Positions 1-64,000 of a stretch of 64,000 nucleotides of DNA are shown one piece after another (positions within the stretch are counted from its first letter, which is position 1; every line of letters starts with the position of its first letter). A program made the position numbers and the translations under genes. Source of the stretch: Allomuricauda ruestringensis DSM 13258. GTDB lineage: Bacteria > Bacteroidota > Bacteroidia > Flavobacteriales > Flavobacteriaceae. The stretch is taken from positions 2,906,501-2,970,500 of the forward strand of contig NC_015945.1 of the NCBI RefSeq assembly GCF_000224085.1, in the 5' to 3' direction. The notes beneath the pieces are model-generated. The model was not told the origin of the DNA. It worked only from the letters and a program-made list of their open reading frames with translations, and did not search any database.

Positions 1-1114
1 TGGGACCCGCCACTGTGGGTTCTATGGTCGAGATGTCCAGTTCAAGGACCTTGGTGTAGGCGATACGATCCTCATCCTCCCGCCAGAGCATATTGGTCCT
101 ACAATAGGATTCCACCAATGCCAGTTGTTCTTCCGGACGATTGCTCGCCCTCATATATTCAAGGGTCTTGTCATCAATGGGGAAATAGGTGACGGTACAC
201 CCAAATTCTGGCGACATATTGCCAATGGTGGCCCGATCCGGCACGGAAAGGTGATCCAATCCTGGGCCAAAGACTTCCACAAATTTTCCCACGACCCCCT
301 CTTGCCTCAACAGATTGGCCACGGTCAATACCAGATCAGTGGCCGTGGACCCCAAGGGAAGTCTACCCTTGAGCCTAAGGCCAATGACCTCTGGCATGAT
401 AAAGTAAAGAGGTTGCCCCAATACAGCAGCCTCGGCCTCGATGCCCCCGACCCCCCAGGCCAATACACCTATTCCATTGACCATGGGTGTGTGACTATCC
501 GTCCCGACCAAGGTATCCGGAAAAAGTTCACCGTCCCTTTCGATGACACCTTTTGAGAAATATTCCAAATTGACTTGGTGGCAGATTCCCATTCCCGGGG
601 GGACCACCCTAAAATTGGAGAAGGATTTCTGTGCCCACTTCAAAAACGCATATCGCTCTTGGTTCCGTTGGTATTCCTTTTCGATGTTTCGATCATAGGA
701 ATAGGCCGTGCCAAAAAAATCCACCTGGACGGAATGGTCAATGACCAGATCAACGGGGACCAAGGGATTGATCGTTTTCGGATCCTTGCCCTTTCGAGCC
801 AACTCGGCACGTAACGATGCTATGTCGACGACAGCGGGAACACCGGTAAAGTCCTGCATCAATACCCGGGCCGGCTTAAAGGGAATATCCTTGTTGGAGG
901 GTTTGGACCCCCAATGCAAAAGGGTTTCAATATTTTCCTGGGTTACCGAGAACCCATCATGGTTCCGTAGGGCATTTTCCAATAGGATACGGATGGAAAA
1001 TGGCAATCGATCAATATCATGGCCCTGTTTTTTGAGTTCCCCAAGGCTATAATATCCATAATCTTTCCCATTTACCGTAATCTTCTTTTTTGTAATGTAA
1101 GGTGTATTTGCCAT
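1..1114 (-). CDS. acnA: Aconitate hydratase A, N-terminal part (runs off the window)
   Basis: Translating the minus strand from the ATG at 1114 gives about 371 codons, open to the window edge. The protein begins MANTPYITKKKITVNGKDYG and contains SHTPMVNGIGVLAWGVGG around residues 155-175, a signature of the AcnA/IRP1 branch of aconitases, which interconvert citrate and isocitrate on a 4Fe-4S cluster in the TCA cycle. The full protein is normally about 890-930 residues, so the cluster cysteines and the C-terminal swivel domain lie outside the window. It is separated by about 150 bp from the last gene of the upstream minus-strand operon and may have its own promoter. Family assignment is firm. 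Confidence 0.93.
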   Translation of the reverse strand, partial: MANTPYITKKKITVNGKDYGYYSLGELKKQGHDIDRLPFSIRILLENALRNHDGFSVTQENIETLLHWGSKPSNKDIPFKPARVLMQDFTGVPAVVDIASLRAELARKGKDPKTINPLVPVDLVIDHSVQVDFFGTAYSYDRNIEKEYQRNQERYAFLKWAQKSFSNFRVVPPGMGICHQVNLEYFSKGVIERDGELFPDTLVGTDSHTPMVNGIGVLAWGVGGIEAEAAVLGQPLYFIMPEVIGLRLKGRLPLGSTATDLVLTVANLLRQEGVVGKFVEVFGPGLDHLSVPDRATIGNMSPEFGCTVTYFPIDDKTLEYMRASNRPEEQLALVESYCRTNMLWREDEDRIAYTKVLELDISTIEPTVAGP

Positions 1115-1262
1115 CGGTTCATCTTTTTTTGTTCCTGTTTATATCATATCCATCTTTCAGTAAGGTAAGAAAATGTCCTTGCCCCTTAAAAGTAAAATGC
1201 TCCATATTGGGAAACCACCGCGTCTATCATGTCCGACCGTTGTTCCAGTGATTCATTTCTGG

Positions 1263-1556
1263 TCAGATAAATTGGATTTCAGCATTCACGGCCATGGTGA
1301 CAACAGCCTTGAATTCTTTCAATACGGTGAGGGTATGTTCCTTTTTTGCAGGGATGATGAACACACTGTCCTTTCCCAGTTTATGTTCGCCATCACACAT
1401 TTTTAAAAGGGCCTCTCCCTTTTTGACCATTACCACTGCTTCCCCGGTACTATGATGGTGGGGCATTACCATGCCCGGTAACCCTACGACTTCCAAAACC
1501 TTGTAGGTTTTACCTTTGACCATAACCTGTAATTCGGGCCTCTTCATTGTTTCCAT
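1263..1556 (-). CDS. Small cupin-domain protein
   Basis: This encodes 97 residues when started at METMKRP (ATG at 1556). The longer frame would begin at a TTG inside the end of the preceding gene. It has a single conserved beta-barrel cupin pattern: PHHHSTGEAVVMVKKGEA supplies the first metal-binding motif (HHH and E), and the second is the weaker PAKKEHTL. It lies 2 bp after the stop of the dioxygenase-like gene and is the last gene of the ccoN operon. Small cupins of this kind bind metals or small ligands, and the true function is unknown. A role beside the haem dioxygenase is inference from the neighbourhood only. Confidence 0.8.
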   Translation of the reverse strand: METMKRPELQVMVKGKTYKVLEVVGLPGMVMPHHHSTGEAVVMVKKGEALLKMCDGEHKLGKDSVFIIPAKKEHTLTVLKEFKAVVTMAVNAEIQFI

Positions 1557-1558
1557 AA

Positions 1559-2470
1559 TCAACTACTTTTTGTTTCTCCCCACTGTTCCTTTTCACTTTC
1601 AGTCCATAGCGCTGGGAAGAATTTGCGCTGTTGGTGGCTCGGATGTAGATACTTTTTCCATTGGGAACCCCCAGTAGCAGTTTTCTTTTCGTCTTTACTT
1701 TCCAAATAATGGGCGGCCGTCTTTAGGTGTACCAAGGGCCACTCCACATTATAGAGATGGTCGAATTCCTTGAGGATACCCAAAAGTAGGGTTGATGGGT
1801 CCTGTATGCCCTTTAGTTTATCCTGTAAGGTCTGCCCCCGTACCTTTTTGGCCAAAATCATGAAATCCTCAAGATACCTTTCCTCAAATCGCGCCAAGGT
1901 CAAGGTCCTTTTGCCCGTTTTACGATCATACCCGGCATCCCTCCAATAGATATGGTCAAAGTAATCCTGAATGGATGGTTCTTTGGGGAGTCTTTTCCTG
2001 CCTTCCGCGTTTATGAGGTTTTCCAAAGGGGTACAAAGGAGTTCGATGTATCGGAACTGGGCACTCTGAAAACCACTGGCAGGGGTCAAGGTCTTACGAA
2101 ATTCCTGGTATTCCCCATAATCCATCCCATCTTTCATGATAGCAAAGGAATCGATCAGCATTTTGGTGTAGCGTATGCAACGTTTGACCTTTGTGGCCAT
2201 CTGCTCCCAATCAACTCCCTCCCTGTATACGAGCTGCTCCAGTTCATGCCGCATCATTTTCAATAGGAGTTCGGTAACTTGGTGGTACAGGATGAAGATG
2301 GTTTCATCCTTGAACGGGGTTCGGGGCCTTTGCAGGCTCAGCAAGGTATCGACCCCTATATAATCCCAATAGGTAATGGGTGCTGCATGTAGGAGCCCTT
2401 GTAGATAGGTTTCCGGGTTCTCACCCATTTCTTGGTATTTGTTAATGATTTGATCAATCGTATCGGTCAT
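1559..2470 (-). CDS. Tryptophan 2,3-dioxygenase family haem protein
   Basis: This 303-residue protein matches the TDO fold. It has an N-terminal YWDYIGVDTLLSLQRP segment, FILYHQVTELLLKMM (His63 fits the active-site His of known TDOs), EWPLVHLKTAAHYL (His248 fits the axial haem ligand) and the ATGGS substrate loop at about 265-269. TDO opens the tryptophan indole ring with O2 to give N-formylkynurenine. No kynurenine formamidase or kynureninase is nearby. The gene sits in the cbb3 oxidase operon, 3 bp after a membrane-protein gene and just ahead of a cupin. That setting is unusual for a tryptophan catabolic gene, so a substrate other than tryptophan, or an NO/O2-linked role, is possible. Family assignment is strong; substrate is uncertain. 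Confidence 0.88.
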   Translation of the reverse strand: MTDTIDQIINKYQEMGENPETYLQGLLHAAPITYWDYIGVDTLLSLQRPRTPFKDETIFILYHQVTELLLKMMRHELEQLVYREGVDWEQMATKVKRCIRYTKMLIDSFAIMKDGMDYGEYQEFRKTLTPASGFQSAQFRYIELLCTPLENLINAEGRKRLPKEPSIQDYFDHIYWRDAGYDRKTGKRTLTLARFEERYLEDFMILAKKVRGQTLQDKLKGIQDPSTLLLGILKEFDHLYNVEWPLVHLKTAAHYLESKDEKKTATGGSQWKKYLHPSHQQRKFFPALWTESEKEQWGETKSS

Positions 2471-2473
2471 AAG

Positions 2474-2917
2474 CTATCTTTTAAAAAGTTTAGTGCCCAA
2501 AAGGGCCAGACAGACGACCTTTATGATTTCCATACCTTCGTAATACAGATGGAGGTATGAATTTTCTGGCTCCTGTCCTTGGAGCAATAGTTCCACCCGT
2601 ACATTTAAAACTGGTAGAAGCCAAACGGTCTGAAGGACCAATAAGGTCAACGGTATGGCATAAAGAATGGTTCTGGGTGAAGGAAAATGGGCCTTGCCCA
2701 CTACAAAATTGCCCAGTATGATAAGGGCAAACACCCATTCCACTTTGTTAAGGGCACTGAACACCAAGCGGCCTATGCCCAGTCCAAGGGGTACCGTTAT
2801 GCCAGGGGCCTGGAACTTGAGCCAAGCCTCCATAAAACTAATGGCCCCGATAAAACCGATCCAAAGAAAGGAAGCAGCCAGTGCAATTGGATATCGTACA
2901 TGTGCCCTCATCTCCAT
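2474..2917 (-). CDS. Small integral membrane protein, about four TM segments
   Basis: This encodes 147 residues with about four hydrophobic helices: ALAASFLWIGFIGAISFM, the LGIGRLVFSALNKVEWVFALIILGNFV stretch, LYAIPLTLLVLQTVWLLPVL and a C-terminal IIKVVCLALLG. I do not recognise a named family or catalytic motif. The gene overlaps the end of the globin gene by 10 bp and stops 3 bp before the dioxygenase-like gene, so it is translated as part of the cbb3 operon. A role in anchoring or assembling the respiratory or haem proteins would be consistent with the position but is inference. Confidence 0.75.
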   Translation of the reverse strand: MEMRAHVRYPIALAASFLWIGFIGAISFMEAWLKFQAPGITVPLGLGIGRLVFSALNKVEWVFALIILGNFVVGKAHFPSPRTILYAIPLTLLVLQTVWLLPVLNVRVELLLQGQEPENSYLHLYYEGMEIIKVVCLALLGTKLFKR

Positions 2918-3297
2918 ACATTTTTATTATGATTGGAACCGGTTGCAATGTTCTGATGGAACATTTCTGCCATTTTAGTGATCTGTTTTTTGAATTCCTC
3001 GGTTTTTTTGCCTTCAAATAATTGATCCAAGGTTTCATGGAACAATGTAACCCAGTGATCAAAATAATCCTTTTCATGGGGAAGGTCCACATGGGGCAAA
3101 AAAGGATTTCCGAAATATAAAGGATCATCGAGCAGCACGGAGTGCCAGAATCGGTACATTTTGTTCCTATGCTCGGGCCAATTCCCCTGCAAAGCCTCTT
3201 TGAATACAGGACCCAAAAGGTCATCGTTCCGTACCCCATCATAAAAGGTGTCGACAAATAGTTCAATATCATCTGCTGGCCGTATATCGCGTTTCAT
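2908..3297 (-). CDS. Group III truncated haemoglobin
   Basis: This 129-residue protein has the group III (trHbP) pattern: an N-terminal DDIELFVDTFYDGVRND helix, LLGPVFKEAL, WPEHRNKMYRFWHSVLL with the distal-side residues, then FLPHVDLPHEKDYFDHWVTLF with the proximal His. Truncated haemoglobins of this group bind O2 and NO and are usually linked to NO detoxification or oxidase protection. The start codon overlaps the stop of the upstream gene (TAATG), so it is translationally coupled inside the cbb3 operon. It is a paralogue of the damaged globin at 19.4-19.8 kb. Globin assignment is firm; the NO role rests on family knowledge and the shared operator before ccoN. Confidence 0.92.
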   Translation of the reverse strand: MKRDIRPADDIELFVDTFYDGVRNDDLLGPVFKEALQGNWPEHRNKMYRFWHSVLLDDPLYFGNPFLPHVDLPHEKDYFDHWVTLFHETLDQLFEGKKTEEFKKQITKMAEMFHQNIATGSNHNKNVWR

Positions 3298-3719
3298 TAA
3301 AAAAAGGATTTATAGAATTCAGGACTCCAGTACATGATTGCATAAAAAAGTGCGAAACCGACAAAAATGATCAAGAGGGCCCACACCCATGCGGGGATGG
3401 CCTTTGGGGTTTCCGATCCGCGGATAACGAATGAATCGTTCGTCTCACTGCCATATGCATTTATGGTAATGGGGACCTGGGTATCGACCACTTCATTGTC
3501 CTTTAGGCCGACTACGGCAATTTCAGGACCATTGCGCACCTCGAAGGGAATGGTCCGTATCCCTTCCACATTATTGGATGACCGAGCCACGATGCGCAAA
3601 CTGTGCTTGCCATCGGGTATCTTGGTGGTGTCGAGGACAAACTTCACGGGAGGGGAAAACTCGGCAAAAGGCCTGGGTTCCTCATCCAAATAAACCTTAA
3701 TGATCCTATTGTCCTCCAT
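3297..3719 (-). CDS. Tail-anchored extracytoplasmic protein of the cbb3 operon
   Basis: This encodes 140 residues with an Ig-like or beta-sandwich N-terminal part (LRIVARSSNNVEGIRTIPF and similar beta strands) and one C-terminal membrane segment, AIPAWVWALLIIFVGFALFY. It overlaps the preceding gene by 14 bp and the globin start by 1 bp. No cofactor motif (CxxCH, CxxxC or a His cluster) is present. I do not recognise the family. The position directly after the cytochrome subunits suggests an accessory or assembly subunit of this oxidase, possibly filling the role of the missing CcoQ/CcoH type proteins. Confidence 0.75.
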   Translation of the reverse strand: MEDNRIIKVYLDEEPRPFAEFSPPVKFVLDTTKIPDGKHSLRIVARSSNNVEGIRTIPFEVRNGPEIAVVGLKDNEVVDTQVPITINAYGSETNDSFVIRGSETPKAIPAWVWALLIIFVGFALFYAIMYWSPEFYKSFF

Positions 3720-3993
3720 GTTCTCTTAAATTATGATCCCAAACAATATTCTTGATGTGACCGGGATCACTCTCCTTGGGTCGTACCAAGAACTTTATAC
3801 TAAAAAATAGAGTGACCACGACCAGAACAATGGCGGACCATGTTATGACATAATCCATATTGCCTGTAGGTCCCTGTCCATGGGTGATATTTTCAAAACC
3901 TTTGGGCTGGTTTTTTTTACATAGGTCACATGCCCATGCCATCTGATGGCCCAGACCAAAAAGTATGGCGTAGATGGGAATCAATCGTTTCAT
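3706..3993 (-). CDS. Small exported/membrane protein with CDLC motif
   Basis: The 95-residue product has a signal peptide (MKRLIPIYAILFGLGHQMAWA) followed directly by ACDLCKKNQPKG, a possible metal or disulfide CxxC pair. Next comes one membrane helix (DYVITWSAIVLVVVTLFFSI) and a short charged tail. It starts 3 bp after the cytochrome subunit stop and overlaps the next gene. A CxxC just outside the membrane beside an oxidase may serve copper or haem delivery, but this is inference. The family was not recognised. Confidence 0.75.
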   Translation of the reverse strand: MKRLIPIYAILFGLGHQMAWACDLCKKNQPKGFENITHGQGPTGNMDYVITWSAIVLVVVTLFFSIKFLVRPKESDPGHIKNIVWDHNLREHGGQ

Positions 3994-3996
3994 TTC

Positions 3997-5010
3997 CTAA
4001 GGGTTTAGATCTTTGTTTATGTATTCACGTATCTTACGGACCTCTTCTTCGGTCACCTTTGAACCTGTATTGCCCCAACTGGTCCGCTCATGGGTGGCAA
4101 TGGCAGCAATCTCGGCATCAGAAAGCTGATCGGCGAAGGCCTGCATGGTCGCAAATTCAGAACGTGCATCATAGCCCTGTAAGATGATCTTGATCATCAG
4201 CTCCGGATCCTCGTCATTGACAATCTCGCTTCCTACCAAAGGTGGAAATGCACCGGCCACTCCCTTACCGTTGTCCTGGTGGCAAACGGCACAGGTCTGC
4301 AGGTATAGGGTTTCCCCATTAAGGGAACTGGTATTATTGATGTCCTTTGTATCGCCAGTTTGTTTTCGCTCCAAGGCGGGAATGAACTTTTCTTCCCGAC
4401 CATCGGGCAGATCGGTCTGTTGCAACGACTGTAGATAGGCCACCAGTTGCAATGCTTCCTTTTTGGCTATTACGGTCGTGCCCCCGGGTGGCGCAAAGGA
4501 CTCGGGAAGATTGACGACCTTGTCGTCCCCGTCAATGGAATTTGTATCAATTATTTCAAACAACCACGGATAAGAGGGCATGATCGATTGTCCAACAACC
4601 GACCGTGGATTGTACAAATGAAGCAAGTGCCAATCAATACTGGGCTGGCGTTTTCCGATATTGGTCAGGTCGGGACCTGTACGTTCACTTCCCAAAAGGG
4701 AAGGGGATTGCCTCCAAACCCCCATACGTTCCTTGCCGTAATAATAATCAGATGGAATGGAGGGACGGTCCCCCCACATGTTGTCCATTTCTATATTGCG
4801 TACCTGTTGGGTATGACAGGCGACACAACCCTCCCGGATATAAACTTCCAGGCCATTCCTTTCGCTCTGTGTCATCACGGGTTGTTGGGGCAGGGGTTGG
4901 ACATCCTGCATCTGATAGGCTGGAAACACCGCAACGATAAAACTAAGTGTTACAAACCCGACCAGGGCGGCTATGACCAATACTTTGTGATTTTTATGAA
5001 AATCGAACAT
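3997..5010 (-). CDS. ccoO: cbb3-type oxidase mono-haem subunit (CcoO) fused to a cytochrome c domain
   Basis: I chose the ATG at 5010 (MFDFHKNHKVLV), which is 10 bp after the ccoN stop and gives 337 residues. The longer frame starts inside ccoN. A membrane anchor (VLVIAALVGFVTLSFIVAVF) is followed by a CcoO-like domain with CVACH (C62, C65, H66), RTGPDL, HLYNPR and IMPSYPWLF, the last with the axial Met. A second cytochrome c domain carries CAVCH (C240, C243, H244) and a probable Met at ATMQAF (about 289). It passes electrons from c-type cytochromes to CcoN. The usual separate di-haem CcoP is absent, so the second domain probably stands in for it. Assignment to CcoO is good; the exact electron path is inferred. 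Confidence 0.88.
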   Translation of the reverse strand: MFDFHKNHKVLVIAALVGFVTLSFIVAVFPAYQMQDVQPLPQQPVMTQSERNGLEVYIREGCVACHTQQVRNIEMDNMWGDRPSIPSDYYYGKERMGVWRQSPSLLGSERTGPDLTNIGKRQPSIDWHLLHLYNPRSVVGQSIMPSYPWLFEIIDTNSIDGDDKVVNLPESFAPPGGTTVIAKKEALQLVAYLQSLQQTDLPDGREEKFIPALERKQTGDTKDINNTSSLNGETLYLQTCAVCHQDNGKGVAGAFPPLVGSEIVNDEDPELMIKIILQGYDARSEFATMQAFADQLSDAEIAAIATHERTSWGNTGSKVTEEEVRKIREYINKDLNP

Positions 5011-5020
5011 AACATTTATC

Positions 5021-6826
5021 TTAATTGTTCCCATGTTCCACTCCAGGAACACTTAAAGATTCTACAGACTTCCTTTTGTTGACCATAATATAAAAGTTAT
5101 AGGCGAAGACCAGATGCGAAGTGAACATCAACGACCCTCCAATGGCACGCCATAACCAATACGGTTTCATCAATATGACGGAATTCAGAAATGCATTGCC
5201 CTCAATCCAGCTCAGCCCTTTATAGGTACCGCCCACCATTAATGATATCATATAGGCAAAGAGTCCAACAAAGGCCATCCAGAAATGCGCCCCTACAAGG
5301 ACCTGTGGTGGTTCCTTGCCGGTAAGTTTGGGCAAAATGGTATAGATACAGGCCCAGAGTATGAAGGTAATGATACCATACATGGTCATATGCGAATGGG
5401 CCACATTGAAATCGGTAAAGTGCCACACGTAATTGGTAAACCTGAATGCTTGTACACTGCCCTGGGTGGAACCGACAAAATAAAAGATGACCCCGACCAA
5501 GAAGAAGGGCAGGACATAACTCTTCGATATGTGTCTCCAACTTCCCCTCATGGTCATCAAGAAATTGGTCGTGCCGGCCACTACAGGGATGAACATGCCC
5601 GCACTGAAGACGATGGCCGTTGTCTGCAACCACCAGGGGAGGGGGCTGAATACAAAGTGGTGCGTACCGATCATGGTGTAGAACAGCATCTGGGTCCAAA
5701 ACGCCAATACCCCCAGAGAATAGGAATAAATGGGTTTGTTCAACGAAGAGGGCAGGTAATAATAGATCAGTCCCAAGGTGAAGGTCATGAACCACATGCC
5801 TACGCCTTGGTGCATGTAATATCCCTGTATAACGGTCTCGCCCAGGCCATTGGAGAAAAAGGGCATGTATCCGATAATGGCCAATACCGTGGTCCAAATC
5901 AATGCGGCCAGCATGTACCAATTGGATACATAGATATCCGTAATCTTCCTAGAGGCGATGGTTTTATAGAAATTCCGAAATGTAATGACCAGGCCAATGG
6001 CAAAGAGCAGCATCACAGGCCAAGTGTATTCCCGGTACTCGCCACCCCCATTGTTGATTCCTGACATAAGGGAAAGAGTGCCCAGAAGTACAGCAAGATT
6101 GATCAAGCGCCAGGTCCACCATGCACTCCCATAACTATGGATCTTGGCATTTGAGGTTCGGGCGATCACAAAATAGCCAAGACCGATCATGGCCAGGGAG
6201 GCCCACCCCCAAAATACCGCGTTCGTGTGGACAGGGCGCAACCTTCCAAAGGATAACCAGGAAAAATGGTCCATTTCCGGCCACAGAAATTTCATACCCA
6301 CATATTGGCCCACCAAAGTCCCAAATACCAACCAGAACACTGATGCCCCCAAATAATAGGTAACGATCTTTTTGAGTGCATAGGGTGTCTCGATGCCCAG
6401 TGGTGTTTTTTTCTTTTCATCGAACAGAGGATTTTCAGGTTCATTGGTTACCCGACTTACCAGGCCCTTTTCATCCACAGCTCCGTGGTCACTACCAAGT
6501 TCTGTGCCTTTCAATCGGTACTTCAATCCACTTTTACGTTGCTGGAGAATGGTATCGATCTCTTCCTCTTGGAGTGCCAATAGCTCTTCGTTGAAAGCAA
6601 GGTTCTTCTTTTCGAGCTGTCGATGTTTCAACAGCTTTACATAGGAGTTGAGCCTCGCCATGAAGATGAGGACCGCAATAAAAACAACAATGAAGACCAG
6701 GACCAAAGTGCCAATTATCCCGGGACTCGTTATCCAATCTTCCGAATTCACCGTTGTAGTTTGTGCTACCGCCGTAAGGGGTAGGAAAAAGAGTGATAAA
6801 ATAAAGATCTGCCTACTATAATCCAT
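5021..6826 (-). CDS. ccoN: cbb3-type cytochrome c oxidase catalytic subunit I with N-terminal extension
   Basis: Started at MDYSRQIF (ATG 6826; the longer frame begins at a TTG inside the operator), this gives 601 residues against about 480 for typical CcoN. The first 140 residues hold a signal-like segment, one membrane helix and a charged coiled-coil-like stretch. The core has RPVHTNAVFWG (haem b His200), MHQGVG (His339), FYTMIGTHH (Tyr383, His389, His390) and HFTDFNVAHSH (His469, 477, 479). The Tyr six residues before the HH pair is the cross-linked tyrosine of cbb3 oxygen reductases, and the glutamates typical of NorB are missing. It reduces O2 at the inner membrane. It heads the operon running to about 1.26 kb. 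Confidence 0.92.
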   Translation of the reverse strand: MDYSRQIFILSLFFLPLTAVAQTTTVNSEDWITSPGIIGTLVLVFIVVFIAVLIFMARLNSYVKLLKHRQLEKKNLAFNEELLALQEEEIDTILQQRKSGLKYRLKGTELGSDHGAVDEKGLVSRVTNEPENPLFDEKKKTPLGIETPYALKKIVTYYLGASVFWLVFGTLVGQYVGMKFLWPEMDHFSWLSFGRLRPVHTNAVFWGWASLAMIGLGYFVIARTSNAKIHSYGSAWWTWRLINLAVLLGTLSLMSGINNGGGEYREYTWPVMLLFAIGLVITFRNFYKTIASRKITDIYVSNWYMLAALIWTTVLAIIGYMPFFSNGLGETVIQGYYMHQGVGMWFMTFTLGLIYYYLPSSLNKPIYSYSLGVLAFWTQMLFYTMIGTHHFVFSPLPWWLQTTAIVFSAGMFIPVVAGTTNFLMTMRGSWRHISKSYVLPFFLVGVIFYFVGSTQGSVQAFRFTNYVWHFTDFNVAHSHMTMYGIITFILWACIYTILPKLTGKEPPQVLVGAHFWMAFVGLFAYMISLMVGGTYKGLSWIEGNAFLNSVILMKPYWLWRAIGGSLMFTSHLVFAYNFYIMVNKRKSVESLSVPGVEHGNN

Positions 6827-6840
6827 TATATTTCTTAAAT

Positions 6841-6856
6841 AGGACAATTTTGTCCT
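6841..6856. promoter_or_regulatory. Inverted-repeat operator before ccoN
   Basis: AGGACAATTTTGTCCT has 6-bp arms around a 4-bp spacer. On the coding strand it is embedded in the context AATAAAGGACA, identical to that before ric and the Rrf2 gene. It lies only 15 bp before the ccoN ATG, so bound protein would probably sit at or after the transcription start and repress. The regulator is inferred to be the Rrf2 protein at 23.1-23.6 kb. Confidence 0.65.
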
Positions 6857-6883
6857 TTATTTATTTAATTTTTTTTTAACCTT

Positions 6884-7195
6884 TCAAACCGATAGTTGCT
6901 TTAAACAACCTTTCCGGAGGTTGGTATTAAGTGTCTGGATATAGACGCCCACCAAGTTGGTCATGGCTCCCCTTTGTACAAAAATGCCCCGAAATAAATC
7001 GTTCAACTCACATGTGGCCCCCAATTGGAATTTTTTGGTACTCCCACTGACAGGACAATTCACGCCACATTCTTGGGCAGTGGGATTCCTTTGGTCCATT
7101 GGCGGTCCTAATGATCCAAACAATATCTCTATATAAACATTGGACCACTGGGGCGCTTCGACCATAAGTTCTTGTATGATTGATCCGTCGAACAT
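6884..7195 (-). CDS. Small hypothetical cysteine-containing protein
   Basis: This encodes 103 residues with the segments QECGVNCPVSGSTKKFQLG and ATCELNDLFRGIF. There are four cysteines and no signal peptide or membrane helix. No family was recognised. The case for a real gene is its promoter. A TATCTTTG -7 box (7216-7223 on the minus strand) and an operator (7239-7254) lie just upstream, with the same 16-bp spacing found before the Rrf2 gene. The gene stands alone, upstream of ccoN on the same strand, and could be co-transcribed with it. It may be a small NO-induced protein, but this is inference. Confidence 0.6.
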   Translation of the reverse strand: MFDGSIIQELMVEAPQWSNVYIEILFGSLGPPMDQRNPTAQECGVNCPVSGSTKKFQLGATCELNDLFRGIFVQRGAMTNLVGVYIQTLNTNLRKGCLKQLSV

Positions 7196-7215
7196 AGTTG
7201 GAATAGGATTTAGGA

Positions 7216-7254
7216 CAAAGATAACACTAAAAATAAATCGGACAAAAATGTCTT
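7216..7254 (-). promoter_or_regulatory. Promoter with Rrf2-type operator for the 6.9-7.2 kb gene
   Basis: Read on the minus strand, AAGACATTTTTGTCCG (7254-7239) is followed after 16 bp by TATCTTTG (7223-7216), a Bacteroidota -7 box, and the ATG is about 20 bp further. The Rrf2 gene promoter at 23585-23623 has the same layout. The operator would overlap the -33 region. Confidence 0.65.
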
Positions 7255-7337
7255 AAATAATTATCCATGAAAAAATTTAATGTATCATTTCTTAGTTGAT
7301 CAGGATGGTAGGATAAGATTATATACGGTTGAAAAAT

Positions 7338-7369
7338 AAAGGACCATACTAAAAAAGGCATGGTCCTTT
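7338..7369 (-). terminator. Intrinsic terminator after the DoxX-like gene
   Basis: The inverted repeat AAAGGACCAT / ATGGTCCTTT (10 bp) has a 12-nt loop. On the minus strand it is followed by ATTTTTC. It lies about 90 bp past the stop of the DoxX-like gene. Confidence 0.7.
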
Positions 7370-7457
7370 GAAGGCATCATGAGTAAAAAATTGTGCCTGT
7401 ATCGTTGTTCAATAATTTCACAATGTGTTCACTTGGTCAACATTTTTCACAGGAAGT

Positions 7458-7820
7458 CTACTCGGATAATTTTACCAAGGACAGGGCCGCAATGGCCATG
7501 ACCAAATCCCTTACAGCGACATCCAGGTGATTTCCGGTCACGATCAGGACCAATGCGATCAAAACCAGCCATAGAGCGACAATGTAACCACCAATTTGAG
7601 GGCGTACCAAAACCACTATTCCAGCGGCAATCTCAATCACCCCTATAGTGCCCATAAAAATTCCAATATCCACGGGCAATAGTTCAACAAGGCCTGTTGA
7701 CATATATTGGGACCAATCGGTCAATACATTCGTAAACTTATCCAATCCAGCTACGATTGGAACAATACCAAAGGTGTATTTCAATAAATTTTGCACTTTT
7801 TGTACATTAGCAAGTATCAT
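7458..7820 (-). CDS. DoxX-like small membrane protein
   Basis: This encodes 120 residues with four predicted membrane helices: YTFGIVPIVAGLDKF, IFMGTIGVIEIAAGIVVLV, GGYIVALWLVLIALVLIVTG and a C-terminal DLVMAIAALSLVKL. The length and helix pattern fit DoxX/DoxD-like quinone-associated membrane proteins, although the sequence match is judged by eye. It is a single gene with its own terminator. Upstream, near 7868, is a GGTTACAAAAATG half-site shared with other promoters in this area. Function is not established. Confidence 0.75.
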   Translation of the reverse strand: MILANVQKVQNLLKYTFGIVPIVAGLDKFTNVLTDWSQYMSTGLVELLPVDIGIFMGTIGVIEIAAGIVVLVRPQIGGYIVALWLVLIALVLIVTGNHLDVAVRDLVMAIAALSLVKLSE

Positions 7821-7920
7821 AATTTTAGTATTTATTTGTACCCTTTAGATGCAGATATTGAGAAGGGGTTACAAAAATGATGTAGTGAAGCCGTTCCTGT
7901 CCTAGGTTTTGGAAGTGGAC

Positions 7921-8601
7921 CTAACTAAATTCCATGCCCTGTATCCTCTTAAGGACCAGTTCCACAAGGCAATCACATTTATGGTTGCCGAACTCAAAAA
8001 TGTTCTTGGTGTTTGTGGTTGTGAAAATATAGTCTTTGATCATGTTCCTTGCTCTGAACAGTCGCACTTTTACATTGCTGACGGTCAAATCAAGCGTTTT
8101 TGAAATTTCAGAAATTTCCATTCCCTCAACTTCCCTCAACATATAGATAATCTTGTACTTTTGGGGAAGGGTATCTACCGCCTTTTCTATAAAGGCAACC
8201 GACTCTTTGTAAATGGTGCTGTTTTCTGGGTTCATGACTGACGTATCTGCTATTTGAAGAATGCCCGACTCGTGTTCTAGGGCTGTTGTTCTATAATTTT
8301 TGAACTTTCGTTTGCGTTGTAGTGCTTCATTGATCCCTATTCGTACCAACCAAGTTGAAAATGTGGATTCATTTTTAAATTGATACAATTTTTGGTAGGC
8401 CTTGACATAGGCGTCCTGCATGATGTCCTCAACATCAGAATCCTGATTGATGTAACTTCGGACAGTTCGGTATAACAGTTCATTATAACGCCTCATCAAT
8501 ATTTCAAATAATTCGGTCTCCCCATTCAATACTTTTTCAACGACCAAATGGTCCGGTAGTACTTTTTGGGTCTGAATGGGATTGTTTTTATTTGATACCA
8601 C
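7921..8601 (-). CDS. ECF-type RNA polymerase sigma factor
   Basis: This 226-residue sigma-70 family protein has a region 2 segment, VEDIMQDAYVKAYQKLYQF, with STFSTWLVRIGINEALQRKR. Region 4, TLPQKYKIIYMLREVEGM, is followed by the HTH EISEISKTLDLTVSNVKVRLFRAR. A C-terminal extension of about 35 residues contains HKCDCLVE, a possible metal- or redox-sensing cysteine pair. No anti-sigma gene is adjacent. The divergent promoter region contains a perfect inverted repeat (8654-8671). It probably directs transcription of neighbouring stress or respiration genes; the signal is unknown. Confidence 0.9.
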   Translation of the reverse strand: MVSNKNNPIQTQKVLPDHLVVEKVLNGETELFEILMRRYNELLYRTVRSYINQDSDVEDIMQDAYVKAYQKLYQFKNESTFSTWLVRIGINEALQRKRKFKNYRTTALEHESGILQIADTSVMNPENSTIYKESVAFIEKAVDTLPQKYKIIYMLREVEGMEISEISKTLDLTVSNVKVRLFRARNMIKDYIFTTTNTKNIFEFGNHKCDCLVELVLKRIQGMEFS

Positions 8602-8653
8602 GTTTTCCTTTTTTTAGTTGAGCCACATTCATTGGATGCAGTACGCTATAATT

Positions 8654-8671
8654 GGTTACAAAAATGTAACC
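8654..8671. promoter_or_regulatory. Perfect 7-bp inverted repeat GGTTACA-N4-TGTAACC
   Basis: Two perfect 7-bp arms around AAAA lie between the divergent sigma factor gene and the flavin reductase gene. Partial copies (GGTTACAAAAA) occur at about 7868, 10145 (reverse) and 19049. The dyad size fits a Crp/Fnr-family site; the binding protein is unknown. Confidence 0.5.
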
Positions 8672-8811
8672 ACTTTATAAAATTGTCATCTAATGAACGG
8701 CAATGGATTTTTCCATTACAATGGTCCAATGCCCAAATTTGATGATCGAATGATTGCGACTGTACCTCGATGATTCAATCAAGGTACGAAATTGACTTTA
8801 ACAAAAATACC

Positions 8812-9477
8812 ATGAATTATTCTGTAAAAATTCTTAAAAAGGTGTGGTTGACCCATAATGTGGTCCAATTTGTTTTGGAGAGACCAAAAGAATTTCAATG
8901 TGCCCCTGGAGATGCTGTGGATGTCATCTTGGATACCGGAGGGACAAACCAACGGTCGGCACCCTTTACCTTGACCAACATGCCTGATTCGACTGTTCTG
9001 GAATTGATCATTAAGGTCTATCCGAACCTAAAGGGGTTTACCCACACCATTTCCCAAAGGAAAGTAGGAGATACACTGAGCATAACCAGTGCCTGGAAAT
9101 CATTTGAGTATCTAGGCAAAGGGACATTCATTGCGGCAGGATCAGGCATTACTCCCTTTATTCCCATGATCAAGATATCCGAAGAACAAGGTACCCTATT
9201 GGGCCATAAATTGATATATGCCAATAGAAAATTGAAGGATGTTATTCTTAAAAAGGAACTCGAAGAAAAACTAGGATCTCATTTTTACAATATCCTGAGC
9301 GAAGAACAAGTCGAGGGATATGGCTATGGAAGGATTGATCGAAAATATTTGGATTCCAGAATTGTTGAACCCGATCAGTATTTCTATGTGTGTGGACCGG
9401 ATGACTTCTCCACCAGCATAAAGGGCATTTTAATGAATCTTGGGGTCAAGGCGCATAATATACAAATAGGATATTAA
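8812..9477 (+). CDS. FAD/NAD-binding ferredoxin reductase-like protein
   Basis: I prefer the start at MNYSVKILKKVWLTHN (ATG 8812) because the paralogue at 18.3-19.0 kb begins at the same place; this gives 221 residues. An FAD-binding barrel with the loop RSAPFTLTN is followed by the NAD-binding domain with AAGSGITPFIPM and the C-terminal YFYVCGPDDF. It resembles the reductase half of flavohaemoglobins and flavodoxin reductases and would move electrons from NAD(P)H to a partner protein. The stop overlaps the start of folE (TAATGA). The partner is not known; truncated haemoglobins encoded in this region are candidates. Confidence 0.87.
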   Translation: MNYSVKILKKVWLTHNVVQFVLERPKEFQCAPGDAVDVILDTGGTNQRSAPFTLTNMPDSTVLELIIKVYPNLKGFTHTISQRKVGDTLSITSAWKSFEYLGKGTFIAAGSGITPFIPMIKISEEQGTLLGHKLIYANRKLKDVILKKELEEKLGSHFYNILSEEQVEGYGYGRIDRKYLDSRIVEPDQYFYVCGPDDFSTSIKGILMNLGVKAHNIQIGY

Positions 9478-10136
9478 TGAAGAAGGATATGAAACCTGCT
9501 GACCAAAGCAGGACAAGCACTGTGACCCAGGTCAATGGAACGTTGTGCAATGGAGAGAACGGTCAACGTCTAAAGAAGAATGATAAAATTGCCGAAATCG
9601 CCCATCATTTTGGAAGGATAATGGAAGTGCTCGGGCTGGACCTGGATGACCCTAGCTTAAAGGATACTCCGGCACGGGTCGCAAAAATGTTTGTAAATGA
9701 AGCTTTTGTCGGTTTGGATGAGACCCAATTTCCCGAAGTGTCCTTTTTTGACAATACCTACAACTTTGACGAAATGGTGGTTGTCAACGACATTAGTCTG
9801 TATTCCTATTGCGAGCACCACTTTGTGCCCTTTTTCGGAAAGGTGAATGTTGCATATTTTCCGAATAAAAAGGTCATTGGGCTTTCCAAGATTAATAGGA
9901 TCGTGGACTTTATCGGTAGAAAGCCACAGGTCCAGGAAAAATTGACCAGGGAAATCGCAGAGACCTTATCCGTGCTTTTGGACACGGAACATGTGGCCGT
10001 ATATGTGGAGGCCAACCATCTTTGCGTGGCCTCGAGGGGCATCAAGGACCATAACAGCCATACAAAGACGGGGAGTTATCTGGGGAAGTTCAAAAATGAA
10101 TGGACCAAAAAAGAGTTCGTGTCGACTTTCCAATAA
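9477..10136 (+). CDS. folE: GTP cyclohydrolase I
   Basis: This encodes 219 residues. The family motifs are clear: LKDTPARVAKMFVNEAF, YSYCEHHFVPFFGKVNVAY (zinc ligand Cys and catalytic His pair), GLSKINRIVDFIGRKPQVQE and HLCVASRGI with the second zinc Cys. The enzyme makes dihydroneopterin triphosphate from GTP for folate or pterin synthesis. The gene overlaps the reductase gene by 1 bp, so the two are co-translated, an unusual pairing. A 5-formyl-THF cyclo-ligase gene lies 10 kb away. Assignment is firm. Confidence 0.96.
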   Translation: MKKDMKPADQSRTSTVTQVNGTLCNGENGQRLKKNDKIAEIAHHFGRIMEVLGLDLDDPSLKDTPARVAKMFVNEAFVGLDETQFPEVSFFDNTYNFDEMVVVNDISLYSYCEHHFVPFFGKVNVAYFPNKKVIGLSKINRIVDFIGRKPQVQEKLTREIAETLSVLLDTEHVAVYVEANHLCVASRGIKDHNSHTKTGSYLGKFKNEWTKKEFVSTFQ

Positions 10137-10200
10137 ACTTTTGTAACCGCATTCGCCCGTTTGCATCCAATGGGTGTATTAACAAATAAAAACAATAAAA

Positions 10201-10719
10201 ATGAGAAAAGCTTTTAGCCTAGTGGTCATTGCGATGATGGGTGTTCTTACGTTTGGGCAGGAAACCCCGTTGATGGACACAGAGGTGGCGTCAGTGGCCG
10301 TTGTGGCGAACCAAATTGATATCGATTATGCACAGATAGCATTGGAAAAGTCCAATAACAAGGAAATATTGGATTTTGCCAACATGATGGTAAAAGATCA
10401 CAATGCAGTCATTGCACAAGCTGTGGCCTTGGTCAAAAAACTGGGTGTGGACCCAAAAGATAATGTTGTTAGCCAATCCTTGTTGAAGGATGCCGAGAAA
10501 ACCAAAAGAAAGCTCAAAAGAACCTCCAAGAAAAAATTTGACGCAGTTTATATCGACAATGAGGTGGCTTACCATAAAGCGGTCATAGGAGCGGTGAAAA
10601 ACCTTTTGATCCCTGAGACCGAGAATGGTGAATTGAAAGAATTGCTAAGTGCGGTCGTTCCAGCTTTGGAGGCACATCTGGGACATGCTGAGATGGTCCA
10701 AAAGAACATTAAAGGGTAG
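10201..10719 (+). CDS. DUF4142 exported protein
   Basis: This 172-residue protein has a signal peptide (MRKAFSLVVIAMMGVLTFG) and the helical DUF4142 domain: residues 35-170, with DYAQIALEKSNNKEILDFA, MMVKDHNAVIAQ and a C-terminal HLGHAEMVQ. The domain is a ferritin-like helical bundle with conserved His residues; its role is unknown, possibly envelope stress. It stops 4 bp before the cupredoxin gene, so the two form an operon. A GGTTACAAAA half-site (reverse, about 10145) lies in the promoter region. Confidence 0.88.
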   Translation: MRKAFSLVVIAMMGVLTFGQETPLMDTEVASVAVVANQIDIDYAQIALEKSNNKEILDFANMMVKDHNAVIAQAVALVKKLGVDPKDNVVSQSLLKDAEKTKRKLKRTSKKKFDAVYIDNEVAYHKAVIGAVKNLLIPETENGELKELLSAVVPALEAHLGHAEMVQKNIKG

Positions 10720-10723
10720 TATA

Positions 10724-11074
10724 ATGAGATCCTTGATTCCAAAAATAACGGTGTCCTCGATAATCCTGTTGACATTTTTTATGGAGGTATGGGCCTATAA
10801 CAAGCTCAAAGTCATGGAGGAACCCCCAAAGAAGCATACAGTAAAAATATTCCGGATGAAGTTTATTCCCGATCATTTGACCGTGAAGGAAGGAGATACC
10901 GTGGAATGGGTGAACAAAGATTTTTACCTCCATGATGTGACCGATGAAAAGGACCAGAAATGGACTTCAAAACCTTTTGGCCAAAATGAGGTCTGGAGTA
11001 AAGTGGTGACAGATGATGAACAATATTTCTGTAACCTTCACAAGGTTATGAAGGGAACCATTACGGTTGAATAA
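10724..11074 (+). CDS. Exported plastocyanin-like cupredoxin
   Basis: Starting at MRSLIPKITVSSIILL (ATG 10724, 4 bp after the previous stop) gives 116 residues with a signal anchor. The type 1 copper ligands are visible: His70 in FYLHDV, and Cys103, His106 and Met109 in YFCNLHKVM. It is a small periplasmic blue copper protein suited to shuttle electrons, for example to the nitrite reductase, the cbb3 oxidase or the di-haem peroxidase encoded next. The specific partner is inferred from context. Confidence 0.88.
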   Translation: MRSLIPKITVSSIILLTFFMEVWAYNKLKVMEEPPKKHTVKIFRMKFIPDHLTVKEGDTVEWVNKDFYLHDVTDEKDQKWTSKPFGQNEVWSKVVTDDEQYFCNLHKVMKGTITVE

Positions 11075-11100
11075 AGCTTTTTGAAAAAGAAAATTATGAC

Positions 11101-11135
11101 GAACCGGTTTGGGACGTTGTTGTCCAAATCGGTTC
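11101..11135 (+). terminator. Stem-loop after the cupredoxin gene
   Basis: GAACCGGTTTGG pairs with CCAAATCGGTTC (one mismatch) about 27 bp past the cupredoxin stop. There is no clean T-run, so it may be a weak terminator or an mRNA-stabilising hairpin. Confidence 0.5.
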
Positions 11136-11168
11136 AATAACTGATTTTAAAATCTAAATTAAACTACC

Positions 11169-12521
11169 ATGAACAAATATTTCTATTCGAAATTATCAGT
11201 ACTTACCGTGGTGCTCGTTTATTTGTCCAGTTGTACAAAGACAGAGACCATTACCGAGACAATTACCGAAACGGTCACGGATACCATTATCGAGACCACT
11301 ATAGACACTTTGCACTTGGACCCCGTACTGGTGGCCCAGGGAAGAGAAGTGTTCAGACATGATACCTTTGGTGACGAGGCATTTTGGAGCGGTGTTCTCC
11401 ATTTGGACAAGGCCATCCTAGGAGCGGATAATGGAGGGTATGGCGATGGGGTGAGCCCAGCAACAGCACTGGCCGTTGGGCTTAAGGTGGATGCCGAGGC
11501 CTTGCCCGCTGAGGTGGTCTCCCTGATACAATCAGGGGATGTTGACTTGAATGACCCGGCCACCACAGTGGAACTGCTCCGGTTGAATTCGGTTGTCGGG
11601 ATCAAAGGTAATTTTGATGAGACAGGTGACCTGTCCTCTATCGGTATTACCTGTGCCCTATGCCATTCCACGGTGGATGATTCCTTTTCTGAGGGTATCG
11701 GTAAACGATTGGATGGTTATCCCAATAGGGATTTGAATGTTGGCGTCATTGTTTCATTGACGGACAATGCCCAATTTTTGGCCGATTTGCTCCATGTGGA
11801 TGTCCCTACGGTCAATGCGGTATTGAATGGTTGGGGCCCGGGGAAATTTAATGCCGGTCTGATGGTGGATGGTATCGCCACACGACCTGATGGATCCATT
11901 GCCGCAAACCTACTTCCCGCAGCCTATGGATTGCAAGGCGTTAATTTGGCAACCTATACCGGTTGGGGGGATATGGTCTATTGGAATGCCTTTGTCGCCA
12001 ATCTGGAAATGCACGGTCAAGGGAACTTTACAGATGCCAGGCTGAACGATGCAGGCATGTTCCCCATAGCCGTGGAAAATAATTTTGCCAATGTGGTCAA
12101 CTCCCCGGATTTGATTACCGGAAAACTTCCAGCACTGCAGGCCTACCAATTGTCGTTGGATGCACCGACACCTCCTGAAGGGAGTTATGATGTGGCGGCC
12201 GCTGAGCGAGGCAAAGTCCTTTTCAATGGTCCTGCACAATGTGCCACCTGCCACATCGCACCCATTTTCACGGATGCCGGGTTTAACCTGCATACGGCAG
12301 AGGAAATTGGAATCGATGATTTTGAAGCGAGTAGATCGCCCACAGGAATGTACAGGACCACGCCCTTGCGAGGCTTGTTTGCCCGCATGAAAGGAGGTTT
12401 TTATCATGATGGGAGATTTGCCACCTTAGCCGAGGTCATCGATCATTACGATGGACATTTTGACCTTCAACTATCACAGGGTGATAAGGACGATTTACAA
12501 GAATATCTAAAATCGATATAA
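11169..12521 (+). CDS. Di-haem cytochrome c peroxidase-like lipoprotein
   Basis: This encodes 450 residues. A lipoprotein signal ends LVYLSSC. It is followed by a Thr/Glu-rich spacer of TET-type repeats (about residues 24-47), which presumably lifts the protein off the membrane. Two haem c sites are present: CALCH (C162, C165, H166) and CATCH (C358, C361, H362). The second half, with the TPLRGL and GGFYHDGRF motifs, matches the CcpA/MauG family. These enzymes reduce H2O2 or carry out related oxidations with electrons from cupredoxins or cytochromes, and the cupredoxin gene just upstream is a natural partner. A terminator follows at 12591-12636. Confidence 0.87.
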   Translation: MNKYFYSKLSVLTVVLVYLSSCTKTETITETITETVTDTIIETTIDTLHLDPVLVAQGREVFRHDTFGDEAFWSGVLHLDKAILGADNGGYGDGVSPATALAVGLKVDAEALPAEVVSLIQSGDVDLNDPATTVELLRLNSVVGIKGNFDETGDLSSIGITCALCHSTVDDSFSEGIGKRLDGYPNRDLNVGVIVSLTDNAQFLADLLHVDVPTVNAVLNGWGPGKFNAGLMVDGIATRPDGSIAANLLPAAYGLQGVNLATYTGWGDMVYWNAFVANLEMHGQGNFTDARLNDAGMFPIAVENNFANVVNSPDLITGKLPALQAYQLSLDAPTPPEGSYDVAAAERGKVLFNGPAQCATCHIAPIFTDAGFNLHTAEEIGIDDFEASRSPTGMYRTTPLRGLFARMKGGFYHDGRFATLAEVIDHYDGHFDLQLSQGDKDDLQEYLKSI

Positions 12522-12535
12522 AAATTTGGTTGGTT

Positions 12536-12582
12536 ATTGATTGATTGATGGATTGGATGAATGATTGATTGATTGATGATGG
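12536..12582 (+). repeat. GATT-type simple tandem repeat
   Basis: An imperfect TTGATTGATTGATGG tetranucleotide-like tract sits between the peroxidase stop and its terminator. It carries no coding signal. Confidence 0.75.
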
Positions 12583-12590
12583 TTGTTCCT

Positions 12591-12636
12591 AACCAGGGCC
12601 TCATTGGGTATTACAACCAATGGGACCTTGGTTTTT
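12591..12636 (+). terminator. Intrinsic terminator after the di-haem peroxidase gene
   Basis: AACCAGGG-CTCATTGG pairs with CCAATGGGACCTTGGTT around a 9-nt loop and is followed by TTTTT. It would also separate the upstream operon from the CPBP protease gene. Confidence 0.7.
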
Positions 12637-12784
12637 GATTGACTGGAAATTGGTACTAACGAAAAATTAATTTTCGCTTTAATTCTAAAAAAATTATGAT
12701 TGGATTTATACCAGAATTGGTCTTTGATGCCCTTTTCGTATCCACAAAGGTTAAACTGGACATTTTGTTGAAAAAGCATGACAA

Positions 12785-13573
12785 ATGTACTTGGGATTGA
12801 ATCACACAGGTAAAATAATGATCGTCACATTTGGGGCGTTCTTACTCTATTGGGTGCTGGATGATTTGTACTTCAATAGGCTCCGATCCTATTTGGACTT
12901 GTTCATTGGGCAGCGGGGGATAAGCCACATACTAGCATATACACTTTCTGCCTTGCCACTTCTTTTTGGTGTATGGCTCGTTCACAAGAAATGGAACTTT
13001 GCACGATACTTGGGATTGAACGGAAACATAGGTAAAGCCCTGTTGCTTTCGGGTGTGTTTACAGCCCCAATGTTCATTGGCTATTATTTGGCATTTGATG
13101 TAAATACGGAAATCACTGTGAACCAACTATTGGTTTCAGTGATTGCGGCAGGATTTTTTGAAGAGGTTTTTTTTAGGGGATTTTTATTTGGTCAATTGTA
13201 CAGGTTCACCAGAATGGGTTTTGTTCCTGCAATTTTTATTGGAGCCCTATGGTTTGGTGCCATACACCTGTACCAAAGCCATGATTTGAATTCGGCACTA
13301 GGGATTTTTGGGATTACTTTTTTAGGTGCCGTCTTGTTTGGATGGTTGTATACCGAGTGGGAGAATAACTTATGGATGGCCATATTTTCCCACTCCCTTA
13401 TGAACTTGAGCTGGTTGCTTTTTTCGGTGGATGAAAATGCCATGGGAGGTTGGTATGCCAACCTCTTTCGATTGATTTCCATTGTTTTGATGATTCTACT
13501 GACCATTTATTCCAAAAGTCATAAGAATAGATCGATGGCCATTAACCGCCGGACAATTTGGATGAAAAAATAA
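12785..13573 (+). CDS. CPBP family intramembrane protease
   Basis: This 262-residue polytopic membrane protein has the CPBP (Abi/Rce1-like) catalytic motifs: EEVFFRGFLFGQLYR at about 130-145, WFGAIHLYQ with a conserved His, and a third His in IFSHSLMN. Members are membrane glutamate-type endopeptidases, sometimes involved in bacteriocin immunity or protein maturation; the substrate here is unknown. It is a single gene ahead of the cytochrome c synthase gene, with about 95 bp between them. Confidence 0.88.
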   Translation: MYLGLNHTGKIMIVTFGAFLLYWVLDDLYFNRLRSYLDLFIGQRGISHILAYTLSALPLLFGVWLVHKKWNFARYLGLNGNIGKALLLSGVFTAPMFIGYYLAFDVNTEITVNQLLVSVIAAGFFEEVFFRGFLFGQLYRFTRMGFVPAIFIGALWFGAIHLYQSHDLNSALGIFGITFLGAVLFGWLYTEWENNLWMAIFSHSLMNLSWLLFSVDENAMGGWYANLFRLISIVLMILLTIYSKSHKNRSMAINRRTIWMKK

Positions 13574-13667
13574 TGATATATCGAAAATGGGATAATGCCT
13601 TCACTACTAGGGATTGTTTGAAAAGTGATGATGATTTTATGGATGGTCTTAATCCTAATTACGTATT

Positions 13668-16600
13668 ATGAAAACAATATTCATAAAATTGATTTTCTTC
13701 TTGGGATCCACTTGGCTCATGGTGATACTTTTTGTTACCCTTGCCTTGGGAATGGGTCTGGGAACATTTATTGAGAATGCACATTCCATTGATGCGGCCC
13801 GGATTACAATATACAATTCATGGTGGTTTGAGACCTTGATGGGGTTGTTTGTGATCAATTTCTTTCTGAACATTAAAAAATTCGGACTGCACTTAAAACA
13901 TAAATGGCCCACCTTGACCATACATTTGGCCCTGGTGGTCATCATTATAGGTGCCTTTATCACCCGGTATCATGGATTCACTGGACTGATCTCCATCCGT
14001 GAAGGGGCGACTTCCGATGAAATCCTTTCGGATGATGCCTTCTTGGAGGTGGAAATTAAAGCAAGTAAGGGAACCCGAACCTTAAAACAGCATATCGAGA
14101 AACGGCAGTTGTTGTCCAGTGCGACACCTAGGCTAAATACGTTTTCAATCAAGACCGTTTTCGATAATAGGGATATTACGATTTCATATAAGGACTTTGT
14201 GAAGAATGCCCAATGGAGCTTTAGAAAAGAACCCCAAGGTGCTCTATTTTTAAAGATTGTGGAAACAAAACAGGGCGAAAGACACGATCATTTTATCAAG
14301 GAAAATGAACTGTTCCATTGTGGGGATATAAGCTATAGCCTCAACAGGCCAGTGGATGGGGCCTATAACTTTTCGACCCTAAGGGAAGAGTCCCTACTTG
14401 AGCCACCCTTGACAGGCTCCTTGTTGGAAATGGCCACTGGTAGGGAAGCCGAAATCGTAGCCGGGCAGAGGGACACGGTAAAGACCAAAGCGCTCTATGA
14501 CTTTGGAAAGGTAAAATTCGTTGTACCGGAACCTCCCTCTAGGGGGGCATTGGTATTGACCTCGGGTACTCCTTCAGGGGAATTGGATGGTTCGGATGGA
14601 TTGATCCTTACCGTGGCCAGCGATACGATTCAGCGAGAGGTAGTCGTATTGGGTAAAAAAAGAAAAATAGGCGAGCGCACAACTACCGAAATCAATGGAT
14701 TGACCTATACCTTCACCTATGGGAGCAAGGTACATAAATTGCCCTTCCAGCTACAACTTGATGATTTCATTGCGGAAAGATACCCAGGGACCACCAACAG
14801 TTACTCGGCTTTTGAAAGTAAAGTGGAGGTGTTGGATGGCCAAAAAAAACAATCAGCGGAAATTTATATGAACCATGTATTGGACTATAGGGGTTATCGT
14901 TTTTTTCAATCGTCCTTCCACCCGGATGAAAAAGGTACCATCCTATCCGTTAACCACGATTTCCTTGGTACAATGGTCACGTATATAGGCTATTTTCTCT
15001 TATATTTTGGGCTCTTGGCCATTCTTTTTACCAAAAAATCCCGGTTCGGCCAAGTGATAAGAAAACTAAAACGGCTCAATGTCACGACCAAATGGGCTGG
15101 AACGATCATCCTTTTCCTTATTTCATGCCAAGGCTATGGCCAGAGTGATATCGATCCCATGGATTCTATATTCCAAAAAAAATTGGATTCCATTTTATTG
15201 CACTATAAAGTTCCGGAAACACATGCTGCAAAGTTCGGCCGCTTGGTCATCCAGGATGCCAACGGGAGGATGAAGCCCATGGACACCTATGCTTCGGAGG
15301 TATTGCGAAAAGTCAGTAAAGATTACTCGTATAAGGAGCTCAATGCGAACCAAACCATATTGTCAATGGCACAGTTCCCCGAGCTGTGGTTCAATGTCCC
15401 CTTGATTTACATCAAGAGGGGGAATGACAGCCTTAGGAGCCTCTTGGAGATATCGAGGGAAGCTAAACTTGCCCCATTATCGAAATTTTTCGATAAGGAA
15501 GGCGAATATAAGATCAAGGACCAAGTGACACTGGCCTACAAGTCCATGGTGCCCAATCAGTTTGAAAAGGACTTTATCGAGGTGGATCGCAGGGTAAACC
15601 TCTTGTACAATACCCTTAGTGGGGAGGGTCTGAGATTGTTCCCGATACCCAATGAGTCGAATAATACTTGGACCTCAAATCGCCAATTGGCCGGACTTGG
15701 CTTCCAGAAAAAGGACTCCCTGTTCGTGGCAGGTATACTGCCCCTCTATTTCAATACATTTTCAAAAGAGATACCCACCGGGAATTTTCAAGAATCCCTC
15801 CGTTTGCTGGAACAAATTGAAAAATACCAATCGAAGTTTGGCCATGGGGTCATTCCCAATGCCTCCAAAATCGATCTGGAGATTCTTTATAACGAATATG
15901 ACGTTTTCAAGAATCTTTTTTCTTGGTACCTTTCCTTTGGATTATTGCTGCTGATCGCGGCGATTCTCTACCTCTTTAAAGGAAAGGGTACGTTTGCTAA
16001 TATACTTTGGATACCCCGGGTCGGGATCTACCTATGCTTCGCCGCACAAACCCTAGGCTTGTTGGCCAGATGGTATATCTCGGGACATGCCCCTTGGAGT
16101 GATGCCTATGAATCCATCATCTATATTAGTTGGGCCACCATGTTGTTCGGGATTGTCATTGGACGAAAATTTGACTTGGCCTTGGCTGCAACCGCATTTG
16201 TAAATGCCATAATCCTTATGGTCGCCCACTGGAACTGGCTCGATCCGGCCATTGCCAATTTACAGCCCGTACTCAATTCCTATTGGCTGATGATACACGT
16301 AGCGATCATCGTGGCGAGCTATGGCCCCTTTACACTGGGAATGATCCTTAGCGCACTCAGTCTATTGTTCATGGCCCTGTTGAACAAAAGGAACCATGGT
16401 AATCTAAGACTGGCCATCAAAAAATTAACACTGCTCACAGAGATAACACTGACCATTGGATTGGTAATGTTGACCATTGGTAATTTTTTAGGGGGACAAT
16501 GGGCCAACGAGAGTTGGGGCCGTTACTGGGCCTGGGATCCCAAAGAGACCTGGGCATTGGTAAGTATCATGGTCTATGCATTGATCATCCATATGCGACT

Positions 16601-16823
16601 GGTCCCTAAATTGAACAATACATGGTTGTTTTCAATCATGGGGGTATTGGGCTTCTATGCCATCCTTATGACCTATTTCGGTGTGAACTTCTACCTGTCA
16701 GGACTCCATTCGTATGCCCAGGGGGACAATATCGTCACCCCAGGTTTTATCTACTATTCCATTGGTGCTGTGGGCATATTGGCAGGGATATCCTATTTTA
16801 AACGAAAACGATATCCTGTTTAA
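13668..16823 (+). CDS. Cytochrome c biogenesis protein CcsBA (ResB-ResC fusion)
   Basis: This 1051-residue protein has an N-terminal ResB/CcsB-like part with four membrane segments and a large extracytoplasmic domain (about 100-440). A second soluble stretch follows (about 500-740), and the C-terminal CcsA/ResC part carries WGRYWAWDPKETWALV near residue 947, the haem-binding WWD domain. It exports haem and attaches it to CxxCH motifs (system II). The many c-type cytochromes in this window (CcoO, di-haem peroxidase, NirK fusion, sugar dehydrogenase) need such a synthase. It converges on and overlaps the PLP decarboxylase gene by 4 bp. Confidence 0.93.
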   Translation: MKTIFIKLIFFLGSTWLMVILFVTLALGMGLGTFIENAHSIDAARITIYNSWWFETLMGLFVINFFLNIKKFGLHLKHKWPTLTIHLALVVIIIGAFITRYHGFTGLISIREGATSDEILSDDAFLEVEIKASKGTRTLKQHIEKRQLLSSATPRLNTFSIKTVFDNRDITISYKDFVKNAQWSFRKEPQGALFLKIVETKQGERHDHFIKENELFHCGDISYSLNRPVDGAYNFSTLREESLLEPPLTGSLLEMATGREAEIVAGQRDTVKTKALYDFGKVKFVVPEPPSRGALVLTSGTPSGELDGSDGLILTVASDTIQREVVVLGKKRKIGERTTTEINGLTYTFTYGSKVHKLPFQLQLDDFIAERYPGTTNSYSAFESKVEVLDGQKKQSAEIYMNHVLDYRGYRFFQSSFHPDEKGTILSVNHDFLGTMVTYIGYFLLYFGLLAILFTKKSRFGQVIRKLKRLNVTTKWAGTIILFLISCQGYGQSDIDPMDSIFQKKLDSILLHYKVPETHAAKFGRLVIQDANGRMKPMDTYASEVLRKVSKDYSYKELNANQTILSMAQFPELWFNVPLIYIKRGNDSLRSLLEISREAKLAPLSKFFDKEGEYKIKDQVTLAYKSMVPNQFEKDFIEVDRRVNLLYNTLSGEGLRLFPIPNESNNTWTSNRQLAGLGFQKKDSLFVAGILPLYFNTFSKEIPTGNFQESLRLLEQIEKYQSKFGHGVIPNASKIDLEILYNEYDVFKNLFSWYLSFGLLLLIAAILYLFKGKGTFANILWIPRVGIYLCFAAQTLGLLARWYISGHAPWSDAYESIIYISWATMLFGIVIGRKFDLALAATAFVNAIILMVAHWNWLDPAIANLQPVLNSYWLMIHVAIIVASYGPFTLGMILSALSLLFMALLNKRNHGNLRLAIKKLTLLTEITLTIGLVMLTIGNFLGGQWANESWGRYWAWDPKETWALVSIMVYALIIHMRLVPKLNNTWLFSIMGVLGFYAILMTYFGVNFYLSGLHSYAQGDNIVTPGFIYYSIGAVGILAGISYFKRKRYPV

Positions 16824-18277
16824 GGTAAGTTGTTCGTTTCGATCAATGCCCTTTCCAATAAATGCATAAGAAGGTCTATCTCTTTTTTGTGTGTCCTAAA
16901 GGACAGTAGGGCGGCACGAAGGACAAACCTATCATGGATCATAGTGGAGGAGAGGAAGATGCGTCCGTCCGATACAAGGAACCTTAGAATGGCCCTATTG
17001 TGTTCATCATTGTACAGATGATCATCCGGCCTGGCTTCATACCTAAATGCAATAACGGTAAGTTCCGGTTCACAGAGCACCTTAAAGTTTAGCTGTACCA
17101 ATTTCCGATAGAGATAATCGGTCAATACCAGTTTCTCTTCCAAGTAATCGGAAAATACCTTTGGTCCATAAAGTTTTAACGGCAACCACATTCGCGGCCC
17201 CCTAAAATGTTTGCTCAATTCCGGAGAAAGATCGGCGGGGGAGAAATGGTCATTTTGATAGCTATCCTGCATGTAATGTGCCCCTTGTTTAAAGGCCCTT
17301 ACCAAACACTTTAGCTCCTTTACCAGAACAATACCGGATCCGTATGGTAGAAATAGGCCCTTATGGGGATCGAGGATTACGGAATCCGCTTGGTGCAAAC
17401 CCTTGAGTTTGGATTTTCCAGTGGTTGTCAGTGTGAAAAAGCCCCCATAGGCAGCATCCACATGCAACCATATTCCATGTCTTTTGCAAATGGCGCCCAA
17501 TATTTCAATGGGGTCAATAGCACCTATATCCGTGGAACCTGCATTGGCGACGACCAAAAATGGGCTCAGCCCCATTTTGACATCCCTTTCGATCTGTTCC
17601 TCCAGATATTGGGTCGATAGCCTAAATTGTGCATCCAAGGGAATTTTTTGCAGGACACATTCTTCCAATCCAAGCAAATGTATTGCCTTATAAATGCTAT
17701 GGTGTGTCTGCGTGGAGCAATAGATTACACTTGTTCGTACATTCCGGGAGGAGATATCATGGTGTTTTTTGGCACAGGAAAGTGCTGTAAGATTAGCCAA
17801 ACTACCCCCAGAGGTCAAATTCCCACCAAACCCATCCTTGTATCCTATCAATTTTCCGGCCCACTGAATTAGGGCATTTTCCATTTTTACTGCACCAGGG
17901 GACGCATAGAATACCCCAGCGTACCTGTTGGTCAATGCCGCCAGGTAATCCCCCAGTGCAGAACTGAACAGTCCACCACCTGGAATATAGCCCAAATGGC
18001 CACCCGATACAGGGTTTAACCCAGGATCCACTACCGCTTGATCAAAAAAGCTTAGTAGCTCGCCAAGACTCGAGGTATCTTCCCTAATCCTAAATTCCGG
18101 TTCAAGATTTTTAAGAGTTTCGGAATTTGTGTTAAAGGCTTTGATGGTTCCCAAGTTATCCAGAAAACCGTGGCCGAATTCCAATATCAATTTTTCCATT
18201 TTCCTCCGCTGTTCCCCATCCTCCTCCAAAAGGACATTAGGTTTGTTCAGGAAATCTTGGTTTGTTTCTAAAGCCAT
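16820..18277 (-). CDS. Group II PLP-dependent decarboxylase
   Basis: This encodes 485 residues. The PLP fold is shown by LTSGGSLANLTAL (about 155-167), the HVDAAYGG motif (272-279) and DPHKGLFLPYG with the Schiff-base Lys306. This is the aromatic-L-amino-acid/glutamate/diaminobutyrate decarboxylase group; the substrate cannot be read from sequence. It lies 6 bp downstream of the flavin reductase gene and is probably co-transcribed with it and the globin. A distant paralogue lies at 25.7-27.1 kb. Confidence 0.9.
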   Translation of the reverse strand: MALETNQDFLNKPNVLLEEDGEQRRKMEKLILEFGHGFLDNLGTIKAFNTNSETLKNLEPEFRIREDTSSLGELLSFFDQAVVDPGLNPVSGGHLGYIPGGGLFSSALGDYLAALTNRYAGVFYASPGAVKMENALIQWAGKLIGYKDGFGGNLTSGGSLANLTALSCAKKHHDISSRNVRTSVIYCSTQTHHSIYKAIHLLGLEECVLQKIPLDAQFRLSTQYLEEQIERDVKMGLSPFLVVANAGSTDIGAIDPIEILGAICKRHGIWLHVDAAYGGFFTLTTTGKSKLKGLHQADSVILDPHKGLFLPYGSGIVLVKELKCLVRAFKQGAHYMQDSYQNDHFSPADLSPELSKHFRGPRMWLPLKLYGPKVFSDYLEEKLVLTDYLYRKLVQLNFKVLCEPELTVIAFRYEARPDDHLYNDEHNRAILRFLVSDGRIFLSSTMIHDRFVLRAALLSFRTHKKEIDLLMHLLERALIETNNLP

Positions 18278-18283
18278 GGTTCG

Positions 18284-19000
18284 TCAGGAATTTAAGATTT
18301 TGCTCTGTCCAAACTTATAACCTGTTTGGATCCGTTTTTGGTCAACACCTATTTTCATCAAGTGGGTCATCATATCAAATTCGAAGGACTTGGGCCCACA
18401 GATATAAAAATATTGATCTTTTTTTTGAACAATCGATTTTAGGAACCCAAAATCAATACGTCCTGGAAGTTTTTCGCTTGCCGTTGGACTGCTCAACCTC
18501 ATGATGAAATTGCTGCCCAACATTTTCCTCAATCTTTTTTCAAACAATATATCCTCTTTGCTTTTAGTGGCATAGACCAATAAATGGCTTTCCGTGAACT
18601 CGGGACCAAACCTATGGATATAGTCCAGAATGGGCATAAAGGGAACAATGCCCGTGCCGGCGGCAATAAAATGTCCATAACCCCTATATTCAAAAGTATC
18701 CCAGGGCCGACTAAGCTGGATTACCGCGCCTGGCTTTAATGCGGACAAACGGTAGGTCAGACTGTCCTTGTTCGGCCGTATCTTAATGATGAACTCCAGA
18801 CATGGGTCATCTTCGGCACTTATAATCGTAAAGGGAGCCACCTCCAATTCACAACCGGGCTGGTCGATACTCAGTTCCACGGCCTGGCCTGGAATAAAAT
18901 TGAATCCAAAGGGTCTTTGGACCGAAAAGCGGACGACATTGTGGTTGACTTTTTCTTTTTTTACAAGTCTTGTGGTATAGGGAAAGATGAAACCGTTCAT
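18284..19000 (-). CDS. FAD/NAD-binding oxidoreductase, paralogue of the 8.8 kb reductase
   Basis: This encodes 238 residues: an FAD barrel with EVAPFTIIS, an NAD-binding AAGTGIVPFMPILD motif and the C-terminal YFYICGPKSF. The layout is identical to the protein at 8812-9477. It is in the same orientation as the truncated haemoglobin gene (19.4-19.8 kb), with a small gene between them. A reductase of this size together with a single-domain globin would reconstitute a two-component NO dioxygenase like flavohaemoglobin; that is inference. Its own promoter may lie in the 80-bp gap, which contains a GGTTACAAAAAA half-site. Confidence 0.86.
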   Translation of the reverse strand: MNGFIFPYTTRLVKKEKVNHNVVRFSVQRPFGFNFIPGQAVELSIDQPGCELEVAPFTIISAEDDPCLEFIIKIRPNKDSLTYRLSALKPGAVIQLSRPWDTFEYRGYGHFIAAGTGIVPFMPILDYIHRFGPEFTESHLLVYATKSKEDILFEKRLRKMLGSNFIMRLSSPTASEKLPGRIDFGFLKSIVQKKDQYFYICGPKSFEFDMMTHLMKIGVDQKRIQTGYKFGQSKILNS

Positions 19001-19080
19001 AGTACAAATGGTATGTTGGTTACCAATTGGATTAAAATGTGCGGTCTGGGTTACAAAAAATGAAGATAAGCCGATACGGA

Positions 19081-19386
19081 TTATACCGATTTTGAAAAAA
19101 TCACTTCATCCGTTCCCATATGGAACATATCCTTTTTTAGAGTGGAGAGGAGATAGGTGATGATATCCTTTTTTGAAAAGGTCGATTTATATTCAAAACG
19201 GACAGCGCCACTGTTGGCAAAGCATAGATTATGTTCATCGTTGCCATCCGACATATAAGGGATTTCATAATATTGGGCCAAACGTTGTACAAATTCCATT
19301 TTTACATCCAAGGACAGGAGTTCGTCCCTTGAGTACCTAGATCGGTTCGTGGTATTCCCGAAAATTTCTGAAAGTTTGACCTTCAT
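19081..19386 (-). CDS. Small hypothetical protein between globin and reductase genes
   Basis: This encodes 101 residues with no signal peptide or membrane segment; it contains MKVKLSEIFGNTTN and FSKKDIITYLLSTLKKD. The family was not recognised. It begins 9 bp after the globin stop and is clearly part of the same transcript. The single Cys and the mixed charge pattern give no cofactor hint. A role as a partner or regulator of the globin-reductase pair is possible from position only. Confidence 0.65.
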   Translation of the reverse strand: MKVKLSEIFGNTTNRSRYSRDELLSLDVKMEFVQRLAQYYEIPYMSDGNDEHNLCFANSGAVRFEYKSTFSKKDIITYLLSTLKKDMFHMGTDEVIFSKSV

Positions 19387-19395
19387 AAGTCCTTG

Positions 19396-19728
19396 TTATT
19401 CAATATGCTTAAAATATTCAATCTTCAATTGGAACATCTCCGCCATCTTTTCCGCCCGAAACTTGGCCTCAGCGGCTTTTTCACCGGTAAAGTTCTCATC
19501 CCCCGTTTCCATAAAGAGCTGCTTCCATCGGTCAAAATGTGTTCCTTGGACCGGTAGTTTGATATGGGGGGCTAGGGGACTACCATAATAGGTGTGTTCT
19601 CCCAATAGGACCGTTTGCCAAAACCGGTACATTTTTTCCAAATGGGCTGGCCAATTGTCTTGGATTACGCCATTGAAAATATCCGACAATATATCATCAT
19701 TGCGAACCTTGCCATAGAAAATATCCAC
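19396..19728 (-). CDS. Group III truncated haemoglobin, N-terminus disrupted
   Basis: The globin-like reading includes VDIFYGKVRNDDILSDIF, WPAHLEKMYRFWQTVLL and APHIKLPVQGTHFDRW with the proximal His, and is close to the globin at 2.9-3.3 kb. Recognisable globin sequence (EIVTLEEVRQL) continues upstream of the only usable start, the GTG at 19728, to an in-frame TAA at 19762-19764. A GTG at 19776 would give MIQK-stop-EIVTLEEVR. So the gene is either hit by a nonsense mutation, uses a non-standard start, or re-initiates at 19728 without helix A residues. An Rrf2-type operator lies upstream at 19882-19897. Family is firm; functionality is doubtful. Confidence 0.75.
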   Translation of the reverse strand: MDIFYGKVRNDDILSDIFNGVIQDNWPAHLEKMYRFWQTVLLGEHTYYGSPLAPHIKLPVQGTHFDRWKQLFMETGDENFTGEKAAEAKFRAEKMAEMFQLKIEYFKHIE

Positions 19729-19881
19729 CAGTTGCCGTACTTCCTCCAGAGTTACGATTTCTTATTTTTGTATCACTTTTTATAATAAAATAACTATACA
19801 CCAAATTCCATGAATCCATTTTGGATTTTTATAGGAACAGAACCTAAAATTAGCATAAAGATGCGGAGATTTGAAAATTAA

Positions 19882-19897
19882 CGGATATTTTTGTCCG
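19882..19897. promoter_or_regulatory. Inverted-repeat operator between globin and MTHFS genes
   Basis: CGGATATTTTTGTCCG has 6-bp arms allowing a G:T type change, the same pattern as the sites before ccoN, ric and the Rrf2 gene. It lies between divergent genes and most likely serves the globin-reductase operon, although MTHFS starts only 14 bp away. Confidence 0.6.
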
Positions 19898-19910
19898 AAA
19901 TATTCATTGT

Positions 19911-20477
19911 ATGAGTATCCCTGTCAAAACAAAAAAAAAGAAAATTAGAAAACAGATGTTGCGTCAACGGAGCCTTTTGTCCCCTGCCGCCAAGGCCATT
20001 TATGATCAAAATGTCTGTGAAGCCCTATGGCATCTGATGGAACAGAAACGATGCCAAACGGTTCATACCTATCTACCAATGGGTTCCGAAATCAATATTT
20101 TTCCATTTATAAAGCAGTGTTTGGCCCATCAAAAAACAGTTATTTGCCCACAGACCTTGCCCAAAAGGAGGTTTATAAATTTGATCCTTACATCCTTGCA
20201 GGATTTGGAACCTGGGGTTTTCGGAACCAAGCATCCCGCTGGCAAAAGTATATTTGAAGGGACCTATGACATGATTGTGGTTCCTGGGTTGGCGTGTGAT
20301 GGTGATAGGTGTCGACTGGGTTATGGGGGAGGATATTATGATACTTTTGTTGCGGATTGTCCGAAGGCCCACAAAGTAGGGGTTTTTTACCCTTTCCAGC
20401 AAATCGATAAGATACCTCTTGAACCCCATGATATGCAATTGAACGATTTGTTGGTTTGCCAAGCTTGGATGGACTAG
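19911..20477 (+). CDS. 5-formyltetrahydrofolate cyclo-ligase
   Basis: This 188-residue protein has N-terminal RKQMLRQRSLLSP, substrate-binding YLPMGSEIN and the signature LGYGGGYYDTF preceded by VVPGLACD. It converts 5-formyl-THF to 5,10-methenyl-THF using ATP and returns a stable folate form to the one-carbon pool. It is a single gene divergent from the globin cluster. Assignment is firm. Confidence 0.94.
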   Translation: MSIPVKTKKKKIRKQMLRQRSLLSPAAKAIYDQNVCEALWHLMEQKRCQTVHTYLPMGSEINIFPFIKQCLAHQKTVICPQTLPKRRFINLILTSLQDLEPGVFGTKHPAGKSIFEGTYDMIVVPGLACDGDRCRLGYGGGYYDTFVADCPKAHKVGVFYPFQQIDKIPLEPHDMQLNDLLVCQAWMD

Positions 20478-20595
20478 ACTTGATATTGTGCCATAAGATT
20501 TCAAAGACCTCCTTGGCCCTGGAGCAATGGATATCGTCTATTTATTTATGGAAGAGCCATCCTGATGTGTTGTGGTCCTTATTGAAATAACCTTC

Positions 20596-21287
20596 TCAGT
20601 CCTCCCTTCTTACTAGCGAATGAGAAACAATCATTTGGGCAACATCCAGTATATTTGCCTGTTCATAGAGAGTAGGATTTACCGCTGATATCGACAAAAG
20701 TCTACGGACCTTCCCATGGAGAACCTTCAACTGCCTAGCGGCCCCCTTGAGATCTTCTGTACTCCGCACAATTCCCACCTTGTTCCGCATCAATGCTTGG
20801 AGGTTGTGGACATGAAGCTTGACCAATTCGAGATCCACGGGCACGGAACGTTTTTTTTCACAATATGAAATTCTCCTAGGTGGTGGGACAAGTGGATGGG
20901 AACTCAAATGGGTGTAGGTATTATGGGTATATACAAGGGCTTCCAGTAAGAAGTTTGAGGTCAATTTGTTCGCCCCATGAAGTCCAGTCTTTTCACATTC
21001 CCTGCAGGCAAAAAAGTTTTTAATGAAGGTCCTTCCATACCCATCGGCATTAATGCCCCCACAGAAATAAGAGCAGTTGGGACCACAGGTATCAAATCTC
21101 TGTCAATTGGGATGTTATGGCCCAGACATTTCCTGTAAATTGTGGGGAAATGTAATTTGAAGGCATCGGTATTCAAATGTGTGCAGTCGAAAAAGGAATG
21201 GAGTTGCCCTGATGTCATCAGTTCAAATGCAATGCTTTTGAAGACCACATCCCTTAGTGCGAGTTCCCCTCGCTGGTCATGGTTCAC
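20596..21287 (-). pseudogene. nadB: Remnant of L-aspartate oxidase (nadB), C-terminal half with frameshift
   Basis: The minus strand encodes NadB-like sequence in two frames. The first part reads GELALRDVVFKSIAFELM then FPTIYRKC and LIPVVPTA. After a one-base deletion near 21070-21072 (in what should be AHYxCGGI) the frame continues GGINADGYGRTFIKNFFAC, ECEKTGLHGANKLTSNFLLE, then NKVGIVRSTEDLKGA at the C-terminal helical domain. The N-terminal FAD-binding region (about 280 residues) is absent. NadB oxidises aspartate to iminoaspartate in NAD synthesis. An intact copy is expected elsewhere. The 273 bp upstream hold no recognisable gene. Confidence 0.85.
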
Positions 21288-21560
21288 TACCTGAAAATGA
21301 TGCTAAAACATATCTGGCGCAGTTCATTTAAGTTCATTGTATAAAATTAGAACAAGGGTTTAAGGAATAATTAGAATAGGGCAAAAGTTATAAAAAGACT
21401 TATTAATAATAAAATAACCTTTTTATCATTTATATGTATAATCAATATAATCCTTTAATTAGGTGGTCCAACTTAATATCCTAGTGGAAGGCTGGGGATT
21501 TTTAAAAGTACACCTGTAAGAGGTGTGGTAAGAAGGTGCTATCCCGTCCTTAGGGAAGAG

Positions 21561-21908
21561 CTAAGCCAAATACATAAGAATGACTCCCATACTGAACAGC
21601 ACGCTCAAAATCAATATATTGAATGTGGTCAAAGGTTTCAATTGTGCCAATACGGCCCCATTGAACGCCATGCAAAAGATGGTCACAAAGAATAGTAAGG
21701 TCATTTGTACCGCGGTATCTAATGCTCCCATCAACAGTACCATTACTGCTGCAGAGCCCAAACAGCTTTGCCCTATGATTGCTATGGTGGCATAGCCCAT
21801 CTCACCTTTCTTGTATTCCAAGAACAGACGCTTGTGAACGTTGGTAAGGACATTACCTTTGCTTTTAGTTCCAGAATGGGTCATAGGTATTGTCTTTGAA
21901 TTTTTCAT
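21561..21908 (-). CDS. Small membrane protein, three TM segments
   Basis: This encodes 115 residues: a basic N-terminal part, then helices YATIAIIGQSCLGSAAVMVLLMG, MTLLFFVTIFCMAFNGAVLA and TTFNILILSVLFSMGVILMYLA. The family was not recognised. It overlaps the end of the hemerythrin gene by 44 bp in the first-Met frame. A later Met (MTHSGTKSKG or MGYATIAI) could be the true start. It is part of the hemerythrin/ric operon and may be an NO-stress membrane protein. Confidence 0.65.
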   Translation of the reverse strand: MKNSKTIPMTHSGTKSKGNVLTNVHKRLFLEYKKGEMGYATIAIIGQSCLGSAAVMVLLMGALDTAVQMTLLFFVTIFCMAFNGAVLAQLKPLTTFNILILSVLFSMGVILMYLA

Positions 21909-22326
21909 GGTTGTGATATTTTTGTATTAGGTCCAACTGGGCGTCACTGGCAATTTTTTGAATTTCATTAAAGAGCTGGCGTTCCTCATATCGTATATGT
22001 TGTTCCAGTTCCTCTTCAATCTGTACCAACCTCCTGATAGGGTCAACGCTGGAGGTAAATAACCGGACCAATCTGCGATGCTCCCTTAACGCTTTTTTAA
22101 TTTTTGGATTATCCATACCCAAAATGGGAAAGATGTGATTTTCCTCCAATTCAAAATGCGGGATCAAATGGGTCTTAAAGAACCAATCCACATAGGTCTT
22201 TATGCGTTCCGGTGCTACCTTTTTTGAAAGTCCCGTTCGAATCTTCCAACATAGGAGCAGGCCGTGATGGTGTTCACGGCTTACTCCCTGTAGGGCCTTA
22301 TGTCGTTTGATGGGTGTTCCGGCCAT
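21865..22326 (-). CDS. Hemerythrin-domain protein
   Basis: This encodes 153 residues with the HHE hemerythrin pattern: SREHHHGLLLCWKIR, HFELEENHIFPIL, EHRRLVRLF and HIRYEERQLFNEI provide the His/Glu/Asp ligands of a di-iron site. It ends with the DPFWN tail seen in this subgroup. Such proteins bind O2 or NO, or donate iron for Fe-S repair. It starts 7 bp after the ric stop, so it belongs to the ric operon and probably shares its NO-responsive promoter. Confidence 0.9.
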   Translation of the reverse strand: MAGTPIKRHKALQGVSREHHHGLLLCWKIRTGLSKKVAPERIKTYVDWFFKTHLIPHFELEENHIFPILGMDNPKIKKALREHRRLVRLFTSSVDPIRRLVQIEEELEQHIRYEERQLFNEIQKIASDAQLDLIQKYHNHEKFKDNTYDPFWN

Positions 22327-22333
22327 AAGGGCT

Positions 22334-23063
22334 TTAGTTGCTTAGTACTTTTTTTTCCAATGTTTCTGCTTTTGGGAACAGGATATTGTTCTCCAAATGG
22401 ATATGTCGATGAAGATCTTCCTCAAATTCCTGAAGAAGGGAAAAGGCAACCCTATAGGTATTACAGGCATCGGAAGGTGGGGTGTAATCACCGCTCAGGG
22501 CAGCTATTTTTCGGAACCGTTCCCCTTCATTGTCATGCTCCTCCATCATCATTTGAATAGGGTTATGGACTGTACCAAATTGCGGTGGTCCCAAGGTCTT
22601 TCCATCTGCCGTTCCGGCCACCATTCTACGAATCCAGGGGAACAGGACCTGTTCTTCCTTCTTCATGTGCATGGCAAGTTCGCCGGCAGAACCGGTGAAA
22701 TGTTCAAAAATACCAAACAGTTCAGGGTGTTTGTTGCCATGTACGTGACATAGCTTGTTAAGATATTGCTTTAAGATCGGGATACGTTCCTCAACGTACC
22801 GATGGTGCTTTTTTTCGATATAGTCGATCAAAAGATCTAAAGGCCATGTATTGAAATCGGGCTGATCCGATTGACTGTCCCGTTGGACTTCGTCCAGTTC
22901 ATGCAATAGAACTTCCTTGTCCAGACCATTTTTGTCGGCAACTTCCTGTAAGGTCCGATTGCCTTTGCAGCAAAAATCAATTTTATGATTTTTAAAGACC
23001 TGGGCGGGTACGGTAATCCTCGGCCACCATCTGGCCCACTGTTTTTTCCATGGTATCGTTCAT
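22334..23063 (-). pseudogene. ric: RIC/ScdA (YtfE) iron-sulfur cluster repair di-iron protein, frameshifted
   Basis: Reading from the ATG at 23063, MNDTMEKTVGQMVAEDYRT runs to a CCC tract at 23008-23006 and then hits a stop. In the next frame the expected sequence resumes: AQVFKNHKIDFCCKGNRTL, then HELDEVQRDS. The cysteine pair of the ScdA N-terminal domain and the four hemerythrin-like helices (HHRYVEERIP, HMKKEEQVLFPWI, EEHDNEGERF, HRHIHLENNILFP) are all there. One extra C explains the break. RIC proteins repair Fe-S clusters after NO damage. The rest of the gene is not decayed, so the frameshift is recent, programmed, or a sequencing error. Confidence 0.85.
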
Positions 23064-23094
23064 GATATTAGAATTAAATGTTATTTCAATAAAT

Positions 23095-23110
23095 AGGATA
23101 AAAATGTCCT
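23095..23110. promoter_or_regulatory. Inverted-repeat operator before ric
   Basis: AGGATAAAAATGTCCT lies 32 bp upstream of the ric ATG, with the same AATAAAGGACA flank (minus strand) as the ccoN and Rrf2-gene sites. It sits directly after the end of the Rrf2 gene. Confidence 0.65.
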
Positions 23111-23128
23111 TTATTAGTTTAAATTTTT

Positions 23129-23566
23129 TTAACGCTTCAAATAGGTCAGTCCAACTTCCAGTCCCATTGCCAGTTCGTACAAACTGGTATTCTCCAACAT
23201 ATTTTTTAAATCGGTCCTGATATCTACAAACTTGTCATGGAGAGGACAGGGCTGGTTTGCGTTGCACTCCTTGAGACCAAGGCCACAGCCGACATAGGTA
23301 CCATCCCCATCGATGGCATGGACGATACTGCTCAATTTTACGGTATCCATCTCGGTTCGGTCCAACTCAAAGCCACCTGTGGGCCCCTTGACGGATTGGA
23401 TGACCTTATTCCTCGAGAGCTGTTGCAAGATTTTGGCCGTGAAAGCGATCGGAGAATCGATTTCTTCAGCAATTTCATTGACACTGACGCGTCTTCCATC
23501 CAAGGATTGCAGTGCAATATAGGCCACAGCGCGAATACCATACTCACAGGCTTTTGAAAACATCAT
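23129..23566 (-). CDS. Rrf2 family transcriptional regulator (NsrR/IscR-like)
   Basis: This encodes 145 residues. An N-terminal winged helix (MFSKACEYGIRAVAYIAL, VNEIAEEIDSPIAFTAKILQQL, GPTGGFEL) is followed by the three-cysteine Fe-S ligand cluster YVGCGLGLKECNANQPCPLH (about 92-112). In NsrR and IscR such cysteines hold a cluster that reacts with NO or reports cluster status. Placement beside ric, plus matching operators at its own promoter and before ccoN, the globin and ric, argues for an NO-sensing repressor. The exact sensory role is inferred. Confidence 0.9.
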   Translation of the reverse strand: MMFSKACEYGIRAVAYIALQSLDGRRVSVNEIAEEIDSPIAFTAKILQQLSRNKVIQSVKGPTGGFELDRTEMDTVKLSSIVHAIDGDGTYVGCGLGLKECNANQPCPLHDKFVDIRTDLKNMLENTSLYELAMGLEVGLTYLKR

Positions 23567-23584
23567 TGCTAAATTTATTCATTA

Positions 23585-23623
23585 CAAAGATAACATTAAT
23601 TTTAATTCGGATAAAAATGTCCT
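23585..23623 (-). promoter_or_regulatory. Autoregulated promoter of the Rrf2 gene
   Basis: On the minus strand AGGACATTTTTATCCG (23623-23608) is followed after 16 bp by the TATCTTTG -7 box (23592-23585), then the ATG about 19 bp later. The identical layout occurs at 7216-7254. The operator covers the -33 region, which fits autorepression. Confidence 0.65.
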
Positions 23624-23814
23624 TTATTATTTTCCCGAATCGGGACTGCCAATCGGTCCCAAATATATACTTTATGCTAAAGAAGGATGGCATACTTGAA
23701 ACTTATATTCGATTTCGGTTTAGGACCCTCAATAAAAGCGGGCTATATAGTATTGATAAACTCGCCAAAGCAGGGATTTCCGTATAATCATTAAAGATGG
23801 GCAATGTCGCCAAG

Positions 23815-23963
23815 CTGGATGGGACGGACAATGAGAACCACTAAAACGGAAAGTTTGAGCCATTTTTTATTCTACTGTAAATGAGTGAGTCAATGACTTA
23901 TTTGTAATTTAACTATGCTCACTTTTTTCCAGCGAAGGTGGTATACCATGCCCGTTTTTTGCA
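23815..23963. repeat. IS-derived repeat, copy 1
   Basis: About 150 bp match 55201-55351 closely, from TGGATGGGACGGACAATGAG through CTATGCTCACTTTTTTCC to GTGGTATACC-ATGCCCGTTTTTTGCA. The last 26 bp also occur at 30771-30796. No transposase frame is attached here. The rest of this gap (23624-23814) shows no gene. Confidence 0.75.
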
Positions 23964-24078
23964 AACAACCTTGTGTAACATTAAAGCAAAAAAAAGCGAC
24001 ATAAGATTAAACTAATGCCGCTTTATATGTTTTCACAACGGAATAATCCTTATTGTGAATATGGACTTTGTTAATTAT

Positions 24079-24116
24079 GCTCTGTGGCTCTTCCATTTTA
24101 GAGAAACCCACAGAGC
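24079..24116. terminator. Strong stem-loop downstream of the ClC gene
   Basis: GCTCTGTGG pairs with CCACAGAGC, with an inner TCT/AGA, about 30 bp past the ClC stop. There is no T-run on either side. The rest of 23964-24146 shows nothing else recognisable. Confidence 0.5.
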
Positions 24117-24146
24117 AGAAAATTCTACCTTAACCTAATACTTGGA

Positions 24147-25490
24147 CTAGGTCATAATTTTTTCTTCTTTCTCCATCTGGGAACTTATAAACGGAATTCT
24201 CGGAGCTAAAAAATAGCCTGTCAAACTTGCGAATAAGATTGGAATAAAATGTCCAAACCCTGTCAAGGTGGCAAGTAAAATGGTCGTGCTCATTGGCGTT
24301 CGGGTTACACAAGCGTTAATTGCCGCCATACAGCTGACTATCGCTAATGTCAAATTTATTGAAGGGAACAGTTGGTGGATAATCAAGCCCAGCGTTGCCC
24401 CCACAAAAAAGAGCGGAATAATAAACCCACCTCTCCAGCCCGATGTTACCGTTATGGAAATGGCTATGATTTTAAAGATCAAAATTGCGAACAACAACGT
24501 CATTGAAAAATTTCCATTCAATAGTTCGTTGATTTCGTAATGGCCAAAATATCGGGTTATTGGAAAATAAAATGCTATGACCCCAAGAAGGATTCCCCCG
24601 ATCAAGGTTTTGACGTAAATAGGTATTGGCCTTTTCTCGAACACTGTTTTGAAAAACTTGGTGCAAAAAATGAAGGTCCAACCAAAAGCAGCACCGATTA
24701 TGGCAAAGAGAACAGCATGGCCAAAATCAAAAATCCCTGAATACTCATAAGCAGATAGGTCCCATGTTGGACCAAGTCCCAAATGAACGATCAACGCAAA
24801 CACCAAATAACTGAAACAACTTGCGACAAATGCGGGAATAATGGCTTTGTAGTACTCAACTGCGTGTTTGTGGTGAAGTATTTCCAATGAAAAGAGACTT
24901 CCGCCCAAAGGAGCTCCAAATAATGCAGTAAAACCCGAGGCCATTCCTGCGATACTTAATGATCGTAACTCTTCTCCTTTTAGCCGGAACAATTTTCCTA
25001 ACCAAGTACCGGTTGAGCCTGTAACCTGAACCAATGGTGCTTCGGGTCCGAGACTACCACCTGATGCAATACACAACAAAGAAGAGAGAACCATTGACGG
25101 ATTGTTCTTTGGATCCAGTTTACCCTTGTTGAACCGAATGTTGTTTACAATCAAATGGATTTCCCCTGGGTCTCCGATGTAGTGAATTATGAAACCTGCC
25201 AAAAGTCCACATATTGCCATTACCGGAATTACTTGCCAACCACTAAAAAAAGCCAATTGATGGGTCAGAAACTCAAGTACAATCCAATAAACCCCTGCAA
25301 TTACCCCGCCTATCAATCCAAGTAAGGCCCATAACATAAAAGTCCGACTGAAAACGAAAGGATTGAACCGAACAGGTTGGTCCAGAATATTTAAATAGGT
25401 TACTAATTTTCTTCTTCGTTTTAATTTCACTGCTTTGCTATTGTTTTCCGGTGTGTTGGTGTGCGTGGTTTTTATTTTTTCCACGCCCAA
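24147..25490 (-). CDS. ClC family chloride channel/antiporter
   Basis: This encodes 447 residues with many membrane helices. The ClC motifs are clear: GGSLGPEAPLVQ carries the gating Glu of GxxGPE, and SGWRGGFIIPLFFVGATLG matches the GxFxP region. It exchanges Cl- for H+ or conducts Cl-. No CBS domains are present. The frame starts at TTG 25490; a GTG at 25484 is an alternative, and no ATG fits. It stands between IS remnants next to a PLP decarboxylase gene. In enteric bacteria ClC antiporters support decarboxylase-based acid resistance, so a similar pair is possible here. Confidence 0.92.
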   Translation of the reverse strand: MGVEKIKTTHTNTPENNSKAVKLKRRRKLVTYLNILDQPVRFNPFVFSRTFMLWALLGLIGGVIAGVYWIVLEFLTHQLAFFSGWQVIPVMAICGLLAGFIIHYIGDPGEIHLIVNNIRFNKGKLDPKNNPSMVLSSLLCIASGGSLGPEAPLVQVTGSTGTWLGKLFRLKGEELRSLSIAGMASGFTALFGAPLGGSLFSLEILHHKHAVEYYKAIIPAFVASCFSYLVFALIVHLGLGPTWDLSAYEYSGIFDFGHAVLFAIIGAAFGWTFIFCTKFFKTVFEKRPIPIYVKTLIGGILLGVIAFYFPITRYFGHYEINELLNGNFSMTLLFAILIFKIIAISITVTSGWRGGFIIPLFFVGATLGLIIHQLFPSINLTLAIVSCMAAINACVTRTPMSTTILLATLTGFGHFIPILFASLTGYFLAPRIPFISSQMEKEEKIMT

Positions 25491-25681
25491 ATATTGAAAA
25501 AGGAATGGCCAAAATCAAATGTGCCAAGGTAATATAAGTATAAGTGTTATTTTCTCCACACTATTTAAACATCCAATAAAATTCGGCCAAAAATGGCAAG
25601 AAAAGGAATATTATACCACCTAAAAACCCATCATGTTAAAACAAAAAGCCCCTTAAAAGAGCTTATGCAACGGTTGCCATT

Positions 25682-27133
25682 TTAAGTTTGATTTTTATAT
25701 TTCTCATCAAATATGTCTATTTCCTTAAATAGTGAATCAATATATTCTTCTGTCAAAAAAGGATTTAGTAAAACTGTTCTTAACCATAAGTCATCTTTGT
25801 ATCTGGGCAAGGAAATGAAGAAATCCGTTTCGTTTATCAAATGGTTTTGTAGGTTTTTATTCCATTCGTCAAATTCTGTTTCTTGGATATAATTTGGTTC
25901 TCCACGAAAGCAAATCAAATTCAATTCTGGCTTACTCACAAGTTTTAAATATTCTCGTTTTTTAATTTCTGAAATAAATTTTTCGGTCATTTCAAAACTG
26001 AAATCAATAAGTTCTTGAATTCCTTTTTTACCTAAACCAAGTAATGAAAGCCATAATTTTACTATTTCAGCATATTTTGTTCCTTGAATGTTGATTTCAC
26101 CCAAGTTGATAAAATCCTCTTGCTCTTTCATGTAAGGTGCTGAAATTCTGAAATTCTCTATCATATTTTGGAAATCGCTGAACAAAACCATTGAGCAGGT
26201 TTTTGCAACGTATAACCATTTTTGAGGGTTGAATGAGATTGAATCTGCATTGTCGATTCCATTCATTAAATGCTTGTACTTTTCCGAAAAAATGACAGCT
26301 CCACCATAAATGGCATCAATGTGAAACCACAAGTTATTTTCTTTGGCAATGCGGTTAATGTCATCCAAAGGGTCTATGTTTCCGGAAACGGTTGTTCCTG
26401 CTGTTGCAACAACCGAAAAAGGTATCTTGCCCAGTTTTTTCTGTTCTTCGACCTGCTGTTCTAAATGGACAACGTCCATTTTTGAATTTTCGTCCGCCTT
26501 TATTTTAATTACGTTATCTGCGCCAATGCCCAATATCATTCCTATTTTTTGAATGGATGAATGAGAATGTTCGGAAGTGAAGATTACGGGTTCTTTTTGT
26601 AAAGCGGAAATGTTTCCGTTATTTAGATTTAGTTTTTCGTTTCTGGCCACTATCAATGCTTGAAGGTTCGATAATGAACCACCACTTAACATAACTCCAC
26701 CTGCTGAATTTGGAAACCCGAAAAGAGTTGCAAATTGTCTTGTAATCGAATATTCCAATTGAGTTAATATTGGGGACATTTCTAAACTCAATTGATTATT
26801 GTTCATTGCAGAAGCAACGTAATCCCCAATAATTGACCAAAGTGTCGGTATTGAGTCCATATGACCAATATATTTTGGATTGGCAGGGTTCATGTTGAAA
26901 TCAAAAAGTTCTTGTAACCTTAAACCTATTTGGTTGTCACTATTGGGTTCCGTTGGTATTTCAAAGTGTTGCGTTCCGAAATATTGAAATTTGGGATAAG
27001 TCGGTTTATTGGCTGCATTTGAAAGAAAGTCCAATAGTTGCGTTGTAATCTCTTGCAGTTTTTTTTCAACCAATTCTTTGTTTGTTCCTTGAGGGCTTAT
27101 GAATTGATTTAGGATGTTTTCTTTTAAATGCAT
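25682..27133 (-). CDS. Group II PLP-dependent decarboxylase (second copy)
   Basis: This encodes 483 residues: MLSGGSLSNLQALIVAR (about 148-164), HIDAIYGGAVIF (271-282) and SFNPQKWLYVAK with the Schiff-base Lys305. It is a diverged paralogue of the 16.8-18.3 kb protein and is more AT-rich at the DNA level, like the neighbouring ClC gene. The substrate (glutamate, aromatic amino acid or diaminobutyrate type) cannot be decided. The gene is flanked upstream by an IS3 transposase fragment, which suggests acquisition by transfer. Confidence 0.9.
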   Translation of the reverse strand: MHLKENILNQFISPQGTNKELVEKKLQEITTQLLDFLSNAANKPTYPKFQYFGTQHFEIPTEPNSDNQIGLRLQELFDFNMNPANPKYIGHMDSIPTLWSIIGDYVASAMNNNQLSLEMSPILTQLEYSITRQFATLFGFPNSAGGVMLSGGSLSNLQALIVARNEKLNLNNGNISALQKEPVIFTSEHSHSSIQKIGMILGIGADNVIKIKADENSKMDVVHLEQQVEEQKKLGKIPFSVVATAGTTVSGNIDPLDDINRIAKENNLWFHIDAIYGGAVIFSEKYKHLMNGIDNADSISFNPQKWLYVAKTCSMVLFSDFQNMIENFRISAPYMKEQEDFINLGEINIQGTKYAEIVKLWLSLLGLGKKGIQELIDFSFEMTEKFISEIKKREYLKLVSKPELNLICFRGEPNYIQETEFDEWNKNLQNHLINETDFFISLPRYKDDLWLRTVLLNPFLTEEYIDSLFKEIDIFDEKYKNQT

Positions 27134-27261
27134 ATATGGTTTTCAAATTGCTTATACAATGTTGGCGGGTCGTTTTTCTATTTATCATTCAGCAACCGAT
27201 ATAAATATTGTAGATACCCCGATCTTTAGGATAGGTTTTCTATAAAATTAATATAATTATC

Positions 27262-27380
27262 AAGCTGATCTCTTAAATAGATCGATCGGTCTTTCATAGT
27301 CAATGGATTGGTGTCTTCTTTCATGGTTGTAATAGTCAAAGTACTCCGCCAATAATAGATAGAGGTCCAATTCTCAAGCA
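27262..27380 (-). pseudogene. IS3-family transposase C-terminal fragment
   Basis: The minus strand reads ELDLYLLLAEYFDYYNHERR then HQSIDYERPIDLFKRSA-stop. This is the end of an IS3/IS150-type integrase core (the FxxYYNxxRxHxSL region). It is too short for an ORF caller and has no start or catalytic DDE upstream. The rest of the 27134-27694 gap shows no gene. Confidence 0.75.
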
Positions 27381-27694
27381 GATAAATTTTTTGACCCTAC
27401 CGTAGAGAACTTAAGAAACCTTGTTAATGCTCATGAGGTAATTGGTCACGTACACATATCGATATTGGAAGTTTAGGGACCAAACCATTTTATCCGCTAT
27501 TTTTTATAAACGTAAATAAATCCGATGCTGGACCTAAGGTGTTTGATCAAATATCCATGTTGGCGGCTTCCAGTTTTTTTATATTGACGGAATAGAATCC
27601 CAACCCTAAAAAAAATTAATTGATATCTAGTAGTATAAGGTCCGATGATTTTTTCTTGTAGAAGGCCGTGTGGGACATACTCGATCATTGAATA

Positions 27695-28405
27695 TCACAT
27701 AGCTTCAATAGCTGCGTTGATGTATTTTATGGTATTGTCCGAATTTACCCCCAATCCTTCCTGTTGGAAGATCATTTCTCCATTAGGGGCAAAGACACTT
27801 ATAATGTTTGAATGGGAAAAATCCATAGGTGAAATTTCCTTGTAGCTCACGGACAAAACAGCGGCAAATTCACGTGTGTTTTCTTCCGAAGAGCGTAAAA
27901 ATAACCAGGGTTCCCCATCCATAAGGTTTTCTTGGGCAAAGGCTTTTAAACGCTCAGGGGTATCGGTTTCAGGATCTATACTTACAAAGATCATCTTCAC
28001 ATTTTTCTTGGAATGTTCGGGCAAGCGTTCTTCGATATTTCTCATATCGGCCACCAAGCGCGGACAGGCCGCTTTGCAACTGGTATAAATCATGACCATG
28101 ACCAAAACATCACCTTGTAGGTCCTTGAGCTGAATATCCTTGCCATTTTGTGTTGTCCACGTAGATGGGAGATTGTAAATGGACATATCGGAATATGTCC
28201 TATCAGCGGTTTCTTTTGTTTTGTTTTCAACCTTGACCATATCCATATTGCAGATTGGACAGTTCCCCTTTTGGCCATAGGTTTTGTTTCCTTCGCATTG
28301 CATTGGGCAATGATATGCCACATCTTTGTCCACAGTCCTGGAATCATTGTTCTTGCAGGCCGTCAAGGCCAATATAGTGATCAATAAAACTATATAGGGT
28401 TTCAT
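27695..28405 (-). CDS. SCO1/SenC-like lipoprotein with heavy-metal-binding domain
   Basis: I prefer the start at MKPYIVLLITILALTAC (ATG 28405, 11 bp after the NirV-like stop), giving 236 residues with a lipobox Cys at 17. Residues 32-57 form a YHCPMQCEGN...CPICNMDM metal-binding domain. The SCO thioredoxin-like domain has TSCKAACP (Cys110, Cys114) and DFSHSN (His198), the copper-binding triad. SCO proteins deliver copper to copper enzymes. As the last gene of a nirK operon it probably loads the nitrite reductase; oxidase assembly is the alternative. Confidence 0.9.
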   Translation of the reverse strand: MKPYIVLLITILALTACKNNDSRTVDKDVAYHCPMQCEGNKTYGQKGNCPICNMDMVKVENKTKETADRTYSDMSIYNLPSTWTTQNGKDIQLKDLQGDVLVMVMIYTSCKAACPRLVADMRNIEERLPEHSKKNVKMIFVSIDPETDTPERLKAFAQENLMDGEPWLFLRSSEENTREFAAVLSVSYKEISPMDFSHSNIISVFAPNGEMIFQQEGLGVNSDNTIKYINAAIEAM

Positions 28406-28416
28406 GTTTTTGATAT

Positions 28417-29196
28417 TTATAGACTTTCTGTACTGTTCTTGGCACACCTAAATCCAAGATTCTTAATGCCGTACCTAGCTTTTATACTTCCCCTGAATGC
28501 ATAGCGCATAAAGGCTGCATAGTTCATTAGATCTGTTGCGCCTATGGCTGCGCTCCCACAAAACAAATTACTGTCCTTATCCACATCCTTTCTGGATTCG
28601 CCCGAAATAAGGACGGAATTAAAATCAAGGGTCCACTCCCAGACCAGACCATGCAAATCGTAAATGCCCCAATAATTTTTAGGCGTTTTACCTATTGATC
28701 TCTCATCGGTTCTAGGTGTTTCGTACCACGAGAGTATTTTTTGGTTATAAGAGGCCTTTCTTCTGGCATCGCTGGTAACTTCGTCGGCCATTGCTACATA
28801 TTCCCATTCATCTATGGTCGGCAATCGTTTTCCTTGGCATTCACAATATGCTTTGGCTGCAAACCAAGATACATTGGTTATAGGACCTTTGGGGTTTTCG
28901 GTATCCATGAGGGTCGTGTCGTTTTTGAATTGGCGCAAGTAATTGTCATCCGCAAAAAGCTTCAACACATTGGACTTTTGCCATTTAGGATTAGCCTTTA
29001 AAAATTGTATGAACTGGCTATTGGTTACAGGATATATGTCCAGTTGAAAATCTTGGACCTCAACAAGGGTTGAATCCCTTCCGTACAATGGAATATAACG
29101 ACTTCCCTTGATGCTTGCCATACCTTCGGTCTGTGCGAAACCAAAAGTCTGGAAGACTAGATAGGCAAATGCTACTCCGAAGTTATGCGCAGACAT
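28417..29196 (-). CDS. NirV-like formylglycine-generating-enzyme family protein
   Basis: This encodes 259 residues with an N-terminal signal peptide and an FGE-sulfatase (SUMF1) fold: YPVTNSQFIQFLKANP, GPITNVSWFAAKAYCECQGK, RLPTIDEWEYVA, GIYDLHGLVWEWTLDF and a C-terminal LGFRCAK. NirV proteins of this fold often follow nirK in denitrifiers, and their role is unsettled. Here it lies 21 bp after the nirK stop and ahead of the SCO-like gene. Assignment to the fold is strong; a NirV role comes from context. Confidence 0.87.
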   Translation of the reverse strand: MSAHNFGVAFAYLVFQTFGFAQTEGMASIKGSRYIPLYGRDSTLVEVQDFQLDIYPVTNSQFIQFLKANPKWQKSNVLKLFADDNYLRQFKNDTTLMDTENPKGPITNVSWFAAKAYCECQGKRLPTIDEWEYVAMADEVTSDARRKASYNQKILSWYETPRTDERSIGKTPKNYWGIYDLHGLVWEWTLDFNSVLISGESRKDVDKDSNLFCGSAAIGATDLMNYAAFMRYAFRGSIKARYGIKNLGFRCAKNSTESL

Positions 29197-29217
29197 GATA
29201 TTAAGCTTAAACTTGGA

Positions 29218-30657
29218 TTATTTGTTTTTTACTTTATTGACCATATCGGCGGTAACCACTGTATTGTTATTGCCCCAACTGTTATACACATAGGTCAACA
29301 CATTGGCAACTTCTTCCGATGAGAGCATTTGTCTTGTCATGACGCTATTGTATTTTTGGCCGTTGACAGTGATTTCACCAGTTTTTCCGTTCAGTACAAT
29401 ATCAATGGCCCGATTGATATCAGCATTTAGATAGTCTGATTTTGCCAATGGCGGAAATGCATTCGGAATACCTTGGCCTTCTGCCTGATGGCAAGCAAAA
29501 CAAGTTTGCATATATACCTGCTTGCCGAACTTCATTTGTTCTTCAAAATTTTTAGCTGGGATTTCAGATTCCACAATGCCATCAGTGGTCGGCATTTCCT
29601 GTATTCCAGGCCCCTCTGGCAGGTAAATGCCATCATATTGCTCACCGGAATAAATATTTTCGTTTTCCTCTCCTTCCACTTTCAGCATGCCCAATGCCCC
29701 TTTGTTGAACGCTCTAAAAATGGAATGGTCCACCAAAATAAAGGTCCCGGGAACATTTACGTGAAACTCTATAATGGCAGCTCCTCCTGCGGGGATCATA
29801 GTGGTCTGTACATTTTCGTTTATTAAGTCGCCTCCTTCAACATGCACCTTATCAAATATTTCCCCAATTACATGAAAAGAAGACACCAGACCCGGACCAC
29901 CATTGCCCACAAAAAGTCTAACGGTTTCCCCAACCTTTGCAGTAATGGCATTGTCGCCTGTCAAGGCGCCCACATTTCCATTGAAAACCACATAATCTGC
30001 ATTTTCATCGACGGCCTTTTGCATATCAAAAGGTTGTAGACCACGCTCACCATTGGCCCCTTTGGTGTAAAAATCCCCTTGCATGATGTAGTACTCCTTG
30101 TCAACAAGAGGCAATCCTCCGTCAGGCTCCACTAAAATCAAACCGTACATTCCATTGGCAATATGCATGCCCACTGGAGCGGTCGCACAGTGGTAGACAT
30201 AAAGTCCAGGGTTTAAAGTTTTAAAGGAAAATACTTTTTCGTGCCCCGGCGCGACAAAAGAGGATTCCGCTCCACCACCAGGACCGGTAACGGCATGCAA
30301 ATCAATATTGTGGGGCAACTTGTTATCAGGGTGGTTTTGTAAATGAAATTCGACTTCGTCACCGACCCTGGTCCTGATAAAGCTCCCAGGTACCGTTCCC
30401 CCAAAAGTCCAGAACACATACCTTACGCCATCGGTCAATTCTCCTTCCATTTCAAGAATTTCCATTTCAACGATGAGTTTTTTGGGCTTTCTTTTCCCTA
30501 CGGGCCTGGGGACATTTGGTGGTGAAGTCAATTCTGCTTTCATTTCCCTGTAAACAGGAATATCCTCTGTGTTAGTGTATACTTTTTTTTTGCTTTTAAA
30601 GCAACCATACACTGAAAGAATTAAAGCAATTGATAGGATTTTTAGAATCGACTTCAT
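29218..30657 (-). CDS. nirK: Copper nitrite reductase NirK (AniA-like) fused to a cytochrome c domain
   Basis: Starting at [19 protein letters not shown] (ATG 30657) gives 479 residues with a lipobox. The two cupredoxin domains carry PHNIDLH (His116 type 1, Asp119 catalytic, His121 type 2), [16 protein letters not shown] (His156 type 2; Cys157, His165, Met170 type 1), SSFHVIGE (His262) and LVDHSIF (His311 type 2). This matches class II NirK such as Neisseria AniA. A C-terminal cytochrome c domain has CFACH (C386, C389, H390). It reduces nitrite to NO at the cell envelope, with its own electron-input haem. No nor gene is in the window. Confidence 0.96.
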
Positions 30658-30726
30658 TTTTGGTTGATTTTTTGGATATTCATTAAAACTATAAATTATT
30701 AAAGAGGAAGGCAAAAATCATTAATA

Positions 30727-30740
30727 AGATAAAGTTATCC
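30727..30740. promoter_or_regulatory. Possible Rrf2-type operator before nirK (weak)
   Basis: AGATAAAGTTATCC fits GGAYA-N4-TRTCC with one mismatch on the minus strand (GGATAACTTTATCT) and lies 70 bp before the nirK ATG. Alone it would not be called; it is noted because of the nearby regulon. Confidence 0.35.
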
Positions 30741-30770
30741 TTTTTATGGAAAAAACCTAATCTAGTTCAA

Positions 30771-30796
30771 GTGGTATACCATGCCCGTTTTTTGCA
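30771..30796. repeat. IS-derived repeat, copy 3 (26 bp)
   Basis: GTGGTATACC-ATGCCCGTTTTTTGCA is identical to the end of copy 1 at 23938-23963. It interrupts the Crp/Fnr gene. Confidence 0.7.
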
Positions 30797-31093
30797 ATTG
30801 ACCAAAGAAGGGGTTTGTGACAAAAAACTGGTTAATGAACCTACCATGGAATTTTCGAAGAAAAAATCATTGCAGACCTCCTTGTCGGGCGAGTCGTAGA
30901 ACAAGCGCATAGACCCCTTTGATATAAAAGCCAACTTATTGCATACCTGTCCAGATTTCAGAAAGACTTCGTTTCTTTTAAGATGTTCTTCCTCCATCGC
31001 ATTTCCAAGTGCGGACAACTCTTCCTTTGAAGCCTTAAAGGTTCTTTCTATATTAAAGATAAGATGGTTCATTGATTGCGAGAATAAAGTCAA
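30797..31093 (-). pseudogene. Crp/Fnr family regulator, C-terminally truncated
   Basis: About 99 residues of a cyclic-nucleotide-binding-like domain remain: FNIERTFKASKEELSALG, EEEHLKRNEVFLKSGQV, LAFISKGSMRLFYDSPD, DFFFENSMVGSLTSF. A full protein has about 190 residues with a C-terminal helix-turn-helix; here the frame runs into the 26-bp IS-derived repeat (giving CKKRAWYTT) and stops. The DNA-binding domain is lost. Its position upstream of nirK on the same strand suggests it once regulated nirK, as Crp/Fnr proteins do in denitrifiers. Confidence 0.8.
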
Positions 31094-31523
31094 AACTGGA
31101 AAAAATTGATTCTCAAATTTAATTTAAAGATTGATGTGTTTTGTAAAAAGAAAAATGATTTATCGGTGATTTTTGGGTTCTGTCGCATTGAATATCTAGG
31201 ATTTAGAAACGCATATATTTTAGTGGTTACTAGCAAGATATTTTATGTCTAAGCACCATCGTTATCTCAGAAGTGTAATTTTATAAGCAGTTTATTTTAA
31301 ACTACGATTCAATTTGGATCAGGTTGAACTCCGGTGTACCAGAGACAGTCATGAAAATAAGATATTAGTTGAATCGCTTCTAAACACATGGGTGCGAAAT
31401 TCACCTTTTTTAAAAGTATTTCTTAAGGGTTTTGCAATTTAATACAGTATAAATTATGTATTGCATAAACAAAATTAACTTTAAAATACATATAACTAGA
31501 AATAAATTAACTAATAACCAACC
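31094..31523. other. Gene-free interval before the carbohydrate locus
   Basis: No coding frame is supported here. It holds a shared regulatory element at 31445-31468 and the promoter region of the first ThuA gene. The TGGGTTCTGTCGCATT stretch near 31174 resembles an IS terminus but has no partner in view. Confidence 0.5.
31445..31468. promoter_or_regulatory. Shared element with TTATG-N5-CATAA dyad, copy 1
   Basis: CAGTATAAATTATG followed by TATTGCATAA differs at only two of 24 positions from 39355-39378 before fecR. The dyad TTATG/CATAA is perfect here. It is probably an operator linking the ThuA operon with the sus operon. Confidence 0.6.
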
Positions 31524-32351
31524 ATGAAAGTGTATCACAGTATGAAACTAATACCATCTTTGTCGGAAAGGAGTAAGGGAATAGCAACTCGGTTTTTCGT
31601 TCTTTTTGTTCTGACCTTCAGCCTATCAACCGTACTCTCCGCTCAGATTCAGAATACATCGGATGTTTATGAATCGACTAATAGGCCAAGGGCCCTGGCG
31701 GTAATAGGAGATCGCTACCACTCTCCTGTACATGTACGTAATGGGCTAATGGGGCCGCTGGCGCTAGAGAATATCCCTGTGGTCTACATAGAAAACCATA
31801 AAGCGTTGACTGCCGAAGCCTTGAACGGTGTTGATTTACTGATTTTCTTAAAGGATGGTCAGATATGGCACAACGGTTATGAGCAAGGCTCGCAGGTTAT
31901 GTGGATGACTGATGAGCAACAACAAGCTATCTACGATTTTGTAAATAACGGTGGTGGATTTCTGGCGTTGCATAATTCGCATGGTATTTACCCACCAGAT
32001 GGACTTTACTACGAGGTTTTCGGAGGAAACTATGGCGGTCATCCGGCGCCCGAGGAGTTTATGATTCGAGTCGAGGATAAGAACCATCCAATTACAGCTG
32101 GCGTTGAGGACTTTAGAACCTACGACGAACAGCACATGAGCAAATACTACGGAGAACCAGATCAGTTGTTGTTGAGAAATATCTCGGACGCCAACAAATC
32201 TGCTCCGGCCGGTTGGTGGCGGGAAGTAGGAAAGGGAAGGTTTGTTTACCTCGCCCCGGGACATACACCAGAGGCATTAGGACACCCAATGATGGTGAGG
32301 TTGATTCGTAATTCCGTAAGGTGGCTAACGAAGCAATCGGATGACAAGTAA
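31524..32351 (+). CDS. ThuA-like domain protein, exported
   Basis: This 275-residue protein has a long N-terminal region ending in a signal segment (RFFVLFVLTFSLSTVLSAQ) and a ThuA/class I glutamine amidotransferase-like domain: RALAVIGDRYHSP, VDLLIFLKDG, NNGGGFLALHNSHG, FGGNYGGHPAPE, KGRFVYLAPGHT and a C-terminal RNSVRWL. The classical catalytic Cys is absent, as is usual in ThuA. ThuA proteins occur with sugar oxidation (for example trehalose and 3-keto-sugar routes), but their reaction is not well defined. It is the first gene of the oxidative sugar locus and a paralogue of the 33.7 kb protein. Confidence 0.85.
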   Translation: MKVYHSMKLIPSLSERSKGIATRFFVLFVLTFSLSTVLSAQIQNTSDVYESTNRPRALAVIGDRYHSPVHVRNGLMGPLALENIPVVYIENHKALTAEALNGVDLLIFLKDGQIWHNGYEQGSQVMWMTDEQQQAIYDFVNNGGGFLALHNSHGIYPPDGLYYEVFGGNYGGHPAPEEFMIRVEDKNHPITAGVEDFRTYDEQHMSKYYGEPDQLLLRNISDANKSAPAGWWREVGKGRFVYLAPGHTPEALGHPMMVRLIRNSVRWLTKQSDDK

Positions 32352-32360
32352 AATAGAAGT

Positions 32361-33593
32361 ATGGCAGATCATGTCCATAAAAGAAAAAGAATGACAAAAG
32401 AAATTAGTGCTCGGGAAAAACTGAAAAAACGTAATGGTTGCCAGAATCGTCCTTTGGGTGCTTCCAAATATACAAGAAGCTTGGGTTTGTATATAGGGCT
32501 ATGTTTCTTTTTCACCTTGATTTGTATTGACAGAGGAATTGCTCAGGACCAAAAACAAGAAGTTTTGGGGCCATGGCCCACATCTACTTGGTCAGAAGCT
32601 AATCCTGAATCAGTAGGTATGGACGGTACAACGTTAAAAAACGCAGAACTAATATATCCACAGATTTTTCCAAGTGGTTACAGTTTGCTCATAATCAGGA
32701 ATGGGAAACTTGTATCCGAATCATATTTCAATGGGCAAACTGAGGATGCTAACAATCATATATTTTCGGTTACCAAAACATTTGTGGCCACATTATTGGG
32801 TGTTGCGATAAAGCAAGAATGGATTAAGAATGTCGATGAACGTGTGGCCGACTTACTGCCTGAATATCAGATTCACCCAAAGTTGGCCGATCTAACCCTA
32901 AAAGATGTGCTCACGCACCGTTCGGGTGTGGAAAGTAGAAAGGAGTTCATGGATATTGGTCAGCTTCTTAAGGCAGAGCCCAAATTGACTCCAGGAACCA
33001 CCTTTGAGTACAGTAACTATGCTCCAAGCTTGCTCACAGCTATTTTGGATAGGCAAGCGAAACAGGATGTTGCTGGAAATACTTCCGATGTCTCCGCTAT
33101 GGCAGAAAAATATCTTTTTGATCAGTTGGGCATTGGTGTAAGTGAATGGAGAAAAGGCCCTGATGGTATTCCAGAAGGAGGAAACGGCCTCTATATGACT
33201 GCTAGGGATATGGCGCGTCTCGGTTACCTATTGCTCCGTGATGGGCGTTGGGAAGATAAACAATTGTTGCCTAAAGACTGGGTTAAAGAGGCGTCGAAAT
33301 ACCAAGTGGGGTTTGATAGGCAGAAAGGTTACGGATACCTAAACTGGGTTCGTAGACGCCCAGATAAAGTGAATACAGCCCGAGGGGAACAAGAAGTACA
33401 AGGGTATTTCGCCTATGGGCACCGTGGACAATATATTGGTGTATATCCGGAATTAGATCTTTTAGTGGTGACAACAGCCGATGCATCCGATGCTACACGA
33501 GATACTTTTTTTGTACCTGACTTACTGCATGATTTTGTGCGCAGATTTATTTTTTCAGCAATCCAAACAAACGATTCCACTGGTGAGGAATAA
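32361..33593 (+). CDS. Class C beta-lactamase-like serine hydrolase, exported
   Basis: This encodes 410 residues; an alternative start at the second Met (32391) would remove 10 residues. A membrane/signal segment (SLGLYIGLCFFFTLICI) precedes the hydrolase domain with the SxxK motif SVTK (Ser136, Lys139), the YxN motif YSN (Tyr217, Asn219) and a C-terminal HRG. Such enzymes act as esterases or transesterases, for example sugar deacetylases, as well as lactamases. It lies 9 bp after the ThuA gene, so it is probably a carbohydrate esterase of this locus. Confidence 0.88.
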   Translation: MADHVHKRKRMTKEISAREKLKKRNGCQNRPLGASKYTRSLGLYIGLCFFFTLICIDRGIAQDQKQEVLGPWPTSTWSEANPESVGMDGTTLKNAELIYPQIFPSGYSLLIIRNGKLVSESYFNGQTEDANNHIFSVTKTFVATLLGVAIKQEWIKNVDERVADLLPEYQIHPKLADLTLKDVLTHRSGVESRKEFMDIGQLLKAEPKLTPGTTFEYSNYAPSLLTAILDRQAKQDVAGNTSDVSAMAEKYLFDQLGIGVSEWRKGPDGIPEGGNGLYMTARDMARLGYLLLRDGRWEDKQLLPKDWVKEASKYQVGFDRQKGYGYLNWVRRRPDKVNTARGEQEVQGYFAYGHRGQYIGVYPELDLLVVTTADASDATRDTFFVPDLLHDFVRRFIFSAIQTNDSTGEE

Positions 33594-33735
33594 AGACGTT
33601 TCTCCCCGTAAGATATTGCAGTGCAATGCTGATTAATATATAAAAACAAAGTAATTCTAGATTTTAAAATAAAGCAAGTTTCCCAGAAACTGGGAAATAC
33701 TTAAACAAATTAGATAACCCAAAACAATATTTGGC

Positions 33736-34695
33736 ATGAAACCAAAATCATCTTTACCCAAAAAAAATGTCACGAGACGCTCAGCCATCTCGTCGATGGC
33801 AGGATTAACAGCTGGAGTAGTATTAGCCTCCCCAATAGCTTGTGCCCAGGCACCGGAGAAAACCCCTGAGAAAGCTCCGGAGAAAACATCGGAGAAAGCC
33901 ACAATATTTGCTTTGATGGGCGATCACTATCACAACGCTGATATAGTACGTACGGCACTGACTCGCGACATTGTTAAGGATATGGGCATATCAGTTAAGA
34001 TGACCGACGACTACACATCTCTCAACGCTGAGACACTGCAAGGTTACCAGATGCTTATTATTCATCGTGACGGCCGTATTTTTCCCGAAGGCAATGGACC
34101 CATTGGCGGAGGTGACAAAATGGTTCCGTCAACCTTCAACAATAATTTTGGCAAGGGCATTGATGAGGTCGCTGTTGTTAGTGATCCTCCTCTGGAGCCC
34201 ACATCAGGCGAAATGAAGGCTTGGATACAACCGCACCAAGGCAAGGCCGTCCGTGATTTCGTCGAGAACGGTGGTTCGGTACTGTTTTTTCACAACGTTA
34301 CGGACCTGGCAAGTACCAATACCGACATTCGTGACGTTCTTGGAGCTGTTTATGCGGGCCATCCGCCCATTCGAACCTTTAAGGTTAAGGTGAAAAGATC
34401 AGACCATCCAATCATGGAGGGGATTACCGATTTTGTGGTTACCGATGAGCAGCATTATATGGAGTACGACAAGGATCCTGAACACATCCTGATGGAGTCT
34501 GTAAATGAAGATGGTCTCCGCCATAGTTATCAAGGTAAGGACATGGGCACGACCGCTCCTGCGGTTTGGGCCTATGAATATGGTAAGGGCCGAGTTTGTT
34601 ACTTGGAACCAGGTCATCTTCTAACAGCGCATTGGAATCCAATGTACCAGAAGCTAAAGCATAATGCCGTCCGTTGGTTGTTGAGACAGAGCTGA
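33736..34695 (+). CDS. ThuA-like domain protein with Tat-type signal
   Basis: This 319-residue protein starts with a twin-arginine signal (Arg14-Arg15, RRSAISSMAGLTAGVV) and a Pro-Glu-Lys repeat spacer (about 39-54). The ThuA-like domain has ATIFALMGDHYHNAD, YQMLIIHRDG, FVENGGSVLFFHN, GAVYAGHPP, DEQHYMEYD, KGRVCYLEPGHL and HNAVRWLL. It parallels the protein at 31.5-32.4 kb but is longer. A Tat signal implies export after folding, perhaps with a cofactor or metal. The reaction is unknown; a sugar-oxidation role is inferred from its neighbours. Confidence 0.84.
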   Translation: MKPKSSLPKKNVTRRSAISSMAGLTAGVVLASPIACAQAPEKTPEKAPEKTSEKATIFALMGDHYHNADIVRTALTRDIVKDMGISVKMTDDYTSLNAETLQGYQMLIIHRDGRIFPEGNGPIGGGDKMVPSTFNNNFGKGIDEVAVVSDPPLEPTSGEMKAWIQPHQGKAVRDFVENGGSVLFFHNVTDLASTNTDIRDVLGAVYAGHPPIRTFKVKVKRSDHPIMEGITDFVVTDEQHYMEYDKDPEHILMESVNEDGLRHSYQGKDMGTTAPAVWAYEYGKGRVCYLEPGHLLTAHWNPMYQKLKHNAVRWLLRQS

Positions 34696-34951
34696 TATTG
34701 TAACAGCAAGATACTGAAAGAGTAAAGTAGATGAAAATCACTTTGGGTGTCTGTCCATGTTCGATCAGCCATATATTTTTTGCAAATATTTTTTTAATTG
34801 TCTTCCACATAAACAACGATAAAGAAAAATTGGAACCATCGCTACTTGATGAAAACTTATGTGGGAACAATGATTTATAGTTTGGAATGGAGCAGATGTA
34901 GCAATCGGTAGATAATTTATTTATAGTAACACTAAATCGATATATAATAAA

Positions 34952-36094
34952 ATGGGGGAGACCAAAGAAGCCTATCTTTTCGTTGGGAGTTATACAGGAT
35001 ATGAGCCAGGACAGCTACCCTGGGTGGGATCTAAGCAACCTGGAGAAGGAATTTCATCATTCTCCTTTAATAGTTCAGAGGGTACTTTTACTAAAGCGGG
35101 CAATATTACAAAGCAAGATTCGCCAACGTGGTTAGAGGTTCACCCGAACGGGCAATTTCTCATAGCCACACATGAGCTTTCCCATCATACGGGCGTAGGT
35201 GAAGGCGTTGGTTTCGTAACAGCATACAAAATTCAACCCAATGGTGAACTTGAGAAAGTATCCACACAGTCCACGGGCGGTAGGGGCAATACATGTGCTG
35301 CATTTGATCGTACGGGACGCTTTTTGTTGGTAACAAGATATTGGGAAGGTGGCATCTCTGTACTACCATTCGATCCCGATACAGGGAAAATTGGTGAAGT
35401 CACATCAACACCAGATCATTCTGGTTCGGGACCGGACCCAGTTCGTCAATCAATGCCCCACCCACACGGTATTCTTGGCGACCCTAAAACAAATATGGTG
35501 TATGCCACTGATTTGGGTACAGATCAGGTTCATCAGTACATTCTCGACACAAAAACAGGAATGTTGGAACCAAAGGATAATGTAAAACTAACATCTGGCT
35601 CAGGACCACGAGGAATCAAATTTCATCCATCGTTGCGGATAGCATACGTTAATTGCGAACTTAATGGAACTGTATCAGTATGTTCTGTTGATGATACCAA
35701 AGGACTTCTTCCAGTGCAGACTGTGTCCTGTTATCCGAAAGATTTTGTGGCGCGTGACCACCCGGAAAATCTAGGCAGGTCTGAATATTGGGGAGCTGAG
35801 GGATGCCTATCGGCAGACGGGTCGTATTACTATTATATATGCAGGGTACATCAAAGTATCGCCATTTTTGACGTAGGTAAAGAAAATGGCAAGTTAACCT
35901 TTTCGGGTCGATGTCAATTAGCGGATAATTCGAACGCCCGAAACCTTACAATGGATCCAACCGGTAATTTCTTGTTGGTAGCAAGTCAAGATGCCGATCG
36001 GGTCGAATGTTTCCGAATTGACCCCGCTTCCGGTGCACTTAAACTTGTTGATGTTCAGAGTGTTCCTTGCGCCGCCGACATAGCAGTGATTTAA
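34952..36094 (+). CDS. Lactonase family seven-bladed beta-propeller protein
   Basis: This encodes 380 residues of the 6-phosphogluconolactonase-like (Pgl/YbhE) propeller: YLFVGSYTGYEPGQL at the start, repeated blade motifs such as SPTWLEVHPNGQFLIATHE, GPRGIKFHPSLRIAYV and ARNLTMDPTGNFLLVASQ, and MPHPHGILGDP. These enzymes open sugar-acid lactones or degrade related cyclic muconates. No signal peptide is seen, so it appears cytosolic. In this locus it would hydrolyse the lactone made by sugar 1-dehydrogenation. Confidence 0.86.
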   Translation: MGETKEAYLFVGSYTGYEPGQLPWVGSKQPGEGISSFSFNSSEGTFTKAGNITKQDSPTWLEVHPNGQFLIATHELSHHTGVGEGVGFVTAYKIQPNGELEKVSTQSTGGRGNTCAAFDRTGRFLLVTRYWEGGISVLPFDPDTGKIGEVTSTPDHSGSGPDPVRQSMPHPHGILGDPKTNMVYATDLGTDQVHQYILDTKTGMLEPKDNVKLTSGSGPRGIKFHPSLRIAYVNCELNGTVSVCSVDDTKGLLPVQTVSCYPKDFVARDHPENLGRSEYWGAEGCLSADGSYYYYICRVHQSIAIFDVGKENGKLTFSGRCQLADNSNARNLTMDPTGNFLLVASQDADRVECFRIDPASGALKLVDVQSVPCAADIAVI

Positions 36095-36127
36095 GGACGA
36101 AAATTAAATTTTAAAAACCAGTCAATA

Positions 36128-37063
36128 ATGAAAAAAGTGTCAATCTTGACCAAATTTGGCCTAAACCAAATTACTCGCTATATACTGCCAATTACTATGG
36201 TATTGATATCGGGGTGTACTTCACAATCAGACATTCCATTTCCGGTTGAAGTAGGGGTAAAACCAGAAAGTGTTACAAAAGGGTTTGCCGGAAATTACTA
36301 CGTAACTGTAATGAACGGAGGCGAAGAAGGTGATGGTGAAGTAGTTGAAATTTCTACCAGTGGCATAAAAGTATTTGCCGAGGGTTTTAATGAGCCCAAA
36401 GGTATTGTTCATTTAGATGACCACCTGTATTTTTCGGATTTAACCCGTATCTGGAAAGTTGATAAAGATGGCAATGCGACCATTTTTATTGATAAAGAAG
36501 ATTTTCCCGAAGAAGTTCTGTATTTAAATGATGTTGCAGTGGATGCTGAGAACAATGGTATTTATGTTACGGATATGGGAGCAACCAAATATATGCGTGA
36601 TGAAAATAACGAACTGTGGCCACTGGACAGTGAAAAAGCAAAATTGGTCCCACAATTCGGACGTATTTACCATTTAGCCCTAGATGGTCAAGTATCCATA
36701 GCACAGGACACCTCGCCACTAATGTTGAACCCGAATGGTGTAGGGGTCGACAACAATGGTGATATTATGGTGGGTGCATTTTTCCTGGGTAATTTTTTAG
36801 TAAAAAAGGATGGAGAACTAACACCGCTTAAAGGTCTGTTTAGAGGCGCTGATGCGGTAGAACAAGATAGTAAGGGCAATTATTATGTAAGTAGTTGGGC
36901 TGCGGGTACAGTTTGGAAAATAGATGGAAAAACTGAAGAATCAACCGTATTGATTGATGGCCTGCAATCTGCCGCGGATTTTTATTTGGAGGAAGACAAA
37001 GGTCGACTACTCCTACCTGATATGTTGGCAGGCAAGGTCTACGAAGTTGATATCAACAGGTAA
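36128..37063 (+). CDS. SMP-30/NHL-type beta-propeller lipoprotein
   Basis: This 311-residue protein has a lipoprotein signal ending TMVLISGC and a beta-propeller of the SMP-30/strictosidine-synthase-like type: EPKGIVHLDDHLYFSDLT, YLNDVAVDAENNGIYVTDMG, NPNGVGVDNNGDIMVGAF and GADAVEQDSKGNYYVSSW. Related proteins act as calcium-dependent gluconolactonases. It starts 34 bp after the cytosolic lactonase gene and could be an envelope lactonase or sugar-binding propeller. Confidence 0.75.
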   Translation: MKKVSILTKFGLNQITRYILPITMVLISGCTSQSDIPFPVEVGVKPESVTKGFAGNYYVTVMNGGEEGDGEVVEISTSGIKVFAEGFNEPKGIVHLDDHLYFSDLTRIWKVDKDGNATIFIDKEDFPEEVLYLNDVAVDAENNGIYVTDMGATKYMRDENNELWPLDSEKAKLVPQFGRIYHLALDGQVSIAQDTSPLMLNPNGVGVDNNGDIMVGAFFLGNFLVKKDGELTPLKGLFRGADAVEQDSKGNYYVSSWAAGTVWKIDGKTEESTVLIDGLQSAADFYLEEDKGRLLLPDMLAGKVYEVDINR

Positions 37064-37119
37064 ATAATGTAATGGAAATTCTTTCCAAATTTTTAAATAG
37101 AAGATAGCACATAAAGGTT

Positions 37120-38286
37120 ATGAAAAATCATAAGAACTTACATTATAGTATATTCCACAAGCCATGGATATTTTTCTTTTGCTGTTTCTTGGGAACAATA
37201 TCAGAATCAATGGGTCAATCCACACCATCTTATAAAACCTCAAGGGATGGGAGGGTATTTCAGGTTTTTCAATTCCCTAAAGACCAAATGCCAAGAATTG
37301 ATGGGGATATGAGCGACTGGGAAATAGTTCCGGAAGATTATATCTATGGAACCGATTTGTTAAATGATACAGAAGATGGAATGGGAACTGACATTCCGCC
37401 CGAGGACCTTGACGTAAAGGTTACCATAGGTTGGGTAAAGGGTATGAGCCGTATTTATTTTAAGTATGAAGCCTATGATGATTTTTGGGACTTTGAGCGT
37501 TTTAACCCAAAGGGTTATTTGAACGATATATTTGAACTTGTGGTTGATGGAGATCTTTCAGGTGGTCCTTTCATCAAGAATCCCATGTACGACCAAGACG
37601 AATTGAAGTGGGATCCCCAAACGGATGCCTATATCGAAAACCATTTAAATTTTAGCGGAGTACATGCTCAAAATTACCATATCTATACCCCGCCAGTAAA
37701 CAATGCATGGGTATTGGTATGGGGAAGTCAACCTTGGATTTCCGAATTTCCCAGGGCCAACTACGCTTATGATTTCGATTTTGAACACGGCGAAAGTGGG
37801 ACATTGCAATTGGAAGGCTGGATCACACCTTATGATTATGCACCCCACGATGGGCCTCAAAGAGCCATAGAATCTAAATTATGGGAAAACAAAGTCATCG
37901 GACTCTCCTGGTCCATATTGGATTTTGATGGAGGTGATAGAGATGGCCATGTAAACCTTGCCCATACCGTTAGGATGGTGAGCAATGCCTCGTATCTATG
38001 CTCCTTTAAATTAATGCCATTGGAAGACCAGTTTCTGGAGCCAATTAAAGCTGCATGGACGTATAAGGTTATTGATGAGGAGAAGGGAATAGTGGCCTTT
38101 AAAGATGAATCTGTTGGCAAAATTGACCAATGGACATGGGATTTTGGTAATGGTGATAGTTCCTTGGTACAAGACCCAATTTATAGGTTTGAGGACAAGA
38201 ATGTACGCACGGTCATTACCCTAGAGGTGAAAGGCCCCGATGGCAGTTCCAAACGCACCCGATATTGGGAGGTGATGATTCGCTAA
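37120..38286 (+). CDS. Exported protein with carbohydrate-binding-like and PKD domains
   Basis: This encodes 388 residues with a signal peptide (IFFFCCFLGTISESMGQS). Residues 45-300 resemble a CBM9/DOMON-type beta-sandwich: DGDMSDWEIVPEDYIYG, SRIYFKYEAYDDFWDF, NDIFELVVDGDLSGG. The C-terminal 75 residues are a PKD domain (FKDESVGKIDQWTWDFGNGD, TVITLEVKGPDG). It may bind the polysaccharide or sugar outside the cell. No catalytic motif was recognised. A clear terminator follows at 38360-38400. Confidence 0.75.
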   Translation: MKNHKNLHYSIFHKPWIFFFCCFLGTISESMGQSTPSYKTSRDGRVFQVFQFPKDQMPRIDGDMSDWEIVPEDYIYGTDLLNDTEDGMGTDIPPEDLDVKVTIGWVKGMSRIYFKYEAYDDFWDFERFNPKGYLNDIFELVVDGDLSGGPFIKNPMYDQDELKWDPQTDAYIENHLNFSGVHAQNYHIYTPPVNNAWVLVWGSQPWISEFPRANYAYDFDFEHGESGTLQLEGWITPYDYAPHDGPQRAIESKLWENKVIGLSWSILDFDGGDRDGHVNLAHTVRMVSNASYLCSFKLMPLEDQFLEPIKAAWTYKVIDEEKGIVAFKDESVGKIDQWTWDFGNGDSSLVQDPIYRFEDKNVRTVITLEVKGPDGSSKRTRYWEVMIR

Positions 38287-38359
38287 ACTTATGGCAATTT
38301 CAAAAATGTTGTTAACTAATTGATTTAAGAATAATTAACAAACCTAATAACCAACCGGA

Positions 38360-38400
38360 AATCCGGGTCTTGAATTAGAGTATTGACCCGGATTATTTTA
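38360..38400 (+). terminator. Intrinsic terminator ending the ThuA-PKD operon
   Basis: AATCCGGGTC pairs with GACCCGGATT around a 15-nt loop and is followed by ATTTTA. The remaining gap up to 38708 shows no gene. Confidence 0.75.
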
Positions 38401-38708
38401 AAAATGAAAGTTCAAACTATCATAATGTACAAAAAAGACTAAATGATGACTTTTATTGAGTTGGCTATTTGACATCAATGACAAAGCAATACGTGAAAAG
38501 CATGTCTAGCTATAATTAGGGGTGGTATCAAATCCACGACTACATTGTTATAAAATCTTTACCTTGGTCTAAAAGGCTATCCATTCCATTTGCATGCAGA
38601 TTCATTGATTCCAAATAAAATATGTATAGTTGGGATGTTTTGAATTTTTTTAACATAAAATTACTTCCAATATTGACATCTCGGAAATGTTGAAATTCTG
38701 TTTTATAA

Positions 38709-39266
38709 CTATTTAAAAAGTAAAAATAGCAACGGATCGTTCTCCTTAAAGGCTTCCCGTATTTTGGTAAAAGCAATGCGCATTTGTGACTCTACCGTCT
38801 TTACGGAGATTCCTAACTGGTCTGCTATATCCTTATACTTTATGCCCTGTATCTTGTTCATAACAATGATTTCCTTGCACTTTGGAGGTAATGCTTCGAT
38901 AACTTGTTGCATTTTCTGAATACGCAATTGCAAAGCATCCGTATCCTCTTCGATTCTGTTGGCAAGAGCACGTTCCCATATTTGATTTAAAAGTTCATTT
39001 TGCTTTTTACTTTTCTTAATGGAATTTATGAATTTATTGTAGACAATGGCATAGAGATATGATTTCGGGGATTTTGTCTCGTCTAACTTTGATTTATTTT
39101 CCCAAAAACTAATGAATGCCTGTTGTACAATTTCCTCAGATTCTATTTTGTCATGTGTGTATGTTGTGATATATGCAACAAGACGATCATAGAACAAATT
39201 AAATAAATACTTAAAAGCCATTTGGTCGCCGCCTTTCATGGCAACCACCGCTTCAATTTCCGTCAT
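38709..39266 (-). CDS. ECF sigma factor (FecI-like)
   Basis: This encodes 185 residues: region 2 with YLFNLFYDRLVAYITTYTHD and EEIVQQAFISFWENK, and region 4 ALPPKCKEIIVMNKIQGI plus the HTH YKDIADQLGISVKTVESQ. It is divergent from the FecR-like gene. In Bacteroidota, sigma/FecR/SusC-with-STN sets form a trans-envelope signalling chain in which the SusC substrate triggers its own transcription. The sigma factor probably controls the sus operon next to it. Confidence 0.93.
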   Translation of the reverse strand: MTEIEAVVAMKGGDQMAFKYLFNLFYDRLVAYITTYTHDKIESEEIVQQAFISFWENKSKLDETKSPKSYLYAIVYNKFINSIKKSKKQNELLNQIWERALANRIEEDTDALQLRIQKMQQVIEALPPKCKEIIVMNKIQGIKYKDIADQLGISVKTVESQMRIAFTKIREAFKENDPLLFLLFK

Positions 39267-39354
39267 TTTCGATGTAAAGTTTGTTTAGTTAGCTAGGTTC
39301 AGTGTGAAATTGAAAAATTTATTTGGTTTTTTTTAAGGGTTTAACTTTTTTTAG

Positions 39355-39378
39355 CAGTATTAATTATGTATTGCGTAA
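39355..39378. promoter_or_regulatory. Shared element with TTATG-N5-CGTAA dyad, copy 2
   Basis: CAGTATTAATTATG followed by TATTGCGTAA matches 22 of 24 positions of 31445-31468. It lies 54 bp before the chosen fecR start, in the sigma/fecR divergent region. Confidence 0.6.
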
Positions 39379-39432
39379 TCGAATGCAATTTAAAAACTTA
39401 AAAAGAACTTGAAAGAATCTTCATCTAGTATA

Positions 39433-40563
39433 ATGAAAAAAAATATAACAAAGCTTTTACTTGGAACGATTTCAGAAAAAGAGATCATGGAATTACAGGA
39501 TTGGTTGGAGAATCCAAACAATCAGAAAATTCTTGAAGCTTATGTTCGCGACTATCATGATTTGAATTTGGCCACATTAAAGAACGATCTTGATGAAGCC
39601 TATAGCAAGGTAAACAATAGAATTGGTGATGAGACCAAACCGATTAAGAGACTTTTCCCAGATTGGATGAAGTATGCTGCTGCTGTTATCGTTTTGATGG
39701 CACTGGGATTGATTTATCAAAAAGGCTTTTTCTCCACAGAAGACCAATATGTACTTGTCCCAAAAGAAGACACTATTACTTTGGAGTTGAACAATGGAAT
39801 CGTTCAGTCCATAGATGCTAGTGGAAATAAGGAATATCGGGATAGGGAAGGAAATGTTGTTTATGTACAAAAGCAAGGTTTGATACAATATTCAAAAGTA
39901 ACTGAAAACGAAGTCTTATTATATAATACTTTGTTGGTGCCCAATGGAAAAACTTTTCAAATAGAATTATCCGATGGCACCAGGGTTCAATTAAATGCAG
40001 GAAGTTCTTTAAAATACCCAGTAAACTTTTTAGAAGAGGGGCTTAGGAAAGTATTTCTTACTGGGAATGCTTATTTCGATGTTGCCAAAAACACTGCAAA
40101 TCCATTCGTGGTCAGTGTTGATGAGTTGGATGTGAAAGTGCTCGGTACGGAATTTAATATTTCGGCATATGAAGAGGATGAGAATATCGATGTTGTGTTG
40201 GTTGAAGGAGCCGTAAATATGGCAGGAAAAAATCAGTCTCAAGCTTTAGTTGAACTAGTCCCTGGACAAAAAGGGTCTTTTGACCCTAACTCGAAAGATG
40301 TGTTGGTTGAAGAAGTAGACACAAGTCTCTATACTTCATGGAGGCAGGGAAGTCTTGTGTATAGGGAGTTGGCCTTTAATAAAATCCTAAAAAAACTTGA
40401 ACGTCACTATAATATAGAAATTGTCAACAACAATGTTGAACTTGGGGAGGAGGTATTCAATGCGCGCTTTGATAGAATGGAAATTGAAGAGGTTTTAGGG
40501 TATTTTAAGGATATCCACGACATCGATTTCGCAGTTGAAAACAATAAAGTGACGATAAACTGA
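39433..40563 (+). CDS. FecR family anti-sigma factor
   Basis: I chose the start at MKKNITKLLLGTISEKE (ATG 39433), giving 376 residues. A cytoplasmic N-terminal part is followed by one membrane helix (YAAAVIVLMALGLIYQ, near 80). The periplasmic FecR domain has LLVPNGKTFQIELSDG, VQLNAGSSLKYPVNF, ANPFVVSVDELDVKVLG and TEFNISAYEE, and a C-terminal DUF4974-like region ends the protein. It holds the sigma factor at the membrane until the STN domain of SusC signals. Confidence 0.93.
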   Translation: MKKNITKLLLGTISEKEIMELQDWLENPNNQKILEAYVRDYHDLNLATLKNDLDEAYSKVNNRIGDETKPIKRLFPDWMKYAAAVIVLMALGLIYQKGFFSTEDQYVLVPKEDTITLELNNGIVQSIDASGNKEYRDREGNVVYVQKQGLIQYSKVTENEVLLYNTLLVPNGKTFQIELSDGTRVQLNAGSSLKYPVNFLEEGLRKVFLTGNAYFDVAKNTANPFVVSVDELDVKVLGTEFNISAYEEDENIDVVLVEGAVNMAGKNQSQALVELVPGQKGSFDPNSKDVLVEEVDTSLYTSWRQGSLVYRELAFNKILKKLERHYNIEIVNNNVELGEEVFNARFDRMEIEEVLGYFKDIHDIDFAVENNKVTIN

Positions 40564-40659
40564 AATCTAAAAAAATAAAACTAAAGTATAACCAAACAAA
40601 TAACTGCAATGCCTATGATTTGAAAATTCAGAATCGTCATTCGCTTTCCAAAAAAACTA

Positions 40660-40689
40660 AACCGGAAAATGCGCTAACATTTCCCGGTT
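40660..40689 (+). other. Stem-loop in the susC leader
   Basis: AACCGGAAAATG pairs with CATTTCCCGGTT (one mismatch) between fecR and susC and is followed by an A-run rather than T. It may be an mRNA processing or stability hairpin that sets susC levels. Confidence 0.5.
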
Positions 40690-40744
40690 AAAAAAAGCGG
40701 TATGGCAAATTATTATGCTAACCACCAAATAACTTTTTAAAATT

Positions 40745-43700
40745 ATGAAAAAAATCTTCAACCACTCCGAGTTGAGTGCAACTTTGTTGAAATTTGACTT
40801 AAAAATGAGATTGACCGTATTGTTATTGTTTACTGCATTGGTTGGATTACATGCTAATGACAGTTATGCTCAAAAGACAAAGGTCTCATTGAACGTTGAA
40901 AATGCTTCTGTACAGGAAATTTTAGATGACATTGAATCAAAAACAAAGTTTAACTTCGTTTATAATACAGAACATGTAAACCTTCAAAGAAAACTATCCC
41001 TTCATATACAGAAGGAGCATATTGAAAAAGTGCTCAATCGATTATTCTTGAATACCGAAACCAATTACAAGGTAAAGGGCACCCAAGTCGTTTTATGGCG
41101 GGATCAAAAGGCGAAAAACGCTAAAAAACCGGTTATAAATCCTGTACCAGTTATGAACAAGATGGTTCAGTTAACAGTTACGGGAACTGTAACCGACCCA
41201 GATGGGATTCCCCTAGCTGGTGCAAGTATCCTTGAAAAAGGAACCACAAATGGTGTGCAGACCGATTTTGATGGTAATTTTTCCATTAATGTATCGGAAG
41301 CAAATGCGACGCTGGTATCTTCGTACATAGGATACTCGACTCAAGAAATAGCTCTTAATGGGCAGACCACTTTATCCATTATGTTGGCGGAAAGTGCTGT
41401 AGCCATGGACGAAATTGTAGTCGTTGGTTATGGGTCTGTTCAAAAAAGTGACCTTACAGGCGCGGTTGCCTCTATCTCATCAGAAGACTTGGGAGACCGT
41501 CAAGCAACAAGCGTAGCAGGTCTTATACAAGGACGTGCACCAGGTGTGGATGCGACGGGCGGTAAAATTCGAATCCGTGGTATAACTACGTTTAACAATA
41601 CTGATCCACTAGTGGTCATAGATGGTTTCTTGGGAGGTGATTTATCCACCGTTAACCCTAATGATATTGAGAACATTGAAGTCTTGAAAGATGCATCGTC
41701 CACTGCAATTTACGGATCGCGTGGAGCCAACGGTGTAATATTGGTAACTACCAAAAGTGGTCGTAAGGGAGCCATGAAGGTAAATGTGAATTTTTGGAGT
41801 GGTTTAAAATCTACTACCAATAAGAGAGATGTTTTGAATGCGAACCAATATATTGACTATGTACATGATGCTCTTAACAATGCTGGACAGACAATTCCGC
41901 CTAAATTATTAACAGATGAAGTGAGAGTTGATAGGAATGACTGGCAAGACCTAATTTTTCAAACAGGTCATAGTTCGGAGATCAACGCTAGTTTTTCAGG
42001 AGGTACGGAGAAAGCGACCTATTATTTTGGGGTCAGCCATCGTGACGACGAGAACATTATAATTGGTTCTTCTAACAAAGCAACATACCTCAGGACCAAG
42101 AATAGTTTTGAAATAAAGCCATGGCTCGATTTGAACGTCAATGCGGCACTTAGTTATAAAACAATTAAAGGGGCAAGCCCTAGTTATATTGGTATGTTGG
42201 GATATATGCCTTACAAAGAAATTTATGATGAAAATCAAATAGGGGGATATACTGATGTGGATAGGATTAATGACGCTTCAGATGTATCCAATCCCTTGAC
42301 TGTTCCAAACAAAGTGAATCCCGAGACTAATACGTTGGCTTACCAGACACAGCTTAATTTAAAAATTAAACCTTTTAAAGGGTTTAGCTATACCATCCAA
42401 GCAGGCTTGAAAGGTGATTTTGAGCGGTTTTTTCAATGGCAAGATGAATATGTTTCTGCTGGGAGTCATAATGTAAACACGATGATGGAAAGCAGTTCTT
42501 ATTTCTATTCACCAATTGTAGAATCCTACCTTAATTATACAAATCAGTTTGGGGATCATAATGTTTCAGCTTTGTTGGGTAACACCTGGCAGGATGGTGT
42601 TCAAGGTGGTGGAATAGGAATAGGAGCTACTGGATATGCCACAAACGAAATAAAATTGCTTAGTGTGGCTGGTAGTCCAATGCAACCCACCCAAGACCTT
42701 TTCATTGATTCAAGACTATCATATTTTGGAAGGATAAATTATGGTTTTAAGAGCAAATACCTTATGACTTTTAATATGCGGGCAGATGCTTCACCTAACT
42801 TTTCGCCGAACAATAGATGGGGTAAGTTCCCTTCTTTGTCCCTAGCCTGGAAATTGGACGAGGAGTCTTTCCTAAGAGACAATGAAGTGATCAATCAGTT
42901 GAAATTGAGAGCTGGTTGGGGTAAATCGGGTAACGATGCCATTGGGCAATACCGTTATCTATCTTCTGTATTCTCTCAGGGCGTGGGATACCCGTTAGGC
43001 ATCAATCAGGAGTATCAACAAGGTGCCTCGGTGGTGCAAAATGCCTCCCCGGAAATCAAATGGGAAACTACGGAATCGTTGACTGTTGGTGTGGATTTCG
43101 GACTGTTCAACAACACCTTAACCGGTACTGTCGAGTATTTTGAGAAGCAAACTGATGATATACTCTTTGCAGTACCTAGTCCATTGTCCTTAGGATATGG
43201 ATCTGGGCAGGATGGAGGAACCATTGATGGAAATGCCATTGTAAATGCAGCTTCTGTTAGTAACAAAGGTTTTGAATTTTTACTTGGCAAAAGAGGGGAT
43301 ATAGGAGAAAAGATAAGCTATGACATCAGTGCAAATTATACATTTCAGGAAAACGTGGTTACTGGTTTAGGGCTTGGACAACCCTTTCTTTCAGGAGTTT
43401 CACGAACAGAAAAAGGCAGGCCAATAGGATATTTCTATGGGTACGAAGCAGACGGTATTTATATGACACAAGCAGAAATTGATGCTGCAAATGCCGACGC
43501 AGTAGCAAATGGCCACGATTATTTCCAAGAAGCCTCTACAAGTGCTGGGGATGTTAAATTTAGGGACTTAAGCGGTGATGGAAAAATTGATGGAGACGAT
43601 CGTACCATGATCGGAAACCCAATTCCTAAGCATCTCTTTGGGTTAAATGCCAGTTTAAATATTGGACAATTTGATTTTAATATATTCTGGCAAGGAGTAG

Positions 43701-44122
43701 CAAAAGTTGACATTTACGACGAAGGTTATAAATGGAATCGTGCAGGGGTTAGGATCTTGAATCAGGAGACCATTGTGCTCAATAGATGGAGAAGTGAATC
43801 CGAGCCAGGTAACGGTGTACAACCAAGGGCCCTAAGTGGGGACGCAGTCGCAAATACAAGACCATCTACCCTTATGGTCCAGGATGCTGGTTACTTTAGG
43901 TTGAAGCTTATGTCTCTAGGCTACTCTTTTTCTGATGAACTTACAACCAAATTCGGAATGTCCAGATTTAGAATATATGCAAGTGGCGAAAATTTGCTAA
44001 CGCTTACAAAATACGATGGATTCAACCCAGAAATTGGTGGAGAAAACCTTGTACGTGGGGTAAATCAATTTACTCCTCCTGCAGCAAGGACAGTTGTTTT
44101 AGGAATTCAAATAAGTCTTTAA
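40745..44122 (+). CDS. SusC/RagA TonB-dependent outer membrane transporter with STN domain
   Basis: This encodes 1125 residues. A signal peptide ends near HANDSYAQ. The STN signalling domain (about 45-120) has VSLNVENASVQEILDDIE. It is followed by a carboxypeptidase-regulatory-like domain (GTVTDPDGIPLAGASI, about 147-215), the plug (VVVGYGSVQKSDLTGAVAS, VLKDASSTAIYGSRGANG) and the beta-barrel ending VLGIQISL. It imports an oligosaccharide across the outer membrane with SusD as lid. The STN domain ties it to the FecR/sigma pair upstream. Substrate is unknown, possibly a deoxy-sugar-containing glycan. Confidence 0.96.
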   Translation: MKKIFNHSELSATLLKFDLKMRLTVLLLFTALVGLHANDSYAQKTKVSLNVENASVQEILDDIESKTKFNFVYNTEHVNLQRKLSLHIQKEHIEKVLNRLFLNTETNYKVKGTQVVLWRDQKAKNAKKPVINPVPVMNKMVQLTVTGTVTDPDGIPLAGASILEKGTTNGVQTDFDGNFSINVSEANATLVSSYIGYSTQEIALNGQTTLSIMLAESAVAMDEIVVVGYGSVQKSDLTGAVASISSEDLGDRQATSVAGLIQGRAPGVDATGGKIRIRGITTFNNTDPLVVIDGFLGGDLSTVNPNDIENIEVLKDASSTAIYGSRGANGVILVTTKSGRKGAMKVNVNFWSGLKSTTNKRDVLNANQYIDYVHDALNNAGQTIPPKLLTDEVRVDRNDWQDLIFQTGHSSEINASFSGGTEKATYYFGVSHRDDENIIIGSSNKATYLRTKNSFEIKPWLDLNVNAALSYKTIKGASPSYIGMLGYMPYKEIYDENQIGGYTDVDRINDASDVSNPLTVPNKVNPETNTLAYQTQLNLKIKPFKGFSYTIQAGLKGDFERFFQWQDEYVSAGSHNVNTMMESSSYFYSPIVESYLNYTNQFGDHNVSALLGNTWQDGVQGGGIGIGATGYATNEIKLLSVAGSPMQPTQDLFIDSRLSYFGRINYGFKSKYLMTFNMRADASPNFSPNNRWGKFPSLSLAWKLDEESFLRDNEVINQLKLRAGWGKSGNDAIGQYRYLSSVFSQGVGYPLGINQEYQQGASVVQNASPEIKWETTESLTVGVDFGLFNNTLTGTVEYFEKQTDDILFAVPSPLSLGYGSGQDGGTIDGNAIVNAASVSNKGFEFLLGKRGDIGEKISYDISANYTFQENVVTGLGLGQPFLSGVSRTEKGRPIGYFYGYEADGIYMTQAEIDAANADAVANGHDYFQEASTSAGDVKFRDLSGDGKIDGDDRTMIGNPIPKHLFGLNASLNIGQFDFNIFWQGVAKVDIYDEGYKWNRAGVRILNQETIVLNRWRSESEPGNGVQPRALSGDAVANTRPSTLMVQDAGYFRLKLMSLGYSFSDELTTKFGMSRFRIYASGENLLTLTKYDGFNPEIGGENLVRGVNQFTPPAARTVVLGIQISL

Positions 44123-44132
44123 AAAAAAATAT

Positions 44133-45707
44133 ATGAAAACGATAACAAACACCAAGTTTAAAATGATAAGGGTATTCGTCCTTTTCTTTTTAACCTTTTC
44201 TTCATGTGACGAGGAAGTTTTAGAACTGAGTAATCCAGAACAATTTACACTAGAGACATATTTCAAAACTCCAGATCAAATTGTTCAGGGTACCAATGCA
44301 GCTTATGCGGCATTTTTTCAACATTGGATAGGAAGCTATCAATGGCCCGAAATTTGGGACGTATTGGGCAATGAAACAGAGGCGACTGCCGGAGCTTTAG
44401 GGAGTTACCACGAAGTTCCAATCATTCAAATGAGGGCATATCAGCATAATCAATTCAACCGCACAGTTGAAAACCTTTGGAGAATGTATTATATGATGAT
44501 TTTGAGGTCTAACTTGGTCATTGATTCAGCTGATGCTTATTTGGCAGAAAACGATGCCAATGAACTTGTGATTCGATCACGGGGGGAAGCTTATTTTTTG
44601 AGAGGCTGGGCCTATTTTAATTTGGCTAATTTATGGGGGGACGTACCACTCCGATTGAGCTTTGATCAATCTGAGAATGTTGATGCCCCACTAAGTAGTG
44701 CCGAAGATGTTTGGGCCGTGGCCGAAAGTGATTTAAAAATAGCTCAATCGCTTTTAAAGGAGGTTGGAGAAATTCCTGACACCGAGCTGGGCCGTGCGAC
44801 CAAAGGCTCGGCGACCGGTTTACTTGGTAAATTATACTTGTATAATGATAGACTTCCAGAAGCAGAAATTGAATTGGCTAAATTGGAAGGACATTATGAT
44901 TTATTACCTGCCGAGGATTATCTGTACAATTTTGGGGAAATCAATGAAAACAACATTGAAAGTGTCTTTGAATTCCAATGTACATATGCAGGTCAAGGGG
45001 GTAGTACCGCAATGTTTACCAATGTTGAAGGTGGTTCAGCTCCGTTTTTGAACAATATGATGCAACAATTACATAGTTGGAACGGATGGCCTAACTGGAA
45101 ATTCCAGCCAGAGAAGACTGAGGTTTTTATCTATGATGATGAGTCTGGTACAGAATTTATTGACCCAAGAGGAGCGGAAACCTTCTATGGAGGTGTGGCA
45201 GGAGATGATACATGGTGTGATTATTGTCCAGAAAACCCGAATCGTCCATATGATTTTGAAGGCTTACAATATTTCTGGAAAAAGAAAAACAATAGAGAGA
45301 CCAGACCTGATGAAACCGGTCCAGGTGCGGGTGGTGCCGCTTCAGGTAATAACGTTAGGATTATGAGGTATGCCGATGTCTTGCTTATGAGGGCTGAAAT
45401 CCAGCTTATGCAAGGAAATGCGCCAGGATGTGTCGATTTCATTAATAGAGTTCGTAGACGTTTTGGCATCTTTGAGTACAACGCGGCGAACTATTCTGAT
45501 AGTGAAGTGTTTGAGCTTTTGAAACGTGAAAGGGAAATTGAGTTAATGGGCGAAGGTTCAAGGTTCAGAGATCTTAAAAGATGGGGAATATTGGAAGAAA
45601 CGCTTAATCCTGAATTTCAGGATAAATACGGAACTCAACCGGTCAATGCAAGCCATTACTTTTTTCCAATACCTCAAGGAGAGCTTGACACTAATTTTGG
45701 AATATAA
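44133..45707 (+). CDS. SusD/RagB family glycan-binding lipoprotein
   Basis: This encodes 524 residues with a lipoprotein signal (VLFFLTFSSC). It has the SusD TPR-like helical fold: RSRGEAYFLRGWAYFNLANL, the conserved WGDVPL, ATKGSATGLLGKLYLY, MRYADVLLMRAEIQLM and RREREIELMGEGSRFRDL-type ending (KREREIELMGEGSRF). It starts 10 bp after susC and caps the SusC channel to bind the incoming glycan. Confidence 0.96.
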   Translation: MKTITNTKFKMIRVFVLFFLTFSSCDEEVLELSNPEQFTLETYFKTPDQIVQGTNAAYAAFFQHWIGSYQWPEIWDVLGNETEATAGALGSYHEVPIIQMRAYQHNQFNRTVENLWRMYYMMILRSNLVIDSADAYLAENDANELVIRSRGEAYFLRGWAYFNLANLWGDVPLRLSFDQSENVDAPLSSAEDVWAVAESDLKIAQSLLKEVGEIPDTELGRATKGSATGLLGKLYLYNDRLPEAEIELAKLEGHYDLLPAEDYLYNFGEINENNIESVFEFQCTYAGQGGSTAMFTNVEGGSAPFLNNMMQQLHSWNGWPNWKFQPEKTEVFIYDDESGTEFIDPRGAETFYGGVAGDDTWCDYCPENPNRPYDFEGLQYFWKKKNNRETRPDETGPGAGGAASGNNVRIMRYADVLLMRAEIQLMQGNAPGCVDFINRVRRRFGIFEYNAANYSDSEVFELLKREREIELMGEGSRFRDLKRWGILEETLNPEFQDKYGTQPVNASHYFFPIPQGELDTNFGI

Positions 45708-45744
45708 ATCACATAGTCCATTGTTGTTTTAGTTTAGTTGCTGT

Positions 45745-45888
45745 AGAACAGGTTGATGTAACAAAATGTCGAGAGAAACACTCTCGGTTAAAAGTGGAGC
45801 ACGATAATATTATCGCATCAATTTTTATGAATTTTGAATTTCAGAATGATAAATTGTATTCACTCTGTTAAGTCAACCTGTTTTTTAT
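45745..45888 (+). ncRNA. Structured 3' RNA / terminator after susD
   Basis: AACAGGTTGA (45747-45756) pairs with TCAACCTGTT (45873-45882), and TAAC (45759-45762) extends the helix by pairing with GTTA (45867-45870). Inside are the hairpins CGAGAG-AAACA-CTCTCG (45770-45786) and CGATAATATTATCG (45802-45815). A T-run follows the outer helix. It starts 40 bp past the susD stop. It could be an elaborate terminator or a distinct structured RNA. Confidence 0.5.
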
Positions 45889-46257
45889 TTATGGACATAA
45901 AGTTCCTATAATATAGCTGTCTAAAATATTGTGGTTTTGGAGTGTTCAGCACCAACATAGGCAATCTCTATTTTTTTTACCACTAGCACACTAGCATACC
46001 GTAATCTGCAATGACTTCCATAAAGGGAACAACTCTTTCCATGTCTTTATTTGTGAATTTGTCTCCAGAATTTTTTTAAAAACTCCTTAAGGGGTAGGGA
46101 TAAAAGAGAAGTAAATAGGATAGATATAGGAATGATTGTCTACCTAAAACCATAATTAAGTACAATAGATGATTTCACATTTATGGAGCGTAAGGGCAAG
46201 AGAAATCACTAAAATATTTACCAAGAAACGATAATCTATAAAATAAAAATATTATAA
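45889..46257. other. Gene-free interval before the dehydrogenase gene
   Basis: This is AT-rich sequence with no supported frame. It presumably holds the promoter for the 46.3 kb gene, but no clear box was found. Confidence 0.4.
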
Positions 46258-47997
46258 ATGTCATCATTAAAAGTATATTTCTCCAAACTATTATGGATTT
46301 CCATAACACTTGTCTTCCTTACTGGCTGTGATCAAATATCAAACCTGCCAGAAGGCGATATCGACAACGGAGGACTTTTCTTGCCAGACAGGTTTGAAGC
46401 TCTGGTTGTGGTAGATAGTATTGGCAATGCCCGGCATCTGGCCGTGAATGACAATGGAGATATTTATGTTAAGCTTACAAGTGCTAAACAAGATTCGGGC
46501 AATGTAGCTATCAGAGATATAAACAGAGACGGTAAGGGAGATAAAATCGCCTATTTTGGGGATTATCCCGCGGAGGAAGGTTATGGTCCAACAAGTATGA
46601 GGATTTACAATGGGTACATTTTTTATAGTACCAAAGACGCTGTTTACAGGCAGAAAATAACCCCTGGTACATTAGTGCCGGAAAGCAAAAGGGAAGTTGT
46701 TCTCAAATATGAAATTTATACTTCACATATAGCTAAAACCCTTGCCTTTGATGACGATGGAAATATGTATGTCAATTTCGGGTCATTAACTGATAATTGT
46801 CAAGAGGAAGATAGAACTCCTCTTAGCCCGGGTCAATATCCCTGTCTTGAACTGGCAAAGCATGCTGGAATTTGGAAGTTTGATGCTGATAAAATCAATC
46901 AGACTCAGCAAGATGGAGTTAGATATGCCACTGGACTTAGAGACGGAATTGCCATGGACTGGAATCATGCTACTAATAGTTTGTTTGTGTTGGAACATGG
47001 TAGGGATGATATGCATAGAATATGGCCCTCCCTTTATTCAGAATGGGAAAGTGCAATGTTGCCGGCTGAAGAATTTTTGGAAATCAAGGAAGGAGCCAAT
47101 GGAGGATGGCCCTATTACTACTATGATCAGATACAAAATAAAAGAGTGGTGTCCCCCGAATACAGAGATGTGGATTTAGAAGTAAAAGTTAGTGATGTAG
47201 TAGATCCTATAATCGGTTTTCCTGGACATTGGGCGCCAAACGACCTTTTCTTTTATACCGGAAATCAATTTCCAGACCGTTATAAAAATGGGGCGTTTAT
47301 TGCTTTTCATGGTGGAGGTCGTCGAGCTCCCTATCCTACAGGAGGTTTTATCGTATGTTTTGTGCCATATGTAAATGGAGAACTTTCAAAATCCTTTGAA
47401 ATTTTTGCTGATGGATTTATAGGAGAATCGTATAACGATGGCATGGGACCTTCAGCGTATCGGCCGATGGGCATTGCAATGGGACCTGATGGTTCCTTGT
47501 ATATTGGTGATAGCCGAAAAGGGAAAATCTGGCGAATCATGTACAAAGGTGATAAAGATGATTTTAGTGAAAGTCAGTTAAGCAAGATGGAAGAGCGTAA
47601 AGCACTTACGCATATCAGGAATCCCCATGAAATCAATGACAATCTTAACTATCGTTTGGCAGATGAGGGCCAGAGAATTTATAATACTTATTGTATTGCT
47701 TGCCATAAGGCAGATGGTAAAGGGGACGGGAACCGTTATCCACCATTAGCAGGGTCAGACTGGGTAACTGGGGATAAAAACAGATTGATAAAAGCGGTAT
47801 TGGAAGGCCTTGAAGGTCCTATAACGGTAAATGGAAAGACCTATAACGACTTGATGCCAAAAATGGACTTTTTGAACGATGAGGATATTGCCAAGGTATT
47901 AACGTATATCCGGATGAACTTAAACGAAGATGTTGGAGGAGTTCAGGAGAGAGAAGTGGCAAGGGTTAGGAATGGTACACAGGGCGAACAGCACTAG
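46258..47997 (+). CDS. Sorbosone/glucose dehydrogenase-like beta-propeller lipoprotein with cytochrome c domain
   Basis: This encodes 579 residues. A lipobox ends VFLTGC. A six-bladed propeller of the soluble quinoprotein glucose/L-sorbosone dehydrogenase type follows (RHLAVNDNGDIYVKL, AKTLAFDDDGNMYVNFG, GLRDGIAMDWNHATNSLF, YRPMGIAMGPDGSLYIGDS). A C-terminal cytochrome c domain has CIACH (C479, C482, H483) and a probable Met in LMPKMDF. It would oxidise a sugar in the periplasm and pass electrons to the respiratory chain through its haem. PQQ binding cannot be confirmed from sequence. Confidence 0.87.
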   Translation: MSSLKVYFSKLLWISITLVFLTGCDQISNLPEGDIDNGGLFLPDRFEALVVVDSIGNARHLAVNDNGDIYVKLTSAKQDSGNVAIRDINRDGKGDKIAYFGDYPAEEGYGPTSMRIYNGYIFYSTKDAVYRQKITPGTLVPESKREVVLKYEIYTSHIAKTLAFDDDGNMYVNFGSLTDNCQEEDRTPLSPGQYPCLELAKHAGIWKFDADKINQTQQDGVRYATGLRDGIAMDWNHATNSLFVLEHGRDDMHRIWPSLYSEWESAMLPAEEFLEIKEGANGGWPYYYYDQIQNKRVVSPEYRDVDLEVKVSDVVDPIIGFPGHWAPNDLFFYTGNQFPDRYKNGAFIAFHGGGRRAPYPTGGFIVCFVPYVNGELSKSFEIFADGFIGESYNDGMGPSAYRPMGIAMGPDGSLYIGDSRKGKIWRIMYKGDKDDFSESQLSKMEERKALTHIRNPHEINDNLNYRLADEGQRIYNTYCIACHKADGKGDGNRYPPLAGSDWVTGDKNRLIKAVLEGLEGPITVNGKTYNDLMPKMDFLNDEDIAKVLTYIRMNLNEDVGGVQEREVARVRNGTQGEQH

Positions 47998-48094
47998 AAA
48001 TTGAAATGTAAATAAGCATCTAGAAGATATTTTAGATGACGATGATGGGTTTTAACGATGTTTTACAATTTTCAAAAACAATAAAAATAATAAA

Positions 48095-48871
48095 GTGATA
48101 AAATTCAGTTTAGAAGGAAAGCATGCGATTATAACGGGAGGCGGCAGTGGAATTGGGAAAGCTATTTCCACCACTTTCGCAAAGCAGGGAGCAACGGTTC
48201 ACATTCTGGAACTCAGCACCGAGAATGCCGATGTTACCGTGGCCGCGATCAAAGAGAACGGGGGCACCGCATTTGCCTACCAGTGCAATGTGGTAGATCA
48301 GGCCCAGGTCATCGAGGTTATTGATCGGATTACTGCAAAAAATAAAATTTCCATACTTATAAACAATGCGGGCATCGCCCACATAGGAAATATTGAAAAC
48401 ACTTCCACGGAAGATCTGGACAAAATCTATAACGTAAATGTAAAAGGCCCATATAATTGTATGCACGCCCTTATTCCAAAAATCAAGGACAAAGGAGGGG
48501 TCATCATCAATATGGCCTCTATCGCTTCGACCGTAGGCATCCAGGATAGGTTTGCCTATTCCATGAGCAAGGGTGCGATATTGACCATGACCTATTCTGT
48601 GGCCAAGGATTATATCGGACAAGGAATTCGATGCAACAGCATTTCGCCCGCAAGGATACATACTCCCTTTGTTGATGGGTTTATCCAAAAAAACTATCCG
48701 GGAAAGGAGAAGGAAATGTTCGATAAGTTGTCCAAAACGCAGCCTATCGGCCGAATGGGAAAACCCGAAGAGGTCGCGGACCTTGCACTTTACCTGTGTT
48801 CGGATGAGGCCTCTTTCATTACGGGGACCGATTTTCCAATCGATGGCGGATTTATAAAATTGAACGGTTGA
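48095..48871 (+). CDS. SDR family dehydrogenase (2-keto-3-deoxy-sugar acid dehydrogenase candidate)
   Basis: This encodes 258 residues starting at GTG 48095. It is a classical short-chain dehydrogenase: GGGSGIGKAIS for NAD(P), INNAGIAHIGNIE, the catalytic Ser in NMASIASTVG, YSMSK (Tyr and Lys), and FITGTDFPIDGGF at the end. Followed directly by a fumarylacetoacetate-hydrolase-family gene, it fits 2-keto-3-deoxy-L-fuconate (or rhamnonate) 4-dehydrogenase, which makes the diketo acid. The substrate is inferred from the operon. Confidence 0.9.
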   Translation: MIKFSLEGKHAIITGGGSGIGKAISTTFAKQGATVHILELSTENADVTVAAIKENGGTAFAYQCNVVDQAQVIEVIDRITAKNKISILINNAGIAHIGNIENTSTEDLDKIYNVNVKGPYNCMHALIPKIKDKGGVIINMASIASTVGIQDRFAYSMSKGAILTMTYSVAKDYIGQGIRCNSISPARIHTPFVDGFIQKNYPGKEKEMFDKLSKTQPIGRMGKPEEVADLALYLCSDEASFITGTDFPIDGGFIKLNG

Positions 48872-48921
48872 CAGACTGCCGTTCGGAACTATAAATATGA
48901 AAATATAAACTTTAACCGATT

Positions 48922-49776
48922 ATGAAATTAATACGATTTGGAAAAGAAGGGAAAGAGAAACCCGGAGTCCAATTAGAAGATGGTACTAGGATCGACATTA
49001 CAGCATTTGGTGAAGACTATGACGAGCATTTCTTTGGAACGGGAGGGATAAGACGGTTGGAACACTGGTTGGATAGAAATCGTGACGAAAGCCCTATCAT
49101 TTCACAAAGTGAACGCCTTGGCGCACCTCTGGTGCGGCCGTCCAAAATTGTTTGTGTTGGACTTAACTATGCCAAACACGCTTCTGAAAGTGGAATGGAA
49201 GTGCCTAAGGAGCCCGTTTTGTTCTTTAAGGCAACTTCTGCCATAGTAGGCCCCAATGATGACCTAATAATACCCAAAGGGAGCGAAAAAACCGATTGGG
49301 AAGTAGAGCTGGGCGTTGTCATAGGTAAGAAAGCAAGTTATGTGGAAGAAGCCGATGCCATGGATCACGTGGCCGGGTATGTGTTGCACAACGACTATAG
49401 CGAGCGGGCTTTCCAAATAGAAAAGCAAGGACAATGGTGCAAGGGAAAAGGCTGTGATACGTTTGCACCCATTGGGCCTTTTATCGCTACTGCCGATGAA
49501 GTAAAAGACCCCAATAATCTAGACCTATGGCTAAAACTTAACGGTGAGACCCTTCAGAACAGCAATACATCGGATTTTATATTCAATGTACAAGAGGTAG
49601 TGAGATATATCAGTCAATACATGACACTATTGCCCGGTGATATTATTTCAACCGGAACCCCGGCCGGAGTTGGACTGGGCTTTAACCCACCACGATATCT
49701 GAAGCCCGGTGACGTCGTGGAATTGGGAATCGAAGGTTTGGGAACTTCAAAACAGCTTGCCAAAAAGTATCACTAA
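48922..49776 (+). CDS. Fumarylacetoacetate hydrolase family protein (diketo-deoxy-sugar acid hydrolase candidate)
   Basis: This encodes 284 residues: VCVGLNYAKHASESGM, FFKATSAIVGPND, the metal-binding DWEVELGVVIGKKA, GYVLHNDYSERAFQ, GDIISTGTPAGVGLG and a C-terminal PGDVVELGIEGLG. Enzymes of this branch cleave 2,4-diketo-3-deoxy-L-fuconate or -rhamnonate to pyruvate plus L-lactate. The upstream SDR and the downstream lactate-oxidising gene support that role; ureidoglycolate or acylpyruvate hydrolysis are alternatives. Confidence 0.9.
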   Translation: MKLIRFGKEGKEKPGVQLEDGTRIDITAFGEDYDEHFFGTGGIRRLEHWLDRNRDESPIISQSERLGAPLVRPSKIVCVGLNYAKHASESGMEVPKEPVLFFKATSAIVGPNDDLIIPKGSEKTDWEVELGVVIGKKASYVEEADAMDHVAGYVLHNDYSERAFQIEKQGQWCKGKGCDTFAPIGPFIATADEVKDPNNLDLWLKLNGETLQNSNTSDFIFNVQEVVRYISQYMTLLPGDIISTGTPAGVGLGFNPPRYLKPGDVVELGIEGLGTSKQLAKKYH

Positions 49777-49786
49777 AAACAAAAAG

Positions 49787-50935
49787 GTGGATTTAAGTAT
49801 AAATAAAAAGTACCCTTCGGTTTACGACCTAAGGGAAAGAGCAAAGAAAAAAATTCCAAATTTCGCCTTTGAATACCTGGATGGTGGATGTAATGAAGAT
49901 GTGAACCTGCACAAGAATACCTCCGATATCAGGGAAGTGGAACTTTTGCCCTACTATTTGAGCAAGCATACCAGGTCGGATATGAAGACCGAATTGTTTG
50001 GTCATGTTTATGATGCTCCTTTTGGTATCGCCCCCGTTGGATTACAAGGACTCATGTGGCCCAATGCCCCGGAAATTTTGGCCAAGGCCGCCTTCGAGCA
50101 CAACATTCCTTTTATACTTAGTACCGTGACCACGAGCAGTATTGAACGTATAGGTGAACTGACCGAGGGCAGGGCCTGGTTCCAGCTGTACCACCCCACA
50201 GAAGACAACTTGAGGGATGACATTATCAATAGGGCAGCGGCTGCAGACTGTCCTGTGTTGGTCATTCTATGCGACGTGCCAACATTCGGGTTTCGACCAA
50301 GGGATATTCGTAATGGTTTAGCCATGCCTCCCAAAATGTCGGTAAAGAACATCTTGCAGATATTGGGTAGGCCGGAATGGGCCCTAAAGACGTTGGTACA
50401 TGGACAACCAAATTTTGAGACCCTAAAGCCTTATATGCCAAAAGGGCTTGACCTCAAACAATTGGGGAAATTTATGGACCAAACTTTTTCCGGTAGGTTA
50501 AACGAGGAAAAAATAAAGCCTATCCGAGATATGTGGAAGGGAAAATTGGTACTTAAGGGCGTGTCCAATGAAGCGGATGCGGAGAAAGCTATTCGATTGG
50601 GACTAGATGGGATTATAGTGTCCAATCATGGAGGGAGACAATTGGATGCAGGAGAATCGACCATAAGACCATTGGTTCGGATAGCCAAGGAATATGGTAA
50701 TCAAATAAAGGTGATGATGGACAGTGGTATACGGTCAGGTCCGGATATAGCCAGGACAATGGCGTCAGGAGCCGAGTTTACTTTTTTGGGCAGATCTTTT
50801 ATGTATGGTGTGGCGGCGCTTGGAGCCAAAGGGGGCGACCACACCATTTCACTGTTGAAAATGGAGCTGCAACAAGTAATGGAACAGATCTGCTGCGAAA
50901 ACATAGGGGATTTTCCCAACCATTTGATAAAATAA
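49787..50935 (+). CDS. FMN-dependent L-lactate dehydrogenase (alpha-hydroxy acid oxidase family)
   Basis: Starting at GTG 49787, 10 bp after the hydrolase stop and preceded by AAAAAG, gives 382 residues. The frame is open further up but only inside the previous gene. Motifs are FEYLDGGCNEDVN, GIAPVGLQGLMWPNA, STVTTSSIE, the active-site VSNHGGRQLDAGEST and MDSGIRSGPDIARTMASGA. It oxidises L-lactate to pyruvate with electrons going to quinone or O2. In this operon it would consume the lactate released by the diketo-acid hydrolase. Confidence 0.92.
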   Translation: MDLSINKKYPSVYDLRERAKKKIPNFAFEYLDGGCNEDVNLHKNTSDIREVELLPYYLSKHTRSDMKTELFGHVYDAPFGIAPVGLQGLMWPNAPEILAKAAFEHNIPFILSTVTTSSIERIGELTEGRAWFQLYHPTEDNLRDDIINRAAAADCPVLVILCDVPTFGFRPRDIRNGLAMPPKMSVKNILQILGRPEWALKTLVHGQPNFETLKPYMPKGLDLKQLGKFMDQTFSGRLNEEKIKPIRDMWKGKLVLKGVSNEADAEKAIRLGLDGIIVSNHGGRQLDAGESTIRPLVRIAKEYGNQIKVMMDSGIRSGPDIARTMASGAEFTFLGRSFMYGVAALGAKGGDHTISLLKMELQQVMEQICCENIGDFPNHLIK

Positions 50936-51093
50936 TATTGAAAATTTCAGGACTGTCCATTATATGCCGTACGAGGAAGTTGTGGATCGACCTGATTCCA
51001 GAAGTGATGTAAAGGACAATTTTAAAAAAAACGACCAATACCAAACAAATAACTATAACGATTTCGTAAACAACCTAATACGTATTGAGTGCT

Positions 51094-53532
51094 ATGAAAA
51101 ACAATAAAAAGTATATCCAAAGATTGAGTGAGATTGGGATGGATGATCTACCACGAGTTGGGGGGAAGAACGCCTCCCTTGGTGAAATGATCCAGAAGCT
51201 AACGGCCCAAAATATTAGGGTTCCCGATGGTTTCGCGGTAACAGTGGATGCCTATGATGCTTTTATTGCAGAAAACAATTTAAAGGAAAAAATAAATAAC
51301 GCTTTGGAAGGGCTGGACACCTCTGATATCATCCAGCTCAGGAAAGCGGGGTCCAATATCCGGAAATTGATTTCCAATGGTAAATTCCCGGTTTCCGTTG
51401 AAAAATCGATTTTGGAGTCTTATTACGTTTTATCCGCAGATTATGATCAAGAAGCCACGGATATTGCTGTACGTTCCTCCGCAACCGCTGAAGATTTACC
51501 GGATGCTTCTTTTGCAGGACAACAATCCACTTACTTGAATATCCGTGGAGGGGAAATGCTGCTGACGGCAATAAGAAGTTGTTTTGCGTCACTGTATACG
51601 GACCGGGCCATTTCCTATAGGTCGTCCCGGGGCTTTGATCACTTTGTGATCAAATTGTCGGTCTGCGTCCAAAAAATGGTACGTTCTGATCTGGGGGCTT
51701 CGGGCGTTGCTTTTTCATTGGACACGGAGAGCGGTTTTAAAGATGTGATCCTGATCAATGGGGCCTATGGATTGGGTGAACTTGTGGTAGGGGGCGAAAT
51801 ATCCCCGGATGAATTCATTGTGTTCAAGCCAACCATGAAAAAAGGCTTTAATGCCATTATTGACAAAAAGCTCGGCAGGAAGACACATAAAATGATCTAT
51901 GGAAACAAACCATTTGAAACGGTTCGGCAGGTCCCCGTGGAACAAAGTATCCAAGACACCTTTTGTTTAAAGGATGCCCAGATCATGCAACTGGCGCAAT
52001 GGGTCCAAAAAATTGAAGAACACTATAGTTCACGCAGGGGTTCATGGTGTCCTATGGACATCGAATGGGCCGTGGACGGTCTCACCAACGAACTTTTTAT
52101 AGTACAGGCAAGGCCAGAGACCATTCATTCACAAGAACAGTCTGACAGTATAAAGGAATATGAAATTGAGGAAGAGGACCAGTTAAAGGATAAACTAATT
52201 CTAGAAGGAGTCGCTGTAGGAGATAAAATTGGAACGGGAAAGGTACATCGAATCTTTACTTTGGATGGACGGGATGGCAGTTCGGACGAAACGGATTTCA
52301 AGGAGGGCAATGTTCTGGTCACCGAAATGACAGATCCCGATTGGGAACCATTGATGAAAAAGGCCTCGGCCATAATCACGGAAAAAGGTGGAAGGACCTG
52401 CCACGCGGCAATTGTGGCGCGTGAAATTGGTGTCCCCGCCATTGTGGGCGCTTCGAATGCAACAAGCTTGCTGAAGAACGGACAGAACATTACAGTATCG
52501 TGTGCGGAAGGCAATGTTGGAAAAGTGTACAAAGGAAAGATAAACTATAAACTCCACGAAACCGCGTATTCCGAATTTCCCAAGACCAAAACCCCTGTCC
52601 TGATGAACATCGGGTCACCAGAGTTGGCCTTCCAATACAGGAAAATACCCAATGGGGGCGTAGGTCTGGCCAGGGAGGAATTTATCATCAACAACTATAT
52701 AAAAGTCCACCCTTTGGCACTGTTAAAGCACAAAGGGCTCAACGACCCTTCACTTTCCGCATCGATAGAAGAACTAATGAAGGGTTACGAATCGGAGGAA
52801 GCCTTTTTTATAAACAAATTGGCGCAGGGAATAGCAAAAATAGGCGCAGCGTTTTATCCAAATCGGGTAATTACAAGATTATCCGATTTTAAGACCAATG
52901 AGTATTTCAACCTGTTGGGAGGAAATTATTTTGAGCCCAAGGAAGAAAACCCGATGATCGGGTGGCGTGGGGCCTCAAGATATTATTCCGAAACCTTTAA
53001 AGAGGCCTTTGTACTGGAATGCAAGGCCCTCAAAATGGTAAGGGATGATTTTGGATTGGAAAATATTACCGTTATGATCCCCTTTTGCAGGACTCCCCAG
53101 GAATTGATCAAGGTGTTGGAGATCATGGAAGAAAATGGTCTCAAACGAGGAGAAAGAGGTCTGGAAATTTATTTAATGGCAGAATTGCCGTCCAACGTGA
53201 TATTGGCAAATCAATTTGCTCCGATGATCGATGGGTTTTCCATTGGTTCCAATGATCTTACCCAATTGGTTTTGGGCCTTGACCGTGACTCCAGTTTGGT
53301 AGCGCATTTGTACGATGAACGCAACCCTGCGGTAAAGGATATGATAAAGTTATTGATAGCTGCTGCCAAGAAGCACAAGACCAAAGTGGGTATATGTGGC
53401 CAAGGACCTTCGGACTTTCCAGATTTCTCAAAGTTCCTTATTGAGGAAGGGATAGATACCATTTCAGTTACCCCGGATTCTATGTTAAAAACTTTGAAAG
53501 TGGTAAAGGAAATAGAAAATAAACTGAGATAG
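51094..53532 (+). CDS. ppsA: Phosphoenolpyruvate synthase
   Basis: This encodes 812 residues from MKNNKKYIQRLSEIGMDDL (ATG 51094). The N-terminal ATP-grasp domain has GGKNASLGEMI, VRSSATAEDLPDASFAGQQ and DIEWAVDG. The central phosphohistidine domain has GGRTCHAAIVAREIGVPAIV (His437), and the C-terminal TIM barrel has GSNDLTQLVLGLDRD and CGQGPSD. It makes PEP from pyruvate and ATP for gluconeogenesis. It follows genes that generate pyruvate, so growth on the sugar would route carbon upward through PEP. Confidence 0.95.
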   Translation: MKNNKKYIQRLSEIGMDDLPRVGGKNASLGEMIQKLTAQNIRVPDGFAVTVDAYDAFIAENNLKEKINNALEGLDTSDIIQLRKAGSNIRKLISNGKFPVSVEKSILESYYVLSADYDQEATDIAVRSSATAEDLPDASFAGQQSTYLNIRGGEMLLTAIRSCFASLYTDRAISYRSSRGFDHFVIKLSVCVQKMVRSDLGASGVAFSLDTESGFKDVILINGAYGLGELVVGGEISPDEFIVFKPTMKKGFNAIIDKKLGRKTHKMIYGNKPFETVRQVPVEQSIQDTFCLKDAQIMQLAQWVQKIEEHYSSRRGSWCPMDIEWAVDGLTNELFIVQARPETIHSQEQSDSIKEYEIEEEDQLKDKLILEGVAVGDKIGTGKVHRIFTLDGRDGSSDETDFKEGNVLVTEMTDPDWEPLMKKASAIITEKGGRTCHAAIVAREIGVPAIVGASNATSLLKNGQNITVSCAEGNVGKVYKGKINYKLHETAYSEFPKTKTPVLMNIGSPELAFQYRKIPNGGVGLAREEFIINNYIKVHPLALLKHKGLNDPSLSASIEELMKGYESEEAFFINKLAQGIAKIGAAFYPNRVITRLSDFKTNEYFNLLGGNYFEPKEENPMIGWRGASRYYSETFKEAFVLECKALKMVRDDFGLENITVMIPFCRTPQELIKVLEIMEENGLKRGERGLEIYLMAELPSNVILANQFAPMIDGFSIGSNDLTQLVLGLDRDSSLVAHLYDERNPAVKDMIKLLIAAAKKHKTKVGICGQGPSDFPDFSKFLIEEGIDTISVTPDSMLKTLKVVKEIENKLR

Positions 53533-53719
53533 AAAAATCTAGGGTATATGGAATTGTTTTTTTCAAAACTCAAATACCATTTAAGAACAGAACAATGGAA
53601 ACTTGTATATGAGCGACCGTTACATAATAAGGGCATACGTAAATAACCGAAATTTCCAGTGTTTGCTCTTGTACAGACAAACCGACAATTAAAATTAATC
53701 GATAATAAATTTAAAATGC

Positions 53720-54949
53720 ATGGGAGCACCAAATATTGAATCAAAAAATACAAGACTTATATTATTTTACGCAAGTTGTTTTGCAGTAATAACCAATGCT
53801 TTTTCCTTTAGTATAAGAGCGGGTATTCTGCCTCAATTGGGTGAGGAGTTGAACCTTTCTGGTGAGGAATTGGGGTATATCAATTCCATGTGGTTCTTAG
53901 GTTTTCCCATTTCCATGATAATTGGTGGGCTGGTGTACAATAAAATTGGTGGTAAATTGATTATGCAATTTGCCTTTTTTGCGCATACCATTGGAATTAT
54001 TATGACAATTTATTCTGGAAGTTATGCCGGATTACTGATTTCTACCTTATTGATCGGCTTCGGAAATGGATGTACAGAAGCAGCTTGTAACCCTATGATT
54101 GCGGATTCATATAAAGGAAATACGATAATTAAAATGATGAATCGTTTTCATATGTGGTTCCCGGGTGGTATTGTGATTGGAGCATTGATTTCGAAATTTA
54201 TGACCGACGGCGGGTTCGGATGGCAATCTCAAATATGGATATTGTTGGTTCCTACCCTTATCTATGCTTATTTATTTTATGGAAAACCTTGGCCAGAGGC
54301 AAAGACAAAAGAAGAGGCTTCATTGTCATATAATTTTAAAGCAATGGGAACCCCATTGTTCATTTTTATGTTGATATGTATGTCTCTAACCGCGGCTTCA
54401 GAATTTGGACCTCAACAATGGGTCGGATTGATACTTGCAAGAAGTGGCGCTGAACCTATGCTGATTTTAGCTTTGGTAACAGGACTAATGGCAGTTGTCA
54501 GGTACTTTGGAGGAGCTGTTGTTAAAAAGTTGGACCAAACCGGTGTCTTCTTGGCTGCTAGTATTTTAACGCTTCTCGGTATATTTTTATTCAGTACCCA
54601 AACAGGTGGCATGGCCTATGTAGCAGCTATCATTTACGCTTTTGGAATCGCATACTTTTGGCCTAATATGCTAGGGTTTGTGGCTGAAAAAATCCCGAAA
54701 AGTGGTGCCATAGGTTTGTCGGTTATTGGTTCGGTAGGGATGGTCGCTGGTTCATTCTTTCAGCCGATTATAGGTGCTTGGATTGATTCGAACAGGTCAA
54801 TAGCAAAAGCAAAAGGAATTACTGGTGATGAACTGGAGTTGGTTGCAGGTCAGGCCACTATGCAAAATATGACCATATTCCCTGCCATTTTAATTGTATT
54901 GTTCATTATCCTTTTTATATGGGTTAAAAAAATAAAGCAAAGCCAGTAG
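53720..54949 (+). CDS. MFS sugar transporter
   Basis: This 409-residue protein has about twelve membrane helices: LGYINSMWFLGFPISMIIGG, LLISTLLIGFGNGCTEAACNP and MWFPGGIVIGALIS in the N-half, and the PQQWVGLIL loop with GMAYVAAIIYAFGIAYFWP in the C-half. It belongs to the major facilitator superfamily, near sugar/H+ symporters by length and position, although clear FucP motifs were not seen. As the last gene of the locus it probably imports the monosaccharide or sugar acid across the inner membrane. Confidence 0.87.
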   Translation: MGAPNIESKNTRLILFYASCFAVITNAFSFSIRAGILPQLGEELNLSGEELGYINSMWFLGFPISMIIGGLVYNKIGGKLIMQFAFFAHTIGIIMTIYSGSYAGLLISTLLIGFGNGCTEAACNPMIADSYKGNTIIKMMNRFHMWFPGGIVIGALISKFMTDGGFGWQSQIWILLVPTLIYAYLFYGKPWPEAKTKEEASLSYNFKAMGTPLFIFMLICMSLTAASEFGPQQWVGLILARSGAEPMLILALVTGLMAVVRYFGGAVVKKLDQTGVFLAASILTLLGIFLFSTQTGGMAYVAAIIYAFGIAYFWPNMLGFVAEKIPKSGAIGLSVIGSVGMVAGSFFQPIIGAWIDSNRSIAKAKGITGDELELVAGQATMQNMTIFPAILIVLFIILFIWVKKIKQSQ

Positions 54950-55200
54950 CGGAATATCATTAAACTGAAGTATTGTCCTGTTGTGTATCTGAAGGCTTGC
55001 TAATACGAAGTAGTTAATATAGCATTGCTTTAATTATCTCACGTCCATAATCATTTATCGAACTTTAACATATTTAGATTAATTGTAGTGTTCTCCCAAC
55101 AACTAGACATCTGGTATCTGTATTATCGTGTAAAGTGTTAACTAATACAATGCCTTATTATGTCCTCTTTAAAACGATAACCATTGAGTATTTGTAATAG
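54950..55200. other. Gene-free interval after the MFS gene
   Basis: AT-rich; no frame, hairpin or promoter could be supported. Confidence 0.4.
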
Positions 55201-55351
55201 TGGATAGGACGGATAACGAGAACCACTAAAAACGGAAAGTTTGAGCCACTTTTTATTCTGCTGTAAATGAATGTGAATCAATGACTTATTTGTAATTTAA
55301 CTATACTTACTTTTTTCCGTTTTGGGTGGTATATTATGCCCGTTTTTTGTA
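55201..55351. repeat. IS-derived repeat, copy 2
   Basis: It closely matches 23815-23963, with a few small indels, and ends GTGGTATATT-ATGCCCGTTTTTTGTA. It is fused directly to a transposase fragment, which shows that the repeat family travels with IS debris. Confidence 0.75.
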
Positions 55352-55353
55352 AG

Positions 55354-55611
55354 ATAGAGCGTTACCGCCGTTCGATGAAGAACATCATCAAACTGGACAA
55401 CTACTATCTGTCGGGGGAACTCAAAGAAAGATTGGAGGAGTTCGTGGACTATTACAACAACAGGAGATACCACGAATCATTGGACAACCTGACGCCTGCC
55501 TCTATATATTATGGGTATGGCAAAAAGATATTGGAAAACCGTAAATTGATAAAGAAAAGAACGATGCTCAAAAGAAGGAAAGAGCACCAAATTCAAAAGT
55601 TGAAACCATGA
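55354..55611 (+). pseudogene. IS3-family transposase, C-terminal fragment
   Basis: About 85 residues remain of the integrase core end: ERYRRSMKNIIKLDNYYLSG, LEEFVDYYNNRRYHESLDNL, TPASIYYGYGKKILE. The DDE residues other than this C-terminal region are missing. The frame as called begins MPVFCK, which comes from the fused repeat. A GGACCGGTCC palindrome follows at 55621-55630 and may be part of the IS end. Confidence 0.85.
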
Positions 55612-55647
55612 CCTAACTTTGGACCGGTCCAGTTCAGATTCATAATT

Positions 55648-55808
55648 TTATCGTTATAACGGTAATTCAATACGCCTTTTTGATTATCATTCAATTTTTC
55701 AAGTGTAAATCATATATTTTACTGTTATGGCGGTAAAATTGGGTTTTTTACATTTTTTTATGCTCCCTGTAATAGTAAATAACCTATATTTACTGCTAAA
55801 ACGGTAAA
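55648..55808. promoter_or_regulatory. Three inverted-repeat operators of the hipBST-like operon
   Basis: The sites at 55648-55665 (TTATCGTTATAACGGTAA), 55717-55738 and 55789-55808 share TTTACyG-N6-CGGTAAA. Their centres (55656.5, 55727.5, 55798.5) are exactly 71 bp apart. The last one touches the hipB start codon. They are most likely bound by the HipB-like protein for autorepression. Confidence 0.7.
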
Positions 55809-55809
55809 A

Positions 55810-56025
55810 ATGAATAATTTTAGTTTAGGTTCTATGGTAAAGGACCATCGTAAGAAGGCAGGGCTTACACAGCTTGAATTGGCCAATTTGGCTGGAGTTG
55901 GGAAAACCACCGTTTTTGATATTGAAAAAGATAAAGAGACTGTTCGTTGGAACAATCTTTTAGCAGTGCTCGAGGTTTTAAATATAAAAGTGGAATTTAC
56001 AAGTCCATTGACAACTGAACAATGA
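55810..56025 (+). CDS. hipB: HipB-like XRE antitoxin/repressor
   Basis: This 71-residue protein is essentially a single helix-turn-helix domain: LGSMVKDHRKKAGLTQLELA, NLAGVGKTTVFDIEKDKETV, RWNNLLAVLEVLNIKVEF. This is the HipB pattern. It overlaps the next gene by 4 bp (ATGA). It would repress the operon through the three upstream dyads and help to neutralise the kinase. Confidence 0.9.
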   Translation: MNNFSLGSMVKDHRKKAGLTQLELANLAGVGKTTVFDIEKDKETVRWNNLLAVLEVLNIKVEFTSPLTTEQ

Positions 56026-56339
56026 TGAGAAAGGCAGTTGTATATACCCATGGCAAAAGAGCAGGAGTACTTACCGAAGTTTCTCCAAATGAATATCATT
56101 TTGATTATGATGAAGATTATGATGGAGATTCTATCTCATTGACCATGCCAGTAAGCCAGAAAAAATACAGTTTTAAATCATTCCCCCCCTTTTTTGAAGG
56201 TTTGTTGCCTGAGGGTGTAATGTTGCAGGGGCTATTGAGGATTGTAAAAATTGATCAAAAGGATTATTTCTCACAATTAATGGCGACAGGTGCTGATCTG
56301 GTTGGTGCAATAACCGTAAAACCAATGGAGGATGAATAG
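56022..56339 (+). CDS. hipS: HipS-like protein (separate HipA N-terminal subdomain)
   Basis: This 105-residue protein matches only the N-terminal subdomain 1 of HipA: KAVVYTHGKRAGVLTEVSPN, YDGDSISLTMPVSQKKYSF and PPFFEGLLPEGV. In one-piece HipA this is fused to the kinase; here it is a separate gene, overlapping hipB by 4 bp and the kinase gene by 8 bp. In the tripartite HipBST system HipS acts as the antitoxin. A role of that kind here is inference from gene order. Confidence 0.87.
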   Translation: MMRKAVVYTHGKRAGVLTEVSPNEYHFDYDEDYDGDSISLTMPVSQKKYSFKSFPPFFEGLLPEGVMLQGLLRIVKIDQKDYFSQLMATGADLVGAITVKPMEDE

Positions 56340-57255
56340 GTGCCCAATCACATACGAACTGTGCGGTACGGCGAAATACAGTGGGAGAGGACTAAAAATG
56401 ATTGCACCCAAATTAACCGATCTGAAGGATTTACCCTATTCAGCAGCCGAATTGAGACGGGAATCAGCAAATAGGGCCAAGAAACTATCCATCCAAGGGG
56501 TACAACCTAAATTAAGTGCAACTGTTTCCGTGGTTGACCAGGAATTTAAAATTGTAGATCAATTCGGAACCTACATCATAAAACCGCAAAATGATTTATT
56601 TCCCCAGTTGCCCGAAAATGAGGACCTGACCATGCGCATGGCTAAAGCCTATGGCTTGAATGTTCCATTTCATGGGATGGTATATGCCAAGGATGGCAGT
56701 CTCTCGTATTTTATAAAACGTTTCGATCGTTATGGCAAGGGAAAGAAATACGCTGTGGAGGATTTTGCACAATTAACGGGAAATACGAGGGATACCAAAT
56801 ACCGCTTTACCATGGAAAGAGTGGTTCCCGTTGTTGATGAGTTTTGTTCATTTCCCGTTGTTGAAAAGGCTGATTTTTTTAAAAGGATAATTTTCTGTTA
56901 TGTAACTGGAAATGAGGATATGCATTTAAAAAACTTTTCCTTGATTACAAAAAACGGAAAAACCACCTTGGCACCAGCCTATGATCTATTGAATTCCACA
57001 ATTTCCATTAAAAATCCAGAAGAAGAAATCGCATTGACCTTAAAAGGAAAAAAAAGCAATTTCATAGCATCGGATTTTATTGGTTATTATGCGAAAGAGC
57101 GATTACAATTGAATGATAGAATAATTGAAGTGATTCTTGGGGACATGTATCAGGCAACTCCAAAATGGAAGGAGTTGATAGCAGTTTCTTTTCTTTCGGA
57201 TGAAATGAAAGAGAAATATCTAAATCTATTGGAGTCGAGATTGAAATTGTTTTGA
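56332..57255 (+). CDS. hipT: HipT-like toxin kinase (HipA C-terminal domain)
   Basis: This encodes 307 residues. The kinase core has the Gly-rich/autophosphorylation loop KLSIQGVQPKLS (51-62), TYIIKP (Lys84, ATP), the catalytic loop GNEDMHLKNF (Asp196, Asn201) and the metal-binding PAYDLLNS (Asp218). HipA/HipT kinases phosphorylate aminoacyl-tRNA synthetases and arrest translation. The SIQ in the loop is the position where HipT proteins autophosphorylate. Start ATG 56332 overlaps hipS by 8 bp. The first 22 residues include CPITYELCG, a possible zinc-like Cys pair. Confidence 0.92.
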   Translation: MNRCPITYELCGTAKYSGRGLKMIAPKLTDLKDLPYSAAELRRESANRAKKLSIQGVQPKLSATVSVVDQEFKIVDQFGTYIIKPQNDLFPQLPENEDLTMRMAKAYGLNVPFHGMVYAKDGSLSYFIKRFDRYGKGKKYAVEDFAQLTGNTRDTKYRFTMERVVPVVDEFCSFPVVEKADFFKRIIFCYVTGNEDMHLKNFSLITKNGKTTLAPAYDLLNSTISIKNPEEEIALTLKGKKSNFIASDFIGYYAKERLQLNDRIIEVILGDMYQATPKWKELIAVSFLSDEMKEKYLNLLESRLKLF

Positions 57256-57513
57256 TGCCGATGTTAAGGCTCAGCAGTTTTTTGGGAGGATAGTTAATTC
57301 CTATTGATTCTTTCTATAATTTTATATCATGAAATGAGGGCAAATCTTATTTCAAAAGCTCTTTTTTTGATTTTGTTGTGCAATCAGGTGTGCATGATTT
57401 TTGAAATTGTCATAAATTAATGATTAACAAAGTGTTATAAGTGTGTGGCTAAGTCTACCACCCCGACTAAAAAAAAGTTCATTTGATATCAAATGGGATT
57501 GTAAATAATTAAG

Positions 57514-57545
57514 AACCAGAAAATTAATATTTTCTGGTTTTTTTT
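57514..57545. terminator. Terminator between hipT and the ABC/M1 gene
   Basis: AACCAGAAAAT pairs with ATTTTCTGGTT, followed by a run of eight T on the plus strand. The remaining 57256-57670 shows no gene. Confidence 0.8.
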
Positions 57546-57670
57546 ATGCCCAAATTAAACCTAGTATAAAGATGTACAATGGGGTGTCCTGTTTTTATCT
57601 AATATCTACATACCCCCCGTCAAAATTAGGATTCAGTGATTAGGTTCGGATAGAATCGGAATCATTTTTT

Positions 57671-60600
57671 TTACTCGAATAGTGATTTGACTTTAGTATG
57701 ATGGGATGTATCACTTACTTCAAGTATCTCCTCTAATAGGTCTAAAGTTATAGGTCTTGCCTTTGGATACCTGTTTTTTTGAAAGAAAGATTTCAGGGCA
57801 CTGTTCAATTGGTTTTCTCCAATTAATTCACTCAACTCAACAAATACCATAGCGCCTTTTGAGTAGGCTAAATAGGTTTCACCCGGAGCCACTCTAAGTA
57901 GGGATTTTTTTTCGTGTAACCCTTTTTCAGCGTCATAAATTTGTTGATGGATGGCCAGACGTTCCATCATTTTTTTCTTCCCATACATTTTTTTGTAGAC
58001 CATCATTTCTGTATACATGGCCAAACTTTCTGTCAGCATAGAATAGCCCTCTCGATAGTCAGGTGCAATTTGATTGGTGCCCCACCAAAAATGGGCAACT
58101 TCATGTCCCGCAAGTTCGTTGACTACGTCCTGATTGTCTCCTGCATCGAGGTTGGCATTGAAGGTCATGTTCTCCGTCATAAAAATGGTTCCGGGATAAG
58201 CAGTTCCCGCAAAGCCTTGTGTAAATGAAGATACCTCAGAGTACCTGATGGACGTAAAGGGGTAAGGGCCAAAATTTTCGGTACAGTAGTCCAAGGTAAG
58301 CTTGGTGTTTTTGATAAGGTGTTCAACATTGTTCTTATGCAATGGATGATGATATACGCTTATGTTGATGTTGTTATGCTTAACACTTTTTATTTGATAG
58401 GCTCCAGAAGAAAGTGCAAAACGGAACGGAATGGATTTGGCGTTGTATTCATAATAATTTCTATCATCAACCTGCCACTGTTTTTTCAATTCTCCGATAC
58501 CTACCGCTATTTGATCTTCATTGGTGGAAATTTGCATGGTAAGATCAATGGCATCATCCCTTTTTTCCTTAGGTGCTTCCAGCTTTTGCCATTTAGTAGA
58601 TTTACCTAAACCATGTGTTTCTCTTAATGCTACCTCAGTGAGTTCCTTTCCTTCATCATATCCAAATTGTGGAAAGTATCGGCTGATGCGCATAAATGAT
58701 CCATCCTCAACAACGGAATTAAAAGGATTGTGGCCATTTATGGCTTGCCATTTATAGGAGGTTTTAAAAATCAGTTTTGCGGAATCTTTTGATTGAACAG
58801 GCCGATTAAGGATCAACTCCGATACGTGATCTTCAATTTTTATTTTTTCATTTCCATATTCATAAACAAGGGATATAATCTCCATTTCCTCGGGAACATC
58901 TATCAAAATGGAATCGATTGGTTTGAGGTGCGTGTTTTTTAGGATATATTCACCTTTAATGGTATAGGAATGTTCATCCGGATATAGATCAATTTGAGTA
59001 TTTACTTTTTTGATTGTCGGTTGTTGTATGTTTTGATATTTCCTATACTTTTTTTCATAGGATACCTGCTCTTTAACCAATTCCTCTTTTCCTTTTTTTG
59101 GAACATGATTTTCTAAGTACCGTAAGGCACTGACAACTGCAAGGAATGTAAAAATGGCAATACCAATAACTTTAAAGAATCTTTTGGAAGGAAGCTTTAT
59201 GAAGTTGTAGAGCATGAATACAGTCCCTATCAATGAAAAACCAAAGGCCAATCGCCAAAGGAAGGGATATAGGTAAGCACCATAGCCTAAAAAGTCGCTG
59301 TAAGTTCCTCGATATCCAGAGAAAAACCGAAACAACGAATTAGTTATGATGCTTTTGGCAATGGGGGTGGCGAGAAGCAAAAAACATACTATTGAAACAC
59401 CCAATGCCATGGATTTGTTCTTGCTAACGGTATTTATAAAAAGTAAGAAAAGGGCAAAGAGCAACAAGGGAAGCGTATTAAAAACGAATACCCCAAAATA
59501 GGCTTCCCAATCAAAAACCGTGAAACGGAAAACCAACTGAAAAACAATAGCTTCCATCAGCATTATTGCCGTGAGGGAAAATATCAAGAGCACAATGCTT
59601 CCCATATGTCCGATACGCTTTTCAATGGCATAGTAGGTTGTTTTCTCAATTAAGGAAAAACCGCTGGCCTTGCTTCTCCAAAAGATATCGTTCACAAAAT
59701 AAACCAAGACCAAACCTCCCAAAGCATAAAAAGTGCCGTTAATGGTTTGTGCTAAAAGACCAGAACTGGCATAGAGTTGTGGTAAACGGATTCCTTTGTT
59801 GATATCATCGAACATTTCTACACCTACATAAAACAGCAGCAATATGGATATGGATACAAAAGCAATGCTTTTGAATAAATAGATTGAATCAACCTTTATG
59901 AACGATAGTATTGCTTGCCATTTTGATGTATTGCTAAATACATTTGCCACCGTGGAGTAAGGCTGTGGCGGATAGCTTCTTTTTAAGCTGCTTAGCTGCT
60001 TTTTTGATTTCCTTTTAAATCGAGGTAGGAATGAAAAGGAGCGCATCCCAAAATATACCATGCCAAAGGAGAAAAGTATAAAAGCCAACCTGTTGATGAA
60101 CAGTAGGTTGGAAAGGGGTACAACTTGATTGTTCCGTTGAAGGACATTAAGGTCTTTGGCTTCAAAAAAGTATCCGGATAGCCCAAATAAATCAGCTAAA
60201 GCGGAAACACGTTGCACCCATACGGATTGTGGTAACGCTTGAGCCATAAAAGGGGCATTGGAAAACATCAGGGCGATCATGTACAGTACATAGAGCAATA
60301 CCCCCGAAATAGCTACTAATAATTTATTTTTAAATCTTTGCGCAACAAAAAACAGGATGCTGCACACCACCAATGTATTCACAGCTCCGAATATCAAAAA
60401 CGGATAAAGAAAATTCCAGAGATCAAAGCCTGGGTTCATCTGGGTATCTGCAGCCAAATGAAGCCCGACAGCATAACCGGTAACCAAGATGAAAAAACCA
60501 AAAAGAGTAAATAGGTAAAACGAACAGAAACGCGCGAGAGCAAATGCTTTCTTCTTGATAGGGGTGGAGAAAACGATCAGACCATAATTGGCATCTTGTT

Positions 60601-60832
60601 CTTTGAACAATAAAGGAAAGGCCAGAACAGTGGCAATTAAAATGATGATAAGGCTCAATAGCCCGATCATAAACCCTACCGAATATGGGGCGTTTGCCGC
60701 AAGTTCATCGCCAACCGAAATATTGAACTTAAACCCGATCATGAACCCGATACCTACAAAAACCAGTAAGGCAATGTATGTCGCTTTTTGCTTAGCTAAG
60801 ATCTGTATATCGTTTAAGAAAATTGTTCTCAC
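57671..60832 (-). CDS. ABC transporter permease fused to an M1-type metallopeptidase
   Basis: This encodes 1053 residues. The first 560 or so hold about twelve membrane helices of an ABC-2-type permease (AFALARFCSFYLFTLFGFF and others). The rest is a soluble M1 aminopeptidase-like domain with GHEVAHFWWG (HExxH, His910-His914) and the third ligand in LTES (Glu935). This permease/peptidase fusion is known in Bacteroidota; the substrate is not. It overlaps the ATPase gene by 4 bp. The peptidase may process a peptide exported by its own channel. Confidence 0.92.
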   Translation of the reverse strand: MRTIFLNDIQILAKQKATYIALLVFVGIGFMIGFKFNISVGDELAANAPYSVGFMIGLLSLIIILIATVLAFPLLFKEQDANYGLIVFSTPIKKKAFALARFCSFYLFTLFGFFILVTGYAVGLHLAADTQMNPGFDLWNFLYPFLIFGAVNTLVVCSILFFVAQRFKNKLLVAISGVLLYVLYMIALMFSNAPFMAQALPQSVWVQRVSALADLFGLSGYFFEAKDLNVLQRNNQVVPLSNLLFINRLAFILFSFGMVYFGMRSFSFLPRFKRKSKKQLSSLKRSYPPQPYSTVANVFSNTSKWQAILSFIKVDSIYLFKSIAFVSISILLLFYVGVEMFDDINKGIRLPQLYASSGLLAQTINGTFYALGGLVLVYFVNDIFWRSKASGFSLIEKTTYYAIEKRIGHMGSIVLLIFSLTAIMLMEAIVFQLVFRFTVFDWEAYFGVFVFNTLPLLLFALFLLFINTVSKNKSMALGVSIVCFLLLATPIAKSIITNSLFRFFSGYRGTYSDFLGYGAYLYPFLWRLAFGFSLIGTVFMLYNFIKLPSKRFFKVIGIAIFTFLAVVSALRYLENHVPKKGKEELVKEQVSYEKKYRKYQNIQQPTIKKVNTQIDLYPDEHSYTIKGEYILKNTHLKPIDSILIDVPEEMEIISLVYEYGNEKIKIEDHVSELILNRPVQSKDSAKLIFKTSYKWQAINGHNPFNSVVEDGSFMRISRYFPQFGYDEGKELTEVALRETHGLGKSTKWQKLEAPKEKRDDAIDLTMQISTNEDQIAVGIGELKKQWQVDDRNYYEYNAKSIPFRFALSSGAYQIKSVKHNNINISVYHHPLHKNNVEHLIKNTKLTLDYCTENFGPYPFTSIRYSEVSSFTQGFAGTAYPGTIFMTENMTFNANLDAGDNQDVVNELAGHEVAHFWWGTNQIAPDYREGYSMLTESLAMYTEMMVYKKMYGKKKMMERLAIHQQIYDAEKGLHEKKSLLRVAPGETYLAYSKGAMVFVELSELIGENQLNSALKSFFQKNRYPKARPITLDLLEEILEVSDTSHHTKVKSLFE

Positions 60833-61704
60833 AGTGCAGTAGTGTTTAAGTGGGCAAAATAGGCATGTTCCAAACTTGGATCTGTGGGCGTAAAACCAGC
60901 AGGCCGGTCGTCGGCAAAAACGGTAACGTTCATTACCCGTTCAACCAATCGCTTGTTTATGACCTGATAATCGGATTCCACTTTCTCCAGCTCCTTTTGA
61001 GTAACCGCTTTGCTCCATAATTTACCAGATAGCTGATGTACATAAGCTCTCGGGGACCCTTGCGAAATCACCTGTCCTTTTTTAATAATGGCCATCTGTG
61101 AGCAAAGGTTTCTCACATCTTCTACCAAATGGGTGGATAGAATAATGATAATGTCCTCGCTAATAGCACTGAGCAATGTATTGAAGCGGTTTCGTTCTTC
61201 AGGATCCAATCCGGCGGTGGGTTCGTCCACAATTACAATCTTGGGCGCTCCCAACAAAGCCTGTGCCACCCCAAAACGCTGTTTCATGCCACCGGAAAAC
61301 GTATGTACCTCTTTGTTCCTAACATCGGTCAAATTCACTTTTTCCAATAAATTCATGATCTGATCATGACGTTGTTCCTTGTTCTGTACCCCTTTCAACT
61401 TAGCCAGATGTTCCAAGAGATTGTAAGCGGACACTTTGGGGTAAACACCAAAGTATTGGGGCAAAAAGCCCAAGCGTTTTTGAATCTCAAGCGGATTTTT
61501 AACGATGTCAACACCATTGAAACTAATGCTTCCTTCCGTTGGTTTTTGTAATCCAACAATGGTTTTCATAAGGGAGGATTTACCGGCACCATTGGGTCCC
61601 AATAGCCCAAATATTCCATTGTTAATCTCTAGATTTAAGGCAGTAAGCGCCTTGTACCCATTGCTGTACACAAGGGATACATTATCAATTTTTAATGTAT
61701 TCAT
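60829..61704 (-). CDS. ABC transporter ATP-binding protein
   Basis: This encodes 291 residues: Walker A GPNGAGKSSL, signature SGGMKQR, Walker B KIVIVDEPTAGLDPEERNRF and the switch ILSTHLVEDV. The C-terminal 70 residues are an extension. It pairs with the fused permease just downstream, and the two stop/start codons overlap. Confidence 0.96.
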   Translation of the reverse strand: MNTLKIDNVSLVYSNGYKALTALNLEINNGIFGLLGPNGAGKSSLMKTIVGLQKPTEGSISFNGVDIVKNPLEIQKRLGFLPQYFGVYPKVSAYNLLEHLAKLKGVQNKEQRHDQIMNLLEKVNLTDVRNKEVHTFSGGMKQRFGVAQALLGAPKIVIVDEPTAGLDPEERNRFNTLLSAISEDIIIILSTHLVEDVRNLCSQMAIIKKGQVISQGSPRAYVHQLSGKLWSKAVTQKELEKVESDYQVINKRLVERVMNVTVFADDRPAGFTPTDPSLEHAYFAHLNTTAL

Positions 61705-61725
61705 GGTTTAAATATGTTGAAGGAA

Positions 61726-61929
61726 CTATGCTACATAGTCAATGATATCTCCCGGTTTACAGTCCAAGGCCTTACAAATGGCCTCAAGGGTTTCGAACCT
61801 GACACCTTTCGCCTTGCCATTTTTGAGTATGGACAAATTAGCTGGGGTAATGCCAATTTCTTCTGCAAGATCCTTGCTTTTTATTTTTCGCTTGGCAAGC
61901 ATTACATCAATATTTATAATTATTGGCAT
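61726..61929 (-). CDS. XRE-family transcriptional regulator
   Basis: This 67-residue single HTH reads MPIIINIDVMLAKRKIKSKD, LAEEIGITPANLSILKNGKA, ETLEAICKALDCKPGDII. Such small Cro/YozG-like regulators are regularly paired with DUF2975 membrane proteins, as here (3 bp apart). It is followed by the ABC genes on the same strand, which it may control. Confidence 0.92.
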   Translation of the reverse strand: MPIIINIDVMLAKRKIKSKDLAEEIGITPANLSILKNGKAKGVRFETLEAICKALDCKPGDIIDYVA

Positions 61930-61932
61930 AGC

Positions 61933-62442
61933 TTAAATGTATAGGTCTTGTTCGTTCTGTAATGACAGCCCTTGATTGAAAATTTCTGAAATGATGAATA
62001 TGAAGATTCCCAAAACAAGGTGTAACGCTATTATAATGAATATTCCTTTTTCAATTTCAATAAAGAATGATGAAAAGGCAACAAGAACCATGGGCAAAAT
62101 GATGTTGGCCAAATAGAATCGCTTTAAATGCTTAATATTGGGTTGGGTAAAAAGCTTATTCTGATAAAAGACGCTAAATACGTTGGAAAGCAGCCAAAAA
62201 AACAGCGTATAGGATAAAACGGGAATCAAAAACGCAAATAGAAAATACGAAAGATTGTTGTCCAATATTAGAAAAGAAACATCGGTAAAAGGATAATTGA
62301 TGATCGTTGTGGTACCCGCGGTTTTGATATTGGTTTTGGTAATCCAAGCAAAAATCCCGTAAAGCCCAATTACCAAGTAGATCCAAGCAAGACTTCTGGT
62401 TAAGGCATATAATATCTTAGATATTATTTTTGTTTTTTTCAT
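61933..62442 (-). CDS. DUF2975 membrane protein
   Basis: This 169-residue protein has four membrane segments (LYALTRSLAWIYLVIGLYGIF, YFLFAFLIPVLSYTLFFWLL, YLANIILPMVLVAFSSF, FIIIALHLVLGIFIFIISEI). The order and the HTH gene next to it fit DUF2975. The pair may sense membrane state. No enzymatic motif. Confidence 0.85.
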   Translation of the reverse strand: MKKTKIISKILYALTRSLAWIYLVIGLYGIFAWITKTNIKTAGTTTIINYPFTDVSFLILDNNLSYFLFAFLIPVLSYTLFFWLLSNVFSVFYQNKLFTQPNIKHLKRFYLANIILPMVLVAFSSFFIEIEKGIFIIIALHLVLGIFIFIISEIFNQGLSLQNEQDLYI

Positions 62443-62569
62443 TATTGAAATAACTTAAATATTTCTGCAAACATATAATAAATTATTGTAAAACAATAAT
62501 AAATTATTCTTTTATTGAATGTATTGTTTCTTAACGATAATTCTGAAGTGTAGCTTTAGTAGGCCTATT

Positions 62570-63262
62570 TCATTTCTTGTAAATCAACGAACCTGTAATA
62601 AGTGTACCGTTACTTACTTTAAAGTCTCTGGATAAAACCCCGAGGTTGCTACTGTAACCATCCTCATCGTTTCGGAATACTTTACCCTTTAATATCCCCC
62701 AATTAAAAATGTAGTGGTCACCTTCTTTGTAAATTTTGATGGTGGGCCATTTTTTTGAATTTTGATATGTGCCAATGATGTTGTCGTTATCCATATTGAC
62801 CATCAGCATTTCTGAATCGGCAGGGTATTGGACCTCATTCTCTCTTTCAAAGCTTTGATTGAACAAAGTTTCTTCACTCTTGAAAATACTGTCTGCTGGC
62901 TGCTCATTGATTAAGTTGTAGGCATAATTTGCCATCAAATGTGGCAACAGATATGCTCTGTTATCATTGGAAAAAGCAATGACACCAAGTTTTTTATCGG
63001 GCATGAATGAAATATGGAAACTTATCCCTGCCAATCCTCCAAAACGTGTCAAAATCATATTGTTCCGGTATTCGGCAATGTCCCATCCCAAGCTATAGCC
63101 AGACCGGTGATAGGTGTAATATTTTTTGTCCTGTGTTGCTGTTGAGGTATGGAGATCCTCCCACGAATCATTGTTCAATAACACATGATCCTGATTAATG
63201 TTGGCAGCTAACCATTTGGACATATCATTCATGGTTGAAATAATCCCTCCAGAAGCGTGCAT
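62570..63262 (-). pseudogene. Truncated class C beta-lactamase-like serine hydrolase
   Basis: The remaining 230 codons read MHASGGIISTMNDMSKWLAA, SGYSLGWDIAEY, RFGGLAGISFHISFMP, VIAFSNDN, which is the second half of the family including the HxG-like region (FGG), plus a C-terminal domain. The frame is open about 14 codons further up (TATQKRGIVEKGFYKS) but no SxxK or YxN can be found before the nitroreductase gene. It lacks the catalytic Ser and is probably not an active hydrolase. Confidence 0.75.
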
Positions 63263-63336
63263 GGTGATATCAGACTTATAAAAGCCTTTCTCAACAATGC
63301 CTCTTTTTTGGGTAGCAGTTAATGATGGACCGATTA

Positions 63337-63966
63337 TTAAATTTCCTCGAAGAGGATTTCTTTGGGTTTGCGAACCTTGCTTCTGAATTGGGTGTGGTCT
63401 TCCGTTGAGCGATACCCGACCGGAGCGATTACTGCAGCATTTAGCCCTTTTTCATCAAGCCCAAGGATTTTGTTGAATTTTTCTTGCTCAAACCCTTCCA
63501 TTGGGCAAGAATCAATTTTAAGCTCAGCACATGCGGTCAACAGATTGGAAAGGGCCAAGTAGGTTTGCTTTTCCGACCAGCTTTGCCATGCCGCCTCCGA
63601 TTTTGCCGATAAGCTCTGTTTGATCAGATTACCATATCCCTCTAGTTTTTCCGATGGGGTATCTTGGGTTTTTGCGGTAGCCTGAATATATTCATCTATG
63701 TGTTCATTCTTTCTTTCCGTGTAGTTGCAGAACACGAAAATATGGGAGGCATCGGTCAACTGGGCTTGGTTCCATGCCGCTTCCCTGAGCTGACTTTTCA
63801 ATTCTTTATTTTGAATGATCAACACTTTGTACAGTTGCAGCCCGTAAGATGATGCCGATAGTTGTACAGCCTCTTTCAATTGCTCCAAATCATCTTCTTT
63901 GATTGTCTTCGATGCATCAAATTTTTTAGTGGCATAGCGCCATTTCAAGTTTTCCAATAAATCCAT
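63337..63966 (-). CDS. NAD(P)H-dependent nitroreductase family oxidoreductase
   Basis: This 209-residue FMN-dependent protein fits NfsB type: MDLLENLKWRYATKKFDASK, VQLSASSYGLQLYKVLII, NQAQLTDASHIFVFCNY, CPMEGFEQEKFNKILG and VIAPVGYRS. Members reduce nitro compounds, quinones or flavins using NAD(P)H. It is the first minus-strand gene at the window end, directly upstream of the truncated hydrolase. Confidence 0.92.
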   Translation of the reverse strand: MDLLENLKWRYATKKFDASKTIKEDDLEQLKEAVQLSASSYGLQLYKVLIIQNKELKSQLREAAWNQAQLTDASHIFVFCNYTERKNEHIDEYIQATAKTQDTPSEKLEGYGNLIKQSLSAKSEAAWQSWSEKQTYLALSNLLTACAELKIDSCPMEGFEQEKFNKILGLDEKGLNAAVIAPVGYRSTEDHTQFRSKVRKPKEILFEEI

Positions 63967-64000
63967 TGTTTTTTCTTTTTAAATTATGTTATAATCGTTC

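Follow-up and report, generated by a model that had tools for sequence, protein, structure and literature searches.

Which regulator reads the short inverted repeat that recurs ahead of genes for nitric oxide (NO) handling and respiration in Allomuricauda ruestringensis DSM 13258, and which transcription units could it govern? For the window analysed here, a 64,000-nucleotide stretch of contig NC_015945.1, the original prediction assigned a dyad, written GGAYA-N4-TRTCC, to an Rrf2 protein and took that protein to run an NO regulon including a cbb3/globin/TDO operon. The core of this claim is supported by sequence comparison, as the dyad tracks one clade of Rrf2 genes and stands at the head of Rrf2, ric, globin and ccoN-like units, while the claim changes in that the spacer is A/T, the genome has two such regulators, and nos joins the targets. 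We propose that the dyad is probably the operator of an autoregulated Fe-S-type Rrf2 repressor, which would be released by NO and would run a set of NO-defence and respiration genes.

The dyad has an A/T spacer

All six dyads named in the original prediction were located in the window sequence, four without mismatch and two with one mismatch:

6842..6855, minus strand: putative operator before the ccoN-like gene, exact dyad (GGACAATTTTGTCC), ending 15 bp ahead of the ATG
7240..7253, minus strand: operator-like dyad before an orphan ORF, one mismatch, with TTTG inside and TATCTTTG (7216-7223) 19 nt further
19883..19896, minus strand: putative operator between the globin operon (minus strand) and the 5-FTHF cyclo-ligase gene (plus strand), exact dyad (GGATATTTTTGTCC)
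23096..23109, minus strand: putative operator before ric, exact dyad (GGATAAAAATGTCC)
23609..23622, minus strand: putative operator before the Rrf2 gene, over its -33 element, exact dyad (GGATAAAAATGTCC)
30727..30740, minus strand: weaker dyad before nirK, one mismatch, spacer not pure A/T

The flank AATAAAGGACA, said to be common to three sites, was likewise verified. At up to one mismatch, 16 motif matches occur in the window versus 6.5 (s.d. 2.6) in shuffled sequences, with the count staying below 16 in all 100 shuffles. Genome-wide, the motif as originally written is not enriched (30 sites versus 32 in the reversed control), which rules out the N4 form as a whole-genome signal. When the spacer is confined to A/T (GGAYA-W4-TRTCC), nine exact sites are found in the genome versus five in the reversed control, namely four in the window, two flanking a second Rrf2 gene, and three beyond the regulon that all lie inside long ORFs and were rejected. 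Relaxing the first G to A gives 14 sites, with eight at regulon promoters, five inside ORFs and one intergenic elsewhere. The form of the motif must be corrected, with A/T in place of N4 in the spacer.

The dyad accompanies the Rrf2 gene and covers the -33 element

Two features define the regulator gene and its promoter:

23129..23566, minus strand: Rrf2 regulator gene, 145 aa (PF02082, E 3.6e-26)
23585..23592, minus strand: -7 box TATCTTTG in the promoter of Rrf2, 19 nt past the TTTA of the operator

Among relatives from other genera, a dyad occupies the same place, about 55 bp upstream of Rrf2, in 40/46 and 21/29 loci, and another lies just downstream of Rrf2, usually ahead of ric, in 34/46 and 22/29 loci, compared with a background of 339/13644 windows (2.5%); 14 of the 75 relative loci are without a dyad before Rrf2, one of the 14 having too little sequence. 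The promoter layout is retained as well, since TAnnTTTG follows the TTTR of the dyad at 17-21 nt in 55 of the 61 dyad-bearing Rrf2 promoters of relatives versus 95/4878 background windows, and the dyad at the Rrf2 promoter covers the TTTG at -33. The exact TAnnTTTG is missing behind this genome's own ccoN-like, ric and globin dyads. Across relative loci totalling 877,538 bases, the exact A/T-spacer form occurs 58 times versus once in the reversed control, and 54 of these 58 sites are intergenic by a simple ORF call. Genomes with the regulator carry on average 3.13 exact sites and those without it 1.76 (p 1.1e-7), a difference confined to this with/without contrast, as the reversed control already reaches 3.06 in genomes with the regulator.

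The equal frequency of the N4 form and its reversed control could suggest that the sites are functionless AT-rich palindromes arisen by chance. However, the narrow position of the dyad across genera, the count of 58 versus 1, and the fixed register with the promoter make chance extremely improbable at the sites of Rrf2, ric, the globin operon and the ccoN-like gene; the dyad before the orphan ORF may be a chance match. What sequence comparison shows is the dyad itself, where it sits on the promoter of Rrf2, its association with the Rrf2 clade, and the target set. The location of the dyad ahead of NO-defence and respiration genes and on the promoter of the regulator itself, kept beside the gene in many genera, points to a self-regulated nitric oxide response.

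A second Rrf2 gene of the same clade, 83% identical, lies near nosZ between two exact dyads, and both paralogues of this genome are thus flanked by the dyad; four further Rrf2 genes exist besides these two near-identical clade members. The sampled genomes include just one other member of the genus, and it lacks an orthologue of the regulator.

Transcription units headed by the dyad

The predicted target units and the orphan ORF are as follows:

22334..23063, minus strand: ric (DUF542 + hemerythrin), frame disrupted near its start, with PF01814 on the 22334-22906 ORF and the N-terminal part in another frame
21865..22326, minus strand: hemerythrin-domain protein after ric (PF01814)
21561..21908, minus strand: small hydrophobic protein after ric
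18284..19728, minus strand: globin operon (PF01152, PF00175, PF00970), with globin 19396-19728, unknown protein 19081-19386 and FAD/NAD oxidoreductase 18284-19000
5021..6826, minus strand: ccoN-like (cbb3-type) subunit (PF00115)
1263..5052, minus strand: remaining operon (PF02433, PF00034, PF01152, PF03301, PF07883), with ccoO/P-like 3997-5052, two small proteins 3706-3993 and 3297-3719, globin 2908-3297, small hydrophobic protein 2474-2917, TDO-like 1559-2470 and cupin 1263-1562
6884..7195, minus strand: orphan ORF, 103 aa, no Pfam or NCBIfam family

Relatives likewise carry the dyad ahead of their Rrf2, ric, globin and ccoN-like units. The regulator co-occurs with the ccoN-like gene in 8/8 other genomes, with the globin in 18/20 (20/23 on including three genomes omitted at E 1e-30 to 1e-20, two with the regulator and one without), with nirK in 30/37, and with the TDO-like gene in 12/19, the other 7/19 TDO-like genomes being without it. 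An intact ric copy is present in the same genome (L037:8733-9461), and both neighbours after ric are kept in many relatives. The gap between globin and 5-FTHF cyclo-ligase genes contains the dyad in 5/5 relative loci having that gap, and at one further locus (L066) the dyad is ahead of globin without ygfA. No homologue of the orphan ORF was found in 198 other family genomes, and a large protein collection returned only the ORF itself.

In 9/9 ccoN-like loci of other genomes the dyad heads the transcription unit, seven of them with an exact dyad, and the order of the remaining operon is kept. The ccoN-like protein scores 260.6 bits against the curated ccoN model, below its cut-off of 583. Its His motifs and Tyr are retained, the Tyr being aligned with that of CcoN, and the Tyr motif reads YTMIGTHH or YTLIGTHH in this protein and in 9/9 orthologues, as found with a loosened pattern after a first one had caught 1/9. 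A Q is found where the aligned CcoN has E. The corresponding active-site residues of NO reductases are E in cNOR and qNOR, N in sNOR, Q in eNOR and D in gNOR, as listed in table A4 of PMC8756737. Since the Tyr is kept, the ccoN-like protein was ruled out as an NO reductase by active-site residue; it represents a divergent clade that, with the His motifs and Tyr kept, is predicted to work like cbb3 subunit I.

nirK, nos and the CRP/FNR family

Downstream of the weaker dyad lies one further gene:

29218..30657, minus strand: nirK, copper nitrite reductase with C-terminal cytochrome c, a name read from its PF07731, PF07732 and PF00034 domains

The weak nirK site gained partial support, as a relaxed dyad lies within 180 bp before nirK in 10/29 relatives versus 2/1130 background windows; a second count, at up to one mismatch within 330 bp, gives 8/29. 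At nos, a weaker dyad at about -60 adjoins a CRP/FNR-like box at about -41, and the two side by side suggest that nos is under double control, by an Rrf2-type dyad and a CRP/FNR-like box. The control of nirK may be similar. Although a different Rrf2 protein, such as the one encoded divergently from nos, may own the nos dyad, nos should be added to the target set. Clade II N2O reducers include flavobacteria, and with these sites nosZ, perhaps also nirK, would come under an Rrf2 switch. As a close known parallel, PMC6264515 describes Rrf2 regulators as enriched on clade II nos scaffolds, several of which come from Flavobacteriia, in passages that contain no operator, regulon or mechanism.

The box at nos also bears on whether the dyad itself belongs to a CRP/FNR-family regulator of the HcpR, DNR or NnrR type, with the Rrf2 gene merely one target. 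Such regulators have 5-N4-5 dyads at nitrogen-oxide metabolism genes in the passages of PMC1274295 describing them, where the HcpR2 consensus GTAACnnnnGTTAC shows this same geometry, and a CRP-like gene (L037:5015-5590) is near the second Rrf2 gene. However, the half-site and the regulator family differ, and the dyad goes with the Rrf2 gene, which it flanks across genera; relatives of that CRP-like gene occur in just 4/46 loci within the flanks examined, and it was rejected as owner. Furthermore, the position over -33 at the Rrf2 promoter is a repressor's place, while at nos a different box fills the activator position near -41. Ownership by a CRP/FNR protein is quite unlikely in our estimate, and the Rrf2 protein is the preferred owner.

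The Rrf2 protein and its proposed mode of action

The protein belongs to the Rrf2 superfamily (TIGR00738, 94.1 bits, cut-off 73.3; PF02082, 92.3 bits, cut-off 30), and in Foldseek its model matches the folds of RsrR, CymR, NsrR and IscR structures. E8, C94, C101, C107 and H110 are invariant in 32 aligned sequences, an alignment that leaves out 15 of the 46 loci. It falls below the cut-offs of the curated equivalog models for NsrR (38.5 vs 182 bits) and IscR (62.2 vs 207.55 and 44.1 vs 275 bits); it is best read as NsrR-like with Fe-S-type cysteines, yet below both sets of cut-offs. Its genes do not head isc or suf operons in the manner of IscR, the neighbours being ric, globin, nos or ccoN-like genes.

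Ranked by Foldseek E-value, the nearest solved structures are those of RsrR from Streptomyces venezuelae (6hsd), which shares the Rrf2 fold at a low identity of 24-25%. RsrR is a redox sensor and regulator with Glu8 as a possible ligand, so the Rrf2 protein could bind the dyad and yet sense redox, O2, or the status of iron or Fe-S, like IscR or RsrR. The higher score of the IscR model over the NsrR model and a cbb3-type oxidase target, also compatible with low O2, would fit such a signal. However, a target set of ric, hemerythrin and globins, beside nirK and nos, indicates NO handling, and NsrR represses ric in several bacteria covered in passages of PMC9268430. We regard a signal other than NO as unlikely.

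NsrR regulons of Proteobacteria, Bacillus and Streptomyces, in the parts of PMC1274295, PMC9338935 and PMC9268430 that treat them, likewise combine a three-Cys Rrf2 repressor, a ric target and a dyad operator. ScNsrR is given Cys93, Cys99, Cys105 and Asp8 in PMC9338935, whereas the flavobacterial protein has three invariant Cys with C-X6-C-X5-C spacing and an invariant Glu at position 8; that it controls ric and other NO-defence genes is indicated by operator position and neighbourhood only. Unlike in NsrR systems, the operator is a different one, over -33, and the predicted targets include cbb3-like and TDO-like genes.

From these comparisons we infer binding, repression, an Fe-S cluster and NO as the signal. 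An Rrf2 dimer would occupy a dyad of about 26 bp with the core GGAYA-W4-TRTCC, and, as this dyad covers the -33 TTTG, the bound dimer would keep RNA polymerase off. Reaction of NO with the Fe-S cluster would release the repressor and so turn on its own gene, ric together with hemerythrin, the globin operon, and the operon of cbb3-like, globin and TDO-like genes. Two such regulators exist in this genome, one in the window and one near nosZ. The open-access literature searched yielded no operator of an NO regulator in flavobacteria, although a subscription paper could hold one; a defined operator, a regulator and a conserved target list would open NO sensing in Bacteroidota to direct tests.

More tentatively, it is possible that Bacteroidota respond to NO through a new effector module, made up of a separate clade of cbb3-like oxidase, globins, a cupin and a TDO-family protein. 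An Rrf2 repressor with its operator on the -33 element would switch this module and would act jointly with a CRP/FNR activator at nos and nirK; the oxidase would be a terminal oxidase that tolerates or consumes NO, and the TDO-like protein would handle NO or heme instead of breaking down tryptophan. The cbb3-like oxidase and the TDO-like protein are named here as unstudied parts of NO tolerance. A fourth COX1-family protein of the genome, a 796-aa frame at C1:3204172, lies beside a different Rrf2 gene and is perhaps a quinol NO reductase, judged by size only; it was rejected as a regulon member, as L091 has no site upstream of it and only one mismatched site further down.

The dyad in the window and in the genome

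All six dyads of the original prediction, which read GGAYA-N4-TRTCC as the operator of an NO regulon under an Rrf2 protein, are present in the window in the gaps it named (beside the Rrf2 gene, ric, the globin operon, the ccoN-like gene, an orphan ORF and nirK), and the flank AATAAAGGACA common to three of them is real. The genome is a single contig of 3.84 Mb, with the window at C1:2906501-2970500, and scanning it with the motif as written gave 30 sites versus 32 for the reversed control, so that no genome-wide excess was found. The exact form with an A/T spacer (GGAYA-W4-TRTCC) occurs at nine places against five for the reversed control: the window has four of them, long ORFs contain three, and the other two are at C1:3103492 and 3104007. 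Relaxing the first G to A yields 14 places, eight at putative regulon promoters (five in the window, three in a second cluster), five within ORFs and one intergenic elsewhere.

The dyads at C1:3103492 and 3104007 flank on both sides a second gene of the Rrf2 family, which shares 83% identity with that of the window. It is preceded on the same strand by the nos cluster (nosZ, nosL, nosD), and behind it stand ric (DUF542 plus hemerythrin, with its frame intact), the gene of a small hydrophobic protein and a globin gene. Another dyad, GGATAAAAATGTCT, lies in the gap that separates the nos operon from yet another Rrf2 gene, the third, which differs from these two.

Features of the window and of the second cluster (locus L037, near nosZ)
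Window 22334-23063 (-): ric, frame disrupted near its start
L037:8733-9461: ric of the second cluster, intact copy
Window 2908-3297, window 19396-19728, L037:7910-8326: three related globin genes, one per NO-type unit
L037:18905-19020: conserved TGATN4ATCA box and dyad ahead of nos; the gap also contains the start of a divergent Rrf2 gene from a different clade

Conservation and promoter layout of the dyad

Two sets of loci were compared. Set 1 held 46 loci from one search with both Rrf2 paralogues, with at most 10 kb on each side, mainly from Muricauda/Allomuricauda/Flagellimonas with single loci of Maribacter, Saprospiraceae, Cryomorpha, Sphingobacteriaceae, Ferruginibacter and others; set 2 held loci from 29 of the 69 other genomes with an Rrf2 orthologue (59-75% identity). 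Counting the N4 form with at most one mismatch within 120 bp of Rrf2, the predicted conservation upstream of orthologues was borne out in 40/46 (set 1) and 21/29 (set 2) loci, and a downstream dyad was found in 34/46 and 22/29, against a background of 339/13644 windows (2.5%). The upstream dyad is thus present in 61 of 75 loci and missing from 14, among them L053, a locus with just 51 bp of upstream sequence, while several loci lacking the downstream dyad carry globin or a ccoN-like gene, instead of ric, after Rrf2. Placement varies little: 59 upstream dyads out of 61 begin 52-59 bp ahead of the Rrf2 start codon. In the set-1 loci there are 58 exact A/T-spacer sites versus one for the reversed control, and a simple ORF call places 54 of these 58 between genes. 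The symmetry is kept across loci although the letters vary, and the full operator, from 43 sites of other genera, approximates wTAAWTM-GGATA-AATT-TRTCC-KAAWTAA.

Bacteroidota promoters are described in PMC2483708 and PMC9723704 as carrying TTTG at -33 and TAnnTTTG at -7. In 55/61 Rrf2 promoters the dyad's TTTR is followed 17-21 nt later by an exact TAnnTTTG (background 95/4878 windows), the distance being 19 or 20 nt in 44 of those 55, and therefore the operator overlies the -33 element. This position fits repression via exclusion, whereby an Rrf2 protein on the operator would shut out RNA polymerase at -33. The same layout is present at both Rrf2 genes of this genome and at the orphan ORF; no exact TAnnTTTG follows its ccoN-like, ric and globin dyads, which makes the protein's mode of action at these three less certain, and the ccoN-like dyad ends 15 bp ahead of the ATG.

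The regulator and its distribution

By family-model matches the regulator is an Rrf2 protein, which reached none of the curated cut-offs for NsrR, IscR, RirA, CymR or the SUF regulator. An alignment of 32 sequences, its own and those from 31 of the 46 set-1 loci (48-94% identity), shows E8, C94, C101, C107 and H110 as invariant, and likewise F42-T43-A44-K45, in a helix that we expect to read DNA. ScNsrR uses Cys93, Cys99, Cys105 and Asp8 (PMC9338935), whereas the protein here has C94/C101/C107 and E8. By E-value the closest match of the structure model (mean pLDDT 86.4) was RsrR, followed by CymR, NsrR with DNA (7b0c) and IscR. These comparisons indicate that the protein would work like an Fe-S Rrf2 repressor, and it is not classed as NsrR.

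Rrf2 matches in 199 family genomes fell into two groups, at least 48% identity (above ~130 bits) versus at most 43% (below ~125 bits), and the orthologue cut was placed by eye between them. Exact sites numbered 3.13 per genome with the orthologue (n=70) versus 1.76 without (n=129; p 1.1e-7, own genome excluded), and reversed-control sites 3.06 versus 2.57 (p 0.09); p-values across genomes are optimistic because the genomes are related, and where the regulator is present the motif count shows no excess over the control, so that only the between-group contrast holds. The 199-genome sample contains one further genome of the genus, which lacks the orthologue, and therefore the regulon is accessory.

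Targets of the putative regulon

Comparison across genomes upholds, as a reading of sequence, a conserved operator of a coherent regulon and strongly suggests that this Rrf2 clade owns it; NO, the signal of the original prediction, is suggested by the target set.

The order ccoN-like, ccoO/P-like, two small proteins, globin, small hydrophobic protein and TDO-like is kept in relatives, and cupin and ric lie near the cbb3-like operon in some of their genomes. The ccoN-like gene occurs in 8/198 other genomes, all eight with the regulator (p 1.6e-4). At the nine ccoN-like loci outside this genome the unit is always headed by the dyad (exact in seven), and in six Rrf2 stands immediately ahead. The protein scores 260.6 bits against the ccoN model, under the cut-off of 583; it and its nine relatives keep the oxygen-reductase His motifs and Tyr (table A4 of PMC8756737), and all have Q where aligned CcoN has E. 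An N-terminal extension of ~150 residues precedes its COX1 domain (window 5021-6826, -).

Of the 19 other genomes that have a member of the TDO-like paralogue group (52-71% identity), 12 also have the regulator (p 0.008), and this genome has an additional, more distant TDO. In the paralogue itself (window 1559-2470, -), the N-terminal TDO part has His and Arg residues that line up with those of solved TDOs. Globin coincides with the regulator in 18/20 other genomes at E <=1e-30 and in 20/23 at 1e-20. The ygfA/globin gap dyad recurs in 5/5 relative loci having that gap, and locus L066 has a dyad ahead of globin without ygfA, which points to globin as the likelier target.

A fourth COX1-family protein, a 796-aa frame (C1:3204172-3206484 on this genome's contig, loci L091 and L035), adjoins an Rrf2 gene other than those of this clade and lacks an upstream dyad of the type described here; from size alone it is perhaps a quinol NO reductase, and the adjoining Rrf2 may be a further sensor.

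The nos and nirK promoters

A relaxed dyad (at most one mismatch) is present in 28/28 set-1 nos promoters examined, 20 of them reading exactly AGAYATTTTTATCC, and an exact TGATN4ATCA box in 21/28 (background 15/3991), centred 19 nt beyond the dyad. Counting TAnnTTTG as -12 to -5, the dyad centres at ~ -60 and the box at ~ -41, which we take to be the position of a class II CRP/FNR activator. The owner of the nos dyad may be this Rrf2 clade or the divergently encoded Rrf2 protein beside nos.

The gene nirK coincides with the regulator in 30/37 other genomes. Its proposed site held in part, since 10/29 loci have a relaxed dyad no more than 180 bp away, versus 2/1130 windows, and 19/29 lack it; TGATN4ATCA occurs within 200 bp of nirK in 9/29 loci, at scattered positions. 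Separately, a repeat of ~27 bp, GTGGTATACCATGCCCGTTTTTTGCAA, occurs in two gaps of the window (23938-23964 and 30771-30797).
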